Source: Chelativorans salis (GTDB taxonomy: Bacteria; Pseudomonadota; Alphaproteobacteria; Rhizobiales; Rhizobiaceae). Taken from it: a stretch of 64,000 nucleotides of DNA. The stretch covers positions 1 to 64,000 of the forward strand of contig NZ_JAOCZP010000011.1 of the NCBI RefSeq assembly GCF_025336525.1. Direction: 5' to 3'. Position numbers and translations under genes: made by a program. Positions 1 to 64,000 of this stretch are shown here, piece by piece. Numbering within the stretch: the first letter of the stretch is position 1; each line of letters opens with the position of its first letter. The notes under the pieces were generated by a model. The model saw only the letters and a list, made by a program, of their open reading frames with translations, had not been told where the DNA came from and searched no databases.

Positions 1-113
1 TTGGACATCCCGAACCCGTTGGCGACCTGCGCGATCGCGATCTTGCCGTTCTGGTCCATGAAGGTCCAAACAAGGGGTTCATCCTGCAGCGGCGTTTTGG
101 GCACCTGTCCCAT
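1..113 (-). CDS. DUF2384-like (Xre/MbcA/ParS) antitoxin, N-terminal part, runs off left edge
   Basis: The minus strand reads an ATG at 113 followed by 37 codons (MGQVPKTPLQDEPLVW..., ending GKIAIAQVANGFGMS) with no stop before the edge. The stretch 'IAQVANGFGMS' resembles the helix-turn-helix start of the Xre/MbcA/ParS (DUF2384) antitoxin family, which usually pairs with a downstream RES-domain toxin. That toxin gene would lie outside the window. A good promoter sits just upstream. The family call rests on a short segment and is tentative. Confidence 0.45.
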   Translation of the reverse strand, partial: MGQVPKTPLQDEPLVWTFMDQNGKIAIAQVANGFGMS

Positions 114-155
114 ATCGTACACCTTGTCATATCTTTTGCCGCATCTTTTGTGCAT

Positions 156-184
156 AATATATGCCGCCTTCCAAGCGCAATCAA
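156..184 (-). promoter_or_regulatory. Sigma-70-like promoter of the left-edge antitoxin gene
   Basis: On the minus strand TTGATT (179-184) and TATATT (156-161) are separated by exactly 17 bases, about 45 bases upstream of the ATG at 113. The -10 lies in a near-palindrome, GCATATATTATGC (152-164), and two similar AAAAGAT motifs follow downstream. This layout would suit autoregulation by the antitoxin (inference). Confidence 0.5.
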
Positions 185-562
185 GTTCGATGAGGCGGCG
201 CGAAATGGTCGCCCTCTTCCCTACCGCCGCCTAGGCTTCTCCAGGCTTCGACGCAGCGCCTCTGACACCTGAAGACTGCCACGATCTTGCTCAGGTGTAT
301 CCAAAGGATGCTTCACGGCGCACTCAGCCGCTCAATCCGGTGCCTGACCATGCTGAATGCCCTTAACCAATCCGTCGTAGACTGCCCTAAGCAATGTGGT
401 TCCGTAGGACGCATTCGGGCGGTGCGCCCTCAGCCCACAAGCAGTCCTTCCGTCGGTCTCGCGCGCTATGTGCGATGGAGACACTCGACTGTCGAGGCTT
501 GTCCCGCTGAGCTGAATTTCGGTGTAGTCGGGGCTACCGGCTCTTGCGTCGATTCTATAATC
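185..562. other. Intergenic region, no gene seen
   Basis: Between the antitoxin promoter and the MscS stop codon I see only short overlapping reading frames with no ribosome binding site or recognisable protein. No clear terminator or RNA structure was spotted by eye. Confidence 0.5.
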
Positions 563-1990
563 TCATCGCTGCTCTTGGCCCGACAAGAGATTTCCTGAAG
601 CAGCCTCGGGAATGGTTGCGTTGGCAATGTCGTGCGGCAGTTCGCTGATCTCATTTCCCAAGCCGCCCTCGGCCGAGGTTGCCTCTGTGTTTGGCTCGGC
701 CGTCGACGCCGTAGGTCTGCCTGGAGCTGCCGCCGAAGTCTGTGCGGGCGCCACCTTCGACCGCGTCTCGTCCAAACGAACAATTGGCACGCCCTGCGGA
801 AAAATAACCTCGCGCGCTTCATCCGGCATCGAAACGCCGTGCTCAACGAGCACCCGCTTGATGAGCCGCAGCGCCGAGGATCGCACCCTGTGCGGCGAAA
901 GCGTACGCCCGTCTATCCAGAAATGCGCCTTCAGATTCACCGTCGCCGCCCCCAGCGCATCCACCAACACCATCGGCGATGGCTCGTTCAGGATCGCGTC
1001 GTGGCCGCGCAATACCTCCACGATCAGGCGCTGCGTGTCACCGATCGACGCATCGTAGCCGATGCCGACCTCCGCCGTCACCCGGCGCGCCGGTGCCGCC
1101 GTGTAGTTCATGATCGTGCTCTTGAAAACCGTTGCGTTAGGTATCTGCACGTGGTTGCCGTCGATCGTCAGCAGAATCGTCGATCGCGTGTTCATCGTCT
1201 GCACCGCGCCTTCAAAGCCCGCCACACCGATCACGTCGCCCTGTCTGAAAGGCCGGCGGATGGTGAGCATAAGGCTCGCGAGGAAATTCTCGGCGATGTC
1301 CCGGAACGCAAAGCCCAGCACAATGCCGATCACGCCCGCGCCGCCCAGCAGCGAGACCGCGAGCCCCGTCAGCCCTGCAACCTGCAGCATAAGATAGACG
1401 CCAAGCAGGAGGACCGGGATTGCGATTGCCCGCGCGATCACGTTGCGCAGGAAGTCCTGCTCGATGCGCGGCGCGAGCACCCGGCGCATGAGCGAGGCGA
1501 TCGCGCTTGACAGCCACCATGCGAGTGGCAAGATCAGCACCGCAAGCGCGATCAGCGGCAGCGCTACTGCGATCCTGCGGGCCAGCGCCTCGATCTCCGA
1601 AAAGGCGGGCGCGAAGTTCCAGCTCACCTCCTCACGCACCTCAATCCGGTTCACCACGGCAACCGTGCCCTCGGTCCGCGCTGCCAGATCGCGCGCCCAC
1701 GTCCGCTGCTCCTGGGAACCCGCGATCCCGTCAAGGAACACGATCCCCTCGTCGACGGCAACTTCTACACTGCGATACCAGCCGGACGCTTCGAGGATCC
1801 GGCGGATCCGCTCCTCAATCGCCTCGTCGCGCGCCACAGGCTCGATGGCCACCGCCTGCTCGGGCGCGGCGGGCTCGTCGACAAGTTGGGCTGTCGCGTG
1901 CGTTGACATCATGAACAAAATAGCCAGGGCCGCCCAGCGTACGCGGCGGGAGGCCGCCCCCCCGTCGGAGCCGATTGTCAGCTTCGTCAT
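563..1990 (-). CDS. Small-conductance mechanosensitive channel (MscS family) with BON domain
   Basis: 475 aa from the ATG at 1990, preceded by GGGAGAGGG-type Shine-Dalgarno sequence; an upstream in-frame start at 2059 lacks this. The order is a signal peptide (cleavage near HATA-QLV), a BON domain (about residues 55-115, with the 'GIVFLDGIAGS' pattern), then two to three membrane helices. The pore-lining helix is rich in Gly/Ala (AVSLLGGAGVIGIVLGFAFRD) and followed by the conserved beta region with RRPFRQGDVI. MscS channels release osmolytes on hypo-osmotic shock from the inner membrane. The periplasmic BON domain probably contacts lipid or the outer membrane. The last ~60 residues are Pro/Ala/Glu-rich and look disordered. 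It stands alone, with no operon partner. Confidence 0.85.
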   Translation of the reverse strand: MTKLTIGSDGGAASRRVRWAALAILFMMSTHATAQLVDEPAAPEQAVAIEPVARDEAIEERIRRILEASGWYRSVEVAVDEGIVFLDGIAGSQEQRTWARDLAARTEGTVAVVNRIEVREEVSWNFAPAFSEIEALARRIAVALPLIALAVLILPLAWWLSSAIASLMRRVLAPRIEQDFLRNVIARAIAIPVLLLGVYLMLQVAGLTGLAVSLLGGAGVIGIVLGFAFRDIAENFLASLMLTIRRPFRQGDVIGVAGFEGAVQTMNTRSTILLTIDGNHVQIPNATVFKSTIMNYTAAPARRVTAEVGIGYDASIGDTQRLIVEVLRGHDAILNEPSPMVLVDALGAATVNLKAHFWIDGRTLSPHRVRSSALRLIKRVLVEHGVSMPDEAREVIFPQGVPIVRLDETRSKVAPAQTSAAAPGRPTASTAEPNTEATSAEGGLGNEISELPHDIANATIPEAASGNLLSGQEQR

Positions 1991-2838
1991 TCTGCCCTCT
2001 CCCTTGCCGGCACACACTCGCCAGAGTGTTAATAGATGGGAAGCCTTCCGCGCGATCAAGCGATCAAACGTTGCGTAGTTGTGATGCCGCGGGCGCGTGC
2101 GACCGATTGCGGCGGGACTTGAGCTCCTTCGCCGCAGAAACCGGGAGCCGGCGGGCCAGAGAAGCGGCCCAGCGGCTAGGCGCCCCGGTGTCGGCCGTAG
2201 AGGGCGGCTTTGCTACCGCCCAATAGCAGACCTCGCCGATGGCGAAGCCGTAGGTGGCGGTTGCGCCAAATTCCTGACGTCCGAAGGTCCCTTGAGAGGA
2301 GCAAGGGGCGGCCGCCGCGAGCGCGAGAAGGTCCGCAGCGCCAGCGCTGTGGAAACCTCAGAGCTACTGGAGAAAATAAGGACGAAAGGAAGACCAAGCC
2401 GAAAGCTGCAAGGTGCGCCGCTAGCAGCGCCGGTCACCTCTGCCCTGACCTGCTCGCGTTTTACGTCCACTGGGATGCCCACCAGCAACATTGGCCCCAT
2501 TCCGGACCTCGTGTAGCTCTGGTGTGGAGCGGGTAGCCGAAAGTTCTCGCGTCAAGTCTCTTGGGCGGTTTTGATGGAAAGTTCTCGAATGGACCCTTAT
2601 GCTGGGCGGCTGTTTCGCTTTCGAAACGCGGAACCCGTCGGCGGGGCGCTTGGGAACAATGGACACAGGAGGACCCGGTCACGGTGAAAGGGCCAGACGG
2701 GTCCCCGGTCCGGATCACCACAGAGGTGATCAGGCCTTATGACGGGTGCCTTGGACCAACGGAGATAGGCGCCCTCTTGGTCAGTCCGCAGGGCTTCGCA
2801 TTATGATCCATACTCAAATTCAGCAGGATGTCGCCCGC
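1991..2838. other. Long intergenic stretch without a convincing gene
   Basis: About 850 bases with only short, overlapping frames. One frame at 2561-2806 (+, 81 codons, containing VTVKGPDGSPVRIT) could be a decayed gene fragment, but it has no convincing ribosome binding site and no family I recognise. I see no tRNA, terminator or insertion-sequence end. Confidence 0.4.
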
Positions 2839-3375
2839 TCAGTCGTTTTCTTTCTCCTGCGGGACCGCACCATCCTTTGCTGCAGGTTGGCTGAGCTCAC
2901 GCTTGTATTCGACACCACCGAAGATCATCGTCTCGCCATCGGGGGCCGACATCCGCCGCGTCCGGCCGTCGCTGCACTCGAATACGGGCCATCCGGCGTC
3001 CACGCACTCGATGTCGGTAAACCAGTTGCCAAGACTGTCGGCAGCGTTGATCCGGAACAGGCCAATTCTGAGACGGCGGACAACCGATCCGTCCGGGGCC
3101 ATCCAGGTCCATGGTTCCTTCGCAATCACGCTGCGAGATGACAGGAAAGGGTATGCCAGCGGCTTGAAGTCAGCGACCTCGGCAACCATTCGGTAGCGCG
3201 ACATCGCAGCCGCGTAGTCCGCGACGATTGAGGGGCGATCGGCATAGAGGGCGGCCATCTCTCCCGGGCCGTTGTCGAACACCCGAAAGCGGCCCCGTTG
3301 CTCCTCTCCTGAAGCGCTCGACCCCGTCACGGCAACGGCAAGCAGAAGCACGGCCGGCAAGCCGGCCATTCTCAT
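2839..3375 (-). CDS. Hypothetical exported protein
   Basis: 178 aa from ATG 3375 (MRMAGLPAVLLLAVAVTGSSASG...), chosen because it gives a clean signal peptide and has GGGAG seven bases upstream. The open frame extends to 3603, but that extension has no signal-like start. The mature part carries two cysteines (the segment ECVDAGWPVFEC), suggesting a periplasmic disulfide, and conserved-looking WTWMAPDGSVV and ETMIFGGVEYKREL segments. I do not recognise a family. It is convergent with nothing close and has no obvious operon. The end (AAKDGAVPQEKEND) is hydrophilic and likely flexible. Confidence 0.6.
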   Translation of the reverse strand: MRMAGLPAVLLLAVAVTGSSASGEEQRGRFRVFDNGPGEMAALYADRPSIVADYAAAMSRYRMVAEVADFKPLAYPFLSSRSVIAKEPWTWMAPDGSVVRRLRIGLFRINAADSLGNWFTDIECVDAGWPVFECSDGRTRRMSAPDGETMIFGGVEYKRELSQPAAKDGAVPQEKEND

Positions 3376-3873
3376 TCGCGCACTCCCGACAAGCTGCACG
3401 GAAACTCCGATGCCAATGCGCACCGACGAAGCCTCACTCTCGGACATTGCTCCCGCAAATTTTCGGCTCGTGCCGTCGAACACAGCATGGAAATGCCGGG
3501 CCAGGATCCGCGCGATGGCTTTTGGCGACCCAGCCTGGTCGTTCACGTCTGGCATGATGAACGGCTCGGTTGAGTAGACAACAGTTACTCGAGCCCGGAC
3601 CAAACCTCAACACCCAGAGGGTTTCCGATCGCGCAAGGCAAGCCACTGAACCAACGGCTTGGATGCGGGCGGGTCCGAATGATCCTGTCGTCAGTCCCGG
3701 TCAGCGCGGCAGGACGAGAAAGCTGCCCGCAACCATGCGGAAATATCAGGCGAGAATGCAGAACTTGCCCGCCTGAGTTCAACCCCAGGATTGCGTGCAA
3801 AAACGCCCATAAGCTGCAATAATTATTTCCGACTGTTTCGCCGGTAATCGGCTGGCAACGGGAGGGAATTTTT
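3376..3873. other. Intergenic region upstream of the LacI-type regulator gene
   Basis: About 500 bases. The minus-strand frame of the exported protein stays open through the first ~230 bases but has no preferred start there. The last 50 bases are AT-richer (ATAATTATTTCCG...) and likely hold the promoter of the regulator gene. No other gene is supported. Confidence 0.4.
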
Positions 3874-4926
3874 GTGGCAGGCGATCAGGATATGCGCACT
3901 ACAGCGAACGAGCGCCGCGCTGAAAAGGACAAGGGGCGGCCGACGCTAAGGACGATTTCCGAGATCACCGGTCTCGGCGTGACGACTGTTTCGCGTGCGC
4001 TCAAGAATGGCCCGGAGCTGAGTGCGGAGACCCGGGCGCGGGTGCAGTCGGTAGCCGACGACATTGGCTATCGGCCCAACCGCGCGGGCGTGCGACTGCG
4101 CACCGGACGGACCTATGTCATCGGCCTCATCCTCGACCAGAGCGTGACCATCGCCGAGTTCGAGCGCCGCATCATTCTCGGTGTCTCCAGCGTGCTGTTC
4201 GAGACCAACTATCATCTCGTCGTCATGCCACTTCGCCAAGGAGCCGACGTGATGGAGCCGGTTCGCTACATTGTCGAGACAGGCGCGGCGGACGGCCTTA
4301 TATTCACCCACACGCAGCCGCACGACGAGCGGGTTCGTTATCTGCTGGGCCGTCAGTTCCCCTTCGTCACGCACGGCCGGACCGATCTAGGCCTGGCACA
4401 TGCTTTCTACGATTTCGACAATGAGCGTTTCATGGTCGAGGCGGTCGAGCGCCTGCGTGCGAGAAAGCGCCGGCGCCTGGCGCTTATCCCGCCGCCGGAC
4501 AGCCTGACCTGTGCGTACCACATGTTTGACGGGTTTCTTGAAGCGACAAGACGCGCCGGGCTCGAAGGCATCGTGGTGGAGGGCATCGATCTCGACAGTG
4601 ACCCCCTGGAATTCCGCGCTGTCGGGCGGCAGCTGGCCTCGGGGCCGAATCCGCCGGACGGGTACATCTGCGCGAACGAGACCCGGAGCATCGCCCTGAT
4701 GGCCGGGCTCAGGGAGGCAGGGCTGGATATCGGAAGCGACGGCGACATCATCGCGAAGGAGACGTCGGACCTGCTCGACCACATCACGCCGGCTATCGAT
4801 TCCTTCTATGAGAACCTGACGTTTGCAGGCGAGGAGCTGGCACGGCTGCTTTTGAGACGCATAGCGGGCACGCCGGTGGGCGACTTGCAGACCATCGCCG
4901 CCCCACAACTGCGCCGGCGCACCTGA
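3874..4926 (+). CDS. LacI/PurR-family transcriptional regulator
   Basis: 350 aa from GTG 3874, with GGAGGG seven bases upstream. The N-terminal helix-turn-helix is at about residues 25-50 (LRTISEITGLGVTTVSRALK), followed by the hinge (IGYRPNRAG) and a periplasmic-binding-protein-like effector domain to the C-terminus. Family members repress sugar-use operons until a sugar binds. It faces, tail to tail with an 18-base gap, the mannosidase/ABC operon whose promoter region (12.4 kb) has a LacI-type palindrome. Control of that operon is therefore a strong inference. The effector may be a mannose-containing oligosaccharide or another substrate of the transporter. Confidence 0.9.
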   Translation: MAGDQDMRTTANERRAEKDKGRPTLRTISEITGLGVTTVSRALKNGPELSAETRARVQSVADDIGYRPNRAGVRLRTGRTYVIGLILDQSVTIAEFERRIILGVSSVLFETNYHLVVMPLRQGADVMEPVRYIVETGAADGLIFTHTQPHDERVRYLLGRQFPFVTHGRTDLGLAHAFYDFDNERFMVEAVERLRARKRRRLALIPPPDSLTCAYHMFDGFLEATRRAGLEGIVVEGIDLDSDPLEFRAVGRQLASGPNPPDGYICANETRSIALMAGLREAGLDIGSDGDIIAKETSDLLDHITPAIDSFYENLTFAGEELARLLLRRIAGTPVGDLQTIAAPQLRRRT

Positions 4927-4944
4927 TCGACCAGCGATAGTCTT

Positions 4945-6051
4945 CTACAGCGCAACGCCGCTGTCGGACTCGAACAGATGCATGTGATTCATGTGAGCGT
5001 TGAGGCGCATGACGGCACCCCTGGGCGGGGCGGCGACGGCGGTGACGCGGCAGACGATCTCGGCCTCGCCAATGCGGCCGAAGATGAGCGTATCGGAGCC
5101 GAGCGGCTCGGCAATGTCCACGGTCACGTCGAGTGGCACCGCGCTTGACGCCGCGCGGCTCTCATCGGTCCAGGTGTTGGTGAAATCCTCCGGCCGCATG
5201 CCGAGGGTTATCTGTCTGCCGGCGTGCGGCCGGTAGCGGCCGACCCTTTCGGCCGGCACCGACAGGCGCGGCCCGCCTGTCGGCTCCACCCACAAGGTGT
5301 CCCCCTCCGCCACCAGCCGCGCGTCGATGAAGTTCATGGTCGGCGAGCCGATGAAGCCGGCGACGAAACGGTTGGCAGGGCGGGAATAGAGATCGTCTGG
5401 CGTACCCACCTGCTCGATGCGCCCGTCGCGCAAGACGACGATGCGGTCGGCCAGCGTCATCGCCTCGGTCTGATCGTGAGTGACATAGATGCTGGTGACT
5501 TGGAAGCTCATGTGCAGCCGCTTGATCTGCGTGCGCATCTCCACGCGCAGCTTGGCATCAAGGTTCGACAGCGGCTCGTCGAAGAGGAAGAGCTGCGGCT
5601 CGCGGGCGATCGCCCGCCCGATCGCCACCCGCTGGCGCTGGCCGCCCGAAAGCTGCCCGGGCTTACGGTGGAGCAGCGCGCCGATCTGCAGGGTGTCGGC
5701 CGTCCGGCGCACAGCCTCGTCTATCTCCACCTTGGACGCGTTGCGCATCTTAAGGCCGAAGCCAAGATTCTGCCGAACGGACATGTGCGGATAGAGCGCG
5801 TAATCCTGGAAGACCATGGCGATGTCGCGGTCGCGCGGCGGGATGTCGTTGACCACCCGCTCGTTGATTACGATGTCACCGCTGGTGACGCTTTCAAGTC
5901 CCGCGATCATCCTGAGGATGGTGCTCTTGCCGCAGCCGGACGGGCCGACGAGGACGGTGAACTCGCCGTCGCCGATCTCGAAATCAACCCCGTGCACCAC
6001 CTGTAGTTCGCCATATTTCTTGAACAGCTGATTTACCTGGACATGTGCCAT
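4945..6051 (-). CDS. Sugar ABC transporter ATP-binding protein (MalK/UgpC type)
   Basis: 368 aa. Start at ATG 6051 (MAHVQVNQLFKKYG), with GGGAGAG upstream; an in-frame ATG at 6069 lies before this site. Walker A is GPSGCGKST (about residues 36-44), the signature is LSGGQRQRVA, Walker B is LFLFDEP and the switch is THDQTEA. The C-terminal ~130 residues form the TOBE/OB regulatory domain typical of the CUT1 carbohydrate importers. It energises import of the sugar bound by the 10985-12289 product through the two permeases. It is the last gene of the operon, 39 bases after the mannosidase. An ATPase at the operon end is common in rhizobial sugar operons. Confidence 0.92.
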   Translation of the reverse strand: MAHVQVNQLFKKYGELQVVHGVDFEIGDGEFTVLVGPSGCGKSTILRMIAGLESVTSGDIVINERVVNDIPPRDRDIAMVFQDYALYPHMSVRQNLGFGLKMRNASKVEIDEAVRRTADTLQIGALLHRKPGQLSGGQRQRVAIGRAIAREPQLFLFDEPLSNLDAKLRVEMRTQIKRLHMSFQVTSIYVTHDQTEAMTLADRIVVLRDGRIEQVGTPDDLYSRPANRFVAGFIGSPTMNFIDARLVAEGDTLWVEPTGGPRLSVPAERVGRYRPHAGRQITLGMRPEDFTNTWTDESRAASSAVPLDVTVDIAEPLGSDTLIFGRIGEAEIVCRVTAVAAPPRGAVMRLNAHMNHMHLFESDSGVAL

Positions 6052-6090
6052 CGACTTCTCTCCCAACAAAGGCCGCCGGCCCGACCGGTT

Positions 6091-9000
6091 TTACTGCTCC
6101 TTCTCGAACGTCCAGCTGTGCAACTGGAACGGGAGGAAGCACCGGTCGGCCGGCTCTGCGCCATCTTCCAGGAGGTTCACTTCGCTGCCGAGCCGCCAGC
6201 CCTGGGGCAATGCGATCTCCACTGCGCCGCGGGCGCCGGCTGGCTCGTAGACGCGCAAGACGAACCTGCTCCCCTCCTCCGCTGGCTTGAAGGCGCTGAG
6301 ACCAAGGGCCATCCCGTCGAGGCGCGCCGCCGACCAGGAGGCCTCGGCGTGGGACTTCGCCGGCAGGCAAAGGAGGGGCTGGTTCAAATCCTCCGCCTCC
6401 GCAAGCACACCGCCGGTGAGCCAATCCCCATCATGGGGAAAAAGCGCATAGGAGAAGCTCTGCTGACCCTCGTCGGCGAGCGGGTCGGGATAGACGGGCG
6501 AGCGCAGGAGGCTTAAGCCCAGCTCGTTCCCCACGGCGTGGTGGCCGTACTTGCCGTCATTCAGAAGCGCCACGCCATAGCCCTGCTCGGAAAGATCGGC
6601 GAAGCGGTGCGCGGCGACTTCGAAGCGGGCCTGGTCCCATGAGGTGTTGCGGTGGGTGGGCCGGTGGATGACGCCGTGCGCGCATTCGAAAATGGCATGG
6701 TCGGCGCGGATGGCGAGCGGGAAACGTGCCTTCAAGAGAATCCGTCGCTCGTGCCAGTCGATGTCGGTCTTGAATTCCAGCCGAGGGGAATTGGCCCAGA
6801 GCCGCACCGTCTGCGTGATGGTGCTGTCACGGAAGCGGCGGGTGATACGGATGGCGGCGCGGTGCGGGCCGCGTTCGACCACCTCCATCGCTGAAGCACC
6901 GATCTCCTCGCCCTGGCCGGCGTAGTTCTCCTCCACCTCCCAGGCGTCCCAATTGCGCGGCTTATCCGTATAGGCCCAGATCTGATTGCCGCGGCCTGAG
7001 AGCACCTCGCGCCCGGCCCGCTTGTCATAGACACTGGACAGCGTACCGTCGCCAGCGAGCTCGACGCGGAGATCGACATTCTCCAGCCTCCGCTCCTCCA
7101 CGGTGAGTCCGGCCGCTGGACGGACCTCCATCATGACTGCGGCAGAAAGGCCAGGGACCTGCCGCGATCCGGCAAGCACACAGCCGCCCTCGACCGCCTG
7201 GCCACCTGGAAGCGGCTCGCTTGAGGAGAGGCGCAGGGGACGCGGCGACAGGTCGGGGTTGACGGCGAGAAAGCCGGCTTTTCCGCCCTTGATCACCAAG
7301 CGCCGGGCGATTGCGGCCAGATGCGCATCGATCTTCTCCTTGCCTGCCGCGACGACCGAGGAAAGTTCCGCCTCCGCGAGCTCGTAGACCTCGCGGATGC
7401 TCGACCCCGGCAGGATGTCGTGGAACTGGTTGCGCAAGAGCACGCGCCAATGCTCCTCCAGCGAGGCCGCCGCCGGTTCACCGAGAAGGGTCGCCATGCT
7501 CGACAGCGTCTCCGCGGTGATCAAAGCGCGCTCGGCCCGGCGGTGGAGGAATTTCGTGCGCCCCTGCGTGGTTAGGGTACCGCGGTGCAGCTCCAGATAC
7601 ATCTCGCCAACCCAGACCGGCAGGTCCGGGCGCTCGGCGATCTTCTGCCGGACATCCTCAAACCATTCGCCCACTCGCACTTGGCGCAATGCAGGCACGG
7701 CGGGGAAGCCGGCCAGTTGCCGCGCGCGGTCGAGCATTTCCTGGGTCGGCCCGCCGCCACCGTCGCCGAAGCCGAAGGCGATCAGGCTTTCGGGATGATC
7801 GTGCTTGCCACGGAAATTGCGCCATGTCTCAAGCGCGGCGCGCGGGCCGATCTCGGCATTGTAGCCGCCGACCGGATTGTTGAAGGTATGCGCGAGCACG
7901 CGGCTGCCGTCGAGCCCCTCCCACCAAAAAAGGTCGAAGGGCATGGCGTTTGTCTCCGACCAGTTCACCTTGATGGTGAAGAAGTTCTCGACGCCTGCCT
8001 GTCGCAGCAACTGGGGAAGCGCCGGGGAGAAGCCGAAGCAGTCGGGCAGCCAGCAGACCGTGTGGCGCTTGCCGAAATGCCGTTCGAAATAGCGCTGGCC
8101 GTAAAGGAGCTGGCGGACGAAGGATTCGCCCGTCGGCATGTTGGTGTCGGGCTCCACCCACATGGCGCCGTTCGGCTCCCACTGGCCGGCCGCCACTTTC
8201 TCCTTGATGCGCTCGAACAGCGCCGGATCGTCCTCCTCCAGGAAGGCGTAGAGCTGTGCGGTTGACTGGTTGAAGCGGAAGTCGGGATTGCGCTCCATCA
8301 GCCCGATCATCGTGTGGAAGGTGCGGTTGGCCTTGCGCCGCGTCTCGTCGAGCGGCCACAGCCAGGCAAGGTCGATATGGGCGTGGCCGGTCATGGCGAG
8401 CGCGCCGCTCGGCGGATAACGGTCGCGCAGCGCGCCAAACCGCTCCTTGAGGAGGTCCGCCGCAGCCCTCACGGAGGCACGCTGTGCATCGTCGAGGCCC
8501 GGCGGTTCAGGGAGCAACTCCGCCGGCAACTGCCAGACCTTCTGCATTTCTGTGCCGGGGGCGACACGGGCGACATAGGCCTCGGTGGCCGACGGCCAGT
8601 CGAGGCGGGCGAGCGCCGCCTCTCCCGCTGAAAGGAGCGGCGGCACGGCCTCATGCATCTGCAAAACCTCCGCCGTCTCCGCAACCTGCGTGACGAGCAG
8701 GGCAAAATCGCAGAGCTCCGGATCGATGCGGACGATCCGCGCCCGCGCAAGCCGCGCATCGCGGCTGGGAACGCCGAAGGGCAGCCGCGCCACGCATTCG
8801 GCCCGCACGAAGAAGCGCCGGCCCTTCAGTGGCAGCTGGCGGTGGTTGGGATCGAGGCCGAAGCCTTCGCACACTCCGCCCGCATAGGTGACGCGCACCA
8901 GCCCCTCACCGCCGAGATCGAGGTCAAGCCGGCATTCCTCGAGCGGCCAGTCGGCGGGTACCTCCGCCTCGCCATGGGCAAGGACGACGGTCCCGTCGCG

Positions 9001-9144
9001 CGTCGGCCATGGGGTGCCCAGGGCGAGCGGCTGATCGTTGAATGTCCATCCTTCGAGCGGAATGCCGGCGCGCACGGTCCACAGCTCCAGTTCGGCAAGC
9101 CGCTTCCGCAGTCGGTGGATGCGTTGTTCAACGGTCAAAGTCAT
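6091..9144 (-). CDS. Alpha-mannosidase, glycoside hydrolase family 38
   Basis: 1017 aa, full family length. Residues 254-258 are HAHID (zinc-binding His and Asp, continuing LAWLWPLDE). The WLPDCFG segment has the likely catalytic nucleophile Asp368, and a further zinc-site histidine is expected in the downstream LAHTFNN segment. The C-terminal half is the beta-sandwich region of GH38. There is no signal peptide, so it acts in the cytoplasm, cleaving alpha-mannosides imported by the neighbouring ABC transporter. The gene is co-directional with the permease gene (30-base gap) and the ATPase gene. Whether the substrate is free mannobiose, an N-glycan fragment or a mannosyl-glycerate-type compound cannot be told from sequence. 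Confidence 0.92.
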   Translation of the reverse strand: MTLTVEQRIHRLRKRLAELELWTVRAGIPLEGWTFNDQPLALGTPWPTRDGTVVLAHGEAEVPADWPLEECRLDLDLGGEGLVRVTYAGGVCEGFGLDPNHRQLPLKGRRFFVRAECVARLPFGVPSRDARLARARIVRIDPELCDFALLVTQVAETAEVLQMHEAVPPLLSAGEAALARLDWPSATEAYVARVAPGTEMQKVWQLPAELLPEPPGLDDAQRASVRAAADLLKERFGALRDRYPPSGALAMTGHAHIDLAWLWPLDETRRKANRTFHTMIGLMERNPDFRFNQSTAQLYAFLEEDDPALFERIKEKVAAGQWEPNGAMWVEPDTNMPTGESFVRQLLYGQRYFERHFGKRHTVCWLPDCFGFSPALPQLLRQAGVENFFTIKVNWSETNAMPFDLFWWEGLDGSRVLAHTFNNPVGGYNAEIGPRAALETWRNFRGKHDHPESLIAFGFGDGGGGPTQEMLDRARQLAGFPAVPALRQVRVGEWFEDVRQKIAERPDLPVWVGEMYLELHRGTLTTQGRTKFLHRRAERALITAETLSSMATLLGEPAAASLEEHWRVLLRNQFHDILPGSSIREVYELAEAELSSVVAAGKEKIDAHLAAIARRLVIKGGKAGFLAVNPDLSPRPLRLSSSEPLPGGQAVEGGCVLAGSRQVPGLSAAVMMEVRPAAGLTVEERRLENVDLRVELAGDGTLSSVYDKRAGREVLSGRGNQIWAYTDKPRNWDAWEVEENYAGQGEEIGASAMEVVERGPHRAAIRITRRFRDSTITQTVRLWANSPRLEFKTDIDWHERRILLKARFPLAIRADHAIFECAHGVIHRPTHRNTSWDQARFEVAAHRFADLSEQGYGVALLNDGKYGHHAVGNELGLSLLRSPVYPDPLADEGQQSFSYALFPHDGDWLTGGVLAEAEDLNQPLLCLPAKSHAEASWSAARLDGMALGLSAFKPAEEGSRFVLRVYEPAGARGAVEIALPQGWRLGSEVNLLEDGAEPADRCFLPFQLHSWTFEKEQ

Positions 9145-9174
9145 GGTGGTCCCTGTGTTCGGAATGAGGGGCGG

Positions 9175-10017
9175 TCAGCCTTTCACCGCGCCGCTCATGA
9201 GGGCGCCGATGATGAAGCGTTGCAGGACCAGGAACACGACCACGGCCGGCACGATGGAGATGACGCTGGCGGCGGCGAGCGTCTGCGTCGAGGTCTGGCT
9301 GTAGGTGCCCTGGAAATTGAAAATGCCGACGGCGATCGGCAGAAGATTGGGTTTGCTGATGAGGATGAAGGGGATGATGAACTGCGACCAGCCGAGGATG
9401 GCGTTCAGCACGAAGGCCGATGTCAGTCCCGGCAGGCTCAGCGGCAGGACGACGCGCATGAAGGCACCGAAGCGCGTGCAGCCGTCAATCATCGCCGCCT
9501 CTTCCAGGCTGCGTGGAATGCCGTCGAGAAAGCCCTTCAGCATCCAGGTGAATAGGGGGGCTGCGATGGCGATGTAGAGCATCATCGCCCCGACATGACT
9601 GTCGGTGAGGCCAATGCGGTCCATGTAGCGGTAGAGTGGCACCATGATGACGAGCGGCGAGATCATCTGCACCGCGAGGAGCCCAATCATGGCGAGTTGC
9701 TTGTTGCGGAAGCGGAAGCGCGAGAGCGCGTAGGCCGCGGGTGCTGCGAAGAAGATGGCGCCAAAGGCGCCGCCCACGGCCAGCTTCAGCCCGTTCCACA
9801 GATAGGTGGGGAAGAGGGGGTTGTTGAGGGCGGCGACATAGTTCTCCAACGTCGGATTGTTGGGCCACAGATTGATGCTGCTGACATAGATCTCGGCGCT
9901 GGTGCGGATCGACAGCGAGACCAGCCAGAGGAGGGGTCCGGCGAAGAAGAGGCAGATGACGCCGAAGGCGACATAGGTGCCGACGTCGGCAAGGCGGGTG
10001 CGTCCGAGGGTGGTCAC
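9175..10017 (-). CDS. Sugar ABC transporter permease (MalG/CUT1 type)
   Basis: 280 aa with six predicted membrane helices. The ATPase-coupling EAA loop is EEAAMIDGCTRFGAFMRVVLP (about residues 177-197). It pairs with the upstream permease (only a 3-base gap) to form the membrane channel for the carbohydrate importer. The C-terminus FIIGALMSGAVKG is typical of MalG-like proteins. The start at ATG 10017 directly follows the partner's stop codon, suggesting translational coupling. Confidence 0.92.
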   Translation of the reverse strand: MTTLGRTRLADVGTYVAFGVICLFFAGPLLWLVSLSIRTSAEIYVSSINLWPNNPTLENYVAALNNPLFPTYLWNGLKLAVGGAFGAIFFAAPAAYALSRFRFRNKQLAMIGLLAVQMISPLVIMVPLYRYMDRIGLTDSHVGAMMLYIAIAAPLFTWMLKGFLDGIPRSLEEAAMIDGCTRFGAFMRVVLPLSLPGLTSAFVLNAILGWSQFIIPFILISKPNLLPIAVGIFNFQGTYSQTSTQTLAAASVISIVPAVVVFLVLQRFIIGALMSGAVKG

Positions 10018-10020
10018 CGG

Positions 10021-10953
10021 TCAGAGCTCCCTAGGCAGAAGGCGGACATAGATGAGGGTGAAGACGACGCTGATCGCCAGGAGAAGAACGGCCAACACCG
10101 CCCCGCTCGACAGGTCGAAATTGCGAAACACCGCATTGTAGGTGTAGAGCGCCAGCACCTCCGTCGCCCTGCCTGGCCCACCGCCAGTGAGCGGTAGGAT
10201 GAGGTCAAAGGTGTTGAGCGTGAAGATGCTGATCAGCACCGTGTTGATGAGCAGGATCGGCCGCAGTTGCGGCAGGGTGATGTACCAGAACTGTTTGAGC
10301 GGCGTGGCCCCATCCACCGAGGCGGCCTCGTAGAGGCTCGACGGGATGACGACGAGACCCGCATAGAGCAGGAGCATGCTAAAGGCAGTGCCACGCCAAA
10401 CATTGGCGATGACGGCCGACCACAGGGCAATATCCGGATCCGAAAGCCAGGCCACGGGAGAGATGCCGGCGCCACGCAGCATGGCGTTCAGGAAGCCGTA
10501 GCTCGCCTCGTTGAACATCAACTGCCAGACGATGCCGGCGGCCACGCCCGGCACGATCCAGGCCGACAGGATTATGATGCGGACCGCCGCAACGCCCGGC
10601 AGGCGTCGCTTGACGCCACGGTGAAGCACCATGGCGACAAGCAGGCCGAGCACGAGCTGGAGGATGACGCTGGCAACGACGAACAGGAGGGTAACCCAGA
10701 GGATGCCTGGTAGGTCCGGGTTGGTGGCCACCGACCTGTAGCTGTCGGCTGTATAGGCATATTGGGGGTTGAGCAGCGTCGCGTCGGTGAAGCTGTAGCG
10801 GATGACGTCGATCGCCGGATAGACGTAGGTCACGACCAGGAGCAAGGCGAGCGGTGCCAGCCAGACGAACGGTCGCTCTGCAAGCCGCCACCTTACCCCA
10901 GTATCACTAACCGCGGCGCGCGCGGCGGGCCTTGCAACAGCATCCTGACTCAT
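10021..10953 (-). CDS. Sugar ABC transporter permease (MalF/CUT1 type)
   Basis: 310 aa from ATG 10953, with GGAGG seven bases upstream; the frame stays open to 10980 but lacks a better site. After a short cytoplasmic lead (MSQDAVARPAARAAV) come six membrane helices. The EAA loop has YEAASVDGATPLKQFWYITLP, which docks on the ATPase. It forms a heterodimer with the 9175-10017 product. The gene lies 31 bases after the binding-protein gene, in the same operon. Confidence 0.92.
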   Translation of the reverse strand: MSQDAVARPAARAAVSDTGVRWRLAERPFVWLAPLALLLVVTYVYPAIDVIRYSFTDATLLNPQYAYTADSYRSVATNPDLPGILWVTLLFVVASVILQLVLGLLVAMVLHRGVKRRLPGVAAVRIIILSAWIVPGVAAGIVWQLMFNEASYGFLNAMLRGAGISPVAWLSDPDIALWSAVIANVWRGTAFSMLLLYAGLVVIPSSLYEAASVDGATPLKQFWYITLPQLRPILLINTVLISIFTLNTFDLILPLTGGGPGRATEVLALYTYNAVFRNFDLSSGAVLAVLLLAISVVFTLIYVRLLPREL

Positions 10954-10984
10954 GCGTGCGCCTCCGGGACCGACGTCCAAGCGG

Positions 10985-12289
10985 TTAGAGCTTGCCGTAG
11001 GCGTCCATCACCCGGTTCCAGGCGCCGTCAAGTGCCGCCTCGGGTTCCTTGGTCCCGGAAAGCACCTCGCCCATCATGATTTGGATCTGGTTGGAGATCT
11101 CCGGATAGATCGGCACGCCGGGACGGGCATGGCCGTTCACCAGATACTCCTTGAGCTTGCCGAAATAGGGATCCTGAAATTTCGGCAGCGACGCGAACAG
11201 GGACTCTCGCGTCGGCAGATCGCCGATGACCTCGTTGGCCGGCCCCATATAAACCTCGCGCATGACATTGGCGCACATCTCCACCTTCGCCGGATCGTCC
11301 GAGAAGGCCGCCACCGTCCAGCCGCCGGTGCCGGTGGAGCGCTCGTCCGCCGATGGGCCCGGCAGCTCCGACACGTCCCATTTGGCAAATTCTGCTTCCG
11401 GCATCGCCTCCATCAGCTGGAAATGCTGCCAATGGCCACCGAAGAACATGGCGGCGCTGCCGGCGATGGCGGCGGCATTGAAGTCGTTATAGTCCTTGAT
11501 CGTAGCCACGCGCTTAGGCGCGGCACCGCTGTCGACGAGGCCCTTGAAGTAGTTGATGGCCGTCAGCATCTTCTCGCGGTTTTCGCCTTCGCCGAAGATC
11601 GGCTTGCCGCTGTCGTCCACCAACGAGCCGCCCTGGGCCCAAAAGTTGGCGAGCCAGTCGAAGGTGGTGCCTTCCCAGCGGCCGCCGTTGAAGAGCACGC
11701 CCTCGATGCCCGATTCAGTCGCTTTGAGCGCCGCCGCCTGCAACTCCTCCCAGGTCTGAGGAGCCTCCGGGACGATCTCGGTGTTGCGGTAGAGTACGCG
11801 CAGGTCGGTGCCCCACCACCAAGCGTAGATACTGCCGTCCGGCCCAGTGACGCCTTCACGGATGAAGGGAAAGAGATCGTCAATCTCCTCCTGGCTGAAA
11901 TAGTCGTCCAGCGGCTTCAGTACGCCATTGTCTATGAAAAGCGCTAACTGGAAGGAATCGACGGTGACGCAATCGGGCGCGCGGCCCGCCCGCGCCTGTT
12001 CAAGCAGGCGGGCATGCTCGCCGCCGATATCCTGGCCGAAGAACTCGAACTGGATCTGCCAATCGGGATGGGCCTCAGCGAATTCCTGCCACACCTTCTC
12101 GAATGCTGCCTTCTGCTCCGGGCTGGGGCTGTTGGTCGACTGGTTGGGATTGGCCCGCATGGTCAGCACGTTCGGTGCATCGGGGCTTCCCACCCGGTCT
12201 GTCGTCACGAGCTCTTGCGCCCCCGCCGTGGCGACGAACCCGGCCAGGACGGTGCCGGCCAGCAAAGTGGACGGAAATAGCTTCTTCAT
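10985..12289 (-). CDS. Extracellular solute-binding protein of carbohydrate ABC transporter (family 1)
   Basis: 434 aa from ATG 12289, with GGAGGAG upstream. The upstream frame to 12424 is the leader region, not protein. Signal peptide MKKLFPSTLLAGTVLAGFVATAGA, with cleavage before QELVTT. The rest has the SBP_bac_1 fold, with the DCVTVDSFQLALFIDNGVL and YAWWWGTDLRVLYRN segments typical of sugar binders. It captures the substrate in the periplasm and delivers it to the permease pair. As first gene of the operon, it is next to the promoter and LacI-like operator at 12.4 kb. The substrate is likely an alpha-mannoside, judging only from the GH38 enzyme in the same operon. Confidence 0.9.
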   Translation of the reverse strand: MKKLFPSTLLAGTVLAGFVATAGAQELVTTDRVGSPDAPNVLTMRANPNQSTNSPSPEQKAAFEKVWQEFAEAHPDWQIQFEFFGQDIGGEHARLLEQARAGRAPDCVTVDSFQLALFIDNGVLKPLDDYFSQEEIDDLFPFIREGVTGPDGSIYAWWWGTDLRVLYRNTEIVPEAPQTWEELQAAALKATESGIEGVLFNGGRWEGTTFDWLANFWAQGGSLVDDSGKPIFGEGENREKMLTAINYFKGLVDSGAAPKRVATIKDYNDFNAAAIAGSAAMFFGGHWQHFQLMEAMPEAEFAKWDVSELPGPSADERSTGTGGWTVAAFSDDPAKVEMCANVMREVYMGPANEVIGDLPTRESLFASLPKFQDPYFGKLKEYLVNGHARPGVPIYPEISNQIQIMMGEVLSGTKEPEAALDGAWNRVMDAYGKL

Positions 12290-12396
12290 CAGACTCCTCC
12301 CTTGTTGACTCCTCCCCGACCGTCGGCCGGACCGAACCCGCTTTCCTACAGCTGCGGCATTCCTGTGGTGGCCGCACCCGAAGTGGTTCAGGGGTG

Positions 12397-12432
12397 AGTA
12401 TGCCACAGGCTTTTCGATCTGCAACGTTACAG
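12397..12432 (-). promoter_or_regulatory. Promoter with LacI-type operator for the mannoside operon
   Basis: On the minus strand TTGCAG (12419-12424) and CATACT (12397-12402) are spaced by 16 bases, about 110 bases before the binding-protein ATG. Overlapping the -35 is the 14-bp palindrome CTGCAACGTTACAG (12419-12432), with one mismatched pair and the central CG of LacI/PurR-family operators. Binding there would block RNA polymerase, so the regulator at 3874-4926 is the natural candidate. Promoter and operator are predicted by eye. Confidence 0.55.
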
Positions 12433-12773
12433 GTTACTTTTTTCGTCAATCGCGACAATGTCGATCATGAGGCGGCCGAATGCCGACCTCGGACAGAAGC
12501 CAGAGCCCCGTGGTAGGACAGCTGAGGATTTGCGCTTGACCTCAAACGCTCGATTACAGAAACCACAGATACCGACATTCGCTGGCGGTTCCTGTGTGTC
12601 GCCTCGCGCCACCCTGACCTATGCGGCGAAAGCAACCAAGGTCACGAGTCGACCCAAGACGGACATCGGTCAGCTTGGATGAGAACGTCGGGAATGCGAT
12701 GGCAGACTCTTGGTGGTGTCTTCACTTATGCGGGCTGGACCAATTGAACGTGCAATCTACCGACAACGATCTA
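12433..12773. other. Intergenic region between the mannoside operon and LysR gene
   Basis: About 340 bases with no credible gene. A TTGACG hexamer on the minus strand (about 12444-12449) could serve as an alternative -35, but no well-placed -10 follows. Short frames here lack ribosome binding sites. Confidence 0.4.
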
Positions 12774-13709
12774 TCATGTCTGGACGTAGACATCCGCCGC
12801 TACCGCCTCGATCTCGCTCCGGAGCCACTGATGCGGCTTGGCGCGAGCGTTGCGGGGATGCCAAAATAGGCAGATATCGAAACCCGGCACGTTTACCGGT
12901 ATCTCGAAGGTTCGCAGACCGACTTCCTCGGTGAGTTCTCTGGCGAGCCTGCGGCCCAGGTTGAGAATCCGATCGGTGCCGCGGAGGAAACGCGGCGCGC
13001 TCGCGTAATAGGGCGTCGTCATCGCTATCGTCCGGCGCATGCCAAGCCGCCGCAGGCCGGCATCGACATTTCCCGTCACGTAGCCTCGCCTCGACACGAG
13101 TATGTGGGCATAGCGCACATAGTCCTCGATTCTCACCGTGCGGGTCCCTCGCGTACCGACCAACGGATGGTCGGCGTCGACCACCGCGACGAAGGTCTCA
13201 TGCAACAGTACTGACCGCTCCAGCCCCGGAATAGGGCGCCAGGCCGGGCCGACAAGAAGGTCCAGCTTGCCACTGAACAGGGCCTGCTCGTCTTCATGCG
13301 GCGTGGCTGGAAGGAAGACGAGCCGGATCCTGGGAGCGGCCGCGCGCAGCCGCGCCTCGATCGCCGGGCCAAGCACCGCCAGGCTGTACTCGTCCATTCC
13401 GATGCTGACCGTCTGGCGCAGCGCGGCCGCGTCGAACTCGCCAACGGAATTCAAGCCGGTGACGATCTGGGCCAGAGCCAGTTGGACGTGCGGCCACAAT
13501 TCAACAGCGGTGCGCGTCGGCACCATCGCGTTTCCGGAACGCTCGAGCACGCGATCGTCAAGTGCGCGCCGCAAACGGTCGAGAGCATTGCTCGTGCTCG
13601 ACTGGGTGATCCCAAGGCGTTGCGCCGCGCGCGAGACGCTGCGCTCCTCCATGAGCATGTCGAAGACTTTTAGCAGGTTGAGGTCAAGTTCCTGTATCGG
13701 TACGGGCAT
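12774..13709 (-). CDS. LysR-family regulator, NodD-like class
   Basis: 311 aa. The winged helix-turn-helix is at residues 7-65 (LDLNLLKVFDMLMEERSVSR, then AAQRLGITQSSTSNALDRLR), the form seen in NodD/NahR/LinR-type activators. An effector-binding domain follows. It is divergent from the hydrolase/MBL gene pair, with 114 bases between the start codons containing an ATC-N7-GAT palindrome. LysR regulators usually activate the divergent operon when an aromatic or similar ligand binds and repress themselves. Ligand unknown. Confidence 0.88.
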   Translation of the reverse strand: MPVPIQELDLNLLKVFDMLMEERSVSRAAQRLGITQSSTSNALDRLRRALDDRVLERSGNAMVPTRTAVELWPHVQLALAQIVTGLNSVGEFDAAALRQTVSIGMDEYSLAVLGPAIEARLRAAAPRIRLVFLPATPHEDEQALFSGKLDLLVGPAWRPIPGLERSVLLHETFVAVVDADHPLVGTRGTRTVRIEDYVRYAHILVSRRGYVTGNVDAGLRRLGMRRTIAMTTPYYASAPRFLRGTDRILNLGRRLARELTEEVGLRTFEIPVNVPGFDICLFWHPRNARAKPHQWLRSEIEAVAADVYVQT

Positions 13710-13730
13710 TGCAACACCCCAATCGACTTC

Positions 13731-13743
13731 ATCAATAATTGAT
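13731..13743. promoter_or_regulatory. Candidate LysR box between divergent LysR and hydrolase genes
   Basis: ATCAATAATTGAT is a 13-bp inverted repeat (6-bp arms around one base), followed closely by ATCGCTCTGAT. NodD-class LysR proteins bind AT-rich palindromes with ATC...GAT ends. About 15 bases downstream lies a weak plus-strand promoter (TTCACA, 17 bases, TACTCT). Prediction by eye. Confidence 0.45.
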
Positions 13744-13823
13744 ATCGCTCTGATGCCAGTTCACAAATAACTTACGTATCCTTACTCTTTCCCACCGTGC
13801 TAGTCCACGCAAGGAGTAGAGAC

Positions 13824-14735
13824 ATGGAAAAGCTTGGCTTCGAGGTGGATGGCGAGACGGTTATCGGACACCTCGAACTGCCCGAGGGAGCCTCGGCAGC
13901 CGATCCGGTGCCGGCGCTCGTATTCACCGGTCCTTTCACCGGTACCAAGGAACAGGTGACTGGCACATATGCGCGGTTCCTGGCCAAGGAGGGCTTTGCC
14001 ACCCTGGCCTTCGACCATCGCAATTTCGGCGAGAGCGGCGGGCGCATCCGCCAGCACGAAGCACCATATAAGAAGCTAGACGACTTGGCGGCGGCGACCA
14101 GCTACCTTGCCGCGCGACCGGAGGTCGATGCGCAGCGCATCGGCGCCGTCGGCATCTGCCTCGGCGGTTCCTTCGCGCTTCATTTCGCCGCCTTCGATCC
14201 GCGTATCCGCGCGCTCGCCACGGTCGCTGCGGCCTATCTCGACGCCCGTCCGGCGTCTGAGGATGCGGCTGTCCGGAAGACGGAGTGGTTCAAGGACTAT
14301 GCCCGCGAGCTCGCCCTCTTCCATGAAGGGACGCCGACGCGCATTAAGGCCGTGACCAAAGTCGATGGCGAAGCTGCGGGCATGCCCGGCCAGGAACCCT
14401 TCGACTATTACGGCACCGACCGTGCGCACAGCCCGCATTGGAAGAACGAGATCACCCGGCTGTCGAGCTACAATCTGGCCCGTTTCGACGCCGTGCTCGG
14501 CGCCGACTATCTGGCCGCCACGCCAACGCTCGTCGTGCACGGCACGACCGATCTCTACTGCTCGCCGGAAGCGGCGGCGCGGATCTTCGAGCGCATCAAC
14601 GGAACCAAGCGTATCGAGTGGATCGAGACCACCAACCATATCGAGCTCTATGACAGCCAGCCGCATGTAAGCGCTGCAGTCGCACACGTTTCGAACTGGA
14701 TGAAAGAGCACCTTTACCAAGGAGCGGGCAAATGA
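13824..14735 (+). CDS. Alpha/beta hydrolase, dienelactone-hydrolase-like with Cys nucleophile
   Basis: 303 aa from ATG 13824, with AAGGAG seven bases upstream. The nucleophile elbow is GICLGG with Cys112, as in dienelactone hydrolase, rather than the usual Ser. A likely acid is in the HGTTDLYC segment and the His in TTNHIELYD. No signal peptide, so cytoplasmic. Related proteins (YcjY/DLH group) hydrolyse esters or lactones of unknown nature. The stop codon overlaps the start of the MBL-fold gene (ATGA), so the two are co-translated. Regulated by the divergent LysR (inferred). Confidence 0.8.
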   Translation: MEKLGFEVDGETVIGHLELPEGASAADPVPALVFTGPFTGTKEQVTGTYARFLAKEGFATLAFDHRNFGESGGRIRQHEAPYKKLDDLAAATSYLAARPEVDAQRIGAVGICLGGSFALHFAAFDPRIRALATVAAAYLDARPASEDAAVRKTEWFKDYARELALFHEGTPTRIKAVTKVDGEAAGMPGQEPFDYYGTDRAHSPHWKNEITRLSSYNLARFDAVLGADYLAATPTLVVHGTTDLYCSPEAAARIFERINGTKRIEWIETTNHIELYDSQPHVSAAVAHVSNWMKEHLYQGAGK

Positions 14736-15676
14736 AATTCCGATCCGACGACACTACCCTGTCACGCCGCGACTTGATCAGGGTATCCGGTGCCGGCGTG
14801 CTGGCCGGTACTGGCTTGGCACTGGCGGGTGCGGCCGCCTCGGCGCAGGAGCCTGCCGGGCTGGTCAAGGTTCACAGGCAGGGGGTGGAAACGCCGTTTC
14901 CCCTAAATGCGTATCTTGTGGAAGGTGAAGACGGGTTGGTGGTTGTCGACGCCATGCTGACTAACTCGGCCTCGCGGAACTTGCGCGCAAAGGCGGATGG
15001 CTTCGGCAAACCCCTTCGCGCGGTTCTTCTCACCCACCCCCATCCCGACCACTATGCCGGGCTCGGCAATCTGACGGAGGGGCTGGACATTCCAATCGTA
15101 TCGCTAGCCGAGGTCAACGATATCGCCCGTCGCGATGATGCCGACAAGGACGCCGTCATAAGTGGCATGTTCGGTGAGGAGTGGCCAACAAACCGCATCT
15201 TTCCGAACGACACCATCGGCGACGGCGAGACACTCGACTTCGGTCCCGGCCTGCGTTTCACGGTCATGGATATCGGGCCGGCTGAATCCTTCCATGACAG
15301 TATCTTCGTCCTGGAGGGACCGGCGCCGACCGCCTTCGTCGGCGATCTCGTCTACTCGTTCATGCATCCCTACATGGCCGACAATGCCAACCCCGACTGG
15401 AAGCGTGCGATTAGCCGGCTGCAATCGGAGCTGCCGGAGGATATGATCCTCCATGTGGGCCATGGCCTACCGGCCACGCCTGCCTTCCTGGCGTGGCAGG
15501 AGGCCTATCTCGATCGCTTCGAGGCGGCAATTCTTGGTGCCGACTGGGACAATCCGGACGCCGCGCGGGCGGCCGTGCTGGAGGACATGATGGCCTTCCT
15601 GCCAAGCGATGAGCTGCTGTTCTTCCTTGAGCAGTCGATATTGCCCAATGCGAAACGACTCGGCATGGCCGAATAG
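14732..15676 (+). CDS. Tat-exported metallo-beta-lactamase-fold hydrolase
   Basis: 314 aa. The N-terminus has a twin-arginine signal (SRRDLIR at residues 11-17, hydrophobic stretch, cleavage near ASA-QEP). The metal-binding motif H-x-H-x-D-H is at residues 102-107 (HPHPDH). Later ligands are probably in DIGPAESFHDS and the HVGHG segment near residue 245. Such enzymes act in the periplasm on esters, lactones, thioesters or antibiotics; the substrate here is unknown. The start overlaps the hydrolase stop by four bases. A periplasmic hydrolase followed by a cytoplasmic one suggests stepwise breakdown of one compound. Confidence 0.82.
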   Translation: MKFRSDDTTLSRRDLIRVSGAGVLAGTGLALAGAAASAQEPAGLVKVHRQGVETPFPLNAYLVEGEDGLVVVDAMLTNSASRNLRAKADGFGKPLRAVLLTHPHPDHYAGLGNLTEGLDIPIVSLAEVNDIARRDDADKDAVISGMFGEEWPTNRIFPNDTIGDGETLDFGPGLRFTVMDIGPAESFHDSIFVLEGPAPTAFVGDLVYSFMHPYMADNANPDWKRAISRLQSELPEDMILHVGHGLPATPAFLAWQEAYLDRFEAAILGADWDNPDAARAAVLEDMMAFLPSDELLFFLEQSILPNAKRLGMAE

Positions 15677-15838
15677 CGATTTCTGACAGCATCAAGGGGC
15701 GTCGCCGTTGTGGCGGCAAGGCCTTTGGCTCAAGCCCGATCACAGCGCGAAGCTCAGCTTCGGACGGGTCTCACGAATGGCAGCTCATTGGCACTGTGCG
15801 GTAGTTCCACACGTTCACCTAAACTTCCTCTCTCCACC

Positions 15839-17392
15839 GAGGCCGTGTGGAAACGTCATTTGTGACGTGGTCTGTGACGCGCAGAGGGTCTGAGGAGCTT
15901 AGCCCCTCATTGCCTCCATCAACATCGGCGCTCCGAGGATGGCAATCGCCCGTTTGAGGTTGTAGGCGAGGATGTGGAGGCTCATCTCGGTTCCGACATT
16001 TCGTAGCGGCCGGGTGAGGAAGTGACTTCGGCCCATCCAGCCCTTGATGGTTCCGAAGACATGCTCGACCGTCTGTCGCCGGGCCCGCATGGCCTCGGGC
16101 ATGCGGTCGAGTCTGGCCTGCATCCTGTCGAGAACGCCCTCATGCTCCCAGCGCCGGATGCGCCGAAGCTTCTCGGGCGTACAGCGGGGCTTGAGTTCGC
16201 AGGTCGAACAGGCGGTCAGGTGGCGATAGAAGATGACATCGCCTTGCCGGTCCGATCGGTACTTGCCTCTGGTCAGTTCCTGTCCCGCCGGACAAACATA
16301 CAGATCCCGGTCGGCATCAAAGACGAAGTCCTGCTTGCCGAAGAAGCCACGCTTTCGGCCACTCGAGGTGAGCGATTTCGGCACGATGGGCTTGATGCTC
16401 GCCGCCTCGCAGGCCAACACTTCCTCGCCCGAGAAGTAGCCGCGGTCGGCCAGCAGGATCAGTTCCTCCGCGCCGGTTGCCTCTTTCGCTTGCTGGCCCA
16501 TATTGGCGAGCTGGCTGCGGTCGTGGCCGACATTAATGACCTCGTGCGCCACGATCAGGTGATGCTTGGTATCGACCGCTGCCTGGAGGTTATAGCCGAC
16601 AAGGCCCGTGCCCTTGCCGTTGGTGGCCATGGCCCGGGCATCGGCATCGGTCAGCGACACCTGCCGGTCGGGGGCCGTCTCGACGGCTCGCTTCATCGCT
16701 CTCAGATCGCGCATCTGCTGGCGCAAGCGGTCGAGACGCTCCGTCAGGCGATCCCAGCGCATCTGCGCCACCTCGTCCTCCTGACGATCGGCTGTGTCGA
16801 GCATCGACAGATAGCGCTCGATGCTGGTTTCGATCTGTTCCACGCGACGCCGGATCGCGCCGGGCGTGAAGTTCTTGTCGCGCGTGTTCACCGCCTTGAA
16901 GCGGCTGCCGTCCACCGCAACCGTGCCGCCGGCCAAGAGGCCGACCCGCCGGCACAGCACGACGAACTGGCGGCACATGGCGCGGATCGCCTCACCGTTA
17001 TCACGCCGGAAATCGGCGATCGTCTTGAAGTCGGGCGCGAGCTTGCCCGTCAGCCACATTAGCTCGATGTTGCGGCCCGCCTCACGCTCCAGCCGCCGGC
17101 TCGACTGCACCTGGTTGAGATAGCCATGCAGGTAAAGCTTCAGCATCGTCGCGGGGCTGTAGCCTGGCCGCCCCGTTGCCGCCGCGCCGGCAAAGCCCAA
17201 TCCGCCTACATCCAGCTCGTCGATGAAGACATCAACGACGCGTACGGGGTTGTCTTCGGCAACGTAGTCATCGAGGCATTCCGGCAAGAAAAGCTGTTCC
17301 CGACGGTCCTTGCCCTCGATGAAACCTGCCATCCCGAATCCCCCGCTCAACTCGGAAAAGAATATCATGAGCGGGAGTTCTCACACAGCCTC
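15839..17392 (-). mobile_element. IS1182-family insertion sequence, apparently complete
   Basis: About 1.55 kb. Left end GAGGCCGTGTGGAAAC (from 15839) and right end, read on the minus strand, GAGGCTGTGTGAGAAC (17392-17377) are imperfect terminal inverted repeats. Both ends are flanked by CACC (15835-15838 and 17393-17396), a likely 4-bp target duplication. A single intact transposase gene fills the element. The ends were assigned by eye and could be off by a few bases. Confidence 0.75.
15899..17332 (-). CDS. IS1182-family DDE transposase
   Basis: 477 aa from ATG 17332 (MAGFIEGKDRREQ). The N-terminal helical domain (IELMWLTGKLAPDFKTIADF) is the DUF772-type region of this family. Catalytic residues are likely Asp in VAVDGSRFKAV, Asp in LLADRGYFS and Glu in VEHVFGTIKGWMG. 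The segment CPAGQ...CSTCELKPRC (zinc-ribbon-like cysteines) is typical. No frameshift or stop is visible, so the element may still move. Confidence 0.93.
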   Translation of the reverse strand: MAGFIEGKDRREQLFLPECLDDYVAEDNPVRVVDVFIDELDVGGLGFAGAAATGRPGYSPATMLKLYLHGYLNQVQSSRRLEREAGRNIELMWLTGKLAPDFKTIADFRRDNGEAIRAMCRQFVVLCRRVGLLAGGTVAVDGSRFKAVNTRDKNFTPGAIRRRVEQIETSIERYLSMLDTADRQEDEVAQMRWDRLTERLDRLRQQMRDLRAMKRAVETAPDRQVSLTDADARAMATNGKGTGLVGYNLQAAVDTKHHLIVAHEVINVGHDRSQLANMGQQAKEATGAEELILLADRGYFSGEEVLACEAASIKPIVPKSLTSSGRKRGFFGKQDFVFDADRDLYVCPAGQELTRGKYRSDRQGDVIFYRHLTACSTCELKPRCTPEKLRRIRRWEHEGVLDRMQARLDRMPEAMRARRQTVEHVFGTIKGWMGRSHFLTRPLRNVGTEMSLHILAYNLKRAIAILGAPMLMEAMRG

Positions 17393-17428
17393 CACCCTCT
17401 CGAGACTTCAGAGGAACGCGAAGATTCG
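17391..17428 (+). repeat. 38-bp direct repeat, left copy
   Basis: This segment, from TCCACCCTCTCGAG to GCGAAGATTCG, recurs unchanged at 19027-19064. Its first two bases are the IS1182 right end; the remainder is flanking DNA. The core CCTCT-CGAGACTTC-AGAGG can form a small hairpin. Together the copies bracket the hemopexin-repeat gene. Confidence 0.85.
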
Positions 17429-17557
17429 GCCCGACGGCGACATCTACCGAACGGCTGGCAATGTGACACAACCGCCCAAGTCCGGTCATTCCCGACTCGC
17501 GCCAGCCATGAGCAGATGGCAGTGCCAGCTTCTCGATCGGCCGCATCGGCATCCGGG

Positions 17558-17591
17558 AGCCGGCCGGGCCATGCTGCTGGCCCGGCCGGCT
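17558..17591 (-). terminator. Strong GC hairpin after the hemopexin-like gene
   Basis: AGCCGGCCGGGCC (17558-17570) and its exact complement (17579-17591) form a 13-bp stem with an 8-base loop, starting about 15 bases after the stop codon of the minus-strand gene. No T-run follows on that strand, so it may be a mRNA-stabilising or Rho-assisted end rather than a classic intrinsic terminator. Confidence 0.5.
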
Positions 17592-17605
17592 GCGGATAGA
17601 TGTGA

Positions 17606-18670
17606 CTAGCTCTTCCTCCAGAAAACGCACACTGCTGCGTCGTTGAAGCCGGTTTCCTTCCTGTAGTCCTTCTCGGCACCGATGTTCACGAATTCGCCGT
17701 CCGCGACCACCACCGGCGGGTACCAGCCCAGCAGCATGTGGCCCGACTGGCTGTCGTCAATGCCGATGCATACGCCACTCTTGCCGCTCGGCGGCGAGCC
17801 CGCGCCGGACTTGTAGACCTGGACCAGGCCATTGTCGTGGGCAGGTAGGTTGACCGGCTTGGCCTCCTTGCCGTCTATGGTGACGTGCACCGTTCGCACC
17901 CACTTCTCCGTATTCATCGCTGCAACATAGAATGTCGTATTCGGCGGCAGGTCGAAGCAGCATTGCCTTCCGGTCTGCAGCGCCGGAGACGGGCCATTGC
18001 CATGCGATTTCTTTTCCGTTGGCAACTGGACGGCCGCGTCAATGCCCTCGGCGAAATCAGTACCATCCAATCCATGCCAGACGCTCTGAATCGCTTGGGC
18101 ATTACTGCATGTGCTTTCGGCAGTATATACAGCCATCTGACTATCTTTGAAGAAGACCGTCCCATCTACCGAATCGAAGGATGCACCGGAAAATTTTGTC
18201 AATCCGGCATCAACACCACTTTTGAAACTCGAAGGCAATGCAACCCAACCGTTACCATGAAGACTGCTAAAATCGTAGGCGTCCCCAAAAACAAATGGCG
18301 AATTCTCGGTATTACAGCTCGCAGACTGGTTATCTTTAAAGATGAAAAATTCACTAGGCCTCCAGTAAGCGCAAGCGTCAAATCCTGATTGCATTTTGCC
18401 TGGAAGATTCTTAAATAGACTGCTAAGCGGCAACGCGTCACCTTTAATCTTGTCATTCCCTAGATCGTACTCTACATATTTTTCCTTCTTGAATAAGTAT
18501 AGCGCGTTATTAATATACGCCGCGCCATTCAAATCGGAATCAAAGCCTATCTCCTTTAACCCATTCCAGTCGTCGGCGATCGAACGCGGGTAACCTGAAT
18601 CAACTTTTTTGCTGTCAGGGTCGATTTGCACATATTTGTCTTTCTTAAAGAAGTATATCTTGGAAGTCAT
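17606..18670 (-). CDS. Hemopexin-repeat protein with C-terminal domain of unknown family
   Basis: 354 aa with no signal peptide. The N-terminal ~215 residues contain about four hemopexin-like repeats: IYFFKKDKYVQID, ALYLFKKEKYVEYD, EFFIFKDNQSASC and TVFFKDSQMAVY, each followed by a W/F-containing turn (DDWNGL, VWHGLDG). Such a four-bladed propeller could bind heme, polyamines or another ligand; known bacterial examples include the photopexins. The C-terminal ~115 residues (from NTTFYVAAMNTEKW) look beta-rich and are not recognised. Base composition shifts from AT-rich in the 5' half to GC-rich in the 3' half. The gene lies alone between two 38-bp direct repeats. Secretion route and function are unknown. 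Confidence 0.8.
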   Translation of the reverse strand: MTSKIYFFKKDKYVQIDPDSKKVDSGYPRSIADDWNGLKEIGFDSDLNGAAYINNALYLFKKEKYVEYDLGNDKIKGDALPLSSLFKNLPGKMQSGFDACAYWRPSEFFIFKDNQSASCNTENSPFVFGDAYDFSSLHGNGWVALPSSFKSGVDAGLTKFSGASFDSVDGTVFFKDSQMAVYTAESTCSNAQAIQSVWHGLDGTDFAEGIDAAVQLPTEKKSHGNGPSPALQTGRQCCFDLPPNTTFYVAAMNTEKWVRTVHVTIDGKEAKPVNLPAHDNGLVQVYKSGAGSPPSGKSGVCIGIDDSQSGHMLLGWYPPVVVADGEFVNIGAEKDYRKETGFNDAAVCVFWRKS

Positions 18671-19026
18671 TTCATCATTTCCTCACGATACTCCAGGAAT
18701 TGCGGGAATTACTGGCAGAGACTGCATCGAAGCAATTGCCCAACTACCAACGGAGAACCCTCCTTGGTGAGCGAAATCACCACGCGGCGGTTCTTCACTC
18801 GACCACGTCTATTGTATGGATCGTGAAACAGTTGGGTATTGTAGAAAATTACAGGTCCAAGGCAGCACGGAGCGTTGAGCGAAATGTCGCCCATCTCCTT
18901 CTGCCACAACACGTCGCTGCACCGTAATAGCCTAGTCTGGTGGTGATACCACCGTCAGCGAAGCGAGGAAATGTCGGGAAACTCGTGCGCTTCTGCCATT
19001 GATTTGCTTGCTAGCAATGACGTAGT
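18671..19026. other. Region upstream of hemopexin-like gene inside the repeat-bracketed segment
   Basis: About 350 bases, AT-richer than the neighbours. It must hold the promoter of the hemopexin-like gene; TCCTGGAGTATCGTGAGGAA just before its ATG includes a GAGGAA ribosome binding site. Apart from the OmpA-like fragment I see no gene. Confidence 0.4.
18709..18912 (-). pseudogene. Possible fragment of an OmpA-like C-terminal domain
   Basis: A 67-codon minus-strand frame ends with PYNRRGRVKNRRVVISLTKEG, close to the NRRV motif ending of OmpA/MotB peptidoglycan-binding domains. Nothing upstream completes the domain. It lies just upstream of the hemopexin-like gene inside the repeat-bracketed segment. 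It may be a decayed partner gene or chance similarity. Confidence 0.3.
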
Positions 19027-19064
19027 TCCACCCTCTCGAGACTTCAGAGGAACGCGAAGATTCG
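19027..19064 (+). repeat. 38-bp direct repeat, right copy
   Basis: Exact copy of 17391-17428. It ends 7 bases before the stop codon of the frameshifted LysR gene, so the LysR end and the repeat may mark the original insertion point. Confidence 0.85.
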
Positions 19065-19071
19065 ACCACCC

Positions 19072-19927
19072 TCAGCCGACGTCGTCCCACGGCAATGTCA
19101 TTAGCCAATCTTTCGTCACGGACACCGAAGCTCGCATCCTCTGATCCACATGCGAGAGAAGCCAGACTGATCGGGCTCGTGCTGATATCGGCAAGTCATC
19201 GATGATTTCGCGCAACCGCGCGTCGCCCGCGGCCGCCAGCCTCGGAAGGAAGCTCACGCCCAGCCCGCAGGCAACCGCCTCCAGGGCTGTCCCGGCATCG
19301 GCGACCCGCAAGAAGCCTTGGCGCGCTCCCTTGATCGACTGAACCCACTTGGCCTGTGGCAGATGGGCATGGGCATCGTCATATCCGATCCAGACCTGAG
19401 GGGCCGCCCCTGATGCTGGGCCGAAGACGGAGAACCCGAGCATGCCGATCTTCTGCGCCCTGACGCTTAGACTCGGGACGTGCCAACCTAACGGCAAGAT
19501 CGGCTTCACGCTTGGTCAGATCGACGTTTCTGGAGTCAGGGACCAGCTCAACGGTCAGCAATGGATATTTGTCCCTGAGTTCAGGGAGATGTGGAACCAA
19601 AATCCTGTTCACGACAATCGGGACCGAGCTGATACGGACCGTGCCCGCCATTTTCCGCGACGCCCGGCCTACAGCATCTTCAATCGCGAGGTTCTCTCGT
19701 TCGATCACCTGTGCATGGCCAATCAAGACCTGCGCAACATCCGTCACCTCGTAGTGACCAGAAGCGTTCCGAACGAGGAGCTTCACCGTGAGGCTCTGTT
19801 CCAAGGTCCGCAAGCGCCGGGCGACCGTCGTTTCGTTCACTCCGAGGACGCGCGCTGCGCGGGCCAGGGTTCCCGCCCGATGGACGGCGAGAAGATATCT
19901 GAGGTCATCCCAGCTATGGTCCTGCAT
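19072..19927 (-). pseudogene. LysR-family regulator, broken by a frameshift
   Basis: Two overlapping minus-strand frames together make a full ~285-aa LysR protein. The first (from ATG 19927, MQDHSWDDLRYLLAVHRAGT) has the helix-turn-helix and half of the effector domain to ...LARPESKRQGA. The second continues KIGMLGFSVFG... to ...LPWDDVG. The switch is near 19450-19465 and needs a one-base change. It could be a real mutation or a sequencing error. The gene is divergent from the YciI gene, its likely target. Confidence 0.75.
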
Positions 19928-20015
19928 TGTTGCAGGTTAAAGCGGCAGAATTGCCGGATCAACTGGCGTTCTTGCTGCCCTATGGTCGGGCCTTAATCTG
20001 CATTGGAGAAAGACC

Positions 20016-20321
20016 ATGAAATTCATCATCCTGTTTGAAGACGAGGCGAACGCCGATCCGGGCATTCGGGAAACCCATATGGCCGAGCACTTGTCCTTTC
20101 TTGAGACGCATTCCGACAATGTCGTCTCGGCCGGGCCTCTGACGGGTTCCGATGGCGAGGGGTGGGGCGGTCTTTGGATCGTCGATGCGGCATCCGTCAA
20201 CGAAGTGGAGCGGCTCGTTCACGAAGATCCTTTCTGGCCCACCGGGCTTCGCAAGTCCTACACCATCCTCGCGTGGAAGCAGGTCTATGGCGCCGGTCGG
20301 CGGCTGATTTATCCTGACTAA
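20016..20321 (+). CDS. YciI-family protein
   Basis: 101 aa, one ferredoxin-like YciI domain. The family-typical Asp/His are in HMAEHLSFL and VHEDPFWPTGL. These small cytoplasmic proteins are dehydrogenase- or dehalogenase-like, with poorly known substrates. Preceded by GGAGAAAG before ATG 20016. Divergent from the frameshifted LysR gene, which probably once controlled it. Confidence 0.85.
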   Translation: MKFIILFEDEANADPGIRETHMAEHLSFLETHSDNVVSAGPLTGSDGEGWGGLWIVDAASVNEVERLVHEDPFWPTGLRKSYTILAWKQVYGAGRRLIYPD

Positions 20322-20433
20322 CCGGTTTGTCTCGCAAAGCAACGGATTGGCTTCGTCCTGGCGGACTCCCTTCACCCTCTTGCGATGAGCTGGAACGCGC
20401 AAAAGCGACCCGAAGCGGACGCGAAAGCTGTTT

Positions 20434-20868
20434 TCAGGCACTGGGCAGATTGGCCAAGAAGAAGACGAATGCCGCGACGCCACCAAGAACGCTTCGCCCC
20501 GCGTGAAGCTTTCCCCATTGCACGAGCAGTTTGCGCGTTTCGCCGTTTGCACCATCGACCATCGTCGCCTCAAGGCGATGATTGACCGGCATGATGACGA
20601 ACAGCGTATAGGGCCAGTTAGCCAGGATGAAAGCGGCGCCGAGCAGCCAGAGCATATCGCCGTGGTCCCACCAAGCAGCAAGCCCCAGCAGTCCTGAAAG
20701 CACTGCGAGAGAAGCCTGCATGGCAAAGCCACGCTTGTAGGCGGGGCCCCATTGGATCAACGCGGCGCGATCGTCCAGTGCGAGCCTGGCGGGCTGCTCA
20801 GCTAAATTGATGTAGATGGCGGCGCCGAAAAATATCGCCGCGCTTAAAAGGGCCAAGAGTCCAAACAT
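20434..20868 (-). CDS. DUF1772-family membrane protein
   Basis: 144 aa with four predicted membrane helices (about residues 2-20, 50-68, 72-95, 122-141). It has the family-typical N-terminal ALLSAAIFFGAAIYINLAEQPAR and central PYTLFVIMPVNHRLE segments. Inner-membrane protein of unknown function, often near anthrone-oxygenase-like or stress genes. It stands alone, convergent with the YciI gene. Confidence 0.8.
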   Translation of the reverse strand: MFGLLALLSAAIFFGAAIYINLAEQPARLALDDRAALIQWGPAYKRGFAMQASLAVLSGLLGLAAWWDHGDMLWLLGAAFILANWPYTLFVIMPVNHRLEATMVDGANGETRKLLVQWGKLHAGRSVLGGVAAFVFFLANLPSA

Positions 20869-21153
20869 GCGCTGATCTCCCGCGCACTGCTATAGCATTA
20901 TCCCGCACTTGCCATTTCCGCTCCCCACCCTCGTGTGACGGATGGGAACCGGAAAGTTCGACCCCGAATACGCCATTCACTCGTCTCGCAAGCAAAGGCC
21001 GCTTCAAGATAGAATAGCCGACGTTGCGCTGCTGGGAGAGCGTCCGCTGGACCGGAAGCCCTGATTGAGTTTCCTGGCGTCAGACGACTCGCATGTCACG
21101 TCTGTCGTCGCTACCTCGTCTTACTTTGTGCAGTCCTGCACAAAGGAGGGATC

Positions 21154-21723
21154 ATGACACCCAGGTCGAAGGTCCATTCGGCAGTGCCGCGCCAACACCC
21201 TTCTTCTGGCGGAGATGAGAAGCGGCCAGCCAGCAAAGAATCGCAGTTTGCATCCAATCTCTTCACAGAGATAAGCAGCGAACTGACCGACCGCAACTGG
21301 GTCGTCACCAGTATCGACAAGCTTTCTCAATGGGCAAGGACGGGTTCCTTGATGTGGAACCAGTTCGGCCTTGCCTGCTGCGGTGTCGAGATGATGCAAT
21401 TTGCGATGCCGCGCTATGACTGCGAGCGCTTCGGCTTTGCGCCGCGCGCCTCACCGCGCCAGTCCGACGTGATGATCGTTGCGGGCACAGTGACTAACAA
21501 AATGGCCCCTGCGATTCGCAAGATCTACGATCAGATGCCTGAATCCCGCTACGTTATCTCGATGGGTTCATGTGCCAATGGCGGGGGTTATTATCACTAT
21601 TCGTATTCCGTGACGCGGGGTGTGGACCGAATCATCCCCGTCGACATCTATGCGGAAGCCCTTCTGTACGCATTTCTTCTCCTTCAGAAGAAGATACGGC
21701 GAGTGGGTTCGATCGAGCGTTGA
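21154..21723 (+). CDS. Orphan NuoB-like protein lacking the fourth cluster N2 cysteine segment
   Basis: 189 aa, clearly NADH-quinone oxidoreductase subunit B ([44 protein letters not shown]). In NuoB four cysteines hold the [4Fe-4S] cluster N2. Cys75, Cys76 and Cys140 are present. After VDIY166 the sequence jumps straight to AEALLY, whereas normal NuoB has seven more residues (VPGCPPT) carrying the fourth cysteine. The gap is in frame, at 21651/21652. No other nuo genes are nearby. It is likely a non-functional or repurposed duplicate; the true nuo operon should be elsewhere. A ribosome site AAGGAGG precedes the ATG. Confidence 0.88.
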
Positions 21724-21850
21724 GGCCGGCTTTTCGACGCTGATGCAGCAGTCTTATGACTCCAGGCGACAGGCATGTCACACCCGCCCCCATATACATG
21801 CGGGATGCGCACGCCGTCGTCATGAGGGATTTTCTCGAGCCGATTCAGGT

Positions 21851-22789
21851 TCAAATCTCTCGCTTCTGCTGTTTTCCGGTCAGCCTCCTCTGGAGCGCCC
21901 AGGCGTCGGCTACCGGGCCGAGATGACGAAGCTTGTCCGGGTTGATCACCGAGCGGACCGTCCGCACCACACCTTGGTCGATTTCGAGGGCGAAGACGCC
22001 GAGGTAGAGCCCGTCCTGATCGACCAAAACGGCACCGGGCTGTCCGTTCACACGCCGGCGCAAGAAGCGAAGCCCAAGCTGGCGCATCTGCCGGCCCCAT
22101 CCGGTCAGCAGGCGGGCCAGCTGCATCGCACCGACGACAGGCTTCGACAACTGGGGCGCCTTTCCGCCGCCATCGCCATATATGATGGCATCTTCGGCGA
22201 GAAGCTGCACAAGCCCGTCGAGATCGCCGCTCGTGATCGCGGCAAAGAAATGCGCGGCGAGCCTTTCGCGCTGCTCGGGCGTCGCCTCATAGCGCGGGCG
22301 GTCGGCCTGGATGCGCGCCCGCGCGCGGGCGACAATCTGGCGGCAGTTTGCCTCGCCCTTGCCGACGATCCGGGCAATCTCGTCATAGCCGTAGCCGAAC
22401 ACGTCGTGCAGCAGGAAGGCGGCGCGCTCCACCGGCCCCAGCCGCTCCAGCAACAGCAGGAACGCCATCGACAGCGAATCCGCCTCCTCGGCGACCACGG
22501 TCGGGTCGTTATCCCCCGTATCGGTCAGCAGCGGTTCGGGGAGCCAGACACCGAAATAATCTTCCCGTCGGACGCGCGCAGACCGCTGGTGATCGATCGA
22601 CAGGCGCGTCACCACGGCTGAAAGATAGGCTCGCAGCGAGCCGATCTCTGTCCCGCCCCGAAGTGCGCCCTGATAGCGCAGGAACGCCTCCTGCACGATA
22701 TCCTCCGCATCACTCACGCTGCCCAGCATGCGGTAGGCGATGGCGAACATGCGCGGACGCAGTTTCTCGAAGCTCTCGGACTCTGCCAC
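21851..22789 (-). CDS. ECF41-type RNA polymerase sigma factor with SnoaL-like C-terminal domain
   Basis: 312 aa. Sigma2 (about 10-75; FAIAYRMLGSVSDAEDIVQEAFLR) and sigma4 (about 110-165; HDVFGYGYDEIARIVG) are followed by a SnoaL-like domain. The family hallmarks WLPEP, DGGGK and NPDKL are present. In ECF41 factors the C-terminal extension, not a separate anti-sigma factor, controls activity. They usually drive a linked oxidoreductase, epimerase or carboxymuconolactone decarboxylase gene. Here the NAD-dependent epimerase-like gene lies immediately upstream in the same direction. Confidence 0.88.
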   Translation of the reverse strand: MAESESFEKLRPRMFAIAYRMLGSVSDAEDIVQEAFLRYQGALRGGTEIGSLRAYLSAVVTRLSIDHQRSARVRREDYFGVWLPEPLLTDTGDNDPTVVAEEADSLSMAFLLLLERLGPVERAAFLLHDVFGYGYDEIARIVGKGEANCRQIVARARARIQADRPRYEATPEQRERLAAHFFAAITSGDLDGLVQLLAEDAIIYGDGGGKAPQLSKPVVGAMQLARLLTGWGRQMRQLGLRFLRRRVNGQPGAVLVDQDGLYLGVFALEIDQGVVRTVRSVINPDKLRHLGPVADAWALQRRLTGKQQKREI

Positions 22790-22867
22790 TTCTCCTCACC
22801 TCCTGTTGCGATCGCCGGGTGCCCGGCGCCTTTGCTTCGGCGCCGAGCGCCCCGACGCTTCGTAGCA

Positions 22868-23836
22868 TCATGCAACGGCCCTGAACTGTGGCGATGCCAC
22901 AGGTTCCTGGCCGACCAGGCCGTGCCGGAATCCATCGCGCCAGGTCGGCCAGGCAAGCTCCAGGCTCAACTCGCGCTTGGCCTTTGCATTGGACGCGCCA
23001 CGGGCTTCCGTCATCCACCGCACGAGCATCTCGCCGACGACGAGGCGGCCGAGCCAGACCGGCAGGCGAAGCGGCGGCTTCGCACCGACGACCTCCGCCA
23101 GATAAGGGAGCCATTCCGACACCGCGGCCGGTTGGTCGTCGACGATGTTGTATAGGCCGGGCGAACCGCGCTCCAGGGCCACCACTGCGGCTGCAGCGGC
23201 ATCGTCGACATGGATCCATGACCAGATGCCGGTGCCCCCGCCGAGAATTGGCATCATCCGGCCCTGCACCATCCTGACGAGTTCCTCCGACGCGCCCGGT
23301 CCGTAGAAATTGCCATAGCGCAGCACGATCCCGTCCAAAGGCGCATCGGTGACGGACCGTTCGAGATGTTGGATCGCCGCCAGCGTCTCGGTCAGCGCCT
23401 TTGGGGGTGAGGTGTCGAGCGGATCGTCCTCGCTCTTAGCGGGTCCGCCCTCGCGAATGTTGTTCCAGCCCGTATAGCTCTGAGCGACGAAGCGCTTGAC
23501 GCCAACGGCGCGGGCGGCAGCGAGCAGATTATCGGTGCCTACCGTCCTCAACGCGTTGGTCGGCGCGAACCAGCGGTCGAAGTTCTTGAAGTCGGGCTTG
23601 CCCGAAACACCCGTCATCTGGTGGATGATCGCATCGGGCTCGGCCCGTGCGACCGCCTCGCCGACAGCCGCGCCGTCGAGGCCGTCGATGATCACGGCCG
23701 TGACGCCGAGTTGGCGCAGTGCCTCGGCCTTCGCGGCACTCCGCGTGGTGGCGGTAACGTCATGACCCCGGGCGATGAGCTGTCGCACGAGCGGCTTGCC
23801 GACCGCTCCGGTGGCGCCTGCAAGAAAGATACGCAT
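22868..23836 (-). CDS. NAD(P)-dependent epimerase/reductase-like protein (extended SDR)
   Basis: 322 aa. Rossmann motif GATGAVGKP at residues 7-15; the Tyr of the catalytic region is likely in LRYGNFYGPGASEE, with a WIHVDDAA segment typical of extended SDRs. Cytoplasmic; substrate unknown. The pairing with an ECF41 sigma gene downstream (78-base gap) is common and suggests it is a target of that sigma factor. GGAGGCAGATC precedes ATG 23836. Confidence 0.85.
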   Translation of the reverse strand: MRIFLAGATGAVGKPLVRQLIARGHDVTATTRSAAKAEALRQLGVTAVIIDGLDGAAVGEAVARAEPDAIIHQMTGVSGKPDFKNFDRWFAPTNALRTVGTDNLLAAARAVGVKRFVAQSYTGWNNIREGGPAKSEDDPLDTSPPKALTETLAAIQHLERSVTDAPLDGIVLRYGNFYGPGASEELVRMVQGRMMPILGGGTGIWSWIHVDDAAAAAVVALERGSPGLYNIVDDQPAAVSEWLPYLAEVVGAKPPLRLPVWLGRLVVGEMLVRWMTEARGASNAKAKRELSLELAWPTWRDGFRHGLVGQEPVASPQFRAVA

Positions 23837-24169
23837 GATCTGCCTCCTTTTGCCGGTGTCGGCGCCAACAACCGATCTCGCCGGGCCGTTTCCATCGCCG
23901 ACACCAATGCTGACGCCAATAAAGACGGATTAGGCGAGGCCGCTGTGACACGGCGTGCCGAGGAATTCGCTCGACTCGCTTGATAAGCGCTCGCCAGCAA
24001 CGGGATTCTGGCTTGGCGAAGGTATTTCAAGGGCTGATATCGCGCTCGGCACACATGAGTCGTCTCAAGCAACCTCCGGCAAACTCGGAGCGGTTGCTGC
24101 CAAACCCAAACGGTTCATGAGTTGGGAAAGAGGTCGCAAACCCTTGGGGCGACAAAATCCGATCCGGCG
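23837..24169. other. Intergenic region left of the catabolic island
   Basis: About 330 bases, no gene seen. It should contain the promoter of the epimerase-like gene, possibly with an ECF41 site. The left boundary of the amino-acid catabolic island falls here, but I see no repeat or tRNA marking it. Confidence 0.4.
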
Positions 24170-25102
24170 CTAGATGGCATTTTCGGAAATGTAGCGCGCT
24201 ATCATCAAATCCAGATGCGCGCCTCCCCCGTTCTTGTAGACGGTGATCTCGTCACGCGAACGGCGTCCGTCGGTCCGGCCATGAACCAGGTCGTAAAGGT
24301 CCCCCATAACCGCGTCCGCGGCGATGACGCCGCTTGCAATGGGAATAGTCAGCTCGCCGATATGGTCGATCGTGGTCTCACGGCTATCCACATAAAGTGA
24401 TCCGCTCGAAATCAAAGCGTCATCGGCCTCGCGCATATCGGACTTGTAGGCGCCAATCAGGTCCACATGCGCCCCCGGCTTGATCCAGGCGCCCCGAAGG
24501 ACCGGTTCACGTGCCATGGTGGCGCTGGTAATGATGTCTGCCTCGGTGACGGCCGTCGCCAGATCGGAAACGGCAGCGACCGAGAAGGGTTCGGCCTCAA
24601 ACTCGCGCGCCAGGGCCGTGGACTGTTCCGCCCGTCGCGCCCAGATGGACACTCGTTCCAGCCCCGGGAAAAGCGCCCGATAGGCTTTGACGAGGCTCCG
24701 GGCGACCGTTCCGGCGCCGACGATCAGAAGATTCTTGCTGTCTGGCCGGGCAAGAAAGCGCGCTCCCATAACGGAATCCGCCGCCGTTTTAAACTCGGTT
24801 ACAAGGCGGCTGTCGATGATCGCATCCAACCGGCCATGTTTCGGTTCAAAAACGAACATCGCACCCTGAATGGTCGGCAATCCGTGGGTCGGGTTTTGGT
24901 CGAATACGCTCACCGATTTCACCCCGTAGCCGAGCCCATCGATGAAGGCGCCACGGCTGAGCAGCGTGGCATTGGCCGGACCGAGAAAAATGTCCGCGAC
25001 TTGGGCTTTCGGCCGGAGATGTCCGACTCTCAATGCCTCAACCGCCTCGGTCCAGGACAGGTTACCGATCGTGCCGTCGTATGTGATCAGTTGGGCGTGC
25101 AA
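24170..25102 (-). CDS. Ornithine cyclodeaminase / mu-crystallin family protein
   Basis: 310 aa, family length. N-terminal substrate region with GYGVKSVSVF, containing the family Lys; Rossmann motif VGAGTVARS (about residues 128-136); DLIGAYKSDMREAD and the C-terminal IARYISENAI. Members reduce cyclic imines (e.g. 1-pyrroline-2-carboxylate to proline), cyclise ornithine or oxidise amino acids with NAD(P). Next to proline-racemase- and betaine-demethylase-like genes, a pyrroline-2-carboxylate reductase role is a reasonable guess. It lies 33 bases after the TetR gene, probably in one operon with it. Confidence 0.82.
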   Translation of the reverse strand: MHAQLITYDGTIGNLSWTEAVEALRVGHLRPKAQVADIFLGPANATLLSRGAFIDGLGYGVKSVSVFDQNPTHGLPTIQGAMFVFEPKHGRLDAIIDSRLVTEFKTAADSVMGARFLARPDSKNLLIVGAGTVARSLVKAYRALFPGLERVSIWARRAEQSTALAREFEAEPFSVAAVSDLATAVTEADIITSATMAREPVLRGAWIKPGAHVDLIGAYKSDMREADDALISSGSLYVDSRETTIDHIGELTIPIASGVIAADAVMGDLYDLVHGRTDGRRSRDEITVYKNGGGAHLDLMIARYISENAI

Positions 25103-25135
25103 TGGCGTTCCTCTAGAATAGTTTGCACAGTGGGT

Positions 25136-25816
25136 TCAGGCTACCGTATGCAGGCTTGCGCCCCTCTCTTGCGGTCTGAATTTTAGTCGCGCGTGGAAGC
25201 GGTCCACTTCGCCCTGGGTCGGTGGCCGACCCGTGTAAATCTCGACATATCGCCGAACACGCGACATCCGCGTGGCAACGCTTTCCTGCACCTGCATCGA
25301 GATGTAACCAATCTGGACGAGATAGACCGTGCGCGCACGGACGTCAGCATCGTCACTGGCGAAACCAAACCTGACGAACATGTCTCGTATCGCCGCGAGG
25401 CGACGCTCATCCATCAAGTTAACGCGCGCCATCACGGAGTCAGATTGGTGGGCCCAACCACGTACGGCGAAATCCAATTGCGGTTCGAACACCTCTTCAT
25501 CATAAAATACTGTGATGAGGTTCAACACGGCTTCCGTAATTGTTTCGGCATACGATTCGCAGGCCGCCACGAAAGCACCGGTATTCTTCGTCTCCCACTG
25601 TTCGAGAAGAGCATCGAGCAGAGCATTCCTGTCCTTGAAGAACCAATAGAAGCTGGTACGCGAAATTTTCAGGCTGGTCGCTAGCGGCTGGATTTTCACC
25701 GCGTCGAGCCCAGTTTCGAGGAACGCCCGCTTCGCTGCCTGCAGCCAGACATCGCGCGACCCGCGCCAACCAGACGATTTTTCGGTTTTTCCGGTGATTT
25801 CGCTTTTCCTGTCCAT
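25136..25816 (-). CDS. TetR-family transcriptional regulator
   Basis: 226 aa from ATG 25816 (MDRKSEITGK); an ATG at 25828 is also possible, as neither has a clear ribosome site. The helix-turn-helix is at about residues 20-65 (AVKIQPLATSLKISRTSFYWFFKDR), and the ligand domain follows. Divergent from the flavoprotein operon, with 117 bases between the starts containing a perfect 12-bp palindrome in the promoter spacer. It probably represses both directions until the substrate or a pathway intermediate binds. Confidence 0.82.
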   Translation of the reverse strand: MDRKSEITGKTEKSSGWRGSRDVWLQAAKRAFLETGLDAVKIQPLATSLKISRTSFYWFFKDRNALLDALLEQWETKNTGAFVAACESYAETITEAVLNLITVFYDEEVFEPQLDFAVRGWAHQSDSVMARVNLMDERRLAAIRDMFVRFGFASDDADVRARTVYLVQIGYISMQVQESVATRMSRVRRYVEIYTGRPPTQGEVDRFHARLKFRPQERGASLHTVA

Positions 25817-25879
25817 TGGCGGAATCATACCAGCCGATCGTCCGCGCGGCAAACAAAATATACACGTATGAACTTTGAA

Positions 25880-25909
25880 TTGACATAGATGAACATTCCA
25901 TGGAATCAT
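25880..25909 (+). promoter_or_regulatory. Promoter with palindromic operator, flavoprotein operon
   Basis: TTGACA (25880-25885) and AATCAT (25904-25909) are spaced by 18 bases. The spacer and -10 contain the perfect palindrome ATTCCATGGAAT (25895-25906), a suitable site for the divergent TetR protein. Two ATGAAC motifs (about 25867 and 25889) flank it, roughly two helical turns apart. Prediction by eye. Confidence 0.5.
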
Positions 25910-25933
25910 CCCCCAGTGTTTGGGAGACGAACC

Positions 25934-27970
25934 ATGTCGCACGATCCCCTTCTTCAGCCTTACGAACTAAAGCATCTGAGGCTGAAGAACCGGCTGATGA
26001 TCACCAGCCACGAGCCAGCCTATCCCGAGGACGGCATGCCCAAGGAACGGTACCGCGCCTATCATGCGGAGCGGGCACGGGCCGGTGTGGCACTGACGAT
26101 GACCGCAGGCTCCGCCTCGGTCGCGCGCGACAGTCCGCCTGTGTTCAACAATATTCTGGCTTGGAAGGACGAGGTCGTCGGCTGGATGAGACAGCTGACC
26201 GACGAGTGTCATGAGCATAATTGCGCGGTCATGATCCAGCTCACGCATCTCGGCCGCCGCACCCGCTGGGACAAGGCTGACTGGCTGCCGGTGGTCTCCG
26301 CCAGCCATGAACGTGAACCCTCGCACAAGGCTTTCCCGAAAAAGGCCGAGGACTGGGACATCGCCCGCATTATTGAGGATTATGCCGATGCGGCGGAGCG
26401 GATGAAGGCGGCGGGGCTCGACGGCATCGAGCTGCAGGCCTACGGCCATCTGATGGACCAGTTCTGGTCGCCGCTGACGAACGATCTTGACGCCCCCTAC
26501 GGCGGCGATCTCGACAATCGCCTGCGTTTCACCTTCGACACGCTGAAAGCCATTCGCGAGCGGGTGGGGCCAGATTTCATCGTCGGTGTCCGTTACACGG
26601 GTGACGAGGATTTGCCGGGCGGTTTGACCAAAGAGGACGGGCTGGAAATCTCGCGTCGGCTGAAAGCCTGCGGCATGGTGGACTTCCTGAACGTGATCAA
26701 GGGGCATATCGACACCGATGCGGGGCTGACCGACGTGATCCCGGTTCAGGGCATGCGCAGCGCCCCGCATCTGGACTTCGCCGGAGAGATCCGAGCCGCG
26801 ACCAACTTCCCCACTTTTCATGCTGCCAAGATTCAGGATGTCGCGACGGCCCGCCACGCGATCGCCAGCGGCAAGCTCGACATGGTCGGCATGACCCGCG
26901 CGCATATGGCCGACCCGCATATAGTCGCCAAGATCATACGCGGCGAGGAAGAGCGCATCCGCCCCTGCGTCGGTGCCAATTACTGCCTCGACCGGATCTA
27001 CCAGGGCGGCGCGGCGCTATGCCTGCACAACCCGGCGACGGGGCGCGAGCTGGAGCAGCCGCATGAGATCGCCAAGGCCGACACCAAACGGCGCGTGGTG
27101 ATCGTCGGCGCCGGACCCGCCGGGTTGGAGGCCGCCCGTGTCGCCGCGGAACGCGGCCACGAGGTGATCGTACATGAGGCGGCGAACGATCCGGGTGGGC
27201 AGATCCGCCTGACCGCCCAGACCGACCGCCGGGCCGAGATGATGCAGATCATCCAGTGGCGCTTTGCCGAATGCGAGCGAATGGGCGTCACTTTCCACTT
27301 CAACAACTTCGCCGATGACGAGACCGTACTGGCAGACAAACCGGACGTCGTTATCGTGGCTACCGGAGGTCTTCCCCATACCGACGTGCTGGACGAAGGC
27401 AACGAGTTGATCGTATCGGCCTGGGACATCCTCTCTGGCGATGCTCGGCCAGGGCAGAATGTGCTGATCTACGACGACGCGGGCGACTACGCCGCGCTTC
27501 AGGCGGCCGAGAAGATCGCTACCACCGGCGCAAAGGTCGAGATCATGACCCGCGACCGCAGCTTCGCACCCGAGGTCATGGCCATGTCGCTGACCCCGTC
27601 GATGCGCGAGCTGCAAAAGCGCGACGTGACCTTTACTGTCACCTGGAAACTCGACGCTGTGCGACGCGAGGGCAATGAGCTGTTGGCCACTGTCGGCAGC
27701 GATTATGGCGGTGTCGCCCGCGAACGGCGGGTGGATCAGGTTGTAGTAAACCACGGCACGCGGCCGCTGGACGATATCTATTTCGACCTCCGCCCCGGTT
27801 CCGTCAACCGCGGCGAGGTGGACTATGGGGCGCTTATCGATGGCCGCCCGCAAAAGGTCAATAATAACCCCGACGGCAGATATCAGCTCTTCCGCATCGG
27901 CGATGCCGTAGCTGCCCGAAACACCCATGCCGCGATTTACGACGCCCTGCGGCTGGTGAAGGTGATCTGA
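25934..27970 (+). CDS. NADH:flavin oxidoreductase of the TMADH/dimethylglycine-demethylase type
   Basis: 678 aa from ATG 25934, with GGGAG eight bases upstream. Residues ~1-340 form an Old-Yellow-Enzyme FMN barrel ([17 protein letters not shown]-type [13 protein letters not shown]). An iron-sulfur region and a C-terminal FAD/NADH module ([15 protein letters not shown]) follow. Cluster cysteines are Cys345, Cys351 and Cys363; the position matching the second canonical ligand is Ala348. Relatives demethylate trimethylamine, dimethylglycine or N-methylproline/stachydrine. The downstream proline-racemase-like gene (1-base gap) favours a proline-betaine-type substrate. Confidence 0.85.
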
Positions 27971-27971
27971 C

Positions 27972-29000
27972 ATGCGTTCATCCAAAACCATTCACGTGAT
28001 TTCTGCCCATGCCGAGGGCGAGGTCGGCGATGTGATCGTCGGTGGCCTCCTGCCTCCCCCGGGCGACACGATCTGGGAGCAGAGCCGATGGATCGCGCAG
28101 GACGGGACTCTGCGAAATTTCGTCCTAAACGAACCGCGCGGCGGCGTCTTCCGGCATGTGAACCTGTTGGTGCCCCCCAAGCACCCGGAGGCACAGGCGG
28201 CGTGGATCATCATGGAGCCGGAGGATACGCCGCCAATGTCCGGCTCCAATTCCATCTGCGTTTCAACTGTGCTGCTCGATGCCGGACTCGTTCCAATGAC
28301 AGAACCGGAGACACATCTGGTACTCGAAGCGCCAGGTGGCCTTGTCCGCGTGCGGGCGGAATGCCGCAACGGAAAGGCCGAGCGCATCTTTGTCCAGAAC
28401 GTGCCCTCTTTCGCCTCCCGCCTTGACGAGCCGCTTGAGGTCGAAGGCCTCGGCTCGCTGTCCGTCGACACCGCCTATGGCGGCGATAGCTTCGTGATCG
28501 TGGACGCCGCGGCGATGGGGTTCTCGCTAAACGAGAGCGAGGCGCATGACATCGCCAGGCTCGGTGTAAAGATCACGAACGCCGCCAACGCACAACTAAG
28601 CTTCGAGCATCCCGAGAATCCGGACTGGCGGCACTTTTCCTTCTGTCTCTTCGCTGGGTCGCTTTCAGATGGACCGCAGGGCTTCGAGGCCGGCGCCGCC
28701 GTAGCCATCCAGCCAGGGAAGGTTGACCGCTCCCCTACCGGCACGGCCCTGTCAGCACGTATGGCTGTGTTGCACGCGCGCGGTCTGATGAAGACGGGGG
28801 ACCGCCTCGCGACTCGCTCGCTCATCGGCTCAACCTTCTCCGGCCAGATCCTGGGTGAAACGACCGTTGCCGGCCGCCTGGCCATCCACCCAGAGATATC
28901 CGGCCGCGGATGGATCACCGGCATCCACCAGCACATGCTCGATCCGTCCGACCCTTGGCCGGAAGGATACAGGCTATCCGACACATGGGGCGCTCGTTGA
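27972..29000 (+). CDS. Proline racemase superfamily protein with Ser/Thr at the catalytic positions
   Basis: 342 aa, full family length. Proline racemase and hydroxyproline epimerase use two Cys; here the first motif reads MSGSNS (Ser90) and the second DRSPTGT (Thr256). Trans-3-hydroxyproline dehydratases have Cys and Thr, and some epimerases Ser and Cys, so a Ser/Thr pair argues against simple racemisation and towards a dehydratase or an unknown reaction. The rest of the fold motifs ([25 protein letters not shown]) are intact. Translationally linked to the upstream flavoprotein. Substrate probably a proline derivative. Confidence 0.85.
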
Positions 29001-29007
29001 AGAGGTC

Positions 29008-29110
29008 AGAGCAATTCTAGGAAAAGTGGATACCGGTTTTCCGCCCAGAATTGCGTAAAATCAAAAGCTTAGATCATTTCACCGTTTCAGTAAAACGGTG
29101 AAATGATCTA
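29008..29110. repeat. Rhizobial-type intergenic palindromic repeat
   Basis: Two nested inverted structures. First, GCAATTCT (29011-29018) pairs with AGAATTGC (29047-29054) around GGAAAA...TTTTCC. Second, a perfect 18-bp arm (29070-29087) is repeated inverted at 29093-29110 with a 5-base loop. The wording AGAGCAATTC-GGAAAA-GGTTTTCC-GAATTGCG is familiar from short mosaic repeats scattered between genes of rhizobia. It may also act as a transcription end for the upstream operon. Confidence 0.7.
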
Positions 29111-29242
29111 GCGAGAAGGAGATTCGTCGAAGCAGTGAGAACTCATTGAGTGTTTCGACAGCGCGACATGGCTATGCCGTAAAACCGCGGCTGAGGCGCC
29201 TCATCAGCACGTTCAGTGATACGTTGGACCATCTACTTGCGC

Positions 29243-30211
29243 TTACCCCGTGAGTGAGCGCCAGGGGGTGTTTTGCGTTGTGCCCACAAGACCAGACAAG
29301 ACGAATTCGATAAACTGAAGGACATGGGGCTTGCCCAGCGATGCGGAGTTCAGCTTGAGGTAATAGCCGCGATCCACCTGAAGCGGGTTGTCAAAGAGGC
29401 GGCAGAGCCTCCCCGCCTCAAGTTCCGCTTTGACGAGGTGATGCCAGCCGAGAATGACCCCTTCGCCATTTACAGCAGCGTTCAGCAGCAGCGGATAATT
29501 GTTGCTGACTAGGGAAGGTACGAACGGCGGAATTGCAATACCCATCGCACGAAACCAGTCCTCCCAGGTGACTGCTTGCCAGCCGATTGCATTGGCGGAC
29601 CAATGTTTGCGATGCAATTCAAGCAGATGTGCACGCTCAAGGCTGTTCGGATCATCGATCGGGCCGTGCTTTCTCAAATATTCAGGACTGCACATCGGCT
29701 CGACCGTCTCCGGGAAGAGATAGTAAAGTCTTTCGCCCACATCGCAGCGCTCGTTGCCACAGATTATGGATACATCGACCTCGTCGAAGTTCCGCAATGC
29801 GTCATCCTCGTCGGAGGCCAACAGCACGAATCTCATATCCGGATTGTCGGCCCGGAAGCGGTCTACAAAGGGCTTCAGCCAACAGGCGACAGCCGCGTTG
29901 GTGCCTGAGCAGGTAATCACCGCGACATCCGGCGGTGACAAGATCGCGTCAATGCCGTCGCAAATATCATCGAGCCCCCGGCTGACGGCCCTCAGCAGGC
30001 TTTCGCCCGCGGGAGTCAGTTCGAGACTATTGTGTTTCCGTACGAAAAGGGTGGCGCCAAGAGCCTTTTCAAGGCCGCGGATCTGCTGGCTGATTGCCGC
30101 CTGCGTGACATTGAGCTCAGTACCCGCCATGGTAAAGCTCAGATGCTTCGCCGCCACTTCAAAAGTGGCAAATGATCCGAGCGATGGAAGATATCGACGT
30201 TTGGGCGGCAT
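29243..30211 (-). CDS. LysR-family regulator (GcvA-like)
   Basis: 322 aa. The helix-turn-helix is at residues ~10-65 (SLGSFATFEVAAKHLSFTMAGTELNVTQ..., then AISQQIRGLEKALG), the GcvA type found next to amino-acid genes. The effector domain follows to the C-terminus. It lies downstream of, and in the same direction as, the FAD oxidoreductase operon, separated by 79 bases; it may be read through or have its own promoter there. Likely activator of the 30.3-38.0 kb genes. Confidence 0.85.
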   Translation of the reverse strand: MPPKRRYLPSLGSFATFEVAAKHLSFTMAGTELNVTQAAISQQIRGLEKALGATLFVRKHNSLELTPAGESLLRAVSRGLDDICDGIDAILSPPDVAVITCSGTNAAVACWLKPFVDRFRADNPDMRFVLLASDEDDALRNFDEVDVSIICGNERCDVGERLYYLFPETVEPMCSPEYLRKHGPIDDPNSLERAHLLELHRKHWSANAIGWQAVTWEDWFRAMGIAIPPFVPSLVSNNYPLLLNAAVNGEGVILGWHHLVKAELEAGRLCRLFDNPLQVDRGYYLKLNSASLGKPHVLQFIEFVLSGLVGTTQNTPWRSLTG

Positions 30212-30290
30212 GGCCCAAGTTAAACATTCTTGCTGAATGCAACAAGCGCGTCCGAACTGATGGTGGTCTAACCTATTACGCCTATGCGCA

Positions 30291-31637
30291 TCATTCCTTT
30301 CTCGCCCGCCATCCCTTCCAGTTCAGATATGCCGTCGCACCCAACTTCGCCAACGGTGCAGGCGGGAGAAGCGGCGGTTTCGCTTGTCGCGCAAAGAACT
30401 CCGTGATGACGGAACTTTTCCCGCTGGCGCATTCCGCCGCGGCGATGCCAGTCAGCGTCCCGCGGGTCGTTCCCAGGCCGTTCTGGCAACAGGCAGCATA
30501 GACGCCGTTGTCGATCTCACCCGTCACGGATACGTCGTTCCGAGACAAGCATAAGGGGCCCGACCAGATGTATTCCAACCTGACGTCACGGAGTTGCGGG
30601 AAGCGCTCATCGAGTTTTCTGCGCATGATTTTTGCTGCGCGACGCATCTTGTACTCGGTGCTTTCCATGTCAGGGCAGAATTCGGCGCAGATCCGAACGG
30701 TAATTCGATTGCCGCCCTGCCCCGTGTCGATCCGGCGGACCGTCGTTCCCATCGGATCAGATGGCGTGATCCCCCATCTCGGTTGCCCGCCGACGCGGCG
30801 GAGCGCATCTCTACTCAGCTCCTCGGTCATACCGGCGAAGAGGAAAATGTGCATGAGGCGGCCGCGCGAGATGCCGAAACTCTCGATGTGGCCGTTATTG
30901 GCAAGGATTATCTTGTCAGTCGAAACAACTCCACCGGAAGTTTCAACACGCCAACTTGTCCCTTGCCGGCAAAAGGCGGTAACCGGGCTCTCTTCATGGA
31001 TAACCGCCTCACGGGACAGGCCCTGAGCCAAACCCCGGACATAACCGGCAGGCTGGAGCATGACCGTCCCCGGCGTATAGAGTCCCGACAAATAGTACCG
31101 GCTGCCCGTCACCCCCAACATCGCCTGTTCGTCCAGCATCTCATAGCGTTCGCCCAGCTTCTGCAAATGAGCACCATAAGACTTATTCTGCGCGTGGCTG
31201 TTCTCCGTCGCGGCGCCGTTGATCTTGCCTGCTGGATCAAAATAATTGGCATCAATCCCATAGTCCTGCACCGCCTCACGAGCGAACCCAATCGCCATCC
31301 GGTTCAGAGAAATCAGGCTTCTATCCAGACCTTCAGTCGCACCGGCATAATTTTCCGATGCCAGATTATGGGGCAAGTCGATCATGAACCCGGAATTGCG
31401 TCCGGTGCCCCCCTCGCCTACGCGGGACGCATCGAGCACGACAACCTTTGCCCCCGGGTTCAACTGAACGAGGCGCCGCGCCGCGGATAATCCTGCAAAG
31501 CCTGCGCCGATCACGGTAAAGTCGGCGGTCACCTTCCCTTGCAATGGCTGCGCCGCGGGCAATGTGCCGAGAATTGCGCTCCAGGCTGCCCGTCCGGCGA
31601 ACTTGGGCAACCTCTTTGCGAAGTATTCGCCTCGCAT
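30291..31637 (-). CDS. FAD-dependent amine/amino-acid oxidoreductase (DAO family, PuuB-like)
   Basis: 448 aa from ATG 31637; a GTG at 31640 overlapping the previous stop is an alternative. The FAD-binding motif is VIGAGFAGLSAARRL (about residues 42-56), the second GTGRNSGFMIDLPH, and the C-terminal GVYAACCQNGLGTTRGTLTG flavin contact is present. Family members oxidise the C-N bond of amines or D-amino acids, such as gamma-glutamylputrescine or D-hydroxyproline. With the PuuC-like aldehyde dehydrogenase in the same operon, it likely produces the imine/aldehyde that enzyme uses. Translationally coupled to the ProC-like gene. Confidence 0.85.
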   Translation of the reverse strand: MRGEYFAKRLPKFAGRAAWSAILGTLPAAQPLQGKVTADFTVIGAGFAGLSAARRLVQLNPGAKVVVLDASRVGEGGTGRNSGFMIDLPHNLASENYAGATEGLDRSLISLNRMAIGFAREAVQDYGIDANYFDPAGKINGAATENSHAQNKSYGAHLQKLGERYEMLDEQAMLGVTGSRYYLSGLYTPGTVMLQPAGYVRGLAQGLSREAVIHEESPVTAFCRQGTSWRVETSGGVVSTDKIILANNGHIESFGISRGRLMHIFLFAGMTEELSRDALRRVGGQPRWGITPSDPMGTTVRRIDTGQGGNRITVRICAEFCPDMESTEYKMRRAAKIMRRKLDERFPQLRDVRLEYIWSGPLCLSRNDVSVTGEIDNGVYAACCQNGLGTTRGTLTGIAAAECASGKSSVITEFFARQAKPPLLPPAPLAKLGATAYLNWKGWRARKE

Positions 31638-31639
31638 CA

Positions 31640-32410
31640 CTAATTTTTCGGAGGCAGTTGAAGTCTTTTCCGAAGGCCGTCGAGACCGGCCTCCAGGGCA
31701 GTGAGGGTTCCGTTGTCTGCCAGTGTCCTGCTCAAGTACTGGTTCAGCCCGCCTTCTGTGCCCAATCCAGCGCGCAATTGCGCAAGATCAGTTCCCGTCT
31801 CTTGCGTCAGCAACTTGCAGTATGCGCCGATCAGCCCCGCCAAATAGCTCGCAGCTTCAGCACGATCATCGGTGAACGCCGACAGCCAGTTTGCTGCGGC
31901 ATCTATCTGATCAAGCAAGGGCAGGAGCACACCTGTAGCCGCAAAATGCGCATTGAGCATGGCTTCTGAGGCGCAGGCGTGGATGCGCACATGTGGACCG
32001 AATAGCTCATGGAGACAGACATTCTCCGGATAGACGGCCAATGGCGTACCGCCCAAGGGCATCGGTGGTAGCGGAATGGCGACGCAGATTTCGGTGACCG
32101 GCGCACAAAGCCGCTCAAGCTCGGCGATCGGCATTCCGGCCATGACGGAAATAACCGTCTTCCCGTCGCCGAACACCAGATTTGGCAATTCCTTGCGGGC
32201 GGTGTCTGCCAAGAGGCAGAGCACCACGATATCGCTTTCGTCCACGACAGTCTGGTTCGCAGCCCGGCGGAGCCCGGGATGCCTCATCTGCAGTTCCGCC
32301 GAAACCCGCTCATTGCGATGAGAGACGACAATGTCATGCCCCGCCCCAGCGATGGTTTGAATCATCGCCGAGGCGATCTCTCCCGTCCCGAGGAAACCGA
32401 TCCGCGCCAT
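31640..32410 (-). CDS. NAD(P)-binding reductase, pyrroline-5-carboxylate-reductase-like
   Basis: 256 aa. Rossmann motif GFLGTGEIASAMIQTI at residues 5-20, then SDIVVLCLLAD and VISVMAGMP, as in ProC/F420-dependent reductases; a helical C-terminal domain. It probably reduces or oxidises a cyclic imine in the pathway. Its ATG overlaps the aldehyde dehydrogenase stop (TAATG), a sign of coupled translation. The overall similarity to ProC is distant, so substrate is uncertain. Confidence 0.75.
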   Translation of the reverse strand: MARIGFLGTGEIASAMIQTIAGAGHDIVVSHRNERVSAELQMRHPGLRRAANQTVVDESDIVVLCLLADTARKELPNLVFGDGKTVISVMAGMPIAELERLCAPVTEICVAIPLPPMPLGGTPLAVYPENVCLHELFGPHVRIHACASEAMLNAHFAATGVLLPLLDQIDAAANWLSAFTDDRAEAASYLAGLIGAYCKLLTQETGTDLAQLRAGLGTEGGLNQYLSRTLADNGTLTALEAGLDGLRKRLQLPPKN

Positions 32411-33918
32411 TACTCCACCTCGGAATCCGACGGATCGCTAAGGTCGATCCAGATGGTCTTGAGCTGGGTGTATTGGTCGTGGGCGTGGATCGCGTTGTCG
32501 CGCCCGCCAAAGCCCGACTGTTTGTAACCGCCGAAGGGAGTCGTGATGTCACCTTCGCCAAAGCTGTTGACAGTCACGGTTCCGGCGCGAAGCGCGCGCG
32601 CCCCGCGGATCGCCCGACGTGCGTTGGCGGTAAAGATCGAGGCCGCCAAGCCGTATTCCGTGTCATTGGCCACCGAGATGGCTTCGTCAAAGCTCGTCAC
32701 GGTGATGACCGACAGGATCGGGCCGAAGATTTCTTCGCGGGCCAAAGTTTCGTCATTGCCGCCCACGTCGACGATCGTGGGCTCCACGAAGGCGCCATCG
32801 ATATCCTCGCCACCCAAGATGATCTGGCTTTCCTTGGCCAGCTCAAGATAGCTGCAGACCTTGTCGAAATGAGACTTGGAAACCAAGGCGCCAACTCGCA
32901 CGGACGGATCCAACGGTGAACCAACGTTCCACTGGCGGGCGACGGTTTTCACGCGCTCCAGAAGATTGTCCTTGATGTCCTTGTGGACAATCAGGCGCGA
33001 TGCAGCAGAGCAGTTTTCGCCCATATTCCAGAAAGCGCCATTGACCACGTGTTCGGCCACGGTGTCGAGATACTCCGCGTCATCCATCACGATGCAGGGA
33101 TTCTTGCCCCCCATCTCCAGCACGACTTCCTTGAGATTGCTGTCCGCCGAATAATGCAGGAACCGCCGCCCCGTCGCCGTCGAACCGGTGAAGGACACCA
33201 TGTCCACATCCGCGTGCTTGCCCAAAGGCTCACCCACGGCAGCACCGCTGCCGGTCACGACGTTCAGAACGCCCGCAGGAACGCCCGCCTCATGGGCCAG
33301 TTCGGCAATCCGAAGAGCGGTGAGGCTGGTTTCTCCTGCAGGCTTGATCACTAGCGAGCATCCTGCGGCCAGCGCCGGGCCGATTTTCCAAGCCATCATC
33401 AGAAGCGGGAAGTTCCAAGGCAGGACAAGCCCGACGACGCCGACAGGTTCGCGCACGACCATTGCGATATGATTGTCCGAAGCGGGGGCCACCTGGTCAT
33501 AGATCTTGTCGATCAGCTCAGCATGCCACTTGATGCAGTGGATGGTCTCGGGCACGTCCACGGTTTCGCAATCGTAGATCGTCTTACCGCTGTCCAGGCT
33601 TTCCATCACTGCCAACTCGTGGCGGTTGCGGGTCATCAGCTTACAAAGCCGGATCAGCACCTCCTTGCGTTCGGCGGGATGCAGTTTCGACCAGCGGCCA
33701 TCGTCAAACGCTTCGCGCGCCTTGGAAACGGCGAAATCCACGTCCTGCGCATCGCAGGCCGCCACATCCGCAAGCTTCACACCGGTCGCCGGATTCAAAG
33801 TCTCGAAGGTTTTGCCGGATTTCGCCGGGCGGAAGCTGCCATCGATGAACGCATTCACCGGCAGGGACAGGTTGGCTGCGATAGCCTCGTATTCTTCGCG
33901 GGTCAGAAGCTCCCTCAT
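32410..33918 (-). CDS. Aldehyde dehydrogenase, PuuC-like
   Basis: 502 aa. Catalytic Cys in GENCSAASR, Glu in LEMGGKNPC, NAD-binding FTGSTATGRRF, and the C-terminal FGGYKQSG...YTQLKTIWIDL closely like PuuC (gamma-glutamyl-gamma-aminobutyraldehyde dehydrogenase). Cytoplasmic; it oxidises an aldehyde or semialdehyde to the acid with NAD(P)+. In this context the substrate could be an aminobutyraldehyde-type product or alpha-ketoglutarate semialdehyde from hydroxyproline breakdown. A GGAGA ribosome site lies in the last codons of the DapA-family gene. Confidence 0.9.
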   Translation of the reverse strand: MRELLTREEYEAIAANLSLPVNAFIDGSFRPAKSGKTFETLNPATGVKLADVAACDAQDVDFAVSKAREAFDDGRWSKLHPAERKEVLIRLCKLMTRNRHELAVMESLDSGKTIYDCETVDVPETIHCIKWHAELIDKIYDQVAPASDNHIAMVVREPVGVVGLVLPWNFPLLMMAWKIGPALAAGCSLVIKPAGETSLTALRIAELAHEAGVPAGVLNVVTGSGAAVGEPLGKHADVDMVSFTGSTATGRRFLHYSADSNLKEVVLEMGGKNPCIVMDDAEYLDTVAEHVVNGAFWNMGENCSAASRLIVHKDIKDNLLERVKTVARQWNVGSPLDPSVRVGALVSKSHFDKVCSYLELAKESQIILGGEDIDGAFVEPTIVDVGGNDETLAREEIFGPILSVITVTSFDEAISVANDTEYGLAASIFTANARRAIRGARALRAGTVTVNSFGEGDITTPFGGYKQSGFGGRDNAIHAHDQYTQLKTIWIDLSDPSDSEVE

Positions 33919-33921
33919 GGA

Positions 33922-34839
33922 TCAGTTCTCCGCCTTGATAGCCGCAATCGTGGTTTTGAGGGTTCGGATGACCTGTTCGAGCTCCCGCTTGTCATCCTTG
34001 TTGAGGCCGCGTAACGGCGGGCGCATCGGCCCTGCCCGCAGGCCTGCCATCTCTGTTCCGTGCTTCACACACTGGATGAACTTGCCGCCCTGTTCCAACA
34101 CGCGCATCAGCGGCATCATGGCGGACATGATCCGACGCCCCTTGGCGAAATCGCCATTCACGGCGCAGGTTTCGTAGAGGAAGACATGCTCCTCCGGCAG
34201 GAAGTTGGAGCCTGCGCAGATCCAGCTGCGCGCGCCCCAGGCGAAGAATTCCAGTGCCTGATCGTCCATGCCGCAGGACATCTGGATATGCGGGTAATCG
34301 CGAGCCAGCAGGTGAACCCGGTTGATATCGCCCGAGCTTTCCTTAATCCCGATGACATTGCGCGAGCGGCAGACGCGATCGAGAAACTCCTCGCCCATCT
34401 CCACGCCCATGCGGCCGGGGTAGTTGTAAAGGATGATCGGCAGGTCCGCGGCGCGGTCAATGGCGAGTGCATTCAGCGCATTCTCGCGTTCGGTCGGGAC
34501 CGAGTAAGGGGGCGTTCCCAGCAGGATGGCATCGGCTTGCATTTCGCGCGCACCTTGGGCTAGCGCGACGGAGTCCGGCGTGCGCATGGCGCCCGTGCCC
34601 ACGATCAACGGCAAACGACCATTCAGTCGGTCCTTGATAAAGCGCGCTAATAGAAGCCGCTCTTCGACGGTCTGGGAATAATTCTCGGCAGTCGATCCTC
34701 CAGAAATTATCCCGTGGACGCCCTTTCCGACCAGATGATCGATGACGTCGGCCAGCGCATCGAGATCGAATGCGCCCTCTTCGTCGAACGGCGTCACGAT
34801 CGGTGCGTAGATCCCCTCAAGGGTGAACCTGAATGCCAT
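33922..34839 (-). CDS. DapA-family lyase/synthase (N-acetylneuraminate lyase superfamily)
   Basis: 305 aa from ATG 34839 (MAFRFTLEGIYAPIVTPF), with GGAAG six bases upstream; the open frame to 34998 is not needed. Schiff-base Lys in IGIKESSGD and Tyr in LYNYPGR are present, with GGSTAEN at the carboxylate-binding loop. Members include dihydrodipicolinate synthase, various aldolases and the deaminase of 1-pyrroline-4-hydroxy-2-carboxylate (hydroxyproline pathway). Next to a semialdehyde-type dehydrogenase the last role fits well, but other keto-acid lyase roles are possible. Confidence 0.85.
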   Translation of the reverse strand: MAFRFTLEGIYAPIVTPFDEEGAFDLDALADVIDHLVGKGVHGIISGGSTAENYSQTVEERLLLARFIKDRLNGRLPLIVGTGAMRTPDSVALAQGAREMQADAILLGTPPYSVPTERENALNALAIDRAADLPIILYNYPGRMGVEMGEEFLDRVCRSRNVIGIKESSGDINRVHLLARDYPHIQMSCGMDDQALEFFAWGARSWICAGSNFLPEEHVFLYETCAVNGDFAKGRRIMSAMMPLMRVLEQGGKFIQCVKHGTEMAGLRAGPMRPPLRGLNKDDKRELEQVIRTLKTTIAAIKAEN

Positions 34840-34946
34840 TGCGCGCTTCCATTCGCCAAATTGTGTCGGATTCCGGGAGGCTTTGGGGCCGCCTCCCGGT
34901 GTTTGCCCCGCCAAACCGCGCAGGCGGAGCGATATCGACACTGTCT

Positions 34947-36245
34947 CTACGGCATGAACCCCAGAAGCCGCGGTAAGAACAGCGCCAGCGGCGACCAATA
35001 TGTCGTGACGAGCATTACTGGAAATGCCGCCAAAGCCATGAAATAGAACGCGGGCGTGATCACTTCCGACATCCCGACCCTGCCGACACGACAGGCCATG
35101 AACAGGATTGGGGCCATCGGAGGACTGTTCGCCCCGATCACAATGCTGGTCCCGATGATCGCTGCAAAGTGGATCGGGTCGACACCAATCTCGGCCATGA
35201 CCGGCACCATCAGAGGGCTGATGATGGCGATCACGCTGACATCGTCCATGATCATGCCCATGGCGATCAGAAAGATGTTCACTACCAGGAGAATGAGGAT
35301 CGGGCTCGAAAACGTGTTCAGCAGAACGTCGGTCAGTTCCTGAGGCACGCGCTCAAGGGTGAGGATCCGGCTGGCCACGAACGAAAAGACGAGGATGATC
35401 ATGATAACGCCGGTGGTGGTTGCGGCATGGATCACAGCTTCGCCGATCCCTCGCAGCGTCTGCTCTCGGTAGACGAACAAGCCGATGGGAATGGCGAGGG
35501 CCACTGAGATGGCTGCGGCCTCGGTCGGCGTGGCAAAGCCGCCATAGATACCGCCCAGAATGATAACCGGCAGCAATAATGCGGGAATAGCCCGCCAGCC
35601 GGTCGAAGCCGTTTCGGAAACGCGCTGACCCCACGAAGCACGTTCAGTATCCCCGCCCAGCTTCCGATTGACATGCAGCCGATTGAAAAGCGCAAGGCAG
35701 ATCATCAGCAAGATGCCCGGACCTACGGTCGCTAGGAAACAGGCTGCAACCGACTGTCGGGTCACGACCGCATAAAGGATCATAGTAATCGAAGGTGGGA
35801 TCAACAGACCCAGGAGCGAGGAAATACCCAGGAGTGCGCTTGTATATCCCCGCGCATAGCCGTGTTTCTCCATCGGGTTGATCATGATAGAACCGACGGA
35901 AGCCACGGCAGCCGAGGCGGTACCCGAAATGGCCCCGAAAATGCCGCAAGTTACGACCATCGAGGTGCCCATGCCAACACGCGAACGCCCGACCAATGCC
36001 TCGACGAAGTCCACCAGGCGCCGGGCGATCCCGCCGGATTGCATCAGGTAACCGGTCATCACGAAAAGCGGCAACGCCACCAGGATCACCGAGTTGACCG
36101 ACCAGAAGCCCGTGGTCATCAAGGACGAGATATCGACATCATAGGCGATCGACAGGATGAGCGTCATTGCGGCGAAGGAGAATACGACCGGAACCCCGAT
36201 CATCATCAGCAATACGACGGCGATGATTGCGATAAGTGCACCCAT
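34947..36245 (-). CDS. TRAP transporter large permease (DctM family)
   Basis: 432 aa, about 12 membrane helices, with the family motifs GIPVVFSF-type start, ALPLFVMTGYLMQSGGIARRLVDF, SGTASAAVASVGSI and IPPSITMILYAV. It forms the transport channel with the small DctQ subunit, whose gene ends 6 bases upstream. TRAP systems import organic and amino acids with a sodium or proton gradient. The substrate should match the linked catabolic enzymes. Confidence 0.93.
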   Translation of the reverse strand: MGALIAIIAVVLLMMIGVPVVFSFAAMTLILSIAYDVDISSLMTTGFWSVNSVILVALPLFVMTGYLMQSGGIARRLVDFVEALVGRSRVGMGTSMVVTCGIFGAISGTASAAVASVGSIMINPMEKHGYARGYTSALLGISSLLGLLIPPSITMILYAVVTRQSVAACFLATVGPGILLMICLALFNRLHVNRKLGGDTERASWGQRVSETASTGWRAIPALLLPVIILGGIYGGFATPTEAAAISVALAIPIGLFVYREQTLRGIGEAVIHAATTTGVIMIILVFSFVASRILTLERVPQELTDVLLNTFSSPILILLVVNIFLIAMGMIMDDVSVIAIISPLMVPVMAEIGVDPIHFAAIIGTSIVIGANSPPMAPILFMACRVGRVGMSEVITPAFYFMALAAFPVMLVTTYWSPLALFLPRLLGFMP

Positions 36246-36251
36246 TTCAGA

Positions 36252-36767
36252 TTACTCCACTTCTGCCGCGGGATCGCCCGACTGCCAGTCCTCGCCGCGG
36301 ATCTCATGGAGTAGGTCCCGCACCAAATAGACAATGAACATCACCGAAGCGACGAAGAGACTGGACTGCGAGATCCACCACGGAATCCCGAAGACCGGCG
36401 TGGATTGGCCACGCTCCAGACCAAAGGAGAACAGCGCCCACGCCCAAGTGCTGAACAACACCGCGATACCCAGCGATACCGCGGTGGAAAACAAGGCCGC
36501 AACGCGCCAGACTTTCGGGTTTTTCGATATAACGCGCACGAAGTCGGCCGACAGGTGCGAGCGTTCACGCGATGCCAGCGCTGCGCCCAGCATGTAGAAC
36601 CACATGACCGCAAGCAGCATGATCTCTTCGAGACCGAATACAGGTGCCCCGAGCACCCGCGTAAAGATGCCGACGACCAGCATCAGCGCGACGGCCAGCC
36701 CGACCACGATCAAAATCGGATGGATGATGCGCACAAGAAGCGCATCGGCTGTTCTTAGTGTTTGCAT
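36252..36767 (-). CDS. TRAP transporter small permease (DctQ family)
   Basis: 171 aa from ATG 36767, with GGAGGA upstream; the longer frame to 36977 is leader. Four membrane helices (about 12-34, 45-62, 85-105, 125-145), with FGLEEIMLLAVMWFYMLGAALASRERSHLSADF typical of DctQ. Partner of the DctM protein encoded directly downstream. Confidence 0.9.
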   Translation of the reverse strand: MQTLRTADALLVRIIHPILIVVGLAVALMLVVGIFTRVLGAPVFGLEEIMLLAVMWFYMLGAALASRERSHLSADFVRVISKNPKVWRVAALFSTAVSLGIAVLFSTWAWALFSFGLERGQSTPVFGIPWWISQSSLFVASVMFIVYLVRDLLHEIRGEDWQSGDPAAEVE

Positions 36768-36992
36768 TATGAAGTCCTCCCTTATTCGAAGACGGGTCAC
36801 GCAAGACACAACGGCCCAGATTGATTTCCCCTCGATTGTTGACAGCCGTTGGGATCGGCGAGACTCGATCTCGGTTTGTTCTGTCTTTGAACCATGAACT
36901 TTCCGCGAGTGCTCCAGCACCCATAGGGCCGCCGTACGTTGCCGGCAGTCTGAGGCGAGCCGCGCAGCCCGCCTCAACCGTCTTTAGTGGAT

Positions 36993-38000
36993 CTACTTCG
37001 GGACCGATGCGTTGGCCCGCACCACGTCCATGATTTCTGTGCCGAGGGCCTCCTCCGCCTGCGGCCAGACTTCAGTGCGGACACGCTCGACCCAGGCAGC
37101 TTTCTGCTCGGGGGTCGGAACGATGTATTCCATGCCGGATTCCTGCGCCGCGGCGATCCATTTGTCGTCTTCCGCCTTGGCGTCCTTGAACTGCTGGTCC
37201 ATCACGGCGACGGATGCGGATTCGATTATTCCGCGGTCTTCTTCATCCATCTCTTCCCAGGTCGCACCGTTCATCAGCAGTGAGTAGGACGAGAAGTTGT
37301 GCGACGACTGAACGAAGTAATCGAGCTGGTCACGGAAATATTCGTAGTCCCAGTAAATGACATTGGATGAATCGCCATCCACGACGCCGGTCTGGATCGA
37401 CGTATAGACTTCAGCCCAGTCTATCGGCACCGCCTGGAAGCCCATCGCCTGAATCGTCTGCGGCAGCGGGAAGATCGGTTGCGACCGTACCTTCAGACCC
37501 TGCGCCTCTTCAAAGCTGGTGGCGTAGCGGCCCTTGGTGGCGATGCCACCGAAGCCTTCCGGGAACGGTCCGAAATACTTGAGGCCAATATCCTGATAGA
37601 TCGGATCGAGCAACTGGCGGATCCAGCCTTCCCTTCCAAACGCCTCGATGGCGTCGTCCCATCCCAGAACGAGGTAGGGGATGTAGTTCACACCGATCCG
37701 CTGGTCGTAGGACGTCTGCGGCCACGTGATCATCATGTGGACGTTGCCCTTGACGAGTTGGTCAAACAGCTCCTGCTGACCACCCAGCTCGCCCTGATAA
37801 AAGACATTCACGCGGATGCGCCCGTCCGAATTTTTCTCGATCATCGACGCCCAGTTCTGCATGGCCTTGCCAAGAACGGAGTCGCGATCACCGGCTTCAC
37901 TGGTCAGAACGAGCTTGTATTCCTTGTCGCTGGCCTGCGCCGCAAACGGGACAAGCATCGCCGCGGCAAATGCGATTGCGGAGATGTTGGATAGTTTCAT
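36993..38000 (-). CDS. TRAP transporter substrate-binding protein (DctP family)
   Basis: 335 aa. Signal peptide MKLSNISAIAFAAAMLVPF, cleavage after AQA. The mature protein has the DctP fold: the GELGGQQELFDQLVKGNVHM and LKVRSQPIFPLPQTIQAMG segments include the conserved Arg that binds the substrate carboxylate, and VDGDSSNVIYWDYEY. It captures the carboxylate-bearing substrate in the periplasm. First gene of the TRAP/enzyme operon. Confidence 0.92.
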   Translation of the reverse strand: MKLSNISAIAFAAAMLVPFAAQASDKEYKLVLTSEAGDRDSVLGKAMQNWASMIEKNSDGRIRVNVFYQGELGGQQELFDQLVKGNVHMMITWPQTSYDQRIGVNYIPYLVLGWDDAIEAFGREGWIRQLLDPIYQDIGLKYFGPFPEGFGGIATKGRYATSFEEAQGLKVRSQPIFPLPQTIQAMGFQAVPIDWAEVYTSIQTGVVDGDSSNVIYWDYEYFRDQLDYFVQSSHNFSSYSLLMNGATWEEMDEEDRGIIESASVAVMDQQFKDAKAEDDKWIAAAQESGMEYIVPTPEQKAAWVERVRTEVWPQAEEALGTEIMDVVRANASVPK

Positions 38001-38099
38001 CTTGAGTCCTCCCTTGAACCTGGATGGTATTGGGGCAGGTTCCCCTACCCTATCCGATAATCAATGATGGCAGGACGGCTGGCGCACAAACGAGAATAT

Positions 38100-38285
38100 T
38101 CATCGTCCGGGCATAAGGTGAACCTTGTGCGCGGCGTGGCCGAAGAGGCGATACGCAGGCGCTTCTTCGTTCTCGCTGTTCAGCTTCTCGCCGAAGATTT
38201 TGAAGTCTAAGTCCAGGGCCGCGACGTTGCCTGTCAGCTTGGTGTTGTTCTCATTGAAGCGGATGAAGTTGCTCGGGTCGTTCAT
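38100..38285 (-). pseudogene. Truncated DUF736-family protein
   Basis: 61 aa from ATG 38285, with GGAG seven bases upstream. The segment TKLTGNVAALDLDFKIFGEK followed by NEEAPAYRLFG matches the first half of DUF736, a ~100-aa protein common on alphaproteobacterial plasmids and integrative elements. The second half is missing and replaced by HAAHKVHLMPGR and a stop. The break lies at the edge of the TRAP cluster, so it may mark where that cluster was joined to the stress island. Confidence 0.6.
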
Positions 38286-39453
38286 TGGATCACTCCGTGT
38301 TTCGATCTTCCGACGGGAGCGATGCACGGCCCGGATCAAGAGCAGCAGGCACCCTTCAGGGCGAACGAAGTGGGGACGCCGGCAGGGCTAAAAATCGGAA
38401 GGTTCGCCGCTTGCCGGTGAAAGCCGATTTTTCGACCGGCCTGTGTTGCCTGCTGATCCAGGCTGCAGCGGGATGGGAATGGAGCCGGCCGGACGGCGAT
38501 CGCCCGATCGCCTATATCGGCGGCAGGCTTACGTACGGTATGACTGAGAGCCTTTGGCTCGACGTGTTCGCGTCGTATTCGTCCACCGCACGCAGAGGGG
38601 CTGGGGATGGCTTCAGCCGCGCCGCCTTCGGAATTGAAGCGCGAATGCGATGGTGAACAACGGCGCTCCTGTTTCATTGGCTTCTCGGGCAGCGTACGCA
38701 CCAGTCCCGCTCCCGCCGGCTAGCCCGCTTCTCTCACCGCCCTTTGTTTTGACGGGTTCGGGCGCCGACTTGGCGGCGTGAGTTTAAAGCCGTGCGCGGT
38801 CTGTGGCGCTGGAGAGCGGCGGCTTTGGGTTCGGCAATGTCTCCTGTGTCGTTTGCGGGAAGGGTTGAGGCCGGCGGGATCATCGGGCCACGGCTGTCAA
38901 ATTGAGCAGTCAAAGGCAGAGAGGCACACCATAGGGGCGGATACTTCAAGCTTCACACGTTCAGAAGATAAGTTCAGCGTGCAGGAGAGGAGTGCAGTGA
39001 GTAGCTGCGATCAGAAGTCACGTGCAGTGATTTCGTAGACACCCCAATCGTCAGGAATCTACCCGAATAAGTCGTTCCGCCGAAAAGCATCTTCCTGGAT
39101 CCGGGGGTACTTGAAATTACGAACAGCCCTCACCAAATCGATTGCCGCGGGATGCCACTGACGGGTCCCGAGGCAAGTAATGGCGAGTCCGGCCCATAGG
39201 GGCGGGCGCCGCATGTCGCTTCGCGACGAAAGCATGTGCGCCTAGCCATTGGTTGTTGTCCGGCACTTCTCTTTGCGAGACGCGCCGGTCGTTGTCGGGC
39301 TTTCCCTCCTCTTTGCCTCTGGCTCGGCAGTTGTTCTCCGCATCTCGAAACTTGCAGCTCGCGGCGCCACGCGGCGGACGCACGCCGGTGCGTGCGAGGC
39401 CGTTCGCGTGCTAGCGGCTCGGGCTAAGTTTGGAACGAAGGAGGATGACAACC
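38286..39453. other. Long stretch with only gene remnants, upstream of the Hsp20 cluster
   Basis: About 1.2 kb. It contains the outer-membrane-protein-like fragment at 38414-38656 and otherwise no supported gene. A CTTGAAA motif at 39110-39116 could be a heat-shock sigma -35, with a poor CCAAAT -10 17 bases on. The last 200 bases are a GC-rich, structure-prone leader before the first Hsp20 gene, including CCTCCT (about 39305) able to pair with its AGGAGG. Confidence 0.4.
38414..38656 (+). pseudogene. C-terminal fragment of an outer-membrane beta-barrel protein
   Basis: The reading frame ends with alternating beta strands (AYIGGRLTYGMTESLWLDVF, then FGIEARMRW) and a terminal aromatic residue, as in outer-membrane barrels. 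No signal peptide or complete N-terminus precedes it. It overlaps no other gene and looks like the tail of a deleted gene. Confidence 0.35.
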
Positions 39454-39894
39454 ATGCTGCTGGGACGAACATCAGGCTTCGACTGGGATCCGTTCACGGA
39501 AATGCAACGAATGCGGGAGGACATGAATCGGCTGTTTGCCGATTTCCCTAGCTCTCCTGCGACCAGAATCTATCCGCCGGTCAATCTCTGGCTCGGCGAG
39601 AACAGCATAGCGGTCACGGCCGAATTGCCGGGGCTGTCGGCGGAGGAAGTGGATCTCACGATTCGCGAGGACACGCTGACCATCCGCGGTGAGCGCAAAC
39701 CGATGGAAGAGGCGGAGCAGGCAAGCTGGCATCGGCGCGAGCGGCCCCTGGGCGCATTCTCTCGCACCGTTTCGCTGCCTTATCGTGTCGATCCGGACCA
39801 GGTAAAGGCTCGGTTCCAGAACGGCGTCCTGGAGATCGAAATGCAGCGACCGGAGGCAGATCAGCCGCGCAAGATTCAGATCAGTAATCAATGA
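39454..39894 (+). CDS. Small heat-shock protein, Hsp20/alpha-crystallin family (1 of 3)
   Basis: 146 aa. ATG 39454 is chosen because AAGGAGG (39438-39444) lies nine bases upstream; ATG 39445 abuts that site. Alpha-crystallin domain about residues 40-135, with the ELPGLSAEEVDLTI and FQNGVLEIEMQRPE motifs (the latter akin to GVL in Hsp20). Holds unfolding proteins during heat or oxidative stress, ATP-independently, in the cytoplasm. First of three Hsp20 genes in tandem. A long GC-rich leader precedes it. Confidence 0.93.
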   Translation: MLLGRTSGFDWDPFTEMQRMREDMNRLFADFPSSPATRIYPPVNLWLGENSIAVTAELPGLSAEEVDLTIREDTLTIRGERKPMEEAEQASWHRRERPLGAFSRTVSLPYRVDPDQVKARFQNGVLEIEMQRPEADQPRKIQISNQ

Positions 39895-39913
39895 ACAGCA
39901 AGGAGATGCAATC

Positions 39914-40318
39914 ATGGCACAGGAAGTGACGACCACGAGGAAGCGGGACGTCGCTCGCACCAACGGCGGCGAGCCGAGCACCGCGGCGCCGATCTATCTG
40001 CCTGACACAGACATCTATGAGACCGTGGATCACATCGTGCTTGTCGCCGATATGCCTGGTGTTGCGCCAGGCGATGTCGATGTCACGCTGGAACGCCGCG
40101 TCCTGACCATTCGCGGCAAGGTGCCGACGGAGGCTCACGATGGCTATAAACGTCTCTACGCTGAGTACGGCGAAGGCGACTTCGAGCGTGTGTTCACCCT
40201 CTCGGAGGAGGTCGACCGCGACCATATCGAAGCCAGCCACAAGAACGGCGTGCTCACCCTGAAGTTGCCGAAGGCCGAATCCGCCAAGACCCAAAGGATC
40301 GAGGTTAAGGCGGCGTAG
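39914..40318 (+). CDS. Small heat-shock protein, Hsp20 family (2 of 3)
   Basis: 134 aa. Alpha-crystallin domain about residues 30-125 (DTDIYETVDHIVLVADMPG, KNGVLTLKLPKAE). A short, Thr/Arg-rich N-terminus. Starts 19 bases after the first Hsp20 gene, with AAGGAG before its ATG. Different enough from its neighbours to form hetero-oligomers rather than being a fresh duplicate. Confidence 0.93.
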   Translation: MAQEVTTTRKRDVARTNGGEPSTAAPIYLPDTDIYETVDHIVLVADMPGVAPGDVDVTLERRVLTIRGKVPTEAHDGYKRLYAEYGEGDFERVFTLSEEVDRDHIEASHKNGVLTLKLPKAESAKTQRIEVKAA

Positions 40319-40350
40319 GCCTGCTCAGGAGGTGTGAAAGGAGGCCTAAC

Positions 40351-40857
40351 ATGCAGATCAAGGATCTCATTCCCTGGAGCCGCACGCGAAGCACTCTCTC
40401 GCAGGGGCAGGACGGAGGCGGCAATCCGCTCTCGGCTTTGCAGCGAGACATCAACCGTGTCTTCGACGATTTCTGGAATCGCTTCGAGCCCCCATCCGGC
40501 GCGACGAACGGATTCCTATCCGTGGGCACACCGCACACGGAGGTCTCGGAGACCGATAAGGAAGTCGAAGTCTCGTTCGAACTGCCCGGCATGACCGAAA
40601 AGGACATCGACGTCAGGCTGAGCGACGACGTTCTGACCATCCGCGGTGAGAAGAAGAACGAACGCGAGGAGAAGAAGAAGGGCTATTATCTGTCCGAGCG
40701 AAGCTACGGCTCCTTCTACCGCAACATTCCCCTGCCAGCCGGTGTCGACCCCAAAAAGGCGGAGGCACGGTTCAAGAACGGCGTCTTGACGGTGATCCTT
40801 CCCAAGACACCGGAGGCGCAGAAAAAGGTCCGGAAAATTGAGGTGAAGGCGGCATGA
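40351..40857 (+). CDS. Small heat-shock protein, Hsp20 family (3 of 3)
   Basis: 168 aa with a longer N-terminal arm (MQIKDLIPWSRTRSTLSQGQ, then ALQRDINRVFDDFWNRFE). The alpha-crystallin domain (SFELPGMTEKDIDVRLSDD, FKNGVLTVILPKT) resembles the class usually called HspC2/IbpA-like in alphaproteobacteria. Preceded by GAAAGGAGG. Last gene of the three-gene unit; a GC hairpin follows. Confidence 0.93.
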   Translation: MQIKDLIPWSRTRSTLSQGQDGGGNPLSALQRDINRVFDDFWNRFEPPSGATNGFLSVGTPHTEVSETDKEVEVSFELPGMTEKDIDVRLSDDVLTIRGEKKNEREEKKKGYYLSERSYGSFYRNIPLPAGVDPKKAEARFKNGVLTVILPKTPEAQKKVRKIEVKAA

Positions 40858-40869
40858 CGCAAGACAGGT

Positions 40870-40892
40870 CCGGCGGCCAGGACGGCCGCTGG
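40870..40892 (+). terminator. GC hairpin downstream of the Hsp20 operon
   Basis: CCGGCGGCC-AGGAC-GGCCGCTGG forms a 9-bp stem (one G-T pair) 13 bases after the third Hsp20 stop. The next T-run (CTATTTTTTT, about 40924) is some 30 bases further, so termination is plausible but not classic. Confidence 0.35.
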
Positions 40893-40969
40893 GCCCGATT
40901 ATGTATCGATTTATGCTGAGTTTCTATTTTTTTGCCGGAATGGCTTTTGAACCGTCGAAGTCGTCATTG

Positions 40970-42238
40970 TTATCTTTCAACTGTAGGCACGCCTTCGTTG
41001 CCTTCAACGCACAGGCGATTTTTCAGGAGAGGAAGGCTTAGCAACGTAAGCACTGCGAAGATGGCGCCAACGAGGAAGGTGGATTGAGATCCAAGCTGAT
41101 CCCAAAACGCCCCAGCGATCACGCTGGCGAGAAACATGGCTACGCCCGTAACGAGGTTGAATATCCCATAGGCTGTTCCTCGCAGTTCTGCCGGCGCGGT
41201 GTCCGCGACAAGGGTGGCAAACAGGCCTTGTGTGTAACCCATATGAAATCCCCACAGCGTGACCCCAATTGCGACGGCTATCAGTCCGCTCGCAAAGGCC
41301 AATGTCACCTCGGCCAGCACCAAAAGCGCCAAACCCAGGGCCAGCATCGTGATGCGGTTGACCCGGTCTGACATAATGCCGGCGGGATAGGCCGACAGCG
41401 AATAGGCGAAGCTCATGATGACCATCACCGCCGGGATTGCCATCACCGGAAGGCCGATGGCTTGTGCCTTCAAGACCAGAAAGGCTTCGCTGAAGCGGGC
41501 CGGCGTAAAGAGTGTCGCCACGGCCACCACACACCAGAACGCTCGGCCCACCTGCTTCAGATCGGCGGGGTGGAGGGGCGCGCGAAGCCTTCTCGTGTCC
41601 TGTGGCCGGTCAGGCTCGCGGACCAGAAACACAATGATAGCGACCGACATGAAAGCCGGGATGACGGCAATCCAGAATACTTGCTGGAAATTGTCGGCTG
41701 TCAGCCACATCAGGCCGATGGCGATGAGCGGGCCCAGAAATGCTCCGACAGTATCAAGGGACTGACGCAGCCCGAAGCTCGCACCGCGCAAATGCGGAGG
41801 TGCGATATCGGCAACAAGAGCGTCACGCGGCGCACCACGGATGCCCTTCCCCACCCGATCGATAAAGCGAGCGGCGACCAGCCATTCTATTGAGGTGGCG
41901 AGCGGGAAAATCGGTTTCGTGATGGCTGCCAAGCCGTATCCCAGGGCTGCGAGGAGTTTGCGTTTCCCGAGCCAGTCGCTTAGCGCGCCGGAAAACACCT
42001 TTGTAATCGAGGCAGTCGCTTCCGCGATGCCCTCGATCATACCCACAGCCAGAGCCGAGGTTCCAAGCACCGAAACCATGTAGACCGGCAGCAGGGCATG
42101 AATCATCTCGGACGATGTGTCCATGAATAGCGACACCAGGCCGAGCATCCACACGCCGGCGGGAACGGATCGGCGATTGTCCAGAGACGCAACGGCTGGA
42201 TTAGCCGCGGCGACTTCGTCTTCAACTGTTCTCGTCAT
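40970..42238 (-). CDS. Major facilitator superfamily transporter
   Basis: 422 aa from ATG 42238, with twelve predicted helices. The loop motif DWLGKRKLLAALG and the segments FMDTSSEMIHALLPVY and RVGKGIRGAPRDALVAD mark the MFS subgroup linked to metal or metalloid (chromate-type) genes. The start overlaps the ChrB-like gene end by 17 bases, so the two are co-translated. Probably a resistance efflux pump; substrate unknown. Confidence 0.85.
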   Translation of the reverse strand: MTRTVEDEVAAANPAVASLDNRRSVPAGVWMLGLVSLFMDTSSEMIHALLPVYMVSVLGTSALAVGMIEGIAEATASITKVFSGALSDWLGKRKLLAALGYGLAAITKPIFPLATSIEWLVAARFIDRVGKGIRGAPRDALVADIAPPHLRGASFGLRQSLDTVGAFLGPLIAIGLMWLTADNFQQVFWIAVIPAFMSVAIIVFLVREPDRPQDTRRLRAPLHPADLKQVGRAFWCVVAVATLFTPARFSEAFLVLKAQAIGLPVMAIPAVMVIMSFAYSLSAYPAGIMSDRVNRITMLALGLALLVLAEVTLAFASGLIAVAIGVTLWGFHMGYTQGLFATLVADTAPAELRGTAYGIFNLVTGVAMFLASVIAGAFWDQLGSQSTFLVGAIFAVLTLLSLPLLKNRLCVEGNEGVPTVER

Positions 42239-42770
42239 GCGCGTCAAAAACCTCGCGCGCGTAAACGTCGAGCAGTTCTTCGCAACCGCGCAGCCGTTCT
42301 TCTGCTTCGGCCCCTAAAGCTGCGCTGTAAAAGTCCAGCTTCCTGATCTTCTCAAACCAGCCCTGAAGCTTTTTCAGATCAACGTCGTTCTCTTCCAGCT
42401 CGGCGTAGGTGAAGTTGTTCGCGGCCCGCTCTTTGGCAATTTCCCCATGGAAGTCCGTGCATTTGTCGATGAATTCCCGGTAGGCCTCGTCCCGATCCTG
42501 TTTGAAGCGTGCAATCACCTTGTCTCTCTGCGCACGATCCAGGGCGGCCGTCTCCAGAAGTACGGATTCGCCGTCGATCTCAGCGATTTCATTCGCCAGT
42601 ATTTTGAGGCCGCGCGTGTGCTCGTCGGTTTGCGGGAGCACGCAGACCCCGCTTTGTAGATAGACCGCCCCCATCCCCTTCAGCCGCCGCCAGATCGCAA
42701 TGCGCTTCGAGGACGGTTCGGCAGGGACTTTGTAAATGAGAAGGAGCCAGGAAAGCGAATTCATATTCAT
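42222..42770 (-). CDS. ChrB-like chromate-resistance-associated protein
   Basis: 182 aa; ATG 42770 or 42764. The N-terminal WLLLIYKVPAEPSSKRIAIWRRLKGMGAVYLQSGVCVLP is the ChrB N-terminal domain; the remainder is helical and acidic. ChrB proteins act as chromate-sensing regulators or accessories. Here the usual ChrA transporter is replaced by an MFS protein. Two palindromes upstream (42777-42794 and 42800-42813) may be its own operators. Confidence 0.8.
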   Translation of the reverse strand: MNMNSLSWLLLIYKVPAEPSSKRIAIWRRLKGMGAVYLQSGVCVLPQTDEHTRGLKILANEIAEIDGESVLLETAALDRAQRDKVIARFKQDRDEAYREFIDKCTDFHGEIAKERAANNFTYAELEENDVDLKKLQGWFEKIRKLDFYSAALGAEAEERLRGCEELLDVYAREVFDAHDENS

Positions 42771-42776
42771 TTCATG

Positions 42777-42813
42777 ATGTAACAGCGGTTACATTTCAAG
42801 ACAACATTTTGTC
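42777..42813. promoter_or_regulatory. Two adjacent palindromes upstream of the ChrB-like gene
   Basis: ATGTAAC-AGCG-GTTACAT (42777-42794) has 7-bp arms; GACAA-CATT-TTGTC (42800-42813) has 5-bp arms. They lie right before the ChrB-like start on the minus strand and about 90 bases before the divergent PAP2 gene. Either could be an operator for ChrB or another regulator acting on both. Confidence 0.5.
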
Positions 42814-42903
42814 TCATTTCGCCTGTAGGCGGATTCCACATTTTTGGTGAGAGCGATCGCAACCAACTGAATTTCAACAGGCCGATTGACAAGGACGGAC
42901 CAA

Positions 42904-43887
42904 ATGCAAGCGTCAGGACACGCTCCCCCCCGAACACTCACAAAGTGGATATTGGCTGGTGCGGCGCTGTCGGCGCTGATGGGGGCTATAGTCCAGCTTC
43001 ACGCGCTGGAAGAGCTTGTGGACCGTCCAGTTGCTCTGTTCTTCGCAAGCCAACGTGACACGATGTTTGTGCAGGTTGCCTGGTTCTTAACGGACTTCGG
43101 CAAAGCTTACTGGTTCATCATTCCCGCTGCTGTGGCCTTCGTACTATCCCGGTTTGTATTGCGAAACCCGCTCTATGCCTCCCAGGCGCTGTTTGTTCTG
43201 CTTAGCGTGGCTGTGACCGGCATAGTTGTCGATATAATCAAAATCGTATTTGGCAGAGCCCGCCCAAATTTACTTCTAAACCACGATATTTATCAGTTTT
43301 TCTTTTTCCGGTTCGGAAGGGATTATAATTCATTTCCATCCGGTCATACCGCTTGCGCCATGGCGGCGGGCGTAGCTCTGGCCCTGATCTTCCCGAAATA
43401 TCGCAGTCTGGCACTTGCTGGTGGGATCACCTTGGCTTGCACGCGCTTTGTTACAACCGCGCATTATATCAGCGACGTAGTGGCGTCCTCAATGATCGCG
43501 GTTGTCGGCGTTCTGACCATCAGGGTTATTCTCGCCAGATACGGCTTTCCACTAAGCTGGGGCGGGGCAGCGGCAACCTCGCCTCGCCATGGGCTTGTTG
43601 CGAAAACGATCGGCGTTCCCGTCGATGCGCCCGATACACATACCGCTCCGCCACGATTGATCGCCCCGTCAGTGTTCGGCGTCGTCATCGCTGCCGTCGC
43701 TATGTCGACAAGCGGTCTGCTTCCCAACCTCGCTTTGATCGAATGGCAAGAACGCTCCTCGCCCAACTTTGAGCCCATGGTTGAGGGGTGGCTCTGGCTT
43801 TCGCTTTTTGTCAGTGTCGGCTTCGGGGCGCTCACGTGGATATTTCAGCGGCGGGTCTCCCTGCCGCAAAGCCGTTCCAGCAACTGA
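42904..43887 (+). CDS. PAP2-family membrane phosphatase
   Basis: 327 aa from ATG 42904. The three PAP2 motifs are KIVFGRARP, FPSGHT, and TRFVTTAHYISDV (with Arg instead of the usual Ser-Arg pattern). About six helices plus a C-terminal extension with two more. Such enzymes dephosphorylate lipid phosphates (phosphatidate or undecaprenyl pyrophosphate) at the inner membrane. Divergent from the ChrB/MFS pair; part of the stress and envelope island. Confidence 0.85.
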   Translation: MQASGHAPPRTLTKWILAGAALSALMGAIVQLHALEELVDRPVALFFASQRDTMFVQVAWFLTDFGKAYWFIIPAAVAFVLSRFVLRNPLYASQALFVLLSVAVTGIVVDIIKIVFGRARPNLLLNHDIYQFFFFRFGRDYNSFPSGHTACAMAAGVALALIFPKYRSLALAGGITLACTRFVTTAHYISDVVASSMIAVVGVLTIRVILARYGFPLSWGGAAATSPRHGLVAKTIGVPVDAPDTHTAPPRLIAPSVFGVVIAAVAMSTSGLLPNLALIEWQERSSPNFEPMVEGWLWLSLFVSVGFGALTWIFQRRVSLPQSRSSN

Positions 43888-43952
43888 AATCATTGTTAAT
43901 GAGCGGAAAGCCGCGAAAACTGGCGGTTATGCGATCCACCAGGGTTGTAATT

Positions 43953-44180
43953 TTAAGAAACAAAATCGTTTGCTAAACCGAGGACACGCTTTCTATAGTT
44001 TCTGAGTTGTCCCTTTGGACCGACATAGCGATAGAGGGTCACGCGTTCGATCCCGAGCTCCTTGCAAAGTTCAGCGACAGATGTGTCGCGCTAAGCCATC
44101 ACGGCCTGTGCGAGGCGCACTTGTGCCGTGGTGAGAGCAAATACGGTCCGTAAGCTCTGCCTTTGGTTTTTCTTACGTAT
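43953..44180 (-). pseudogene. Remnant of a serine recombinase (Tn3-type resolvase) C-terminus
   Basis: Minus-strand translation gives TVFALTTAQVRLAQAVMA, an in-frame TAG, then RDTSVAELCKELGIERVTLYRYV and KRVLGL. This is the DNA-binding helix-turn-helix tail of Tn3-family resolvases/invertases. The catalytic N-terminal domain is missing and a stop codon interrupts the remainder. A scar of a lost transposon between the PAP2 and PepSY genes. Confidence 0.7.
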
Positions 44181-44275
44181 CGGTAAGCCCGCAGAAAGGA
44201 TGCGGTGAACTTCGCGGCCCAACCTGTTCGGGAGAGAGGCGACGGTCGCCTCTCCCTCAGCCAAGGAGCAAAATC

Positions 44276-44644
44276 ATGAAAAACGCAGTCCTCGCCGGTG
44301 CCCTCGCTGCCATGGTCGCGGGCAGTGCCCTCCCCGCCTATGCAGAAACAGGTGCTTCAGACAAAACCGAAATGCAGGCGGCGCTTGCCGCCAAGGTGTC
44401 GATGTCGGAGGCCGTGCAGGCAGCAGAAGACAAGTCGGGCGGCAAGGTTATGGAAGCCGTGTTCTCGGACGAGAACGGCAAGCCAGGCTATGAGGTCTCC
44501 ACGGTGCAGCCGGATGGAACCGAGCAGAACTTCTTTGTCGATGCATCGACCGGGGAGGCGGTCAAGGCGACCGCCGCAGCCGAGAATGAAAACGATGGCA
44601 GCGGCACCGTCGATGATTCTCAGGAAGGCGAGTACGACGAGTGA
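44276..44644 (+). CDS. Periplasmic PepSY-domain protein
   Basis: 122 aa. Signal peptide to AYA-ETG, then one PepSY domain (about residues 35-100; SMSEAVQAAEDKSGGKVMEAVF, YEVSTVQPDGTEQNFFVDASTG). Acidic, flexible C-terminus (GTVDDSQEGEYDE). PepSY proteins are periplasmic inhibitors or sensors linked to proteases and two-component systems. The HK/RR pair at 46-48 kb could be a partner (inference). AAGGAGC precedes the ATG. Confidence 0.85.
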   Translation: MKNAVLAGALAAMVAGSALPAYAETGASDKTEMQAALAAKVSMSEAVQAAEDKSGGKVMEAVFSDENGKPGYEVSTVQPDGTEQNFFVDASTGEAVKATAAAENENDGSGTVDDSQEGEYDE

Positions 44645-44741
44645 TGCACGCCTAAGCCGAAGTGAAAATTGCCGCCGCCTTGCAGTCAGCTTGCCGGGCG
44701 GCGGTATCGCGTTATTGTCCAGTCCATCGACGCGCCGGGAC

Positions 44742-45095
44742 TGTTGATTTCCGCTAAGAACTGACCCGCCATTTGGGTCTGTGGGTGCGGTCAAGTTCCT
44801 GCCTTTCTCCTTCGTGGTTTGCGTTCATGTGCCCAGCTATTCTTGAAGCGGAAGCTGTCGTTTCCAGTTTCGAGGATGTGGCAATGGTGTGTGAGCCGGT
44901 CGAGAAGCGCGGTGGTCATCTTAGCGTCCCCGAAGACGCTGGCCTATTCGCTGACGCTCAGGCCGGTAGTGATGATGACGGTGGTGCGTTCGTAGAGCTT
45001 GCTGAACAGGTGGAAGAGCAACGCACCACCAGAGGTGCTGAACGGCAGATATCCCAGCTCGTTGAGGATATCGATATCGGAATGGACAAGGCGCT
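44742..45095 (-). mobile_element. Remnant of an IS21-family element (istB C-terminus, internal stop)
   Basis: Minus-strand translation from ~45095 gives DILNELGYLPFSTSGGALLF, then FSKLYERTTVIITTGLSVSE, a TAG stop, and [20 protein letters not shown]. This is the ATPase helper IstB, with the usual Trp codon changed to a stop. The end ATTTCCGCTAAGAACTGACCC near 44742-44768 resembles an IS21 terminal sequence. The transposase gene istA and most of istB are gone. Confidence 0.75.
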
Positions 45096-45104
45096 TTCGA
45101 GCCC

Positions 45105-45310
45105 GTGCGGCCCTCGGCGGTCGTCAGGTCGCCTGCCGTAGGCATCGCCTTGGTGATGGCCATGACGAATGTGAGTCTGTCGTTCGTGAACACATCCTCG
45201 ACGATCCAACCAAACAGCAGGACCATCACAGCTGGCCCCCCACCACGAAGACACCTGGTTCGATCAGCAGCCTTTCCCAAACGCTCCCGAACCGTGTCGA
45301 GGATCGCCAT
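45105..45310 (-). pseudogene. N-terminal fragment of a PAP2-family membrane protein
   Basis: From ATG 45310 (MAILDTVRERLGKAADRTRC) a first helix (PAVMVLLFGWIVEDVFTND) resembles the start of PAP2 phosphatases. After about 65 codons it runs into the istB remnant, which probably cut it. Only the N-terminus remains. Confidence 0.4.
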
Positions 45311-45313
45311 GGC

Positions 45314-45736
45314 CTAGAGAACCCCCGACACGAATGCGTCTAGGCGGCTGCCTTTGCGATAAAGCATTCGTACCAGCATTTCTGCGGCGATGCCCGTCAG
45401 CACCCCACCGACGACGACGGCCGCGACTACCGTCGCGTGATCGGACGGGAAGGAGGGGTCGGCGCAATGATGAGGTGGGGTACCTCCGCGTCGTATGGCC
45501 TCACACGATCTACGAAAAGCAGGATAAGCTGGTTCGGCAAGTCCTAAGACAAACGACAGGCTGGCCGTGACGGCAACATGGCGCACATGCAAACGGTCCT
45601 TCCGATTCCACCATTGCAGCGCCACGATCAGGACGATGGCCGGGACACCGAGTTGCGTCACGGCGATCGTGAGGCTATCGAGCAGGGGATATGTGCCAGC
45701 CGGTCCGTTGATGGCTGCAGTGATCATTCTGTCCAA
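45314..45736 (-). pseudogene. Decayed PAP2-family phosphatase
   Basis: The frame starts MDRMITAAINGPAGTYPLLD and ends in PSFPSDHATVV...SRLDAFVSGVL. The first catalytic motif (FVDRVRPYDA) lies in another frame at about 45480-45540, so two compensating shifts are present. The third motif (usually R-x5-H near YVG-HY-D) is missing. Normal relatives are ~190-200 aa; this one is 140 aa. Most likely inactive. Confidence 0.6.
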
Positions 45737-45750
45737 AGTGATTTCTACTG

Positions 45751-46269
45751 ATGTTCGCGAACCGACACGTCGCGGTGGACCATACCGAGCAGCGGATCCA
45801 TCGCATCTTTCAGATCAGCGTCATCCTCAAGGGCTTTCATGCCGTGATCGAATGCGCATCCGGGATCGCGCTCTATATCGTTAGCGGGGAGACGATAAAG
45901 CGCTGGGTGCAGTTCCTGACGCAGGAGGAACTGCTCGAGGATCCTCGCGACTTCATCGCGACGCATCTGCTCGATGCTGCCCAGCATCTCTCGGTCGGAA
46001 CCCAGTCCTTCTATGCGTTCTATCTGCTAAGCCACGGGCTGGTGAAGGCCGTGCTTGTCGCCGGCCTGCTGCGCGAACGGCTCTGGGCCTACCCGGCATC
46101 GCTCGTCGCGCTCGCCGGGTTCGTCGCCTACCAGCTATATCGCTATTCCTACACCCATGGGTTCGGCCTCATAGTGCTGACGCTCTTCGACATCGTCGTT
46201 ATCGTCCTCGTCTGGCACGAATGGCGCGTGCTCGAGCGTCATCTGAAGAGGCCTCGGGAGAGCTCCTGA
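45751..46269 (+). CDS. DUF2127-family membrane protein
   Basis: 172 aa with four helices. The N-terminal HRIFQISVILKGFHAVIECA, the central THLLDAAQHLSVGTQSFYAFYLLSHG and the C-terminal WHEWRVLERHL are characteristic of DUF2127. Inner membrane; function unknown. Starts 14 bases from the divergent decayed PAP2 gene. Often seen with PAP2, FtsH and small Hsps in alphaproteobacterial accessory regions (from memory, not checked). Confidence 0.8.
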   Translation: MFANRHVAVDHTEQRIHRIFQISVILKGFHAVIECASGIALYIVSGETIKRWVQFLTQEELLEDPRDFIATHLLDAAQHLSVGTQSFYAFYLLSHGLVKAVLVAGLLRERLWAYPASLVALAGFVAYQLYRYSYTHGFGLIVLTLFDIVVIVLVWHEWRVLERHLKRPRESS

Positions 46270-46274
46270 ACAAG

Positions 46275-47651
46275 TTACGCCGCGCAGACGCGCGGATCGG
46301 GACGAAACCGGATTACGACACCAAGCCCGGGCTTCATGTCGTTGAGTTCGATCGCCGCGTCATGCAGGTCTGCCACCGCCTTTACGAGGCTGAGCCCGAG
46401 CCCGCTGCCAGGCGAGGTGCGGCTCTTTTCCAGCCGGTAGAGACGACGGAACACCTTCTCCCGCTCGGCCTCGGGAATGCCCGGACCGTCGTCCTCGAAA
46501 CGCGCCACAAGGCCTTGCGGGTCATTCTGGAGTTTAACGGTTAGCGTTGTACCCGCAGGGCAGTGGCGGATCGCGTTCTCGATGAGGTTGGCAAACATCT
46601 GCGTGAGCAGCTCGCGGTCGCCCGAAAGCGGCGGGTACGCTCCGGCACGCCGGTCGAAAAACAGCGACTGACCAGCATCGTCCGCGACGTCGCGATAGAC
46701 CTCGATGAGGAATTCCAGGATCGCGCCCAGGTCGACGGGACCGAACCGGGTCTTGCGGGAGCCCGCCTCGATCTGGGAGATGCGCAGAAGCGCCTCGAAG
46801 GTCTCGTTGATGCGGTCGGCCTCCACGGCGGCTTCCACAAGCGCCTCACCGACTGAGAGCCCGTGAGCCTCCCGGTCGAGCGCCTCTTCTATCGTCAGGC
46901 GTAGACGGTTGAGCGGTGTCTTCAGGTCGTGCGCGATATCTGCGCTGACCTGGCGCATGCCCTCCACAGTATGCTCGAGGCGAGCCAGCGCGTCGTTTAT
47001 GTCGCGGGCGAGCGCATCGATGTCGTCGCCGTTTCCGAGCGACGGGATGCGAGCGGACAGTCGTCCACGGGAAACGGCATGCATGGTGTCGCCGACCGCG
47101 TTGAAGCGGCGACGGACCCTTGCGGCGAGCGCCGCGCCGCCGGACACAGCCAGAACGGCAACCAGCACCGTGGCCCAGGCGAAGCTGGAAGCGAGGATTT
47201 CCTGGATGCTGTCGTTCTCTTGCTGACTCGTGCCCACGACAACGCGGTTGCCATCAACCATCCCGGCATAGACACGGTAGGCGAGATCCGGTTCACGCCC
47301 AATGGCCCGCCCCTTGATGTCGCTCCATCCGTCGGGCACGTCAAAATCGCGAACATTGCCACCGAGGAAGCGGCGATCCGCCGACGTCACCTCAAAGATG
47401 CGGTCCATTCCGCGCGTCGCCCGCACGTTCATTTCCACCGCCTCCAGCATGTCTTGCAGATCGCTGTCGCCATAGGCGTCCGCGATAACGGAATAGGTCT
47501 CCCGGATCGTCTTATCCTGATATCTACGCAGTTCCCATTCCACTAGCTTGTGCACGGCAATGCCGGTGAGCGCGAAGGCGACCACCACCATCACCGCGAA
47601 TGCGACGGCTAGCCGGAAGGGGGTACTGCGGACGAGGCTATCGCGGTGCAT
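46275..47651 (-). CDS. Sensor histidine kinase (OmpR-type partner)
   Basis: 458 aa from ATG 47651, which overlaps the regulator stop by 14 bases. Membrane helices at about 13-33 and 155-178 flank a periplasmic sensor. Then HAMP (RRRFNAVGDTMHAVSRGRL), phospho-His in ADIAHDLKTPLNRLR, and the N, G1 and G2 boxes (ANLIENAIRHC, DDGPGIPE, GSGLGLSLV). Signal unknown; the PepSY protein nearby may modulate it. Confidence 0.92.
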   Translation of the reverse strand: MHRDSLVRSTPFRLAVAFAVMVVVAFALTGIAVHKLVEWELRRYQDKTIRETYSVIADAYGDSDLQDMLEAVEMNVRATRGMDRIFEVTSADRRFLGGNVRDFDVPDGWSDIKGRAIGREPDLAYRVYAGMVDGNRVVVGTSQQENDSIQEILASSFAWATVLVAVLAVSGGAALAARVRRRFNAVGDTMHAVSRGRLSARIPSLGNGDDIDALARDINDALARLEHTVEGMRQVSADIAHDLKTPLNRLRLTIEEALDREAHGLSVGEALVEAAVEADRINETFEALLRISQIEAGSRKTRFGPVDLGAILEFLIEVYRDVADDAGQSLFFDRRAGAYPPLSGDRELLTQMFANLIENAIRHCPAGTTLTVKLQNDPQGLVARFEDDGPGIPEAEREKVFRRLYRLEKSRTSPGSGLGLSLVKAVADLHDAAIELNDMKPGLGVVIRFRPDPRVCAA

Positions 47652-48315
47652 GCAGGGAATACCCGACATTGCGCACGGTATGGATGAGAGGAGTCGCGAA
47701 GGGCTTGTCGACCTTTGCCCGCAGGCGGCTGACATGGGTCTCGACGACACTCGTCCTGGGATCGAAGTGGAATTCCCAGACCCGCTCGAGCAGCATCGTG
47801 CGTGTTACGATACGACCCTCGTTGCGCATGAGAACTTCGAGCAGGGTGAACTCCCTGGGCTGCAGCTCTATGTCAGTTTCGCCGCGCCTGACCCGCCGCC
47901 GGACCAGATCCATCTTCAGGTCGGCCACTTGCAAGATCGTCTGTACGGAGACCGGCGGTGGCCGGCGCGCAAGCGCGTTCACGCGAGCCTGAAGTTCAGA
48001 AAAGGCGAAGGGCTTGACCAAATAGTCGTCGCCTCCGGCCTCAAGTCCCTCGACCCGATCGTCTATCCCGCCCACCGAGGTGAGGAAGAGGGCCGGAATC
48101 TTGCGCCCGGCCGCGCGAAGCGAGCGCACGAGCGACAGGCCGTCCAGCCCCGGCAGCATGCGGTCGATCACCAGAACGTCGTATGATTCGCGCATTGCCT
48201 GGAACAGGCCGTCCTCGCCGTCCGCCACGACGTCGCAGACGTGCCCGACCTCGGCGAAGCCGCGAGCTACCCTTTCGGCGGTCTTGGCATCATCTTCGAT
48301 GTAGAGGATTCGCAT
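47638..48315 (-). CDS. OmpR-family response regulator
   Basis: 225 aa. Receiver domain with the phospho-Asp in YDVLVIDRMLPG (about residue 51), then the switch Lys in YLVKPFAFSEL. The C-terminal winged helix ends with VRNVGYSLHAPR. Upstream gene of the two-component operon. Possible targets are the neighbouring membrane-protein genes (inference). Confidence 0.93.
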   Translation of the reverse strand: MRILYIEDDAKTAERVARGFAEVGHVCDVVADGEDGLFQAMRESYDVLVIDRMLPGLDGLSLVRSLRAAGRKIPALFLTSVGGIDDRVEGLEAGGDDYLVKPFAFSELQARVNALARRPPPVSVQTILQVADLKMDLVRRRVRRGETDIELQPREFTLLEVLMRNEGRIVTRTMLLERVWEFHFDPRTSVVETHVSRLRAKVDKPFATPLIHTVRNVGYSLHAPR

Positions 48316-48393
48316 CGTCGTCTGCCTTTACTATTGCATGGCAGGGAGGCGGCAGGAAGGCCGTCCTCCCCACCTGCCGGGTTCTTGTGCAAC

Positions 48394-49218
48394 CTAGCCG
48401 TGAGCACCTTCCGCCCAGTGGCGCTTCGCCGCCGTTTCCTCTTCTCGGGACGGTCTGTCCGCTCGGCTGGCGGTCAGGTAGCCGATCAGAGCCACGATGA
48501 TCACGAAGAAGACGGCGTTTATGCCGAAGTGGCTGAGACCGAGCCCGCCGTCGGCCGGAGGCTGCGAGAGCAGATCGCCGATCGAGGCGCCGAGCGGGCG
48601 CGTCAGGATGTAGGCGATCCAGAAGGCGAGCACCGCGTTGAGGCCCATGGCGTAGTAGGCGACCGTCGTCAGCGCGATCAGGCCGCCGAAGATGAGCGTG
48701 CCCTGCATGTAGCCGAGGCCGACACCCTCGGTCGCGAGGTCGCCGCCCGCCGTTCCGAGCGCGAAGGTGAACAGGATCGCTGCCCAGTAGAAAAGCTCGC
48801 GCCGTGTCGTGAAGATGGTGTGGATCGAGAGCGTGCGTTCGGCGGCGTACCAAGCCATGAAGGTCACCGCCAGCAGGACGCTGAACACCGCCGTCGAGGT
48901 CCAGAGCGGGACGCCGAAGGCATCGGTCAGATTGTCCGTGATTAGCGTGCCGACGATGCTGATGAGAATGACAGTCAGCCAGTAGAGCCACGGGACGTAT
49001 TGGCGGCGCATAAGCTGGTATGCCAGGACGGCGACGAGCAACCCGCTCATAACCCAGGACGTGTTGGTGAGGCCGAAGCCGAGGTTGACGTTGAGGTAGT
49101 CGGCGGCCGTCTCGCCGACGGTCGTCGCCATGATTTTGATGATCCAGAAATAGAGCGTGATCTCCGGCACCTTGTTCAGCATGGGTGCTGCCGTCGGCTC
49201 CTGCGTGGTGATGTCCAT
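48394..49218 (-). CDS. COG4705-family multi-pass membrane protein
   Basis: 274 aa from ATG 49218, with AGGAGGG upstream. About eight to nine helices, beginning LNKVPEITLYFWIIKIMATTVGETAADYL, a signature of this family of uncharacterised membrane-anchored proteins. It repeats the motif near residue 150-190 (TLGTAGGDLATEGVG-like), hinting at an internal duplication. Likely an ion-related transporter; function unknown. Located just upstream of the two-component system, 78 bases apart. Confidence 0.75.
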   Translation of the reverse strand: MDITTQEPTAAPMLNKVPEITLYFWIIKIMATTVGETAADYLNVNLGFGLTNTSWVMSGLLVAVLAYQLMRRQYVPWLYWLTVILISIVGTLITDNLTDAFGVPLWTSTAVFSVLLAVTFMAWYAAERTLSIHTIFTTRRELFYWAAILFTFALGTAGGDLATEGVGLGYMQGTLIFGGLIALTTVAYYAMGLNAVLAFWIAYILTRPLGASIGDLLSQPPADGGLGLSHFGINAVFFVIIVALIGYLTASRADRPSREEETAAKRHWAEGAHG

Positions 49219-49384
49219 CGGTCCCTCCTGAGGAAGCGGTTGTCTGCCGGACGGGCTTCCTGCCCGCGGCTTCCTGCCTCCTAGGAGGCGGAACTGTCGG
49301 CATCTTTGCCGAAACTTTACGGATCCGTATGAAATGCGGGCCTCGGCGTAGTCATCGCGTGTAGGTCGTTGCATTGCATAGGTT

Positions 49385-49564
49385 TCACCCACAACTTCGA
49401 CTAATTCTAATCTTCGCTATCTTCGATACGCCATTCTCGTCGGTCGCCAGCTTTGAAAGATCGACGACACCGGGAACGGCAAGCCGCGTCCCTTTTCGGG
49501 AGATCGTCGCGATCAGCCTTTCAGATTCCACATGCGGCAGGCGGCTGATACGGTCGATTTTCAC
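49385..49564 (-). CDS. Small 59-aa protein, translationally coupled to the Nramp gene
   Basis: GTG 49562-49564 overlaps the Nramp stop codon (GTGA). The frame encodes [20 protein letters not shown] and ends [12 protein letters not shown], 59 aa, basic, no membrane segment. I do not recognise a family. The tight overlap with the preceding gene and even codon use favour a real gene; the Nramp mRNA would carry it. Role unknown. Confidence 0.5.
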
Positions 49565-50838
49565 GTCGTCACCATAAGGACGATATTCAGCGCGACGACG
49601 ATGACGACGGCGGTCCAGGCAAGCGCGTTGGTCATCCGTCGGTTCGCCAGATCGCCCATGAGGGTCGGGCGGCTCGTGAAGATCACGAGCGGTATGAGCG
49701 CAAAAGCGATGCCGAAGCTCAGGACAACCTGGCTCAAGACAAGCACCCGCGTGACGTCGAAGCCGGCCAGGATGACCATGAAGGAGGGAGCCATGGTGAC
49801 CGCTCGGCGGACGAGGAGTGGAATCCGGAACCCCACGAAGCCTTGCATGACCTCCTGTCCGGCGAGCGTGCCCACCACCGTCGAGGCCAGCCCCGCAATT
49901 ATGAGAGACAGGCCGAAGATGCGGGCGGCGAAGGGGCCGGCCAAGGGCTCCAGCGTCCGGTAGGCGGTCTCGATCCCCGCCAAGTCGGAATGAACGGGGT
50001 GGAAGACCGCCGCGGCCATGGCGAGCATGGCGAAATTGACGAAGCTTGCGATCGCCATGGCGATACCCACATCCCAGCGACTCCACCACCAGAGCTTTTT
50101 CCGCGAGGTGGTGGCGAAGGTCTGCGCGTCCGAGCGGCTGAGCGCGGAGTGGAGGTAGATGACATGCGGCATCACCGTGGCGCCGAGAATGCCGGCGGCG
50201 AGATAGAGGCTGTTCTCGCCGGAGAGCGTGGGGACGAGCGCGCCTTCGAGAAGGGCCTTGGGGGCAGGGTGGCTGAAGGCAAGCTCGAGAACGTAGATGA
50301 GGGCGACAGCGGCGAGCATCGAGCCGATGACCAGTTCCAGCGGCTTCAAGCCTCGCCGCTCGATCGAGAGAATCGCCCAGCTTGCGATCCCCGTAAGCAC
50401 GGCGCCCTCAAAAAGCGTCAGGTCGAACAGCAGCTTGAAGCCGAGCGCGGCACCCACAAACTCCGCGAGATCCGTGGCGACGGCGAGGATCTCCGCTTGT
50501 ATCCAATAGGCCCATCTGGCCCAGGGCGGCAGGTGCGCGCGCAGCACCTCCGCCAGGCTCGCCCCCGTGGCCAGGCCGAGCTTGGACGACAGGAGCTGGA
50601 CGAGAACGGCGATCAGATTGGCCCAGACGACCACCCACAGAAGCATGTGGCCGTAGTGCGCACCGGCTTCAATGTTCGTGGCGTAGTTGCCGGGGTCGAT
50701 GTAGCCGATGGCCGAGACGAAGGCCGCGCCAAAGAAGAGCGATCGCTTCGCCAGGCGCGGTCTCCGCCGCCCCGCCACCAGCTCCTTCGCCGCCACTGGG
50801 GAGGTGTCGGCGGGAGAGAGGCGGTCTTCCATGCTCAT
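49561..50838 (-). CDS. mntH: Nramp-family divalent metal cation transporter (MntH-like)
   Basis: 425 aa, eleven helices. The metal-binding motifs [12 protein letters not shown] (helix 1) and [11 protein letters not shown] (helix 6) are intact. Imports Mn2+ (or Fe2+) with protons. Its ATG overlaps the FtsH stop (ATGA), so the two are coupled: a membrane protease and a manganese importer in one operon, which suits oxidative-stress defence. The symbol is given by family; a MUR-type operator was not seen. Confidence 0.88.
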
Positions 50839-52691
50839 GCCACGGCCACCTTCGGACCGGGGCGCTGGGCCGCTTCGCCCGGCCGCGACCTGCCGGTGAT
50901 CGGCGGAAAGTCGGCGGCGGTGATCGTTTCATCCTTGAGGAGCAGTTCGGCGCCCTCGTGGAGGTCGGCACGGCGCTCGGTGAGGATGGCTTCAGCCTGC
51001 TTGGACGCCTCCTCGACCAGCCTCATCACCGCCAGGTCGATTTCGCGCGCCGTGGCCTCCGCATAGTCCTTCGGCTGGCCCAGTCCATAGGTCTGGCCGA
51101 GAAGAGCCGGGCGGTCTTGCTCATAAACCACCTCGCCGGTTTCGTGGACCATGCCGAAGCGGGTGACCATGTGCCGCGCGATATCGGTCACCTTGGCGAG
51201 GTCGTCCGCCGCTCCGGTGGAGATCTCGCCGAAGACGAGGCGCTCGGCCACCCGGCCGCCCATGAGCACCGCCATGCGGTCCTTGAGATCGCGGGTCGTC
51301 TGCAGGAAGCGCTCTTCCGTCGGCCGCTGGATCGTGTAGCCGAGCGCGCCGACGCCGCGCGGGATGATCGATACCTTGTGAACCGGGTCCATTCCGGGCA
51401 GCGATGCGGCCACGAGCGCATGGCCCATCTCGTGATGCGCCACCACCCGGCGTTCATGCGGATTGAGCAGGCGGCTCTTCTTCTCCAGTCCGGCGACGAT
51501 GCGCTCGATGGCGTTGGTGAAGTCGGCCATCGTCACCTCCAATGCGCCGCGCCGAGTGGCGAGAAGTGCTGCCTCGTTCACCAGATTGGCGAGGTCAGCG
51601 CCGGTGAAGCCGGTCGTGAGGGCTGCGACCTGATCGAGCTCGATGTCGGCGGCGAGCCGGAGGATCTTGCGGATATGGACCTGGAGGATGGCCAGCCTCC
51701 CCGGCTTGTCCGGCCGGTCCACCAGTACCTGGCGGTCGAAGCGGCCGGCGCGCAGGAGGGCCTGGTCGAGCACCTCCGGGCGGTTGGTGGCGCCCAGGAG
51801 TACGATGCCCTCGGAGGGGTCGAAGCCGTCGAGTTCGGTCAGGAGCTGATTGAGGGTCTGCTCCTTTTCATCGAAGCCACCGGGCATGCCGCCCGGTGCG
51901 CGGGCGCGGCCCAGCGCGTCAAGCTCGTCAATGAAGATGATGCAGGGCTTGGCCTTGCGTGCCTGCTCGAAGAGGTCGCGCACGCGCGCCGCACCCACGC
52001 CGACGAACATCTCCACGAACTCCGAGCCGGAGATGGAGAAGAAGGGCACGCCCGCCTCGCCGGCCACCGCCCTGGCAAGCAGTGTCTTGCCTGTGCCGGG
52101 CGGGCCGACGAGCAGGATGCCCTTGGGCACGCGGGCGCCGAGCCGGCCGTAGCTTGCGGGATCGCGCAGGAAGGCGACGATCTCCTTGAGCTCGTCCTTG
52201 GCCTCCTCGACGCCGGCCACATCGGAAAAGGCGACCTTCGTGTCGCGCTCCACATAGACCTTGGCCTTCGACTTGCCGACCGTCATCAGCCCGCCGACCC
52301 CTTGCCTCGCAACCCGGCGGATGAAGAAGAGCCAGAGCGCGAAGAAGAAGCCGATGGGGATCACCCAGGACAGCAGGTCGCTGAGGAAGGTGTTCTTGGC
52401 CGTGCCGTCGAATTTCACGCCGTATTTGGTGAGTTCATCGGCGATGGCTGGATCAACCCGGTTGGTGGTGAAGTAGGTGCGGCCATCCTTCAGCGGTTTC
52501 TTGAACTGTCCCACGAGCTGCTGCTCGCCTACCTGGACCTCGGCGATCTTCCCGTCCTTCAAAGACTGCTCGAACTCGGAATAGGGAATCGGCTCGACGG
52601 TGCGCCAGGTCGCGTACCACCCCTGAAACAGGAACAGCAGGACAACTGCCGCGATGACGTACCAGAGATTGATCTGATGCTTCTTGTCCAT
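50835..52691 (-). CDS. ftsH: FtsH-type AAA+ membrane metalloprotease
   Basis: 618 aa from ATG 52691 ([13 protein letters not shown]); the longer frame to 53399 is leader. Two membrane helices (about 10-24 and 105-125), Walker A GPPGTGKT (196-203), Walker [15 protein letters not shown] region [20 protein letters not shown], and zinc motif HEMGH in [11 protein letters not shown] (HEAGH is usual). It degrades misfolded membrane proteins at the cost of ATP. The presence in an accessory stress island, with mntH, suggests it is a second copy beside the housekeeping FtsH (inference). Confidence 0.92.
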
Positions 52692-53040
52692 CTTGTGTCT
52701 CTTCGTTGCGCATGCGCTCAATGCCTTGTAGCCAGCAAGTCCGATGCCACGGCACAACATCCTGTTTTGAAAGGGCTTTCCGGAAGCTCTCCATTGCGCA
52801 ACCGGTGGATATCCACGCGCTGGGGCCGAAAAGCGGTGGATTTGAACCAAAGCCGGGACGCGCGCCTGCATCCTGAAGGTGCATGCCTTTGATGTGGCGG
52901 CGTTTTCGCCGTTGGCGCGCCGATTGCTCCTTTCGCTTCGCATCCCGTTCCCGTGACGGCCGCCGGGGTTCACCGCGACAATCCCGCGATCCGGAGGAAC
53001 GGGCGTGAAGACATTGGTCGCAATTGAGGAGAAACATGCG
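52692..53040. other. Intergenic region upstream of ftsH
   Basis: About 350 bases; the ftsH promoter should lie here. The minus-strand frame of ftsH stays open through it, but gives a composition unlike protein and has no better start. Nothing else seen. Confidence 0.4.
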
Positions 53041-53310
53041 ATGCGACGAGAAATCCGGAAGATGACGGTGGCGCCTACACCAACGGCGACCGTTCTGGCT
53101 GCCCTGATGGTCACCACGGCAATAACGGCGCCGGCAGCAGCCGCGCAGTCTGGGACAAAAGCGGCGGAGATCAGCGCACTTCCCGCCGAGCCGGGGAGCA
53201 AGGTGCCCTTTCGTCGGCTGCTGCCAAGGCGCTGCGGCTCGGCCAAGCGGAAAGCTACGATAAAGGAAGAAGCTTCTTCCGAGCGGCGTAGGTTGTACTC
53301 TGCAATGTGA
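53041..53310 (+). CDS. Small possible exported protein
   Basis: 89 aa from ATG 53041, with GAGGAG nine bases upstream. The N-terminus has a signal-like hydrophobic stretch (ATVLAALMVTTAITAPAAAA, before QSG) and the remainder is basic. No family recognised. Divergent from ftsH. The protein-like signal peptide and ribosome site are the only support, so it may be spurious. Confidence 0.35.
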   Translation: MRREIRKMTVAPTPTATVLAALMVTTAITAPAAAAQSGTKAAEISALPAEPGSKVPFRRLLPRRCGSAKRKATIKEEASSERRRLYSAM

Positions 53311-53404
53311 TTACTTCCTGGCCAAATCGCACTGCCGGACAGGGGCCGAAGAACGAACCCGCTGCGCGGGAGGGCGCCTGCGGTTGAGGTAGGGGGCACA
53401 GGCC

Positions 53405-55121
53405 TTGACCGACACGTCGAACGGGAGTGGCGAGAAGCGAGTGTTTGGCGAAACCGGGAATGGAAGCGAGGACTCCGGTTCCAAGGCGTTTGCGAGAACC
53501 AGACGAGCGCTCGGCGAACTCGGCCAGGCGCTTGTCAAAGTTGCCCGATCCCTGAATGATGATCTGGCAGCAGTCTGCGTTCCCGCCGCGAGAACATGTT
53601 ACGAAGCCATTTGGAAGGGGCTACGGAGGCTGCGCAGTGCTGACCTGTCGAGCATCCGAATCGGCCTGGCTGCACTGGGGCGGCGTTCAGCGGTTACCTT
53701 GTCCAGTGTGGGCCGCACGACTCGCTCGGCATTCGAGCAGTTGCGCCAAACCCGGTACCAAGGCAAGCCGCTCGTGATGCTGGGTGCAGCGGCCGGTGCG
53801 GCGAGCTTGGTTTTTCTGTTCATGTTCTTTGCTTGGACACTAAGAGATGCCTTGGGAGGAAATCGCCGACGGATCGCTGAAGCCCGTGGTCGTGCTCGAA
53901 ACGGCAGACGGCAAACCGTTGGTTCGTCAGGGACCCATACAGGGCCCCTATGCAGCCCGCCAGGATTTCCCGGATGAATTGATCGATGCGGTTTTGACCA
54001 TAGAGGATCGTCGCTTCTATGAGCATTCCGGCATCGATTTGAGGGGAATATTTCGCGCGCTGTACAAGAATGTCGAGGCCGGCGAGGTCGTCCAGGGCGG
54101 CAGCACGATCACGCAGCAACTGATCAAGATCATGTACCTGGAGCGGGACCGTACCTGGAAACGTAAAATCCAGGAGGCAGTCATCGCATTCTGGCTGGAG
54201 CATAAGCTCGGCAAGGATGAGATTCTCACGCGGTATCTGAACAACATCTATCTGGGCGCGGGTGCGACCGGGATGCCTGCTGCGGCGCGCATCTATTTCG
54301 ACAAGGAGGTCCAGGAGCTCGAGCTCGGTGAAGCCGCAATGCTCGCCGGCATCATCCGTGCGCCGTCTCAGCTCAATCCGTTCAACCATCCGCAAGGCGC
54401 GCGCCAGCAGGCAAAGCTTGTGCTCGATATGATGGCCAGGGCTGGTAAGATCACGGTGGCCCAGGCCGAGGCGGCGAATGACGCATTTGCCGAATTCAGT
54501 CCGACGAAGCCTACAGCAAGGTCGGGCAGCTGGTTTTCGGATTGGGTCATGCAGGAAGCACGCGAGCTTGCCGGTCCCTATCGGGGCACAATTACCGTCA
54601 GGACCACGATGATCCCGCGCCTGCAGATTCTCGCGGAGAAGGTAGTCGCCGAAGCGCTCGACAAACATGGAGCGAACGCAGGTGCATCGCAAGCGGCCCT
54701 GGTGGCAATGACGCCGGAAGGGGCGATCGTCGCCATGGTTGGTGGCCGTGATTACGGGAAGAGCTCCTTCAACCGCGCAGCGTCGGCGATGCGCCAACCC
54801 GGCTCCGCATTCAAGCTGTTTGTCTACTACGCCGCGCTCAAAGCTGGGCTTACCCCGTTCGACAGTGTCGATGACGCTCCGATCGAGATCAACGGCTGGA
54901 GGCCGGAAAACTACGGTGGCGGCTATCGAGGCCGGGTCAGCATCGCTGAGGCGTTCGCGCGCTCGCTGAATGCGGCGACGGTGGCCCTGGCCATGGAAGT
55001 GGGGATCGACAATGTCGTTGCGGCGGCGCGAGAGCTCGGCATCGATGCCAAGCTGAACGAGATACCCAGCCTGGCTCTCGGCGCGTCGGAAGTAAATCTG
55101 CTCGATCTCAGGGCAACCTAG
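53405..55121 (+). pseudogene. Class A penicillin-binding protein (PBP1A-like), frameshifted and truncated
   Basis: The first frame (from TTG 53405) gives a cytoplasmic arm and a membrane helix (AASLVFLFMFFAWTLRD). Near 53845 the sense continues one frame over: MPWEEIADGSLKPVVVLE. Then come the transglycosylase domain (IEDRRFYEHSGIDLRG, GGSTITQQLIK) and the start of the transpeptidase domain with the Ser-x-x-Lys motif RQPGSAFKLF. It stops at ...SEVNLLDLRAT, about 130 residues before the KTG motif would come. Full relatives are ~700 aa. Presumed inactive transpeptidase. Confidence 0.8.
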
Positions 55122-55374
55122 TGATTTTCTGAAACCGGCTTCAAGCGGCGCGAACTCGGCAAGTGTGTTAGAAATTTCACCGCGACCATGAAGGCAAACG
55201 CCGAACCGATTACCTCCTTGTTGCGGTGCGCGGGAACAACGGCATGAAGCGCGGATTCTTAAGGCGACGCTTAAGCCGACATTCAGATGACATAAATAGC
55301 GGCCTTTAGGCAAAATAGGGCATGCTCCTCCGGAGGCTCGAGGGTCGCGCTGCTTTCCCGAGGAAGTTCCAATC

Positions 55375-56802
55375 ATGATCAATGAACGAGAAGCTCAATT
55401 TTACGTCGAAGGGGTGTGGCAAGAGCGCGCGAACGCGACAAGCCTGCCTGTTGTTGATCCCGCCTCCGAACAGGTGATTGGGCGCGTTGCCGCGGGAGAC
55501 ACCCATGACGTCAATCTCGCGGTTACGGCGGCTCGCAAGGCCTTCCCTGCCTTCTCTCAATCGTCCGTGACCGAACGGCTGGAGCTGCTCGGTAGGATGC
55601 ATGCGCTCCTTAAGGAGAGAGCGGAGCTGTTCGCCGAAGCCCTCGTCACGGAGATGGGTGCGGCGATCAGCTTCGCACGTGCCACGCAGGTGCCTTTCGC
55701 TGCCGAGCACGTTCGCGTCCAGATGGAGGTCCTTCAGAAATACCAGTTCCTGACGATTGATGGCAGTACGGCAACGGCCAAGGAGCCAATCGGCGTTTGC
55801 GCCCTGATCACGCCGTGGAACTGGCCGCTCTACCAGATCACCGCCAAGGTTGCCCCGGCGATTGCCGCAGGCTGCACCATCGTCCTCAAACCCAGCGAGT
55901 TGTCCCCCTGCAGCGCCTTGCTCTTCGCCCAGCTGATGCACGACGCCGGCACCCCGCCGGGTGTCTTTAACCTGGTCAATGGCACCGGAGATGTGGTCGG
56001 CGCAGCTCTCGCCGGTCATCCGGAGGTTGATATGATCTCGATCACCGGATCGACCCGTGCAGGCGTGCTCGTCGCGCAGGCCGCGGCCCCGACGGTCAAG
56101 CGGGTCGTCCAGGAACTCGGCGGTAAGTCACCCAACATCCTCCTCGACGACGCCAATTTCGCCGAGGCGGTGCCCAAAGGGGTGCTGGCCGGCATGCGCA
56201 ATGTCGGCCAGTCTTGCAGCGCCCCAACGCGTATGCTCGTACCCGCCCATCGCCTCGCCGAGGTCGAGGATCTGGCCGGTAGAACCGCGAATGCGATCCG
56301 CGTCGGCGATCCACGGGACCCGGAGACAGCCATGGGGCCCATCGCCAATGGGGCTCAGCATGAGCGGGTTCAGGCCATGATCCGCGCCGGAATCGACGAA
56401 GGCGCCAAGCTCGTGTGTGGCGGCCCGGGATGTCCGGAGGGCCTCGATCGAGGCTTCTTTATGCGGCCGACTATCTTTTCAGACGTCCGGCCGGATATGC
56501 GCATCGCTCGCGAGGAGATTTTCGGGCCCGTGTTGGCGGTCATGCCGTACCGGGATGAGGAAGAGGCGATCGCGATCGCCAACGACACCGTCTACGGACT
56601 GGGAGCCCATGTACAGTCTGCGGATCCGGAGCGGGCGCGGCGCGTTGCCTCGCGTATCCGCGCGGGGCAGGTGCATATCAACTATCCAGCGTGGGACGGC
56701 ATGGCCGCTTTCGGCGGCTACAAGCGCTCGGGCAATGGCCGCGAGTATGGCGTGCACGGACTGGAAGAGTATCTCGAGACGAAGGCCATTGTCGGCTATT
56801 AG
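55375..56802 (+). CDS. NAD(P)+-dependent aldehyde dehydrogenase
   Basis: 475 aa. Asn in ITPWNWPLYQ, Glu in QELGGKSPN, catalytic Cys in VGQSCSAPTR, and the C-terminal FGGYKRSGNGREYG. Cytoplasmic oxidation of an aldehyde to its acid. Next to the LysR and PLP-enzyme genes but read separately, with its own ATG at 55375 (AGTTCCAATC upstream; weak ribosome site). Substrate unknown, perhaps an aldehyde from amino-acid cleavage, such as glycolaldehyde or acetaldehyde. Confidence 0.9.
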   Translation: MINEREAQFYVEGVWQERANATSLPVVDPASEQVIGRVAAGDTHDVNLAVTAARKAFPAFSQSSVTERLELLGRMHALLKERAELFAEALVTEMGAAISFARATQVPFAAEHVRVQMEVLQKYQFLTIDGSTATAKEPIGVCALITPWNWPLYQITAKVAPAIAAGCTIVLKPSELSPCSALLFAQLMHDAGTPPGVFNLVNGTGDVVGAALAGHPEVDMISITGSTRAGVLVAQAAAPTVKRVVQELGGKSPNILLDDANFAEAVPKGVLAGMRNVGQSCSAPTRMLVPAHRLAEVEDLAGRTANAIRVGDPRDPETAMGPIANGAQHERVQAMIRAGIDEGAKLVCGGPGCPEGLDRGFFMRPTIFSDVRPDMRIAREEIFGPVLAVMPYRDEEEAIAIANDTVYGLGAHVQSADPERARRVASRIRAGQVHINYPAWDGMAAFGGYKRSGNGREYGVHGLEEYLETKAIVGY

Positions 56803-56820
56803 CGACGCCATCGCTCAAGT

Positions 56821-57726
56821 TCAGGCCTGCCAGGGCGGCGGCTTCAGCGACTGTCGCAGCATCGTCAGGAAGGCGGCAGTCCGTGCGCTTCGTCCGTGCC
56901 GGGAGCCAAGCATCGCGACGATGTCCGCGGTGGGCAGCGCCCAGTTGGGCAGCACCTGCCGCAACCGTCCCCGGGCGAGATCCTCCGCCACATCCCACTC
57001 GGAACGGATAATGATGCCCTGACCGGCAAGTGCCCACTCGCGGATGACCGCGCCATCATTGCTCGACATCACCGGATTTACGCGCACCGTCGCAGCTTCC
57101 TGTCGCAGCCCCTTGAAGCGCCACAGGGTTACGTCCTCGTCGTTCTCGCGAACGGCGAGACAGCGATGCTGAACAAGGTCACCAGGCGCTGATATGGGCG
57201 AAGCAGTGTCAAGGTAAGTCTGGCTTGCACATAGAATGCGCTGGTTAGGCGCCAATGTCGTGACGACCTGGTCCAGGTGCCCTGCCCCCCCGATGTGAAC
57301 GACGACGTCGTAGCTTTCAATGAGCAGTGCCGCCGGATGGTCGGACAGTTGGAGGGTAACGGTCACACCGGCATGCTCGCACGCGAACGCCTCCACGACC
57401 GGTGCTATATGAGCACGACCGAAACCGTGGGGCGCCGCGACTCTGAGATGTCCGCGAACCATACCCCTGCGGTCAGCCAATGCTTCGGCAAGCGAATCCA
57501 GCGCATCGTTTACAACGGTGCTGTGAGAGGCGACCAAAGAGCCCTCTTCCGTAAGGCGCAGCCGCCGTCCGGACCGATCGATGAGCCGCACCCCGACTTT
57601 CTCCTCTAGCGCCCGAAGGCGCTGCGTGACCGCTGGGGGGGTGACGTTCAGTGTTCTTGCGCTCTCTGCGAGTGATTTTGAATCTGCCAGAACCGCAAAG
57701 AAGGCGAGGTCGTCGGACGTAAGCAT
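56821..57726 (-). CDS. LysR-family regulator
   Basis: 301 aa. Helix-turn-helix at residues ~5-62 (DDLAFFAVLADSKSLAESARTLNVTPPAVTQRL). Divergent from the DSD1-like/RidA genes with 77 bases between starts, containing a TGAAG-N5-CTTCA palindrome. Convergent, with an 18-base gap, with the aldehyde dehydrogenase gene. Probably controls the DSD1-like operon. Confidence 0.88.
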   Translation of the reverse strand: MLTSDDLAFFAVLADSKSLAESARTLNVTPPAVTQRLRALEEKVGVRLIDRSGRRLRLTEEGSLVASHSTVVNDALDSLAEALADRRGMVRGHLRVAAPHGFGRAHIAPVVEAFACEHAGVTVTLQLSDHPAALLIESYDVVVHIGGAGHLDQVVTTLAPNQRILCASQTYLDTASPISAPGDLVQHRCLAVRENDEDVTLWRFKGLRQEAATVRVNPVMSSNDGAVIREWALAGQGIIIRSEWDVAEDLARGRLRQVLPNWALPTADIVAMLGSRHGRSARTAAFLTMLRQSLKPPPWQA

Positions 57727-57737
57727 TAATCCCTACC

Positions 57738-57752
57738 TGAAGCGAAACTTCA
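57738..57752. promoter_or_regulatory. Candidate LysR-type operator between divergent genes
   Basis: TGAAG-CGAAA-CTTCA is a 15-bp inverted repeat, flanked by two direct GCATTAAT motifs (57723-57730 and 57758-57765). It is centred between LysR and the PLP-enzyme gene. Prediction by eye. Confidence 0.45.
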
Positions 57753-57803
57753 CAAGGCATTAATTGCCATCTTCATGCTTTCACCGCAAGGTGCAAGCTT
57801 CGG

Positions 57804-59000
57804 ATGGAGGATGAAGCTTTGGCTTTAGCAAAGACGAATGACCGAACTGCCCCGCTGACCGCTCCGACCAGCCTCGAGGGGCTGGAAACGCCGTGCCTAG
57901 TTCTGGACGCCGACCGAATGGATCGGAATATCGCCCGCCTCAGGAATCGACTCGACGGCTTGGGCGTATCCCTCAGGCCCCACCTCAAGACGGCCAAGTC
58001 GGTCGAAGTGGCACGCTGCGTGATGAATTCGCCGGAAGGCCCAGCAATGGTCTCCACGCTCAAGGAGGCTGAGCAGTTCGCGGCGGCAGGCGTCCGCGAC
58101 ATCATCTATGCGGTCGGCATCACGCCAGCGAAGCTCGCGCGCGTCGCGCAGTTGCTGGAAGGCGGCGTCGACCTCGCGGTCATTCTGGATACTGTCGAGC
58201 AGGCGCGAGCGGTCGCAGAGGTGTCGCGGCAGACGGGAGTTCGCATTCCTGCCCTGATCGAGATCGATTGCGACGGCCATCGTTCGGGTGTCCGCCCCAC
58301 CAATCAGGTACAGCTTGTGGAGATCGGACAGGCGCTGGCGGCAGGTGCCGAGCTTCGCGGCGTTCTTACCCATGCCGGCGACAGCTATAGGGGAGGAGGC
58401 GCCGAAGCGCTGCAGCACTGCGCGGAGGTGGAGCGGCTCGCCGTTGTAGATGCAGCCCGCATCCTGCAGCATGCAGGCCTGCCCTGCCCCGTGGTCAGCG
58501 TGGGCTCGACACCCACGGCGCATCACGCAACGGATCTCATGGGTGTGACCGAGGTTCGCGCCGGCGTATTCGTCTTCTTCGATCTCGTGATGGCCGGGAT
58601 CGGCGTCTGCCAGGTCGATGATATCGCGCTCAGCGTTCTGGCGACGGTCATCGGTCATCAGCGCGAGAAGGGCTGGATCGTTACCGACGGTGGATGGATG
58701 GCTCTGTCGCGGGACCGCGGCACGTCCAAGCAAACCGTCGATCAAGGATATGGGCTGGTGTGCGATGTCAATGGCACGCCCTATCCCGACATCATTGTTG
58801 CCGACGCGAACCAGGAACATGGCATCCTCGCCGCGCGCGCCGGATCGAACGCGCGACTACCCGATCTAGCGGTCGGAGATCGGGTGCGGCTCCTACCAAA
58901 CCACGCCTGCGCGACAGCCGCACAGCACGGATCCTACAATGTGGTCCGGGGCAGCTCACACGTCGTCGAGGCACACTGGACCCGTTTCGGAGGTTGGTGA
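57804..59000 (+). CDS. DSD1-type PLP enzyme (D-serine dehydratase / D-threonine aldolase family)
   Basis: 398 aa from ATG 57804; TTG 57819, with GGAGG eight bases upstream, may be the true start. An alanine-racemase-like N-terminal barrel holds PLP on Lys in LRPHLKTAKSVEVA. The C-terminal domain has the metal-site pattern PNHACATAAQH (His-x-Cys). Members split D-serine or D-threo-3-hydroxyamino acids with PLP and a divalent metal. The RidA gene overlaps its stop (TGATG), fitting removal of an enamine product. Substrate likely a D-3-hydroxyamino acid. Confidence 0.85.
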   Translation: MEDEALALAKTNDRTAPLTAPTSLEGLETPCLVLDADRMDRNIARLRNRLDGLGVSLRPHLKTAKSVEVARCVMNSPEGPAMVSTLKEAEQFAAAGVRDIIYAVGITPAKLARVAQLLEGGVDLAVILDTVEQARAVAEVSRQTGVRIPALIEIDCDGHRSGVRPTNQVQLVEIGQALAAGAELRGVLTHAGDSYRGGGAEALQHCAEVERLAVVDAARILQHAGLPCPVVSVGSTPTAHHATDLMGVTEVRAGVFVFFDLVMAGIGVCQVDDIALSVLATVIGHQREKGWIVTDGGWMALSRDRGTSKQTVDQGYGLVCDVNGTPYPDIIVADANQEHGILAARAGSNARLPDLAVGDRVRLLPNHACATAAQHGSYNVVRGSSHVVEAHWTRFGGW

Positions 59001-59431
59001 TGTCCAAGATCATAACGGTTGAGACCAACGGAGCACCGCTCCCCGCAGGCCACTACGCGCAGGCGAAGCGAAGCAGGCAGCATGTTTATATTTCGGGTCA
59101 ACTGCCAATCCGACCAAGCGGAGAAGGCCTTGCCGACGAGAGCTTCGAGAGCCAAGCAGCGCAGGCTCTCTACAACATGCTGGCGATTCTGAAAGCCGCC
59201 GGCGGAACCCCGGCCGATCTCGTTAAAGTCACCGCCTACATCGTCGACGTCGCCAATTGGCCACGCTTCAATCAGGTGTATGCGGCCAACCTAGGTGATG
59301 CTCGCCCGGCTCGCACCGTCGTTCCAGTGCCGGAACTCCACTATGGATACCTCGTCGAAGTCGACGCGATCGCCGTCATTCGGCACGATGCTTTCAAGGC
59401 CGAGGCAGTGAATGCTGGCGAAGAGATGTAG
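59000..59431 (+). CDS. RidA-family enamine/imine deaminase
   Basis: 143 aa, start ATG 59000 overlapping the previous TGA, with GGAGG six bases upstream. The family Arg is in GDARPARTVVPVPEL, with YISGQLP near the start. RidA proteins hydrolyse reactive 2-aminoacrylate-type enamines. It is co-translated with the DSD1-like enzyme, whose dehydratase-type reaction would release such intermediates. Confidence 0.9.
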   Translation: MSKIITVETNGAPLPAGHYAQAKRSRQHVYISGQLPIRPSGEGLADESFESQAAQALYNMLAILKAAGGTPADLVKVTAYIVDVANWPRFNQVYAANLGDARPARTVVPVPELHYGYLVEVDAIAVIRHDAFKAEAVNAGEEM

Positions 59432-59758
59432 AGTCGGATCGAGGGAGAGTATTGGCAGGTTTGTGGAGGCGAAGTCACGACAATGTTCTCCGAGGAATGT
59501 CGTGGAATTGATCTCGGCGTCTTTGGCGCTGTGCTCGCAGGTGTCTCAATCGCCTGGGGCTATCGCCGCCCGGTCCTTGGCCCAGCCCAGTTTTCCTTAT
59601 GAAGATTGATTTCCAGTGCTCGGTGACGCACCCTCAATACTCATCAACGAGCGGAGGAGATGCAGTTTCGACACATGCGGAAGCTGTTGCGGCAAGCGTG
59701 ACCGTTGGCTTGACACCTTGCCCCCACAGGCTACTGCTTCCTTCGTGAAGAGGGATTC
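59432..59758. other. Intergenic region before the Lrp gene
   Basis: About 330 bases, no gene seen. A terminator for the RidA operon and a promoter for the Lrp gene must lie here, but none stands out. GAAGAGGG before ATG 59759 is a usable ribosome site. Confidence 0.4.
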
Positions 59759-60235
59759 ATGAAACTCGACCGGATCGACATTAACATCCTATCGGAGCTG
59801 CAGAAAAACGGCCGGATGACCAATGTCGAGCTGGCCGAGCGCGTGCACCTGTCGCCCAGCCCCTGCTTGACGCGGACCAAGAGACTGCAGGACGAAGGCT
59901 ACATCGTTGGCTATTCCGCACATATCGATCTTGCGCGTCTCGGCGAAGCCTTGACGGTATTCACCGAAGTGACGCTCAAGAATCACCGTCAGGCCGATTT
60001 CGCGCGATTCCTGGCCGCCATCAGCAAGGTGGACAACATCGTCGAATGCCATCTGGTGTCGGGCGGCTATGACTATCTGCTCAAATTCGTCACCCGCGGC
60101 ATCTCTGACTACCAGGAGGTCATGGAGCGCCTGACCGACATGGATATCGGCATAGACAAGTACTTCAGCTACGTGGTGCTGAAATCGCCCATCACCCGTT
60201 ATCATCTACCGCTGACAAACCTCTTCGGCGAGTGA
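59759..60235 (+). CDS. Lrp/AsnC-family transcriptional regulator
   Basis: 158 aa. The N-terminal helix-turn-helix (LDRIDINILSELQKNGRMTNVELAERVHLSPSPC) is followed by the RAM ligand-binding domain with VSGGYDYLLKFVTRGISDY. Such regulators sense amino acids and control their catabolism or transport. It is convergent with the ABC transporter genes (100 bases apart) and close to the D-amino-acid enzymes. Confidence 0.93.
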   Translation: MKLDRIDINILSELQKNGRMTNVELAERVHLSPSPCLTRTKRLQDEGYIVGYSAHIDLARLGEALTVFTEVTLKNHRQADFARFLAAISKVDNIVECHLVSGGYDYLLKFVTRGISDYQEVMERLTDMDIGIDKYFSYVVLKSPITRYHLPLTNLFGE

Positions 60236-60334
60236 GCGCGGGGCGCACGACGTCCAAAACCTCTCTGACAAAAGTCATGCTGCCCTGCCGCTCCCGGGTT
60301 GGCCGGGGCAATGGGCTGCTTCCTCGAAAGTTCG

Positions 60335-61990
60335 TCAGGCTGCCGAAACGGCTTCCCTATCGTGCTCAAAGCTGTCGAGCCATCTAGGATCCAGCTTAGG
60401 AACCGATGAAAACAACAAGCGCGTATAGGGGTGCTGTCCACCTGAATCCATTTTCGCGGGGGTGAGCTGTTCGACCTTCTCGCCGCAGTACATGACGGCC
60501 GCTTCGTCGCAGATTGCGCGAACGGTGGAAAGATCGTGGCTAATGAAGAGATAAGACAAGCCGAGCTCGCGCTGGAGTTCTTTCAGCAGGTCGATTACGG
60601 CGGCGGCTACGACCGTATCGAGCGCGGAGGTCACCTCGTCGCAAAGGATAAGCTTCGGCTCCGCCGCAAGGGCTCTGGCGAGATTCACACGCTGTTTCTG
60701 CCCCCCGGACAACTCGGCGGGCCGCCGGTCGCGTAGCGCGCGCGGCAACTTCACCATGTCAAGCAGTTGATTGATGCGGACATCCTGTTCGGAACCTCTC
60801 AGCCCGTGAAAGAACTTCAGCGGTCGACCCAGAATGTCGCTGATAATGTGAGCCGGATTGAGTGCGGTGTCGGCGTATTGGAACACGATCTGAATGTCGC
60901 GCAGATCCTGCCGGCTACGCTTCCCGGCGGACGGAGCAAGCATCCGCCCTTCAAAGCTCACTTTGCCGGATGCCGGAGGCAAGAGCCCCGCCACAGCGCG
61001 CGCCAGGGTAGATTTTCCAGAGCCCGACTCCCCAATGATGCCCAGATTGCGCCCCTTCTCCAGTCGCAAGCTGACATTCTTTACTGCGGTGATCTGGGGC
61101 ATTCCGTCCGCCTTGAGACCACCATAGCCGACCACGAGGTCCGAGACGTCGAGCAACGGGGTTTCGGCCGCGGGATTCGTCTCGATTGGCTCTCCCGCGC
61201 GCGGAGAGGGATGGAAGGCGGCCAAGAGTTCACGCGTATAAGGATGACGTGCGTGATGAAGGATCTGCCCCGTCGCACCTTCCTCCTGAACCGCGCCATC
61301 CTTGAGCACTATGATGCGGTCGGCAACCTGGGCAACCACGGCGAGATCGTGCGAGACATATACGCCTGCAATGCCACGCTCGCGCATGACGGCCTTGAAT
61401 GCGCGCAGCACCTCGACCTGTGTCGTCACGTCGAGGGCAGTGGTGGGCTCGTCGAATATCACGAGCTTGGGATGCGTGATCAGCGCCATGGCAGCGGCAA
61501 GCCGTTGTAGTTGCCCGCCGGATACCTGGTGCGGGTAGCGAAATCCAATCGTCTCCGGTTCGGGCAGCGCCAAGGCACGGAACAGTTCGATTGCCCGCGC
61601 CTTGGCCGCTGCTTCCGACATCAGGTCGTGGATACGCGCGGTTTCCACCACCTGCGTGAGGATGCGGTGCGCTGGATTGAATGCGGCTGCCGCGCTTTGC
61701 GGGATGTAGGACACGACTGCGCCACGCATCCCTGCGCGGGCCCGTTCGCCCATACGCGCCACGTTCCTGCCGTCCAGCATCACCTCGCCGCCACTGATGC
61801 GACAGCCTGTGCGGGCGTAGCCCATCAGGCTGAGAGCGATGGTCGATTTGCCGGATCCGCTTTCACCGATGAGCGAGACGATCTCGCCCTCTTTGACCTC
61901 GAAGCTCACACCCTTGATGATCTCGATGCGGCGGCCCGCATCGCTCGTTGCTTCAACCTTCAGGTCACGAATACTGACAAGCTCGGTCAT
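60335..61990 (-). CDS. Peptide ABC transporter, two fused ATP-binding domains (DppD-DppF type)
   Basis: 551 aa from ATG 61990, with GGAG eight bases upstream. Two full ATPase halves: first Walker A GESGSGKST (about 40-48), with VSGGQLQRLAAAM and VIFDEPTTALDVT; second GESGSGKST (about 325), with LSGGQKQRVNLARAL and LILCDEVTSALDT. Powers import through the DppB/C-like permeases encoded just upstream (1-base gap). A fused pair, as in GsiA/DdpD-F proteins, handles peptides, glutathione or opine-type substrates. Confidence 0.92.
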   Translation of the reverse strand: MTELVSIRDLKVEATSDAGRRIEIIKGVSFEVKEGEIVSLIGESGSGKSTIALSLMGYARTGCRISGGEVMLDGRNVARMGERARAGMRGAVVSYIPQSAAAAFNPAHRILTQVVETARIHDLMSEAAAKARAIELFRALALPEPETIGFRYPHQVSGGQLQRLAAAMALITHPKLVIFDEPTTALDVTTQVEVLRAFKAVMRERGIAGVYVSHDLAVVAQVADRIIVLKDGAVQEEGATGQILHHARHPYTRELLAAFHPSPRAGEPIETNPAAETPLLDVSDLVVGYGGLKADGMPQITAVKNVSLRLEKGRNLGIIGESGSGKSTLARAVAGLLPPASGKVSFEGRMLAPSAGKRSRQDLRDIQIVFQYADTALNPAHIISDILGRPLKFFHGLRGSEQDVRINQLLDMVKLPRALRDRRPAELSGGQKQRVNLARALAAEPKLILCDEVTSALDTVVAAAVIDLLKELQRELGLSYLFISHDLSTVRAICDEAAVMYCGEKVEQLTPAKMDSGGQHPYTRLLFSSVPKLDPRWLDSFEHDREAVSAA

Positions 61991-61991
61991 C

Positions 61992-62807
61992 TCACGCACT
62001 CCGATCCCGGATTTTTCTCGGCAGGTTGTCGATGGTGATGTTGACGGCAATCGTCAGGCTCGCGATGGCAAGCGACGGCAAAATCACCGCCGGCGCACCG
62101 AAGGGTAGCCCCCCGATATTCTCGCGCACCAGTGCGCCCCAATCGGCGAGCGGCGGCTGTACGCCCAGCCCCAGAAACGACAGGCTCGAAAGCAGGAGAA
62201 CGATAAAGACGAACCTGAGACCGAAATCCGTCAGCACCGGCCCAAGAATGTTGGGCAGGATTTCCGCACGCGCCAGATAGAAGAAGCTTTCGCCGCGCAG
62301 CCGCGCCACGATGACATAGTCCATCGCGTTGATGTTGACCGCCAGCGAGCGCGCGAAGCGGTAGGAGCCGGGCGTGTAGATCAAGGCAAGAATGGCAATC
62401 AGCATCGGGATCGACGAGCCGCCGCCGGCCACTGCCACGAGCGCAAAAAGCTTGTTCGGAATCGAGCTCAGGGCATCGAAGAAGCGGCTCAGGAGCGAAT
62501 CGAACTTGCCGCCGAGGAGGGCTGCGAGCATGCCGAGCCCGACGCCAGCCACCACCGCCAGCGTTACGGCGGCGAGCGATATCCCGATAGTGACACGGGC
62601 CCCCATGAGTATGCGGGAGAAGACATCTCGTCCCAGATAATCCGTCCCGAACCAGAATTGATCCGTGGCGGGGCCGAAGATATCGAAGTCGACGATCTCG
62701 CCGACAGAATAGGGCACCAGCAGCGGAGCAGCAATGGCGACCACAGCCCAGGCCAGAAGGACGACGAGGCCAATCAGGCTAGGTAACGGGACTCGGAATC
62801 CAAACAT
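61992..62807 (-). CDS. Peptide-type ABC transporter permease (DppC family)
   Basis: 271 aa with six helices. The DppC-type N-terminus (PLLVPYSVGEIVDF, then FWFGTDYLGRDVFSRILMGARVT) and the EAA-like loop RLRGESFFYLARAEILPNI are present. Partner of the DppB-like permease, whose stop lies 3 bases before its ATG. Confidence 0.92.
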   Translation of the reverse strand: MFGFRVPLPSLIGLVVLLAWAVVAIAAPLLVPYSVGEIVDFDIFGPATDQFWFGTDYLGRDVFSRILMGARVTIGISLAAVTLAVVAGVGLGMLAALLGGKFDSLLSRFFDALSSIPNKLFALVAVAGGGSSIPMLIAILALIYTPGSYRFARSLAVNINAMDYVIVARLRGESFFYLARAEILPNILGPVLTDFGLRFVFIVLLLSSLSFLGLGVQPPLADWGALVRENIGGLPFGAPAVILPSLAIASLTIAVNITIDNLPRKIRDRSA

Positions 62808-62810
62808 GGC

Positions 62811-63764
62811 TTAACCTCTCAGTTTCGGGTTCGCCATCAGAGCGACGATGTCGGCCAGCATCACCAGAATGAGGTAGCCGACGCAGAAGATCATCGCGCA
62901 GCTCTGGATGAGCGGCAGATCCCTGGTAGCGACCGCGTCTACCATCAGGCGAGCAATGCCGGGATAGTTGAAGATGGTCTCAACGATGATGACACCGCCG
63001 AGGAGGTAGGACAGCGAGAGCGCCATTGCGTTGACGATCGGACCAAGCGCATTCGGCAGAGCGTGACGCAATACCACACGCGCTGGGGACGCGCCCTTGA
63101 GCCGCGCCATCTCGGCGTAAGGGGAGTCGAGCGTTTCGATGACGCCAGCGCGGGTCATGCGGATCATCTGAGCCGAGACGACGAAGGTCAGCGAAATGAC
63201 CGGCATAGCGTAGACCCGCATCATGTCGCCAATGCTGTCCACGTGATTGAGGTGGGAGAGGGCGGGCAACCAGCCGAGCCAGACGGAGAAGAAGAGCACT
63301 GCCAATGTGGCGGTCATGAATTCGGGAACCGAAATGACCGCCACAGTGAGAATGCTCACCGTCCTGTCGTATGGGGTGCCGCGCATCACCGCAGCGGTGA
63401 TGCCGAGGAACAGCGACAGCGGTATGGCAATGGCTGCCGTGACGCCGGCAAGCCGCAGGGTGTTGGGCAGGCGGGAGGCTATCAGATCAGCAACTGGCAG
63501 ATTGTTGACATAGGACTGGCCTAAGTCACCCTGCAACAGCCCCATCAACCAATGGACAAAGCGGACAGGTGCAGGATCGTCCAGATGCATGGCGGTCCGC
63601 AGCCCTGCTATGGCCTCAGGCGTCGCCGCCTGGCCAAGCAGGACTTCGACCACATCACCCGGCAGCAGCATCGTCGCACTGAAGACGACGATGGCGACAA
63701 TGAAAAGCGTCGCCAGGCCGATTGCCAGGCGCCCCACCAGGAGCTGAAACAGAACCGTTCTCAT
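62811..63764 (-). CDS. Peptide-type ABC transporter permease (DppB family)
   Basis: 317 aa with six helices, typical DppB N-terminus (RLAIGLATLFIVAIVVFSATMLLPGD) and EAA loop (EMARLKGASPARVVLRHALPNAL). Forms the channel with the DppC-like protein. It follows the binding-protein gene that runs off the right edge. Confidence 0.92.
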   Translation of the reverse strand: MRTVLFQLLVGRLAIGLATLFIVAIVVFSATMLLPGDVVEVLLGQAATPEAIAGLRTAMHLDDPAPVRFVHWLMGLLQGDLGQSYVNNLPVADLIASRLPNTLRLAGVTAAIAIPLSLFLGITAAVMRGTPYDRTVSILTVAVISVPEFMTATLAVLFFSVWLGWLPALSHLNHVDSIGDMMRVYAMPVISLTFVVSAQMIRMTRAGVIETLDSPYAEMARLKGASPARVVLRHALPNALGPIVNAMALSLSYLLGGVIIVETIFNYPGIARLMVDAVATRDLPLIQSCAMIFCVGYLILVMLADIVALMANPKLRG

Positions 63765-63790
63765 GGAGGGCGCCCTTCAGTTGCTCAGGA

Positions 63791-64000
63791 TCACGCCTCT
63801 AGCCAGACATGCTCGGAGAATGCATAGCCCATCAGGCCGCCTAGCGGGTTGGCTTCGAACCCCTTGAGTTTCGAGGTCATCGCGTCGATGGTGCCGCTCC
63901 GGGCGGGAATTGCCGTTCCGGCCTCGCCGGCGATCATCACCTGCATCTGATGGTAGATCTCCTTGCGGCGCTCAAGGTCGAGCAGACCGCGTGCCTCGAG
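63791..64000 (-). CDS. Peptide-type ABC transporter substrate-binding protein, C-terminal end, runs off right edge
   Basis: The last 69 codons, ending HVWLEA and TGA at 63791-63793, read LEARGLLDLERRKEIYHQMQ... with the segment ERRKEIYHQMQVMIAGEAGTA typical of family 5 solute-binding proteins (DppA/OppA). First gene of the ABC operon, 26 bases before the DppB-like start. The substrate site is outside the window. Confidence 0.75.
   Translation of the reverse strand, partial: LEARGLLDLERRKEIYHQMQVMIAGEAGTAIPARSGTIDAMTSKLKGFEANPLGGLMGYAFSEHVWLEA

Follow-up and report, generated by a model that had tools for sequence, protein, structure and literature searches.

A plasmid-type stress-gene block in Chelativorans salis is probably a mosaic of independent modules

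The window analysed here, a stretch of 64,000 nucleotides from a Chelativorans salis contig, carries a stress-gene block of about 17 kb (38134 to about 55108). The block is probably a mosaic of plasmid-type cargo, in which three independent modules acting in parallel have been joined: an ordered triad of Hsp20 genes (module 1), a COG4705 membrane protein with a two-component system (module 2) and an FtsH–MntH pair (module 3). Our comparisons suggest that the block was pieced together from gene sets that are mostly known and travel separately, and that this fits better than one new conserved system. It illustrates how stress loci beyond the well-studied Gammaproteobacteria may be assembled from exchangeable modules. 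Gene content was called with Pfam and NCBIfam profiles. The comparison sample held one genome per species, part of the matches was fetched, and the stretches used to assess co-location were 7 to 40 kb long, contig ends truncating some of them.

Edges of the block and remains of mobile DNA

The block looks like a foreign insert reaching from 38134 to about 55108, because similarity to the TRAP operon stops at its left end and a truncated PBP1A gene marks its right end. It is flanked by the TRAP-transporter operon on one side and an aldehyde dehydrogenase gene on the other. The TRAP-operon similarity ends at 38130-38133 in three sister genomes, and the left edge is occupied by a DUF736-like gene whose 3' end is cut off (38134..38339, minus strand; edge comparison, DNA identity and Pfam). 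The first-pass annotation had placed a DUF736 fragment here; 79% DNA identity with an annotated DUF736 gene of a Chelativorans plasmid bears this out, but the Pfam match is weak (E 0.003, under the cut-off). At the right edge, the gene for a PBP1A-type penicillin-binding protein (53405..~55108, plus strand) lacks its 3' end. This relic (53405-55121) is divided between two frames and ends within the transpeptidase domain, which Pfam matches only to position 132 of 299. Plasmid PBP1A genes share 77-79% DNA identity with it, and their matches end at 55105-55108.

Remains of mobile elements lie among the modules. A probable end of an IS91-family element (53342..53404, plus strand) shows 98% identity over 63 bp to an accessory plasmid of Sinorhizobium meliloti, on which the matching sequence is closely followed by genes for a tyrosine recombinase and an IS91 transposase. 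An IS21 istB relic (44772..45096, minus strand) resembles istB genes of rhizobia at 80-84% DNA identity, and both of its pieces match PF01695 (E 3e-9 and 1e-12). Two transposon scars had been noted earlier. The istB relic was upheld, but of the "resolvase" the piece after the stop, the part that the Pfam scan covered, is a generic HTH remnant, with a best E value of 0.0014 and all matches below the cut-offs. Edges and element remains together agree with the earlier view of a block that was acquired and assembled with the help of mobile elements, and the IS91-family and IS21 elements probably brought the modules in.

The MntH, FtsH and Hsp20 families are common, and the first-pass annotation had allowed that these might be core chromosomal genes or chance neighbours. 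This is highly improbable, since the left edge is common to three relatives, a gene is cut at either end, the element remains lie inside the block and the core-type FtsH is located elsewhere, on contig C17. In a megablast search of 72,556 plasmid records the best single place covered 7% of the block and none reached at least 80% coverage, and the whole block was not seen among the matches listed from 15 other genomes of the genus. No empty insertion site was found, and the right-flank genes are absent from the fetched stretches of three sister genomes; the right-flank query against the 15 other genomes gave partial matches only, in 6 of 16 genomes counting its own. When the plasmid status of the block's contig was checked, with RepC as the sole replication family queried, RepC was present on contigs C1 and C15 and not on C2.

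The Hsp20 triad and tLST islands

The three Hsp20 genes reported earlier are present at 39445-40857 on the plus strand. They encode small heat-shock proteins of three clades, hsp20A (39445..39894; PF00011 E 6e-24), hsp20B (39914..40318; E 8e-21) and hsp20C (40351..40857; E 3e-25), and in a tree of 11 triads including that of the block each clade forms one side of a branch. The hsp20A matches fetched came from 5 of 6 other genomes of the class and 6 of 80 plasmid records. At all 15 other hsp20A loci examined, hsp20A was accompanied by B and C in the order A-B-C. Some of these loci are alphaproteobacterial tLST-like islands, and the block triad belongs to their lineage; its nearest relative is the triad of a sister genome (L023, 72-76%). 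COG4705, MFS, ChrB_N, DUF2127, PAP2, PepSY and Nramp genes were found at none of the 15 loci, and a regulator of the window type at one (L154, 66%, with a kinase at 38%). The triad would provide cytoplasmic holding chaperones, which may keep heat- or oxidant-unfolded proteins soluble until the genome's own ClpB refolds them.

The tLST of Escherichia coli (FAM21805 plasmid, NZ_KY416992) likewise combines, on acquired DNA, genes for small Hsp20 proteins with an FtsH of the accessory clade, which is 62% identical to that of the block. The block Hsp20 proteins are 28-41% identical to the two of the E. coli tLST, whose grouping with clades A and C has low support (52/16 and 85/65). Queries for ClpK, Cls, YfdX, HdeD, Trx and KefB of this tLST found nothing in the window at E 1e-8. 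The island of Agrobacterium pusense pAtCFBP5496, with the order PsiE-Hsp20x3-MarR-FtsH-ClpK-like-HdeD-NDUFS4-rhomboid-ClpP-TrxC-Kef, has the same A-B-C triad order as the block, the proteins being 43, 52 and 56% identical. However, the block FtsH is of another sub-clade and differs in placement: the MarR-FtsH-ClpK-like genes of pAtCFBP5496 are divergent from the triad, whereas the block FtsH lies 10 kb away in the other orientation. The other genes of that island had no match in the window.

The absence of ClpK and HdeD, claimed earlier for the block, was confirmed for HdeD in the window (at E 1e-8) and for ClpK throughout the genome, which is 99% complete. Seven ClpG/ClpK matches were obtained genome-wide, six in three long frames and one trivial. 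The three frames score as ClpB (contig C17), ClpV (C9) and ClpA (C13), each over its cut-off, and no ClpG/ClpK was found in the window or among the Hsp100 proteins of the genome. This genome is a case of an Hsp20 triad without any ClpK.

Another possible origin of the block is decay of an alphaproteobacterial tLST, with loss of ClpK, HdeD and the remaining genes before other genes moved in. Consistent with such decay are the A-B-C order, shared with the tLST-like islands of the A. pusense plasmid (L045) and of sister genomes (L032, L033), and the presence of an accessory FtsH 10 kb from the triad. However, this FtsH falls outside the sub-clade that accompanies tLST-like triads, and it points toward the triad where those of L023, L032, L033 and L045 point away. 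No remnant of ClpK, HdeD, NDUFS4, rhomboid, ClpP or Trx was detected in the window (E 1e-8), and FtsH was absent from the examined stretch, in some cases a short one, at 7 of the 15 other triad loci. Because the nearest relatives of the triad differ from those of FtsH, the block is not simply a decayed tLST, and we regard this explanation as quite unlikely.

The FtsH–Nramp pair

The accessory FtsH protease gene (50835..52679, minus strand; TIGR01241 753 bits, cut-off 600) lies upstream of a gene for an MntH-type Nramp transporter (49561..50838, minus strand; NF001923 514 bits, cut-off 430; DPGN and MPH motifs). The two overlap by 4 bases, ATGA, and the motif residues of both proteins are kept, MPH included. 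The overlap and the place of FtsH in the accessory clade support the coupled accessory FtsH and Nramp genes of the first-pass annotation. In the FtsH tree, which contains some weakly supported forks as well as long branches, the accessory clade is apart from the core type (100/99 support). The core-type FtsH of contig C17 is 88-93% identical to a set of sister-genome FtsH proteins that is likewise separated from the accessory clade. The block FtsH, with a best match of 68%, is in a set with 97/87 support that does not include the FtsH of the sister-genome locus L023; the latter joins the E. coli and A. pusense tLST types in a set with 95/96 support, and the block FtsH is outside it.

None of the 38 other accessory-FtsH loci examined has an Nramp partner, and none has COG4705. 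The Nramp protein shows about 60% identity to enterobacterial MntH and at most 50% to its match in any other of 249 genomes of the order. A search of genome contigs gave 10 Nramp loci, eight in enterobacteria or their symbionts, one in Salinicola and one in Martelella alba; the nine long enough to compare had no block-type neighbours. As an operon, FtsH–MntH would combine membrane protein quality control with manganese uptake, and if the coupling is real, the one would be tied to the other.

The COG4705 unit and the combination of modules

The remaining genes lie between the triad and the FtsH–Nramp pair. An MFS transporter gene of the ChrB_N-linked type (40970..42247, minus strand; PF07690 E 6e-54), 72% identical to plasmid MFS genes adjoining ChrB genes in Rhizobium lusitanum and Pararhizobium, is overlapped by a gene for a ChrB N-terminal-domain protein, a putative regulator (42222..42770, minus strand; PF20229 E 2e-41). 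The first-pass annotation was silent on this pair and on the IS91-family end. Of the PAP2 phosphatases it listed, the first stands (42886..43887, plus strand; PF01569 E 4e-21, motif-like residues present), but the second is a remnant in which only the PSFPSDH region matches (45314..45736, minus strand; Pfam E 0.14). The PepSY-domain protein (44276..44644, plus strand; PF03413 E 1e-11), the DUF2127 membrane protein (45751..46269, plus strand; PF09900 E 9e-30), the two-component system and the COG4705 protein were all recovered as described. The histidine kinase (46275..47657, minus strand) has HAMP, HisKA and HATPase_c domains and an H-box, the OmpR-type response regulator (47638..48315, minus strand) has Response_reg and Trans_reg_C, and the COG4705/DUF347 protein (48394..49218, minus strand) is MmfC-like with four DUF347 repeats (E 2e-61).

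Of 13 COG4705 loci fetched from Hyphomicrobiales, 8 have a regulator of the window type (65-72%) no more than 2.2 kb from COG4705, and none has the Hsp20 triad, FtsH or Nramp. COG4705, regulator and kinase form a recurrent Hyphomicrobiales unit resembling the mmf genes of Tn6048, a transposon placed in the Tn5053 family (PMC6210171). In Cupriavidus metallidurans the mmf genes are described as induced by Zn and Pb (PMC2864759, PMC12029693). Compared with the mmf clusters of C. metallidurans, pHB44 and pBS64, the block COG4705 protein is 57-59% identical to MmfC1 of pHB44, and its neighbours likewise include a two-component system, a PepSY gene and one of PAP2 type. However, the regulator is only 32% identical to MmfR and the kinase 30% to MmfS, which falls short of orthology, and the regulator is closer to those of Hyphomicrobiales (65-75%). 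MmfD and EamA have no match in the window, MmfA matches the block PepSY over 34 aa (38%), and MmfB matches the PAP2 remnant over 18 aa only (67%). Judged from the protein families, module 2 may be an mmf-like envelope or metal-response unit, perhaps also including PepSY, PAP2 and DUF2127, together with a ChrB_N–MFS efflux pair. The block links such an mmf-like COG4705 unit to a Hyphomicrobiales host.

One coherent stress-tolerance island, with genes retained for joint action against heat, oxidants and metals, would be an alternative to the mosaic. ChrB_N–MFS, DUF2127 and PAP2 occur near COG4705-type genes on several plasmids, most of which were chosen for matches to two of these four. On a plasmid of Mesorhizobium sp. 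B1-1-8, a stretch of about 15 kb (NZ_CP083957, about 9.5-24.8 kb) holds Hsp20, FtsH, PAP2, DUF2127 and COG4705, so the combination in the block is not quite unique, and joint selection of such cargo is hinted at. It is the only other place where Hsp20 and COG4705 parts were found together, and the arrangement differs: the plasmid has two Hsp20 genes, one C-like (45%), where the block has three, its FtsH is broken in three frames, DegQ and NDUFS4 are extra, and Nramp has no match in the region. Against a coherent island, the other triad and accessory-FtsH loci lack the partners described above, and COG4705 and DUF2127 are unlinked in all three other genomes of the order having both. DUF2127 occurs in six other genomes of the order, adjoining ChrB_N–MFS in one and an MmfB-like phosphatase in another, and is near Hsp20, FtsH or COG4705 in none. 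Promoter searches also spoke against it, although the exact patterns are strict and the test is weak. One exact general-stress pattern, EcfG-like, had no match in the window (1.9 expected), and one exact heat-shock-sigma-like pattern had three (2.0 expected), of which the one inside the block lies within the PBP1A relic.

A coherent island is therefore unlikely. The first-pass annotation had read the block as an independent version of the tLST acting as one system. This is not supported: the triad is of the lineage of the alphaproteobacterial tLST-like islands, but the FtsH is of another accessory sub-clade and the COG4705 unit is a separate mmf-like module. It is conceivable, though doubtful, that the A-B-C proteins form hetero-oligomers, as a dedicated chaperone unit of Alphaproteobacteria whose genes can move both with ClpK and without it. 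Here the triad would have been co-selected with a translationally coupled FtsH–MntH operon and a metal-sensing module of mmf type, giving an island for joint tolerance of heat, oxidants and metals, for which the Mesorhizobium plasmid would be a parallel. In the favoured mosaic, the three modules probably work in parallel and not as a single machine. Differing GC content agrees with this origin, at 0.595 in the Hsp20 triad, 0.558 in PAP2 and 0.659 in Nramp–FtsH. The gene content, the edges, the recurrence of modules 1 and 2, the separate relatives of triad and FtsH and the FtsH–MntH overlap are observed, whereas all functions, the way the block was assembled and any shared benefit are inferences.

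Anti-phage models gave no match for five block proteins, and a search for RNA thermometers in 37500-56000 returned one chance Rfam match (E 0.58).

Content and edges of the block

The window covers the opening 64 kb of contig C2 (151,674 bases) of the host genome (5.66 Mb in 19 contigs). Most likely the block at 38134 to ~55108 is genuine and acquired, a composite of stress genes that is new in its combination of genes but not as a kind of system. As a weak negative result, no description of this combination was found in the literature searched, which took in few subscription papers. Pfam and NCBIfam placed the gene families of the first-pass annotation where it had put them, and also found an MFS–ChrB_N pair with overlapping genes that it had not named. 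Of the PAP2 phosphatases, given there in the plural, the first stands and the second is a relic (Pfam E 0.14). The istB scar is an IS21 istB relic by DNA match and Pfam; the "resolvase" scar is also a relic, a generic helix-turn-helix judging by the one piece scanned with Pfam. PBP1A is a relic as well, split over two frames with its 3′ end cut. Elsewhere in the window, the gene at 17606–18670, lying in a low-GC patch (0.53–0.55), encodes a hemopexin repeat together with a PA-IIL-like lectin domain in one protein.

DNA similarity between the left-flank TRAP operon and three sister genomes stops at 38130, 38132 and 38133, where a DUF736-like gene cut at its 3′ end starts. At the right edge, PBP1A genes of five rhizobial plasmids (77–79%) align as far as 55105–55108. 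Close relatives of both edge genes occur on plasmids, in a collection consisting of plasmids only. Between FtsH and PBP1A, 53342–53404 matches, at 98% identity, part of a Sinorhizobium plasmid lying directly ahead of genes for a tyrosine recombinase and an IS91 transposase, a position that would most likely make it the end of an IS91-family element. Positions 38711–38844 match the extreme ends of two contigs of a sister genome (G005) at 78%, like repeats or element ends.

No empty insertion site was found in the three sister genomes with the TRAP side or in a right-flank search of genus genomes. Megablast, which misses diverged DNA, found no single place with 80% of the block in any of 72,556 plasmid records (best, 7%), and protein searches were therefore added. 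A DNA search of 15 other genus genomes gave scattered matches and no whole block copy among the matches listed.

The Hsp20 triad and the FtsH–MntH pair

The three Hsp20 genes (hsp20A, 39445–39894; hsp20B, 39914–40318; hsp20C, 40351–40857; + strand) form a recurrent triad. Among 88 loci spanning 7 kb or more (numbered up to L160, excluding that of the window), hsp20A was matched in 15. Many of these were chosen for an hsp20A match (from 5 of 6 other class genomes and 6 of 80 plasmid records that had one), and four are near-copies of one island (L032, L033, L045, L113). All 15 also carry B and C, in the same A–B–C order by positions, and eight have an accessory FtsH in the same stretch. In a tree of 11 triads, window included, A, B and C each form one clade (support 100/99, 100/99 and 97/93).

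The triad is common to the window and the tLST-like islands of Agrobacterium pusense pAtCFBP5496 and sister genomes G004 and G008. The fullest island, on pAtCFBP5496, reads PsiE-Hsp20x3-MarR-FtsH-AAA-HdeD-NDUFS4-rhomboid-ClpP-TrxC-antiporter; its AAA protein is nearest to the ClpK model, yet below the cut-off (1588 versus 1900 bits). The islands of G004 (L032) and G008 (L033) are near-complete, with 85–99% protein identity to it and HdeD unmatched, a likeness pointing to a probable recent transfer between families. The absence of ClpK, first proposed for the block, holds for the whole host genome, where the three long Hsp100 frames score as ClpB, ClpA and ClpV, and for this reason ClpB is the predicted general disaggregase.

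FtsH (50835–52679) and Nramp (49561–50838; both − strand) overlap at ATGA and keep the motifs whose residues we take to be catalytic or metal-binding. The window FtsH belongs to an accessory clade that the tree separates (100/99) from the core type in sister genomes; the host's core FtsH, on contig C17, is 88–93% identical to that core set and ~50% to accessory FtsH. In the tree, where two long branches were flagged, the window FtsH falls in a set of four (97/87), and the FtsH that neighbours the most similar triad, L023 of a sister genome, falls with tLST-type FtsH in a different set (95/96). The triads of window and L023 are 72–76% identical but the FtsH proteins share 65%. Given this discrepancy and the tree, triad and FtsH most likely arrived separately.

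NCBIfam identifies Nramp as MntH. Its identity to enterobacterial MntH is ~60%, while no other genome among the 249 of the order exceeds 50%; no match at E 1e-112 was found in any other of 385 class genomes. Neither Nramp nor COG4705 was found in 38 other accessory-FtsH loci, two of which (L034 and L044) are one place. The FtsH–MntH pair is private to the host among the genomes and loci searched. L044, on a Chelativorans plasmid, has an accessory FtsH (11989–13836) and a few other genes between duplicate copies of one TniQ/TniB/Mu-type transposase set (3385–6752 and 13963–17330), an arrangement resembling a composite transposon.

The COG4705 unit

PMC4914505 describes the mmf cassette of Tn6048 (pHB44, pBS64) with PepSY, an undecaprenyl-pyrophosphate phosphatase, two DUF347 proteins, a secreted protein, a regulator and a kinase. 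The window COG4705 is 57–59% identical to MmfC1, whereas its regulator and kinase are just 32% and 30% identical to those of mmf and have nearer kin in Hyphomicrobiales. COG4705 was matched at E 1e-60 in 15 genomes of the order out of 249 (the host's among them), and 13 of the other 14 were examined at ~20 kb, G057 being left out. A window-type regulator (65–72%) lies within 2.2 kb of COG4705 in 8/13 loci, an mmfR/S-like pair is in the stretch in four, and one has weak regulator and kinase pieces alone. Across L130–L142, the pairing of COG4705 with an adjoining OmpR-type regulator and kinase recurs as a unit in Hyphomicrobiales.

ChrB_N–MFS lies near COG4705 on plasmids of Bradyrhizobium betae and Haematobacter, and ~7 kb from it, across the record start, on a Rhizobium lusitanum plasmid. 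An A. tumefaciens plasmid has MFS near COG4705 and ChrB 11.5 kb from MFS; on an Ideonella plasmid MFS adjoins mmf genes. DUF2127 is near COG4705-type genes on plasmids of Haematobacter, Thioclava, Mesorhizobium and Burkholderia contaminans, and alone on an Ensifer plasmid. Most of these plasmids were picked for matches to two of the genes, so that frequency cannot be read from them. A less biased test used the order genomes: DUF2127 was matched at E 1e-22 in seven of the 249 (own included), and in the six others no Hsp20, FtsH or COG4705 match lies within 18–20 kb of it. Three of the six also have COG4705 (G084, G151, G119), either on a different contig from DUF2127 or 2.1 Mb away.

Proposed working and association of the modules

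The triad is predicted to act as an additional holdase, an activity that PMC8290217 states for sHsp20-1 of the tLST. FtsH would clear damaged membrane proteins, and the COG4705 unit may answer an envelope or metal signal. MntH would import manganese, which guards other bacteria against oxidants.

The first-pass annotation saw one coherent stress-tolerance system. By the standard match rule, neither hsp20A nor FtsH was found in 22 COG4705 loci, and two strict sequence patterns gave no sign of common promoter control. The best support for a single system is thin and comes from two plasmids. Farther along one COG4705 locus, Mesorhizobium pB1-1-8 (L147; L161, 9525–13579) has within ~15 kb two Hsp20 genes, just one of them C-like (45%), with NDUFS4, SPW, DegQ, FtsH in three frames, an acyltransferase, PAP2, DUF2127 and COG4705. 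An Ensifer plasmid carries a regulator/kinase pair (66% and 38%) ~6–9 kb from a triad, without COG4705.
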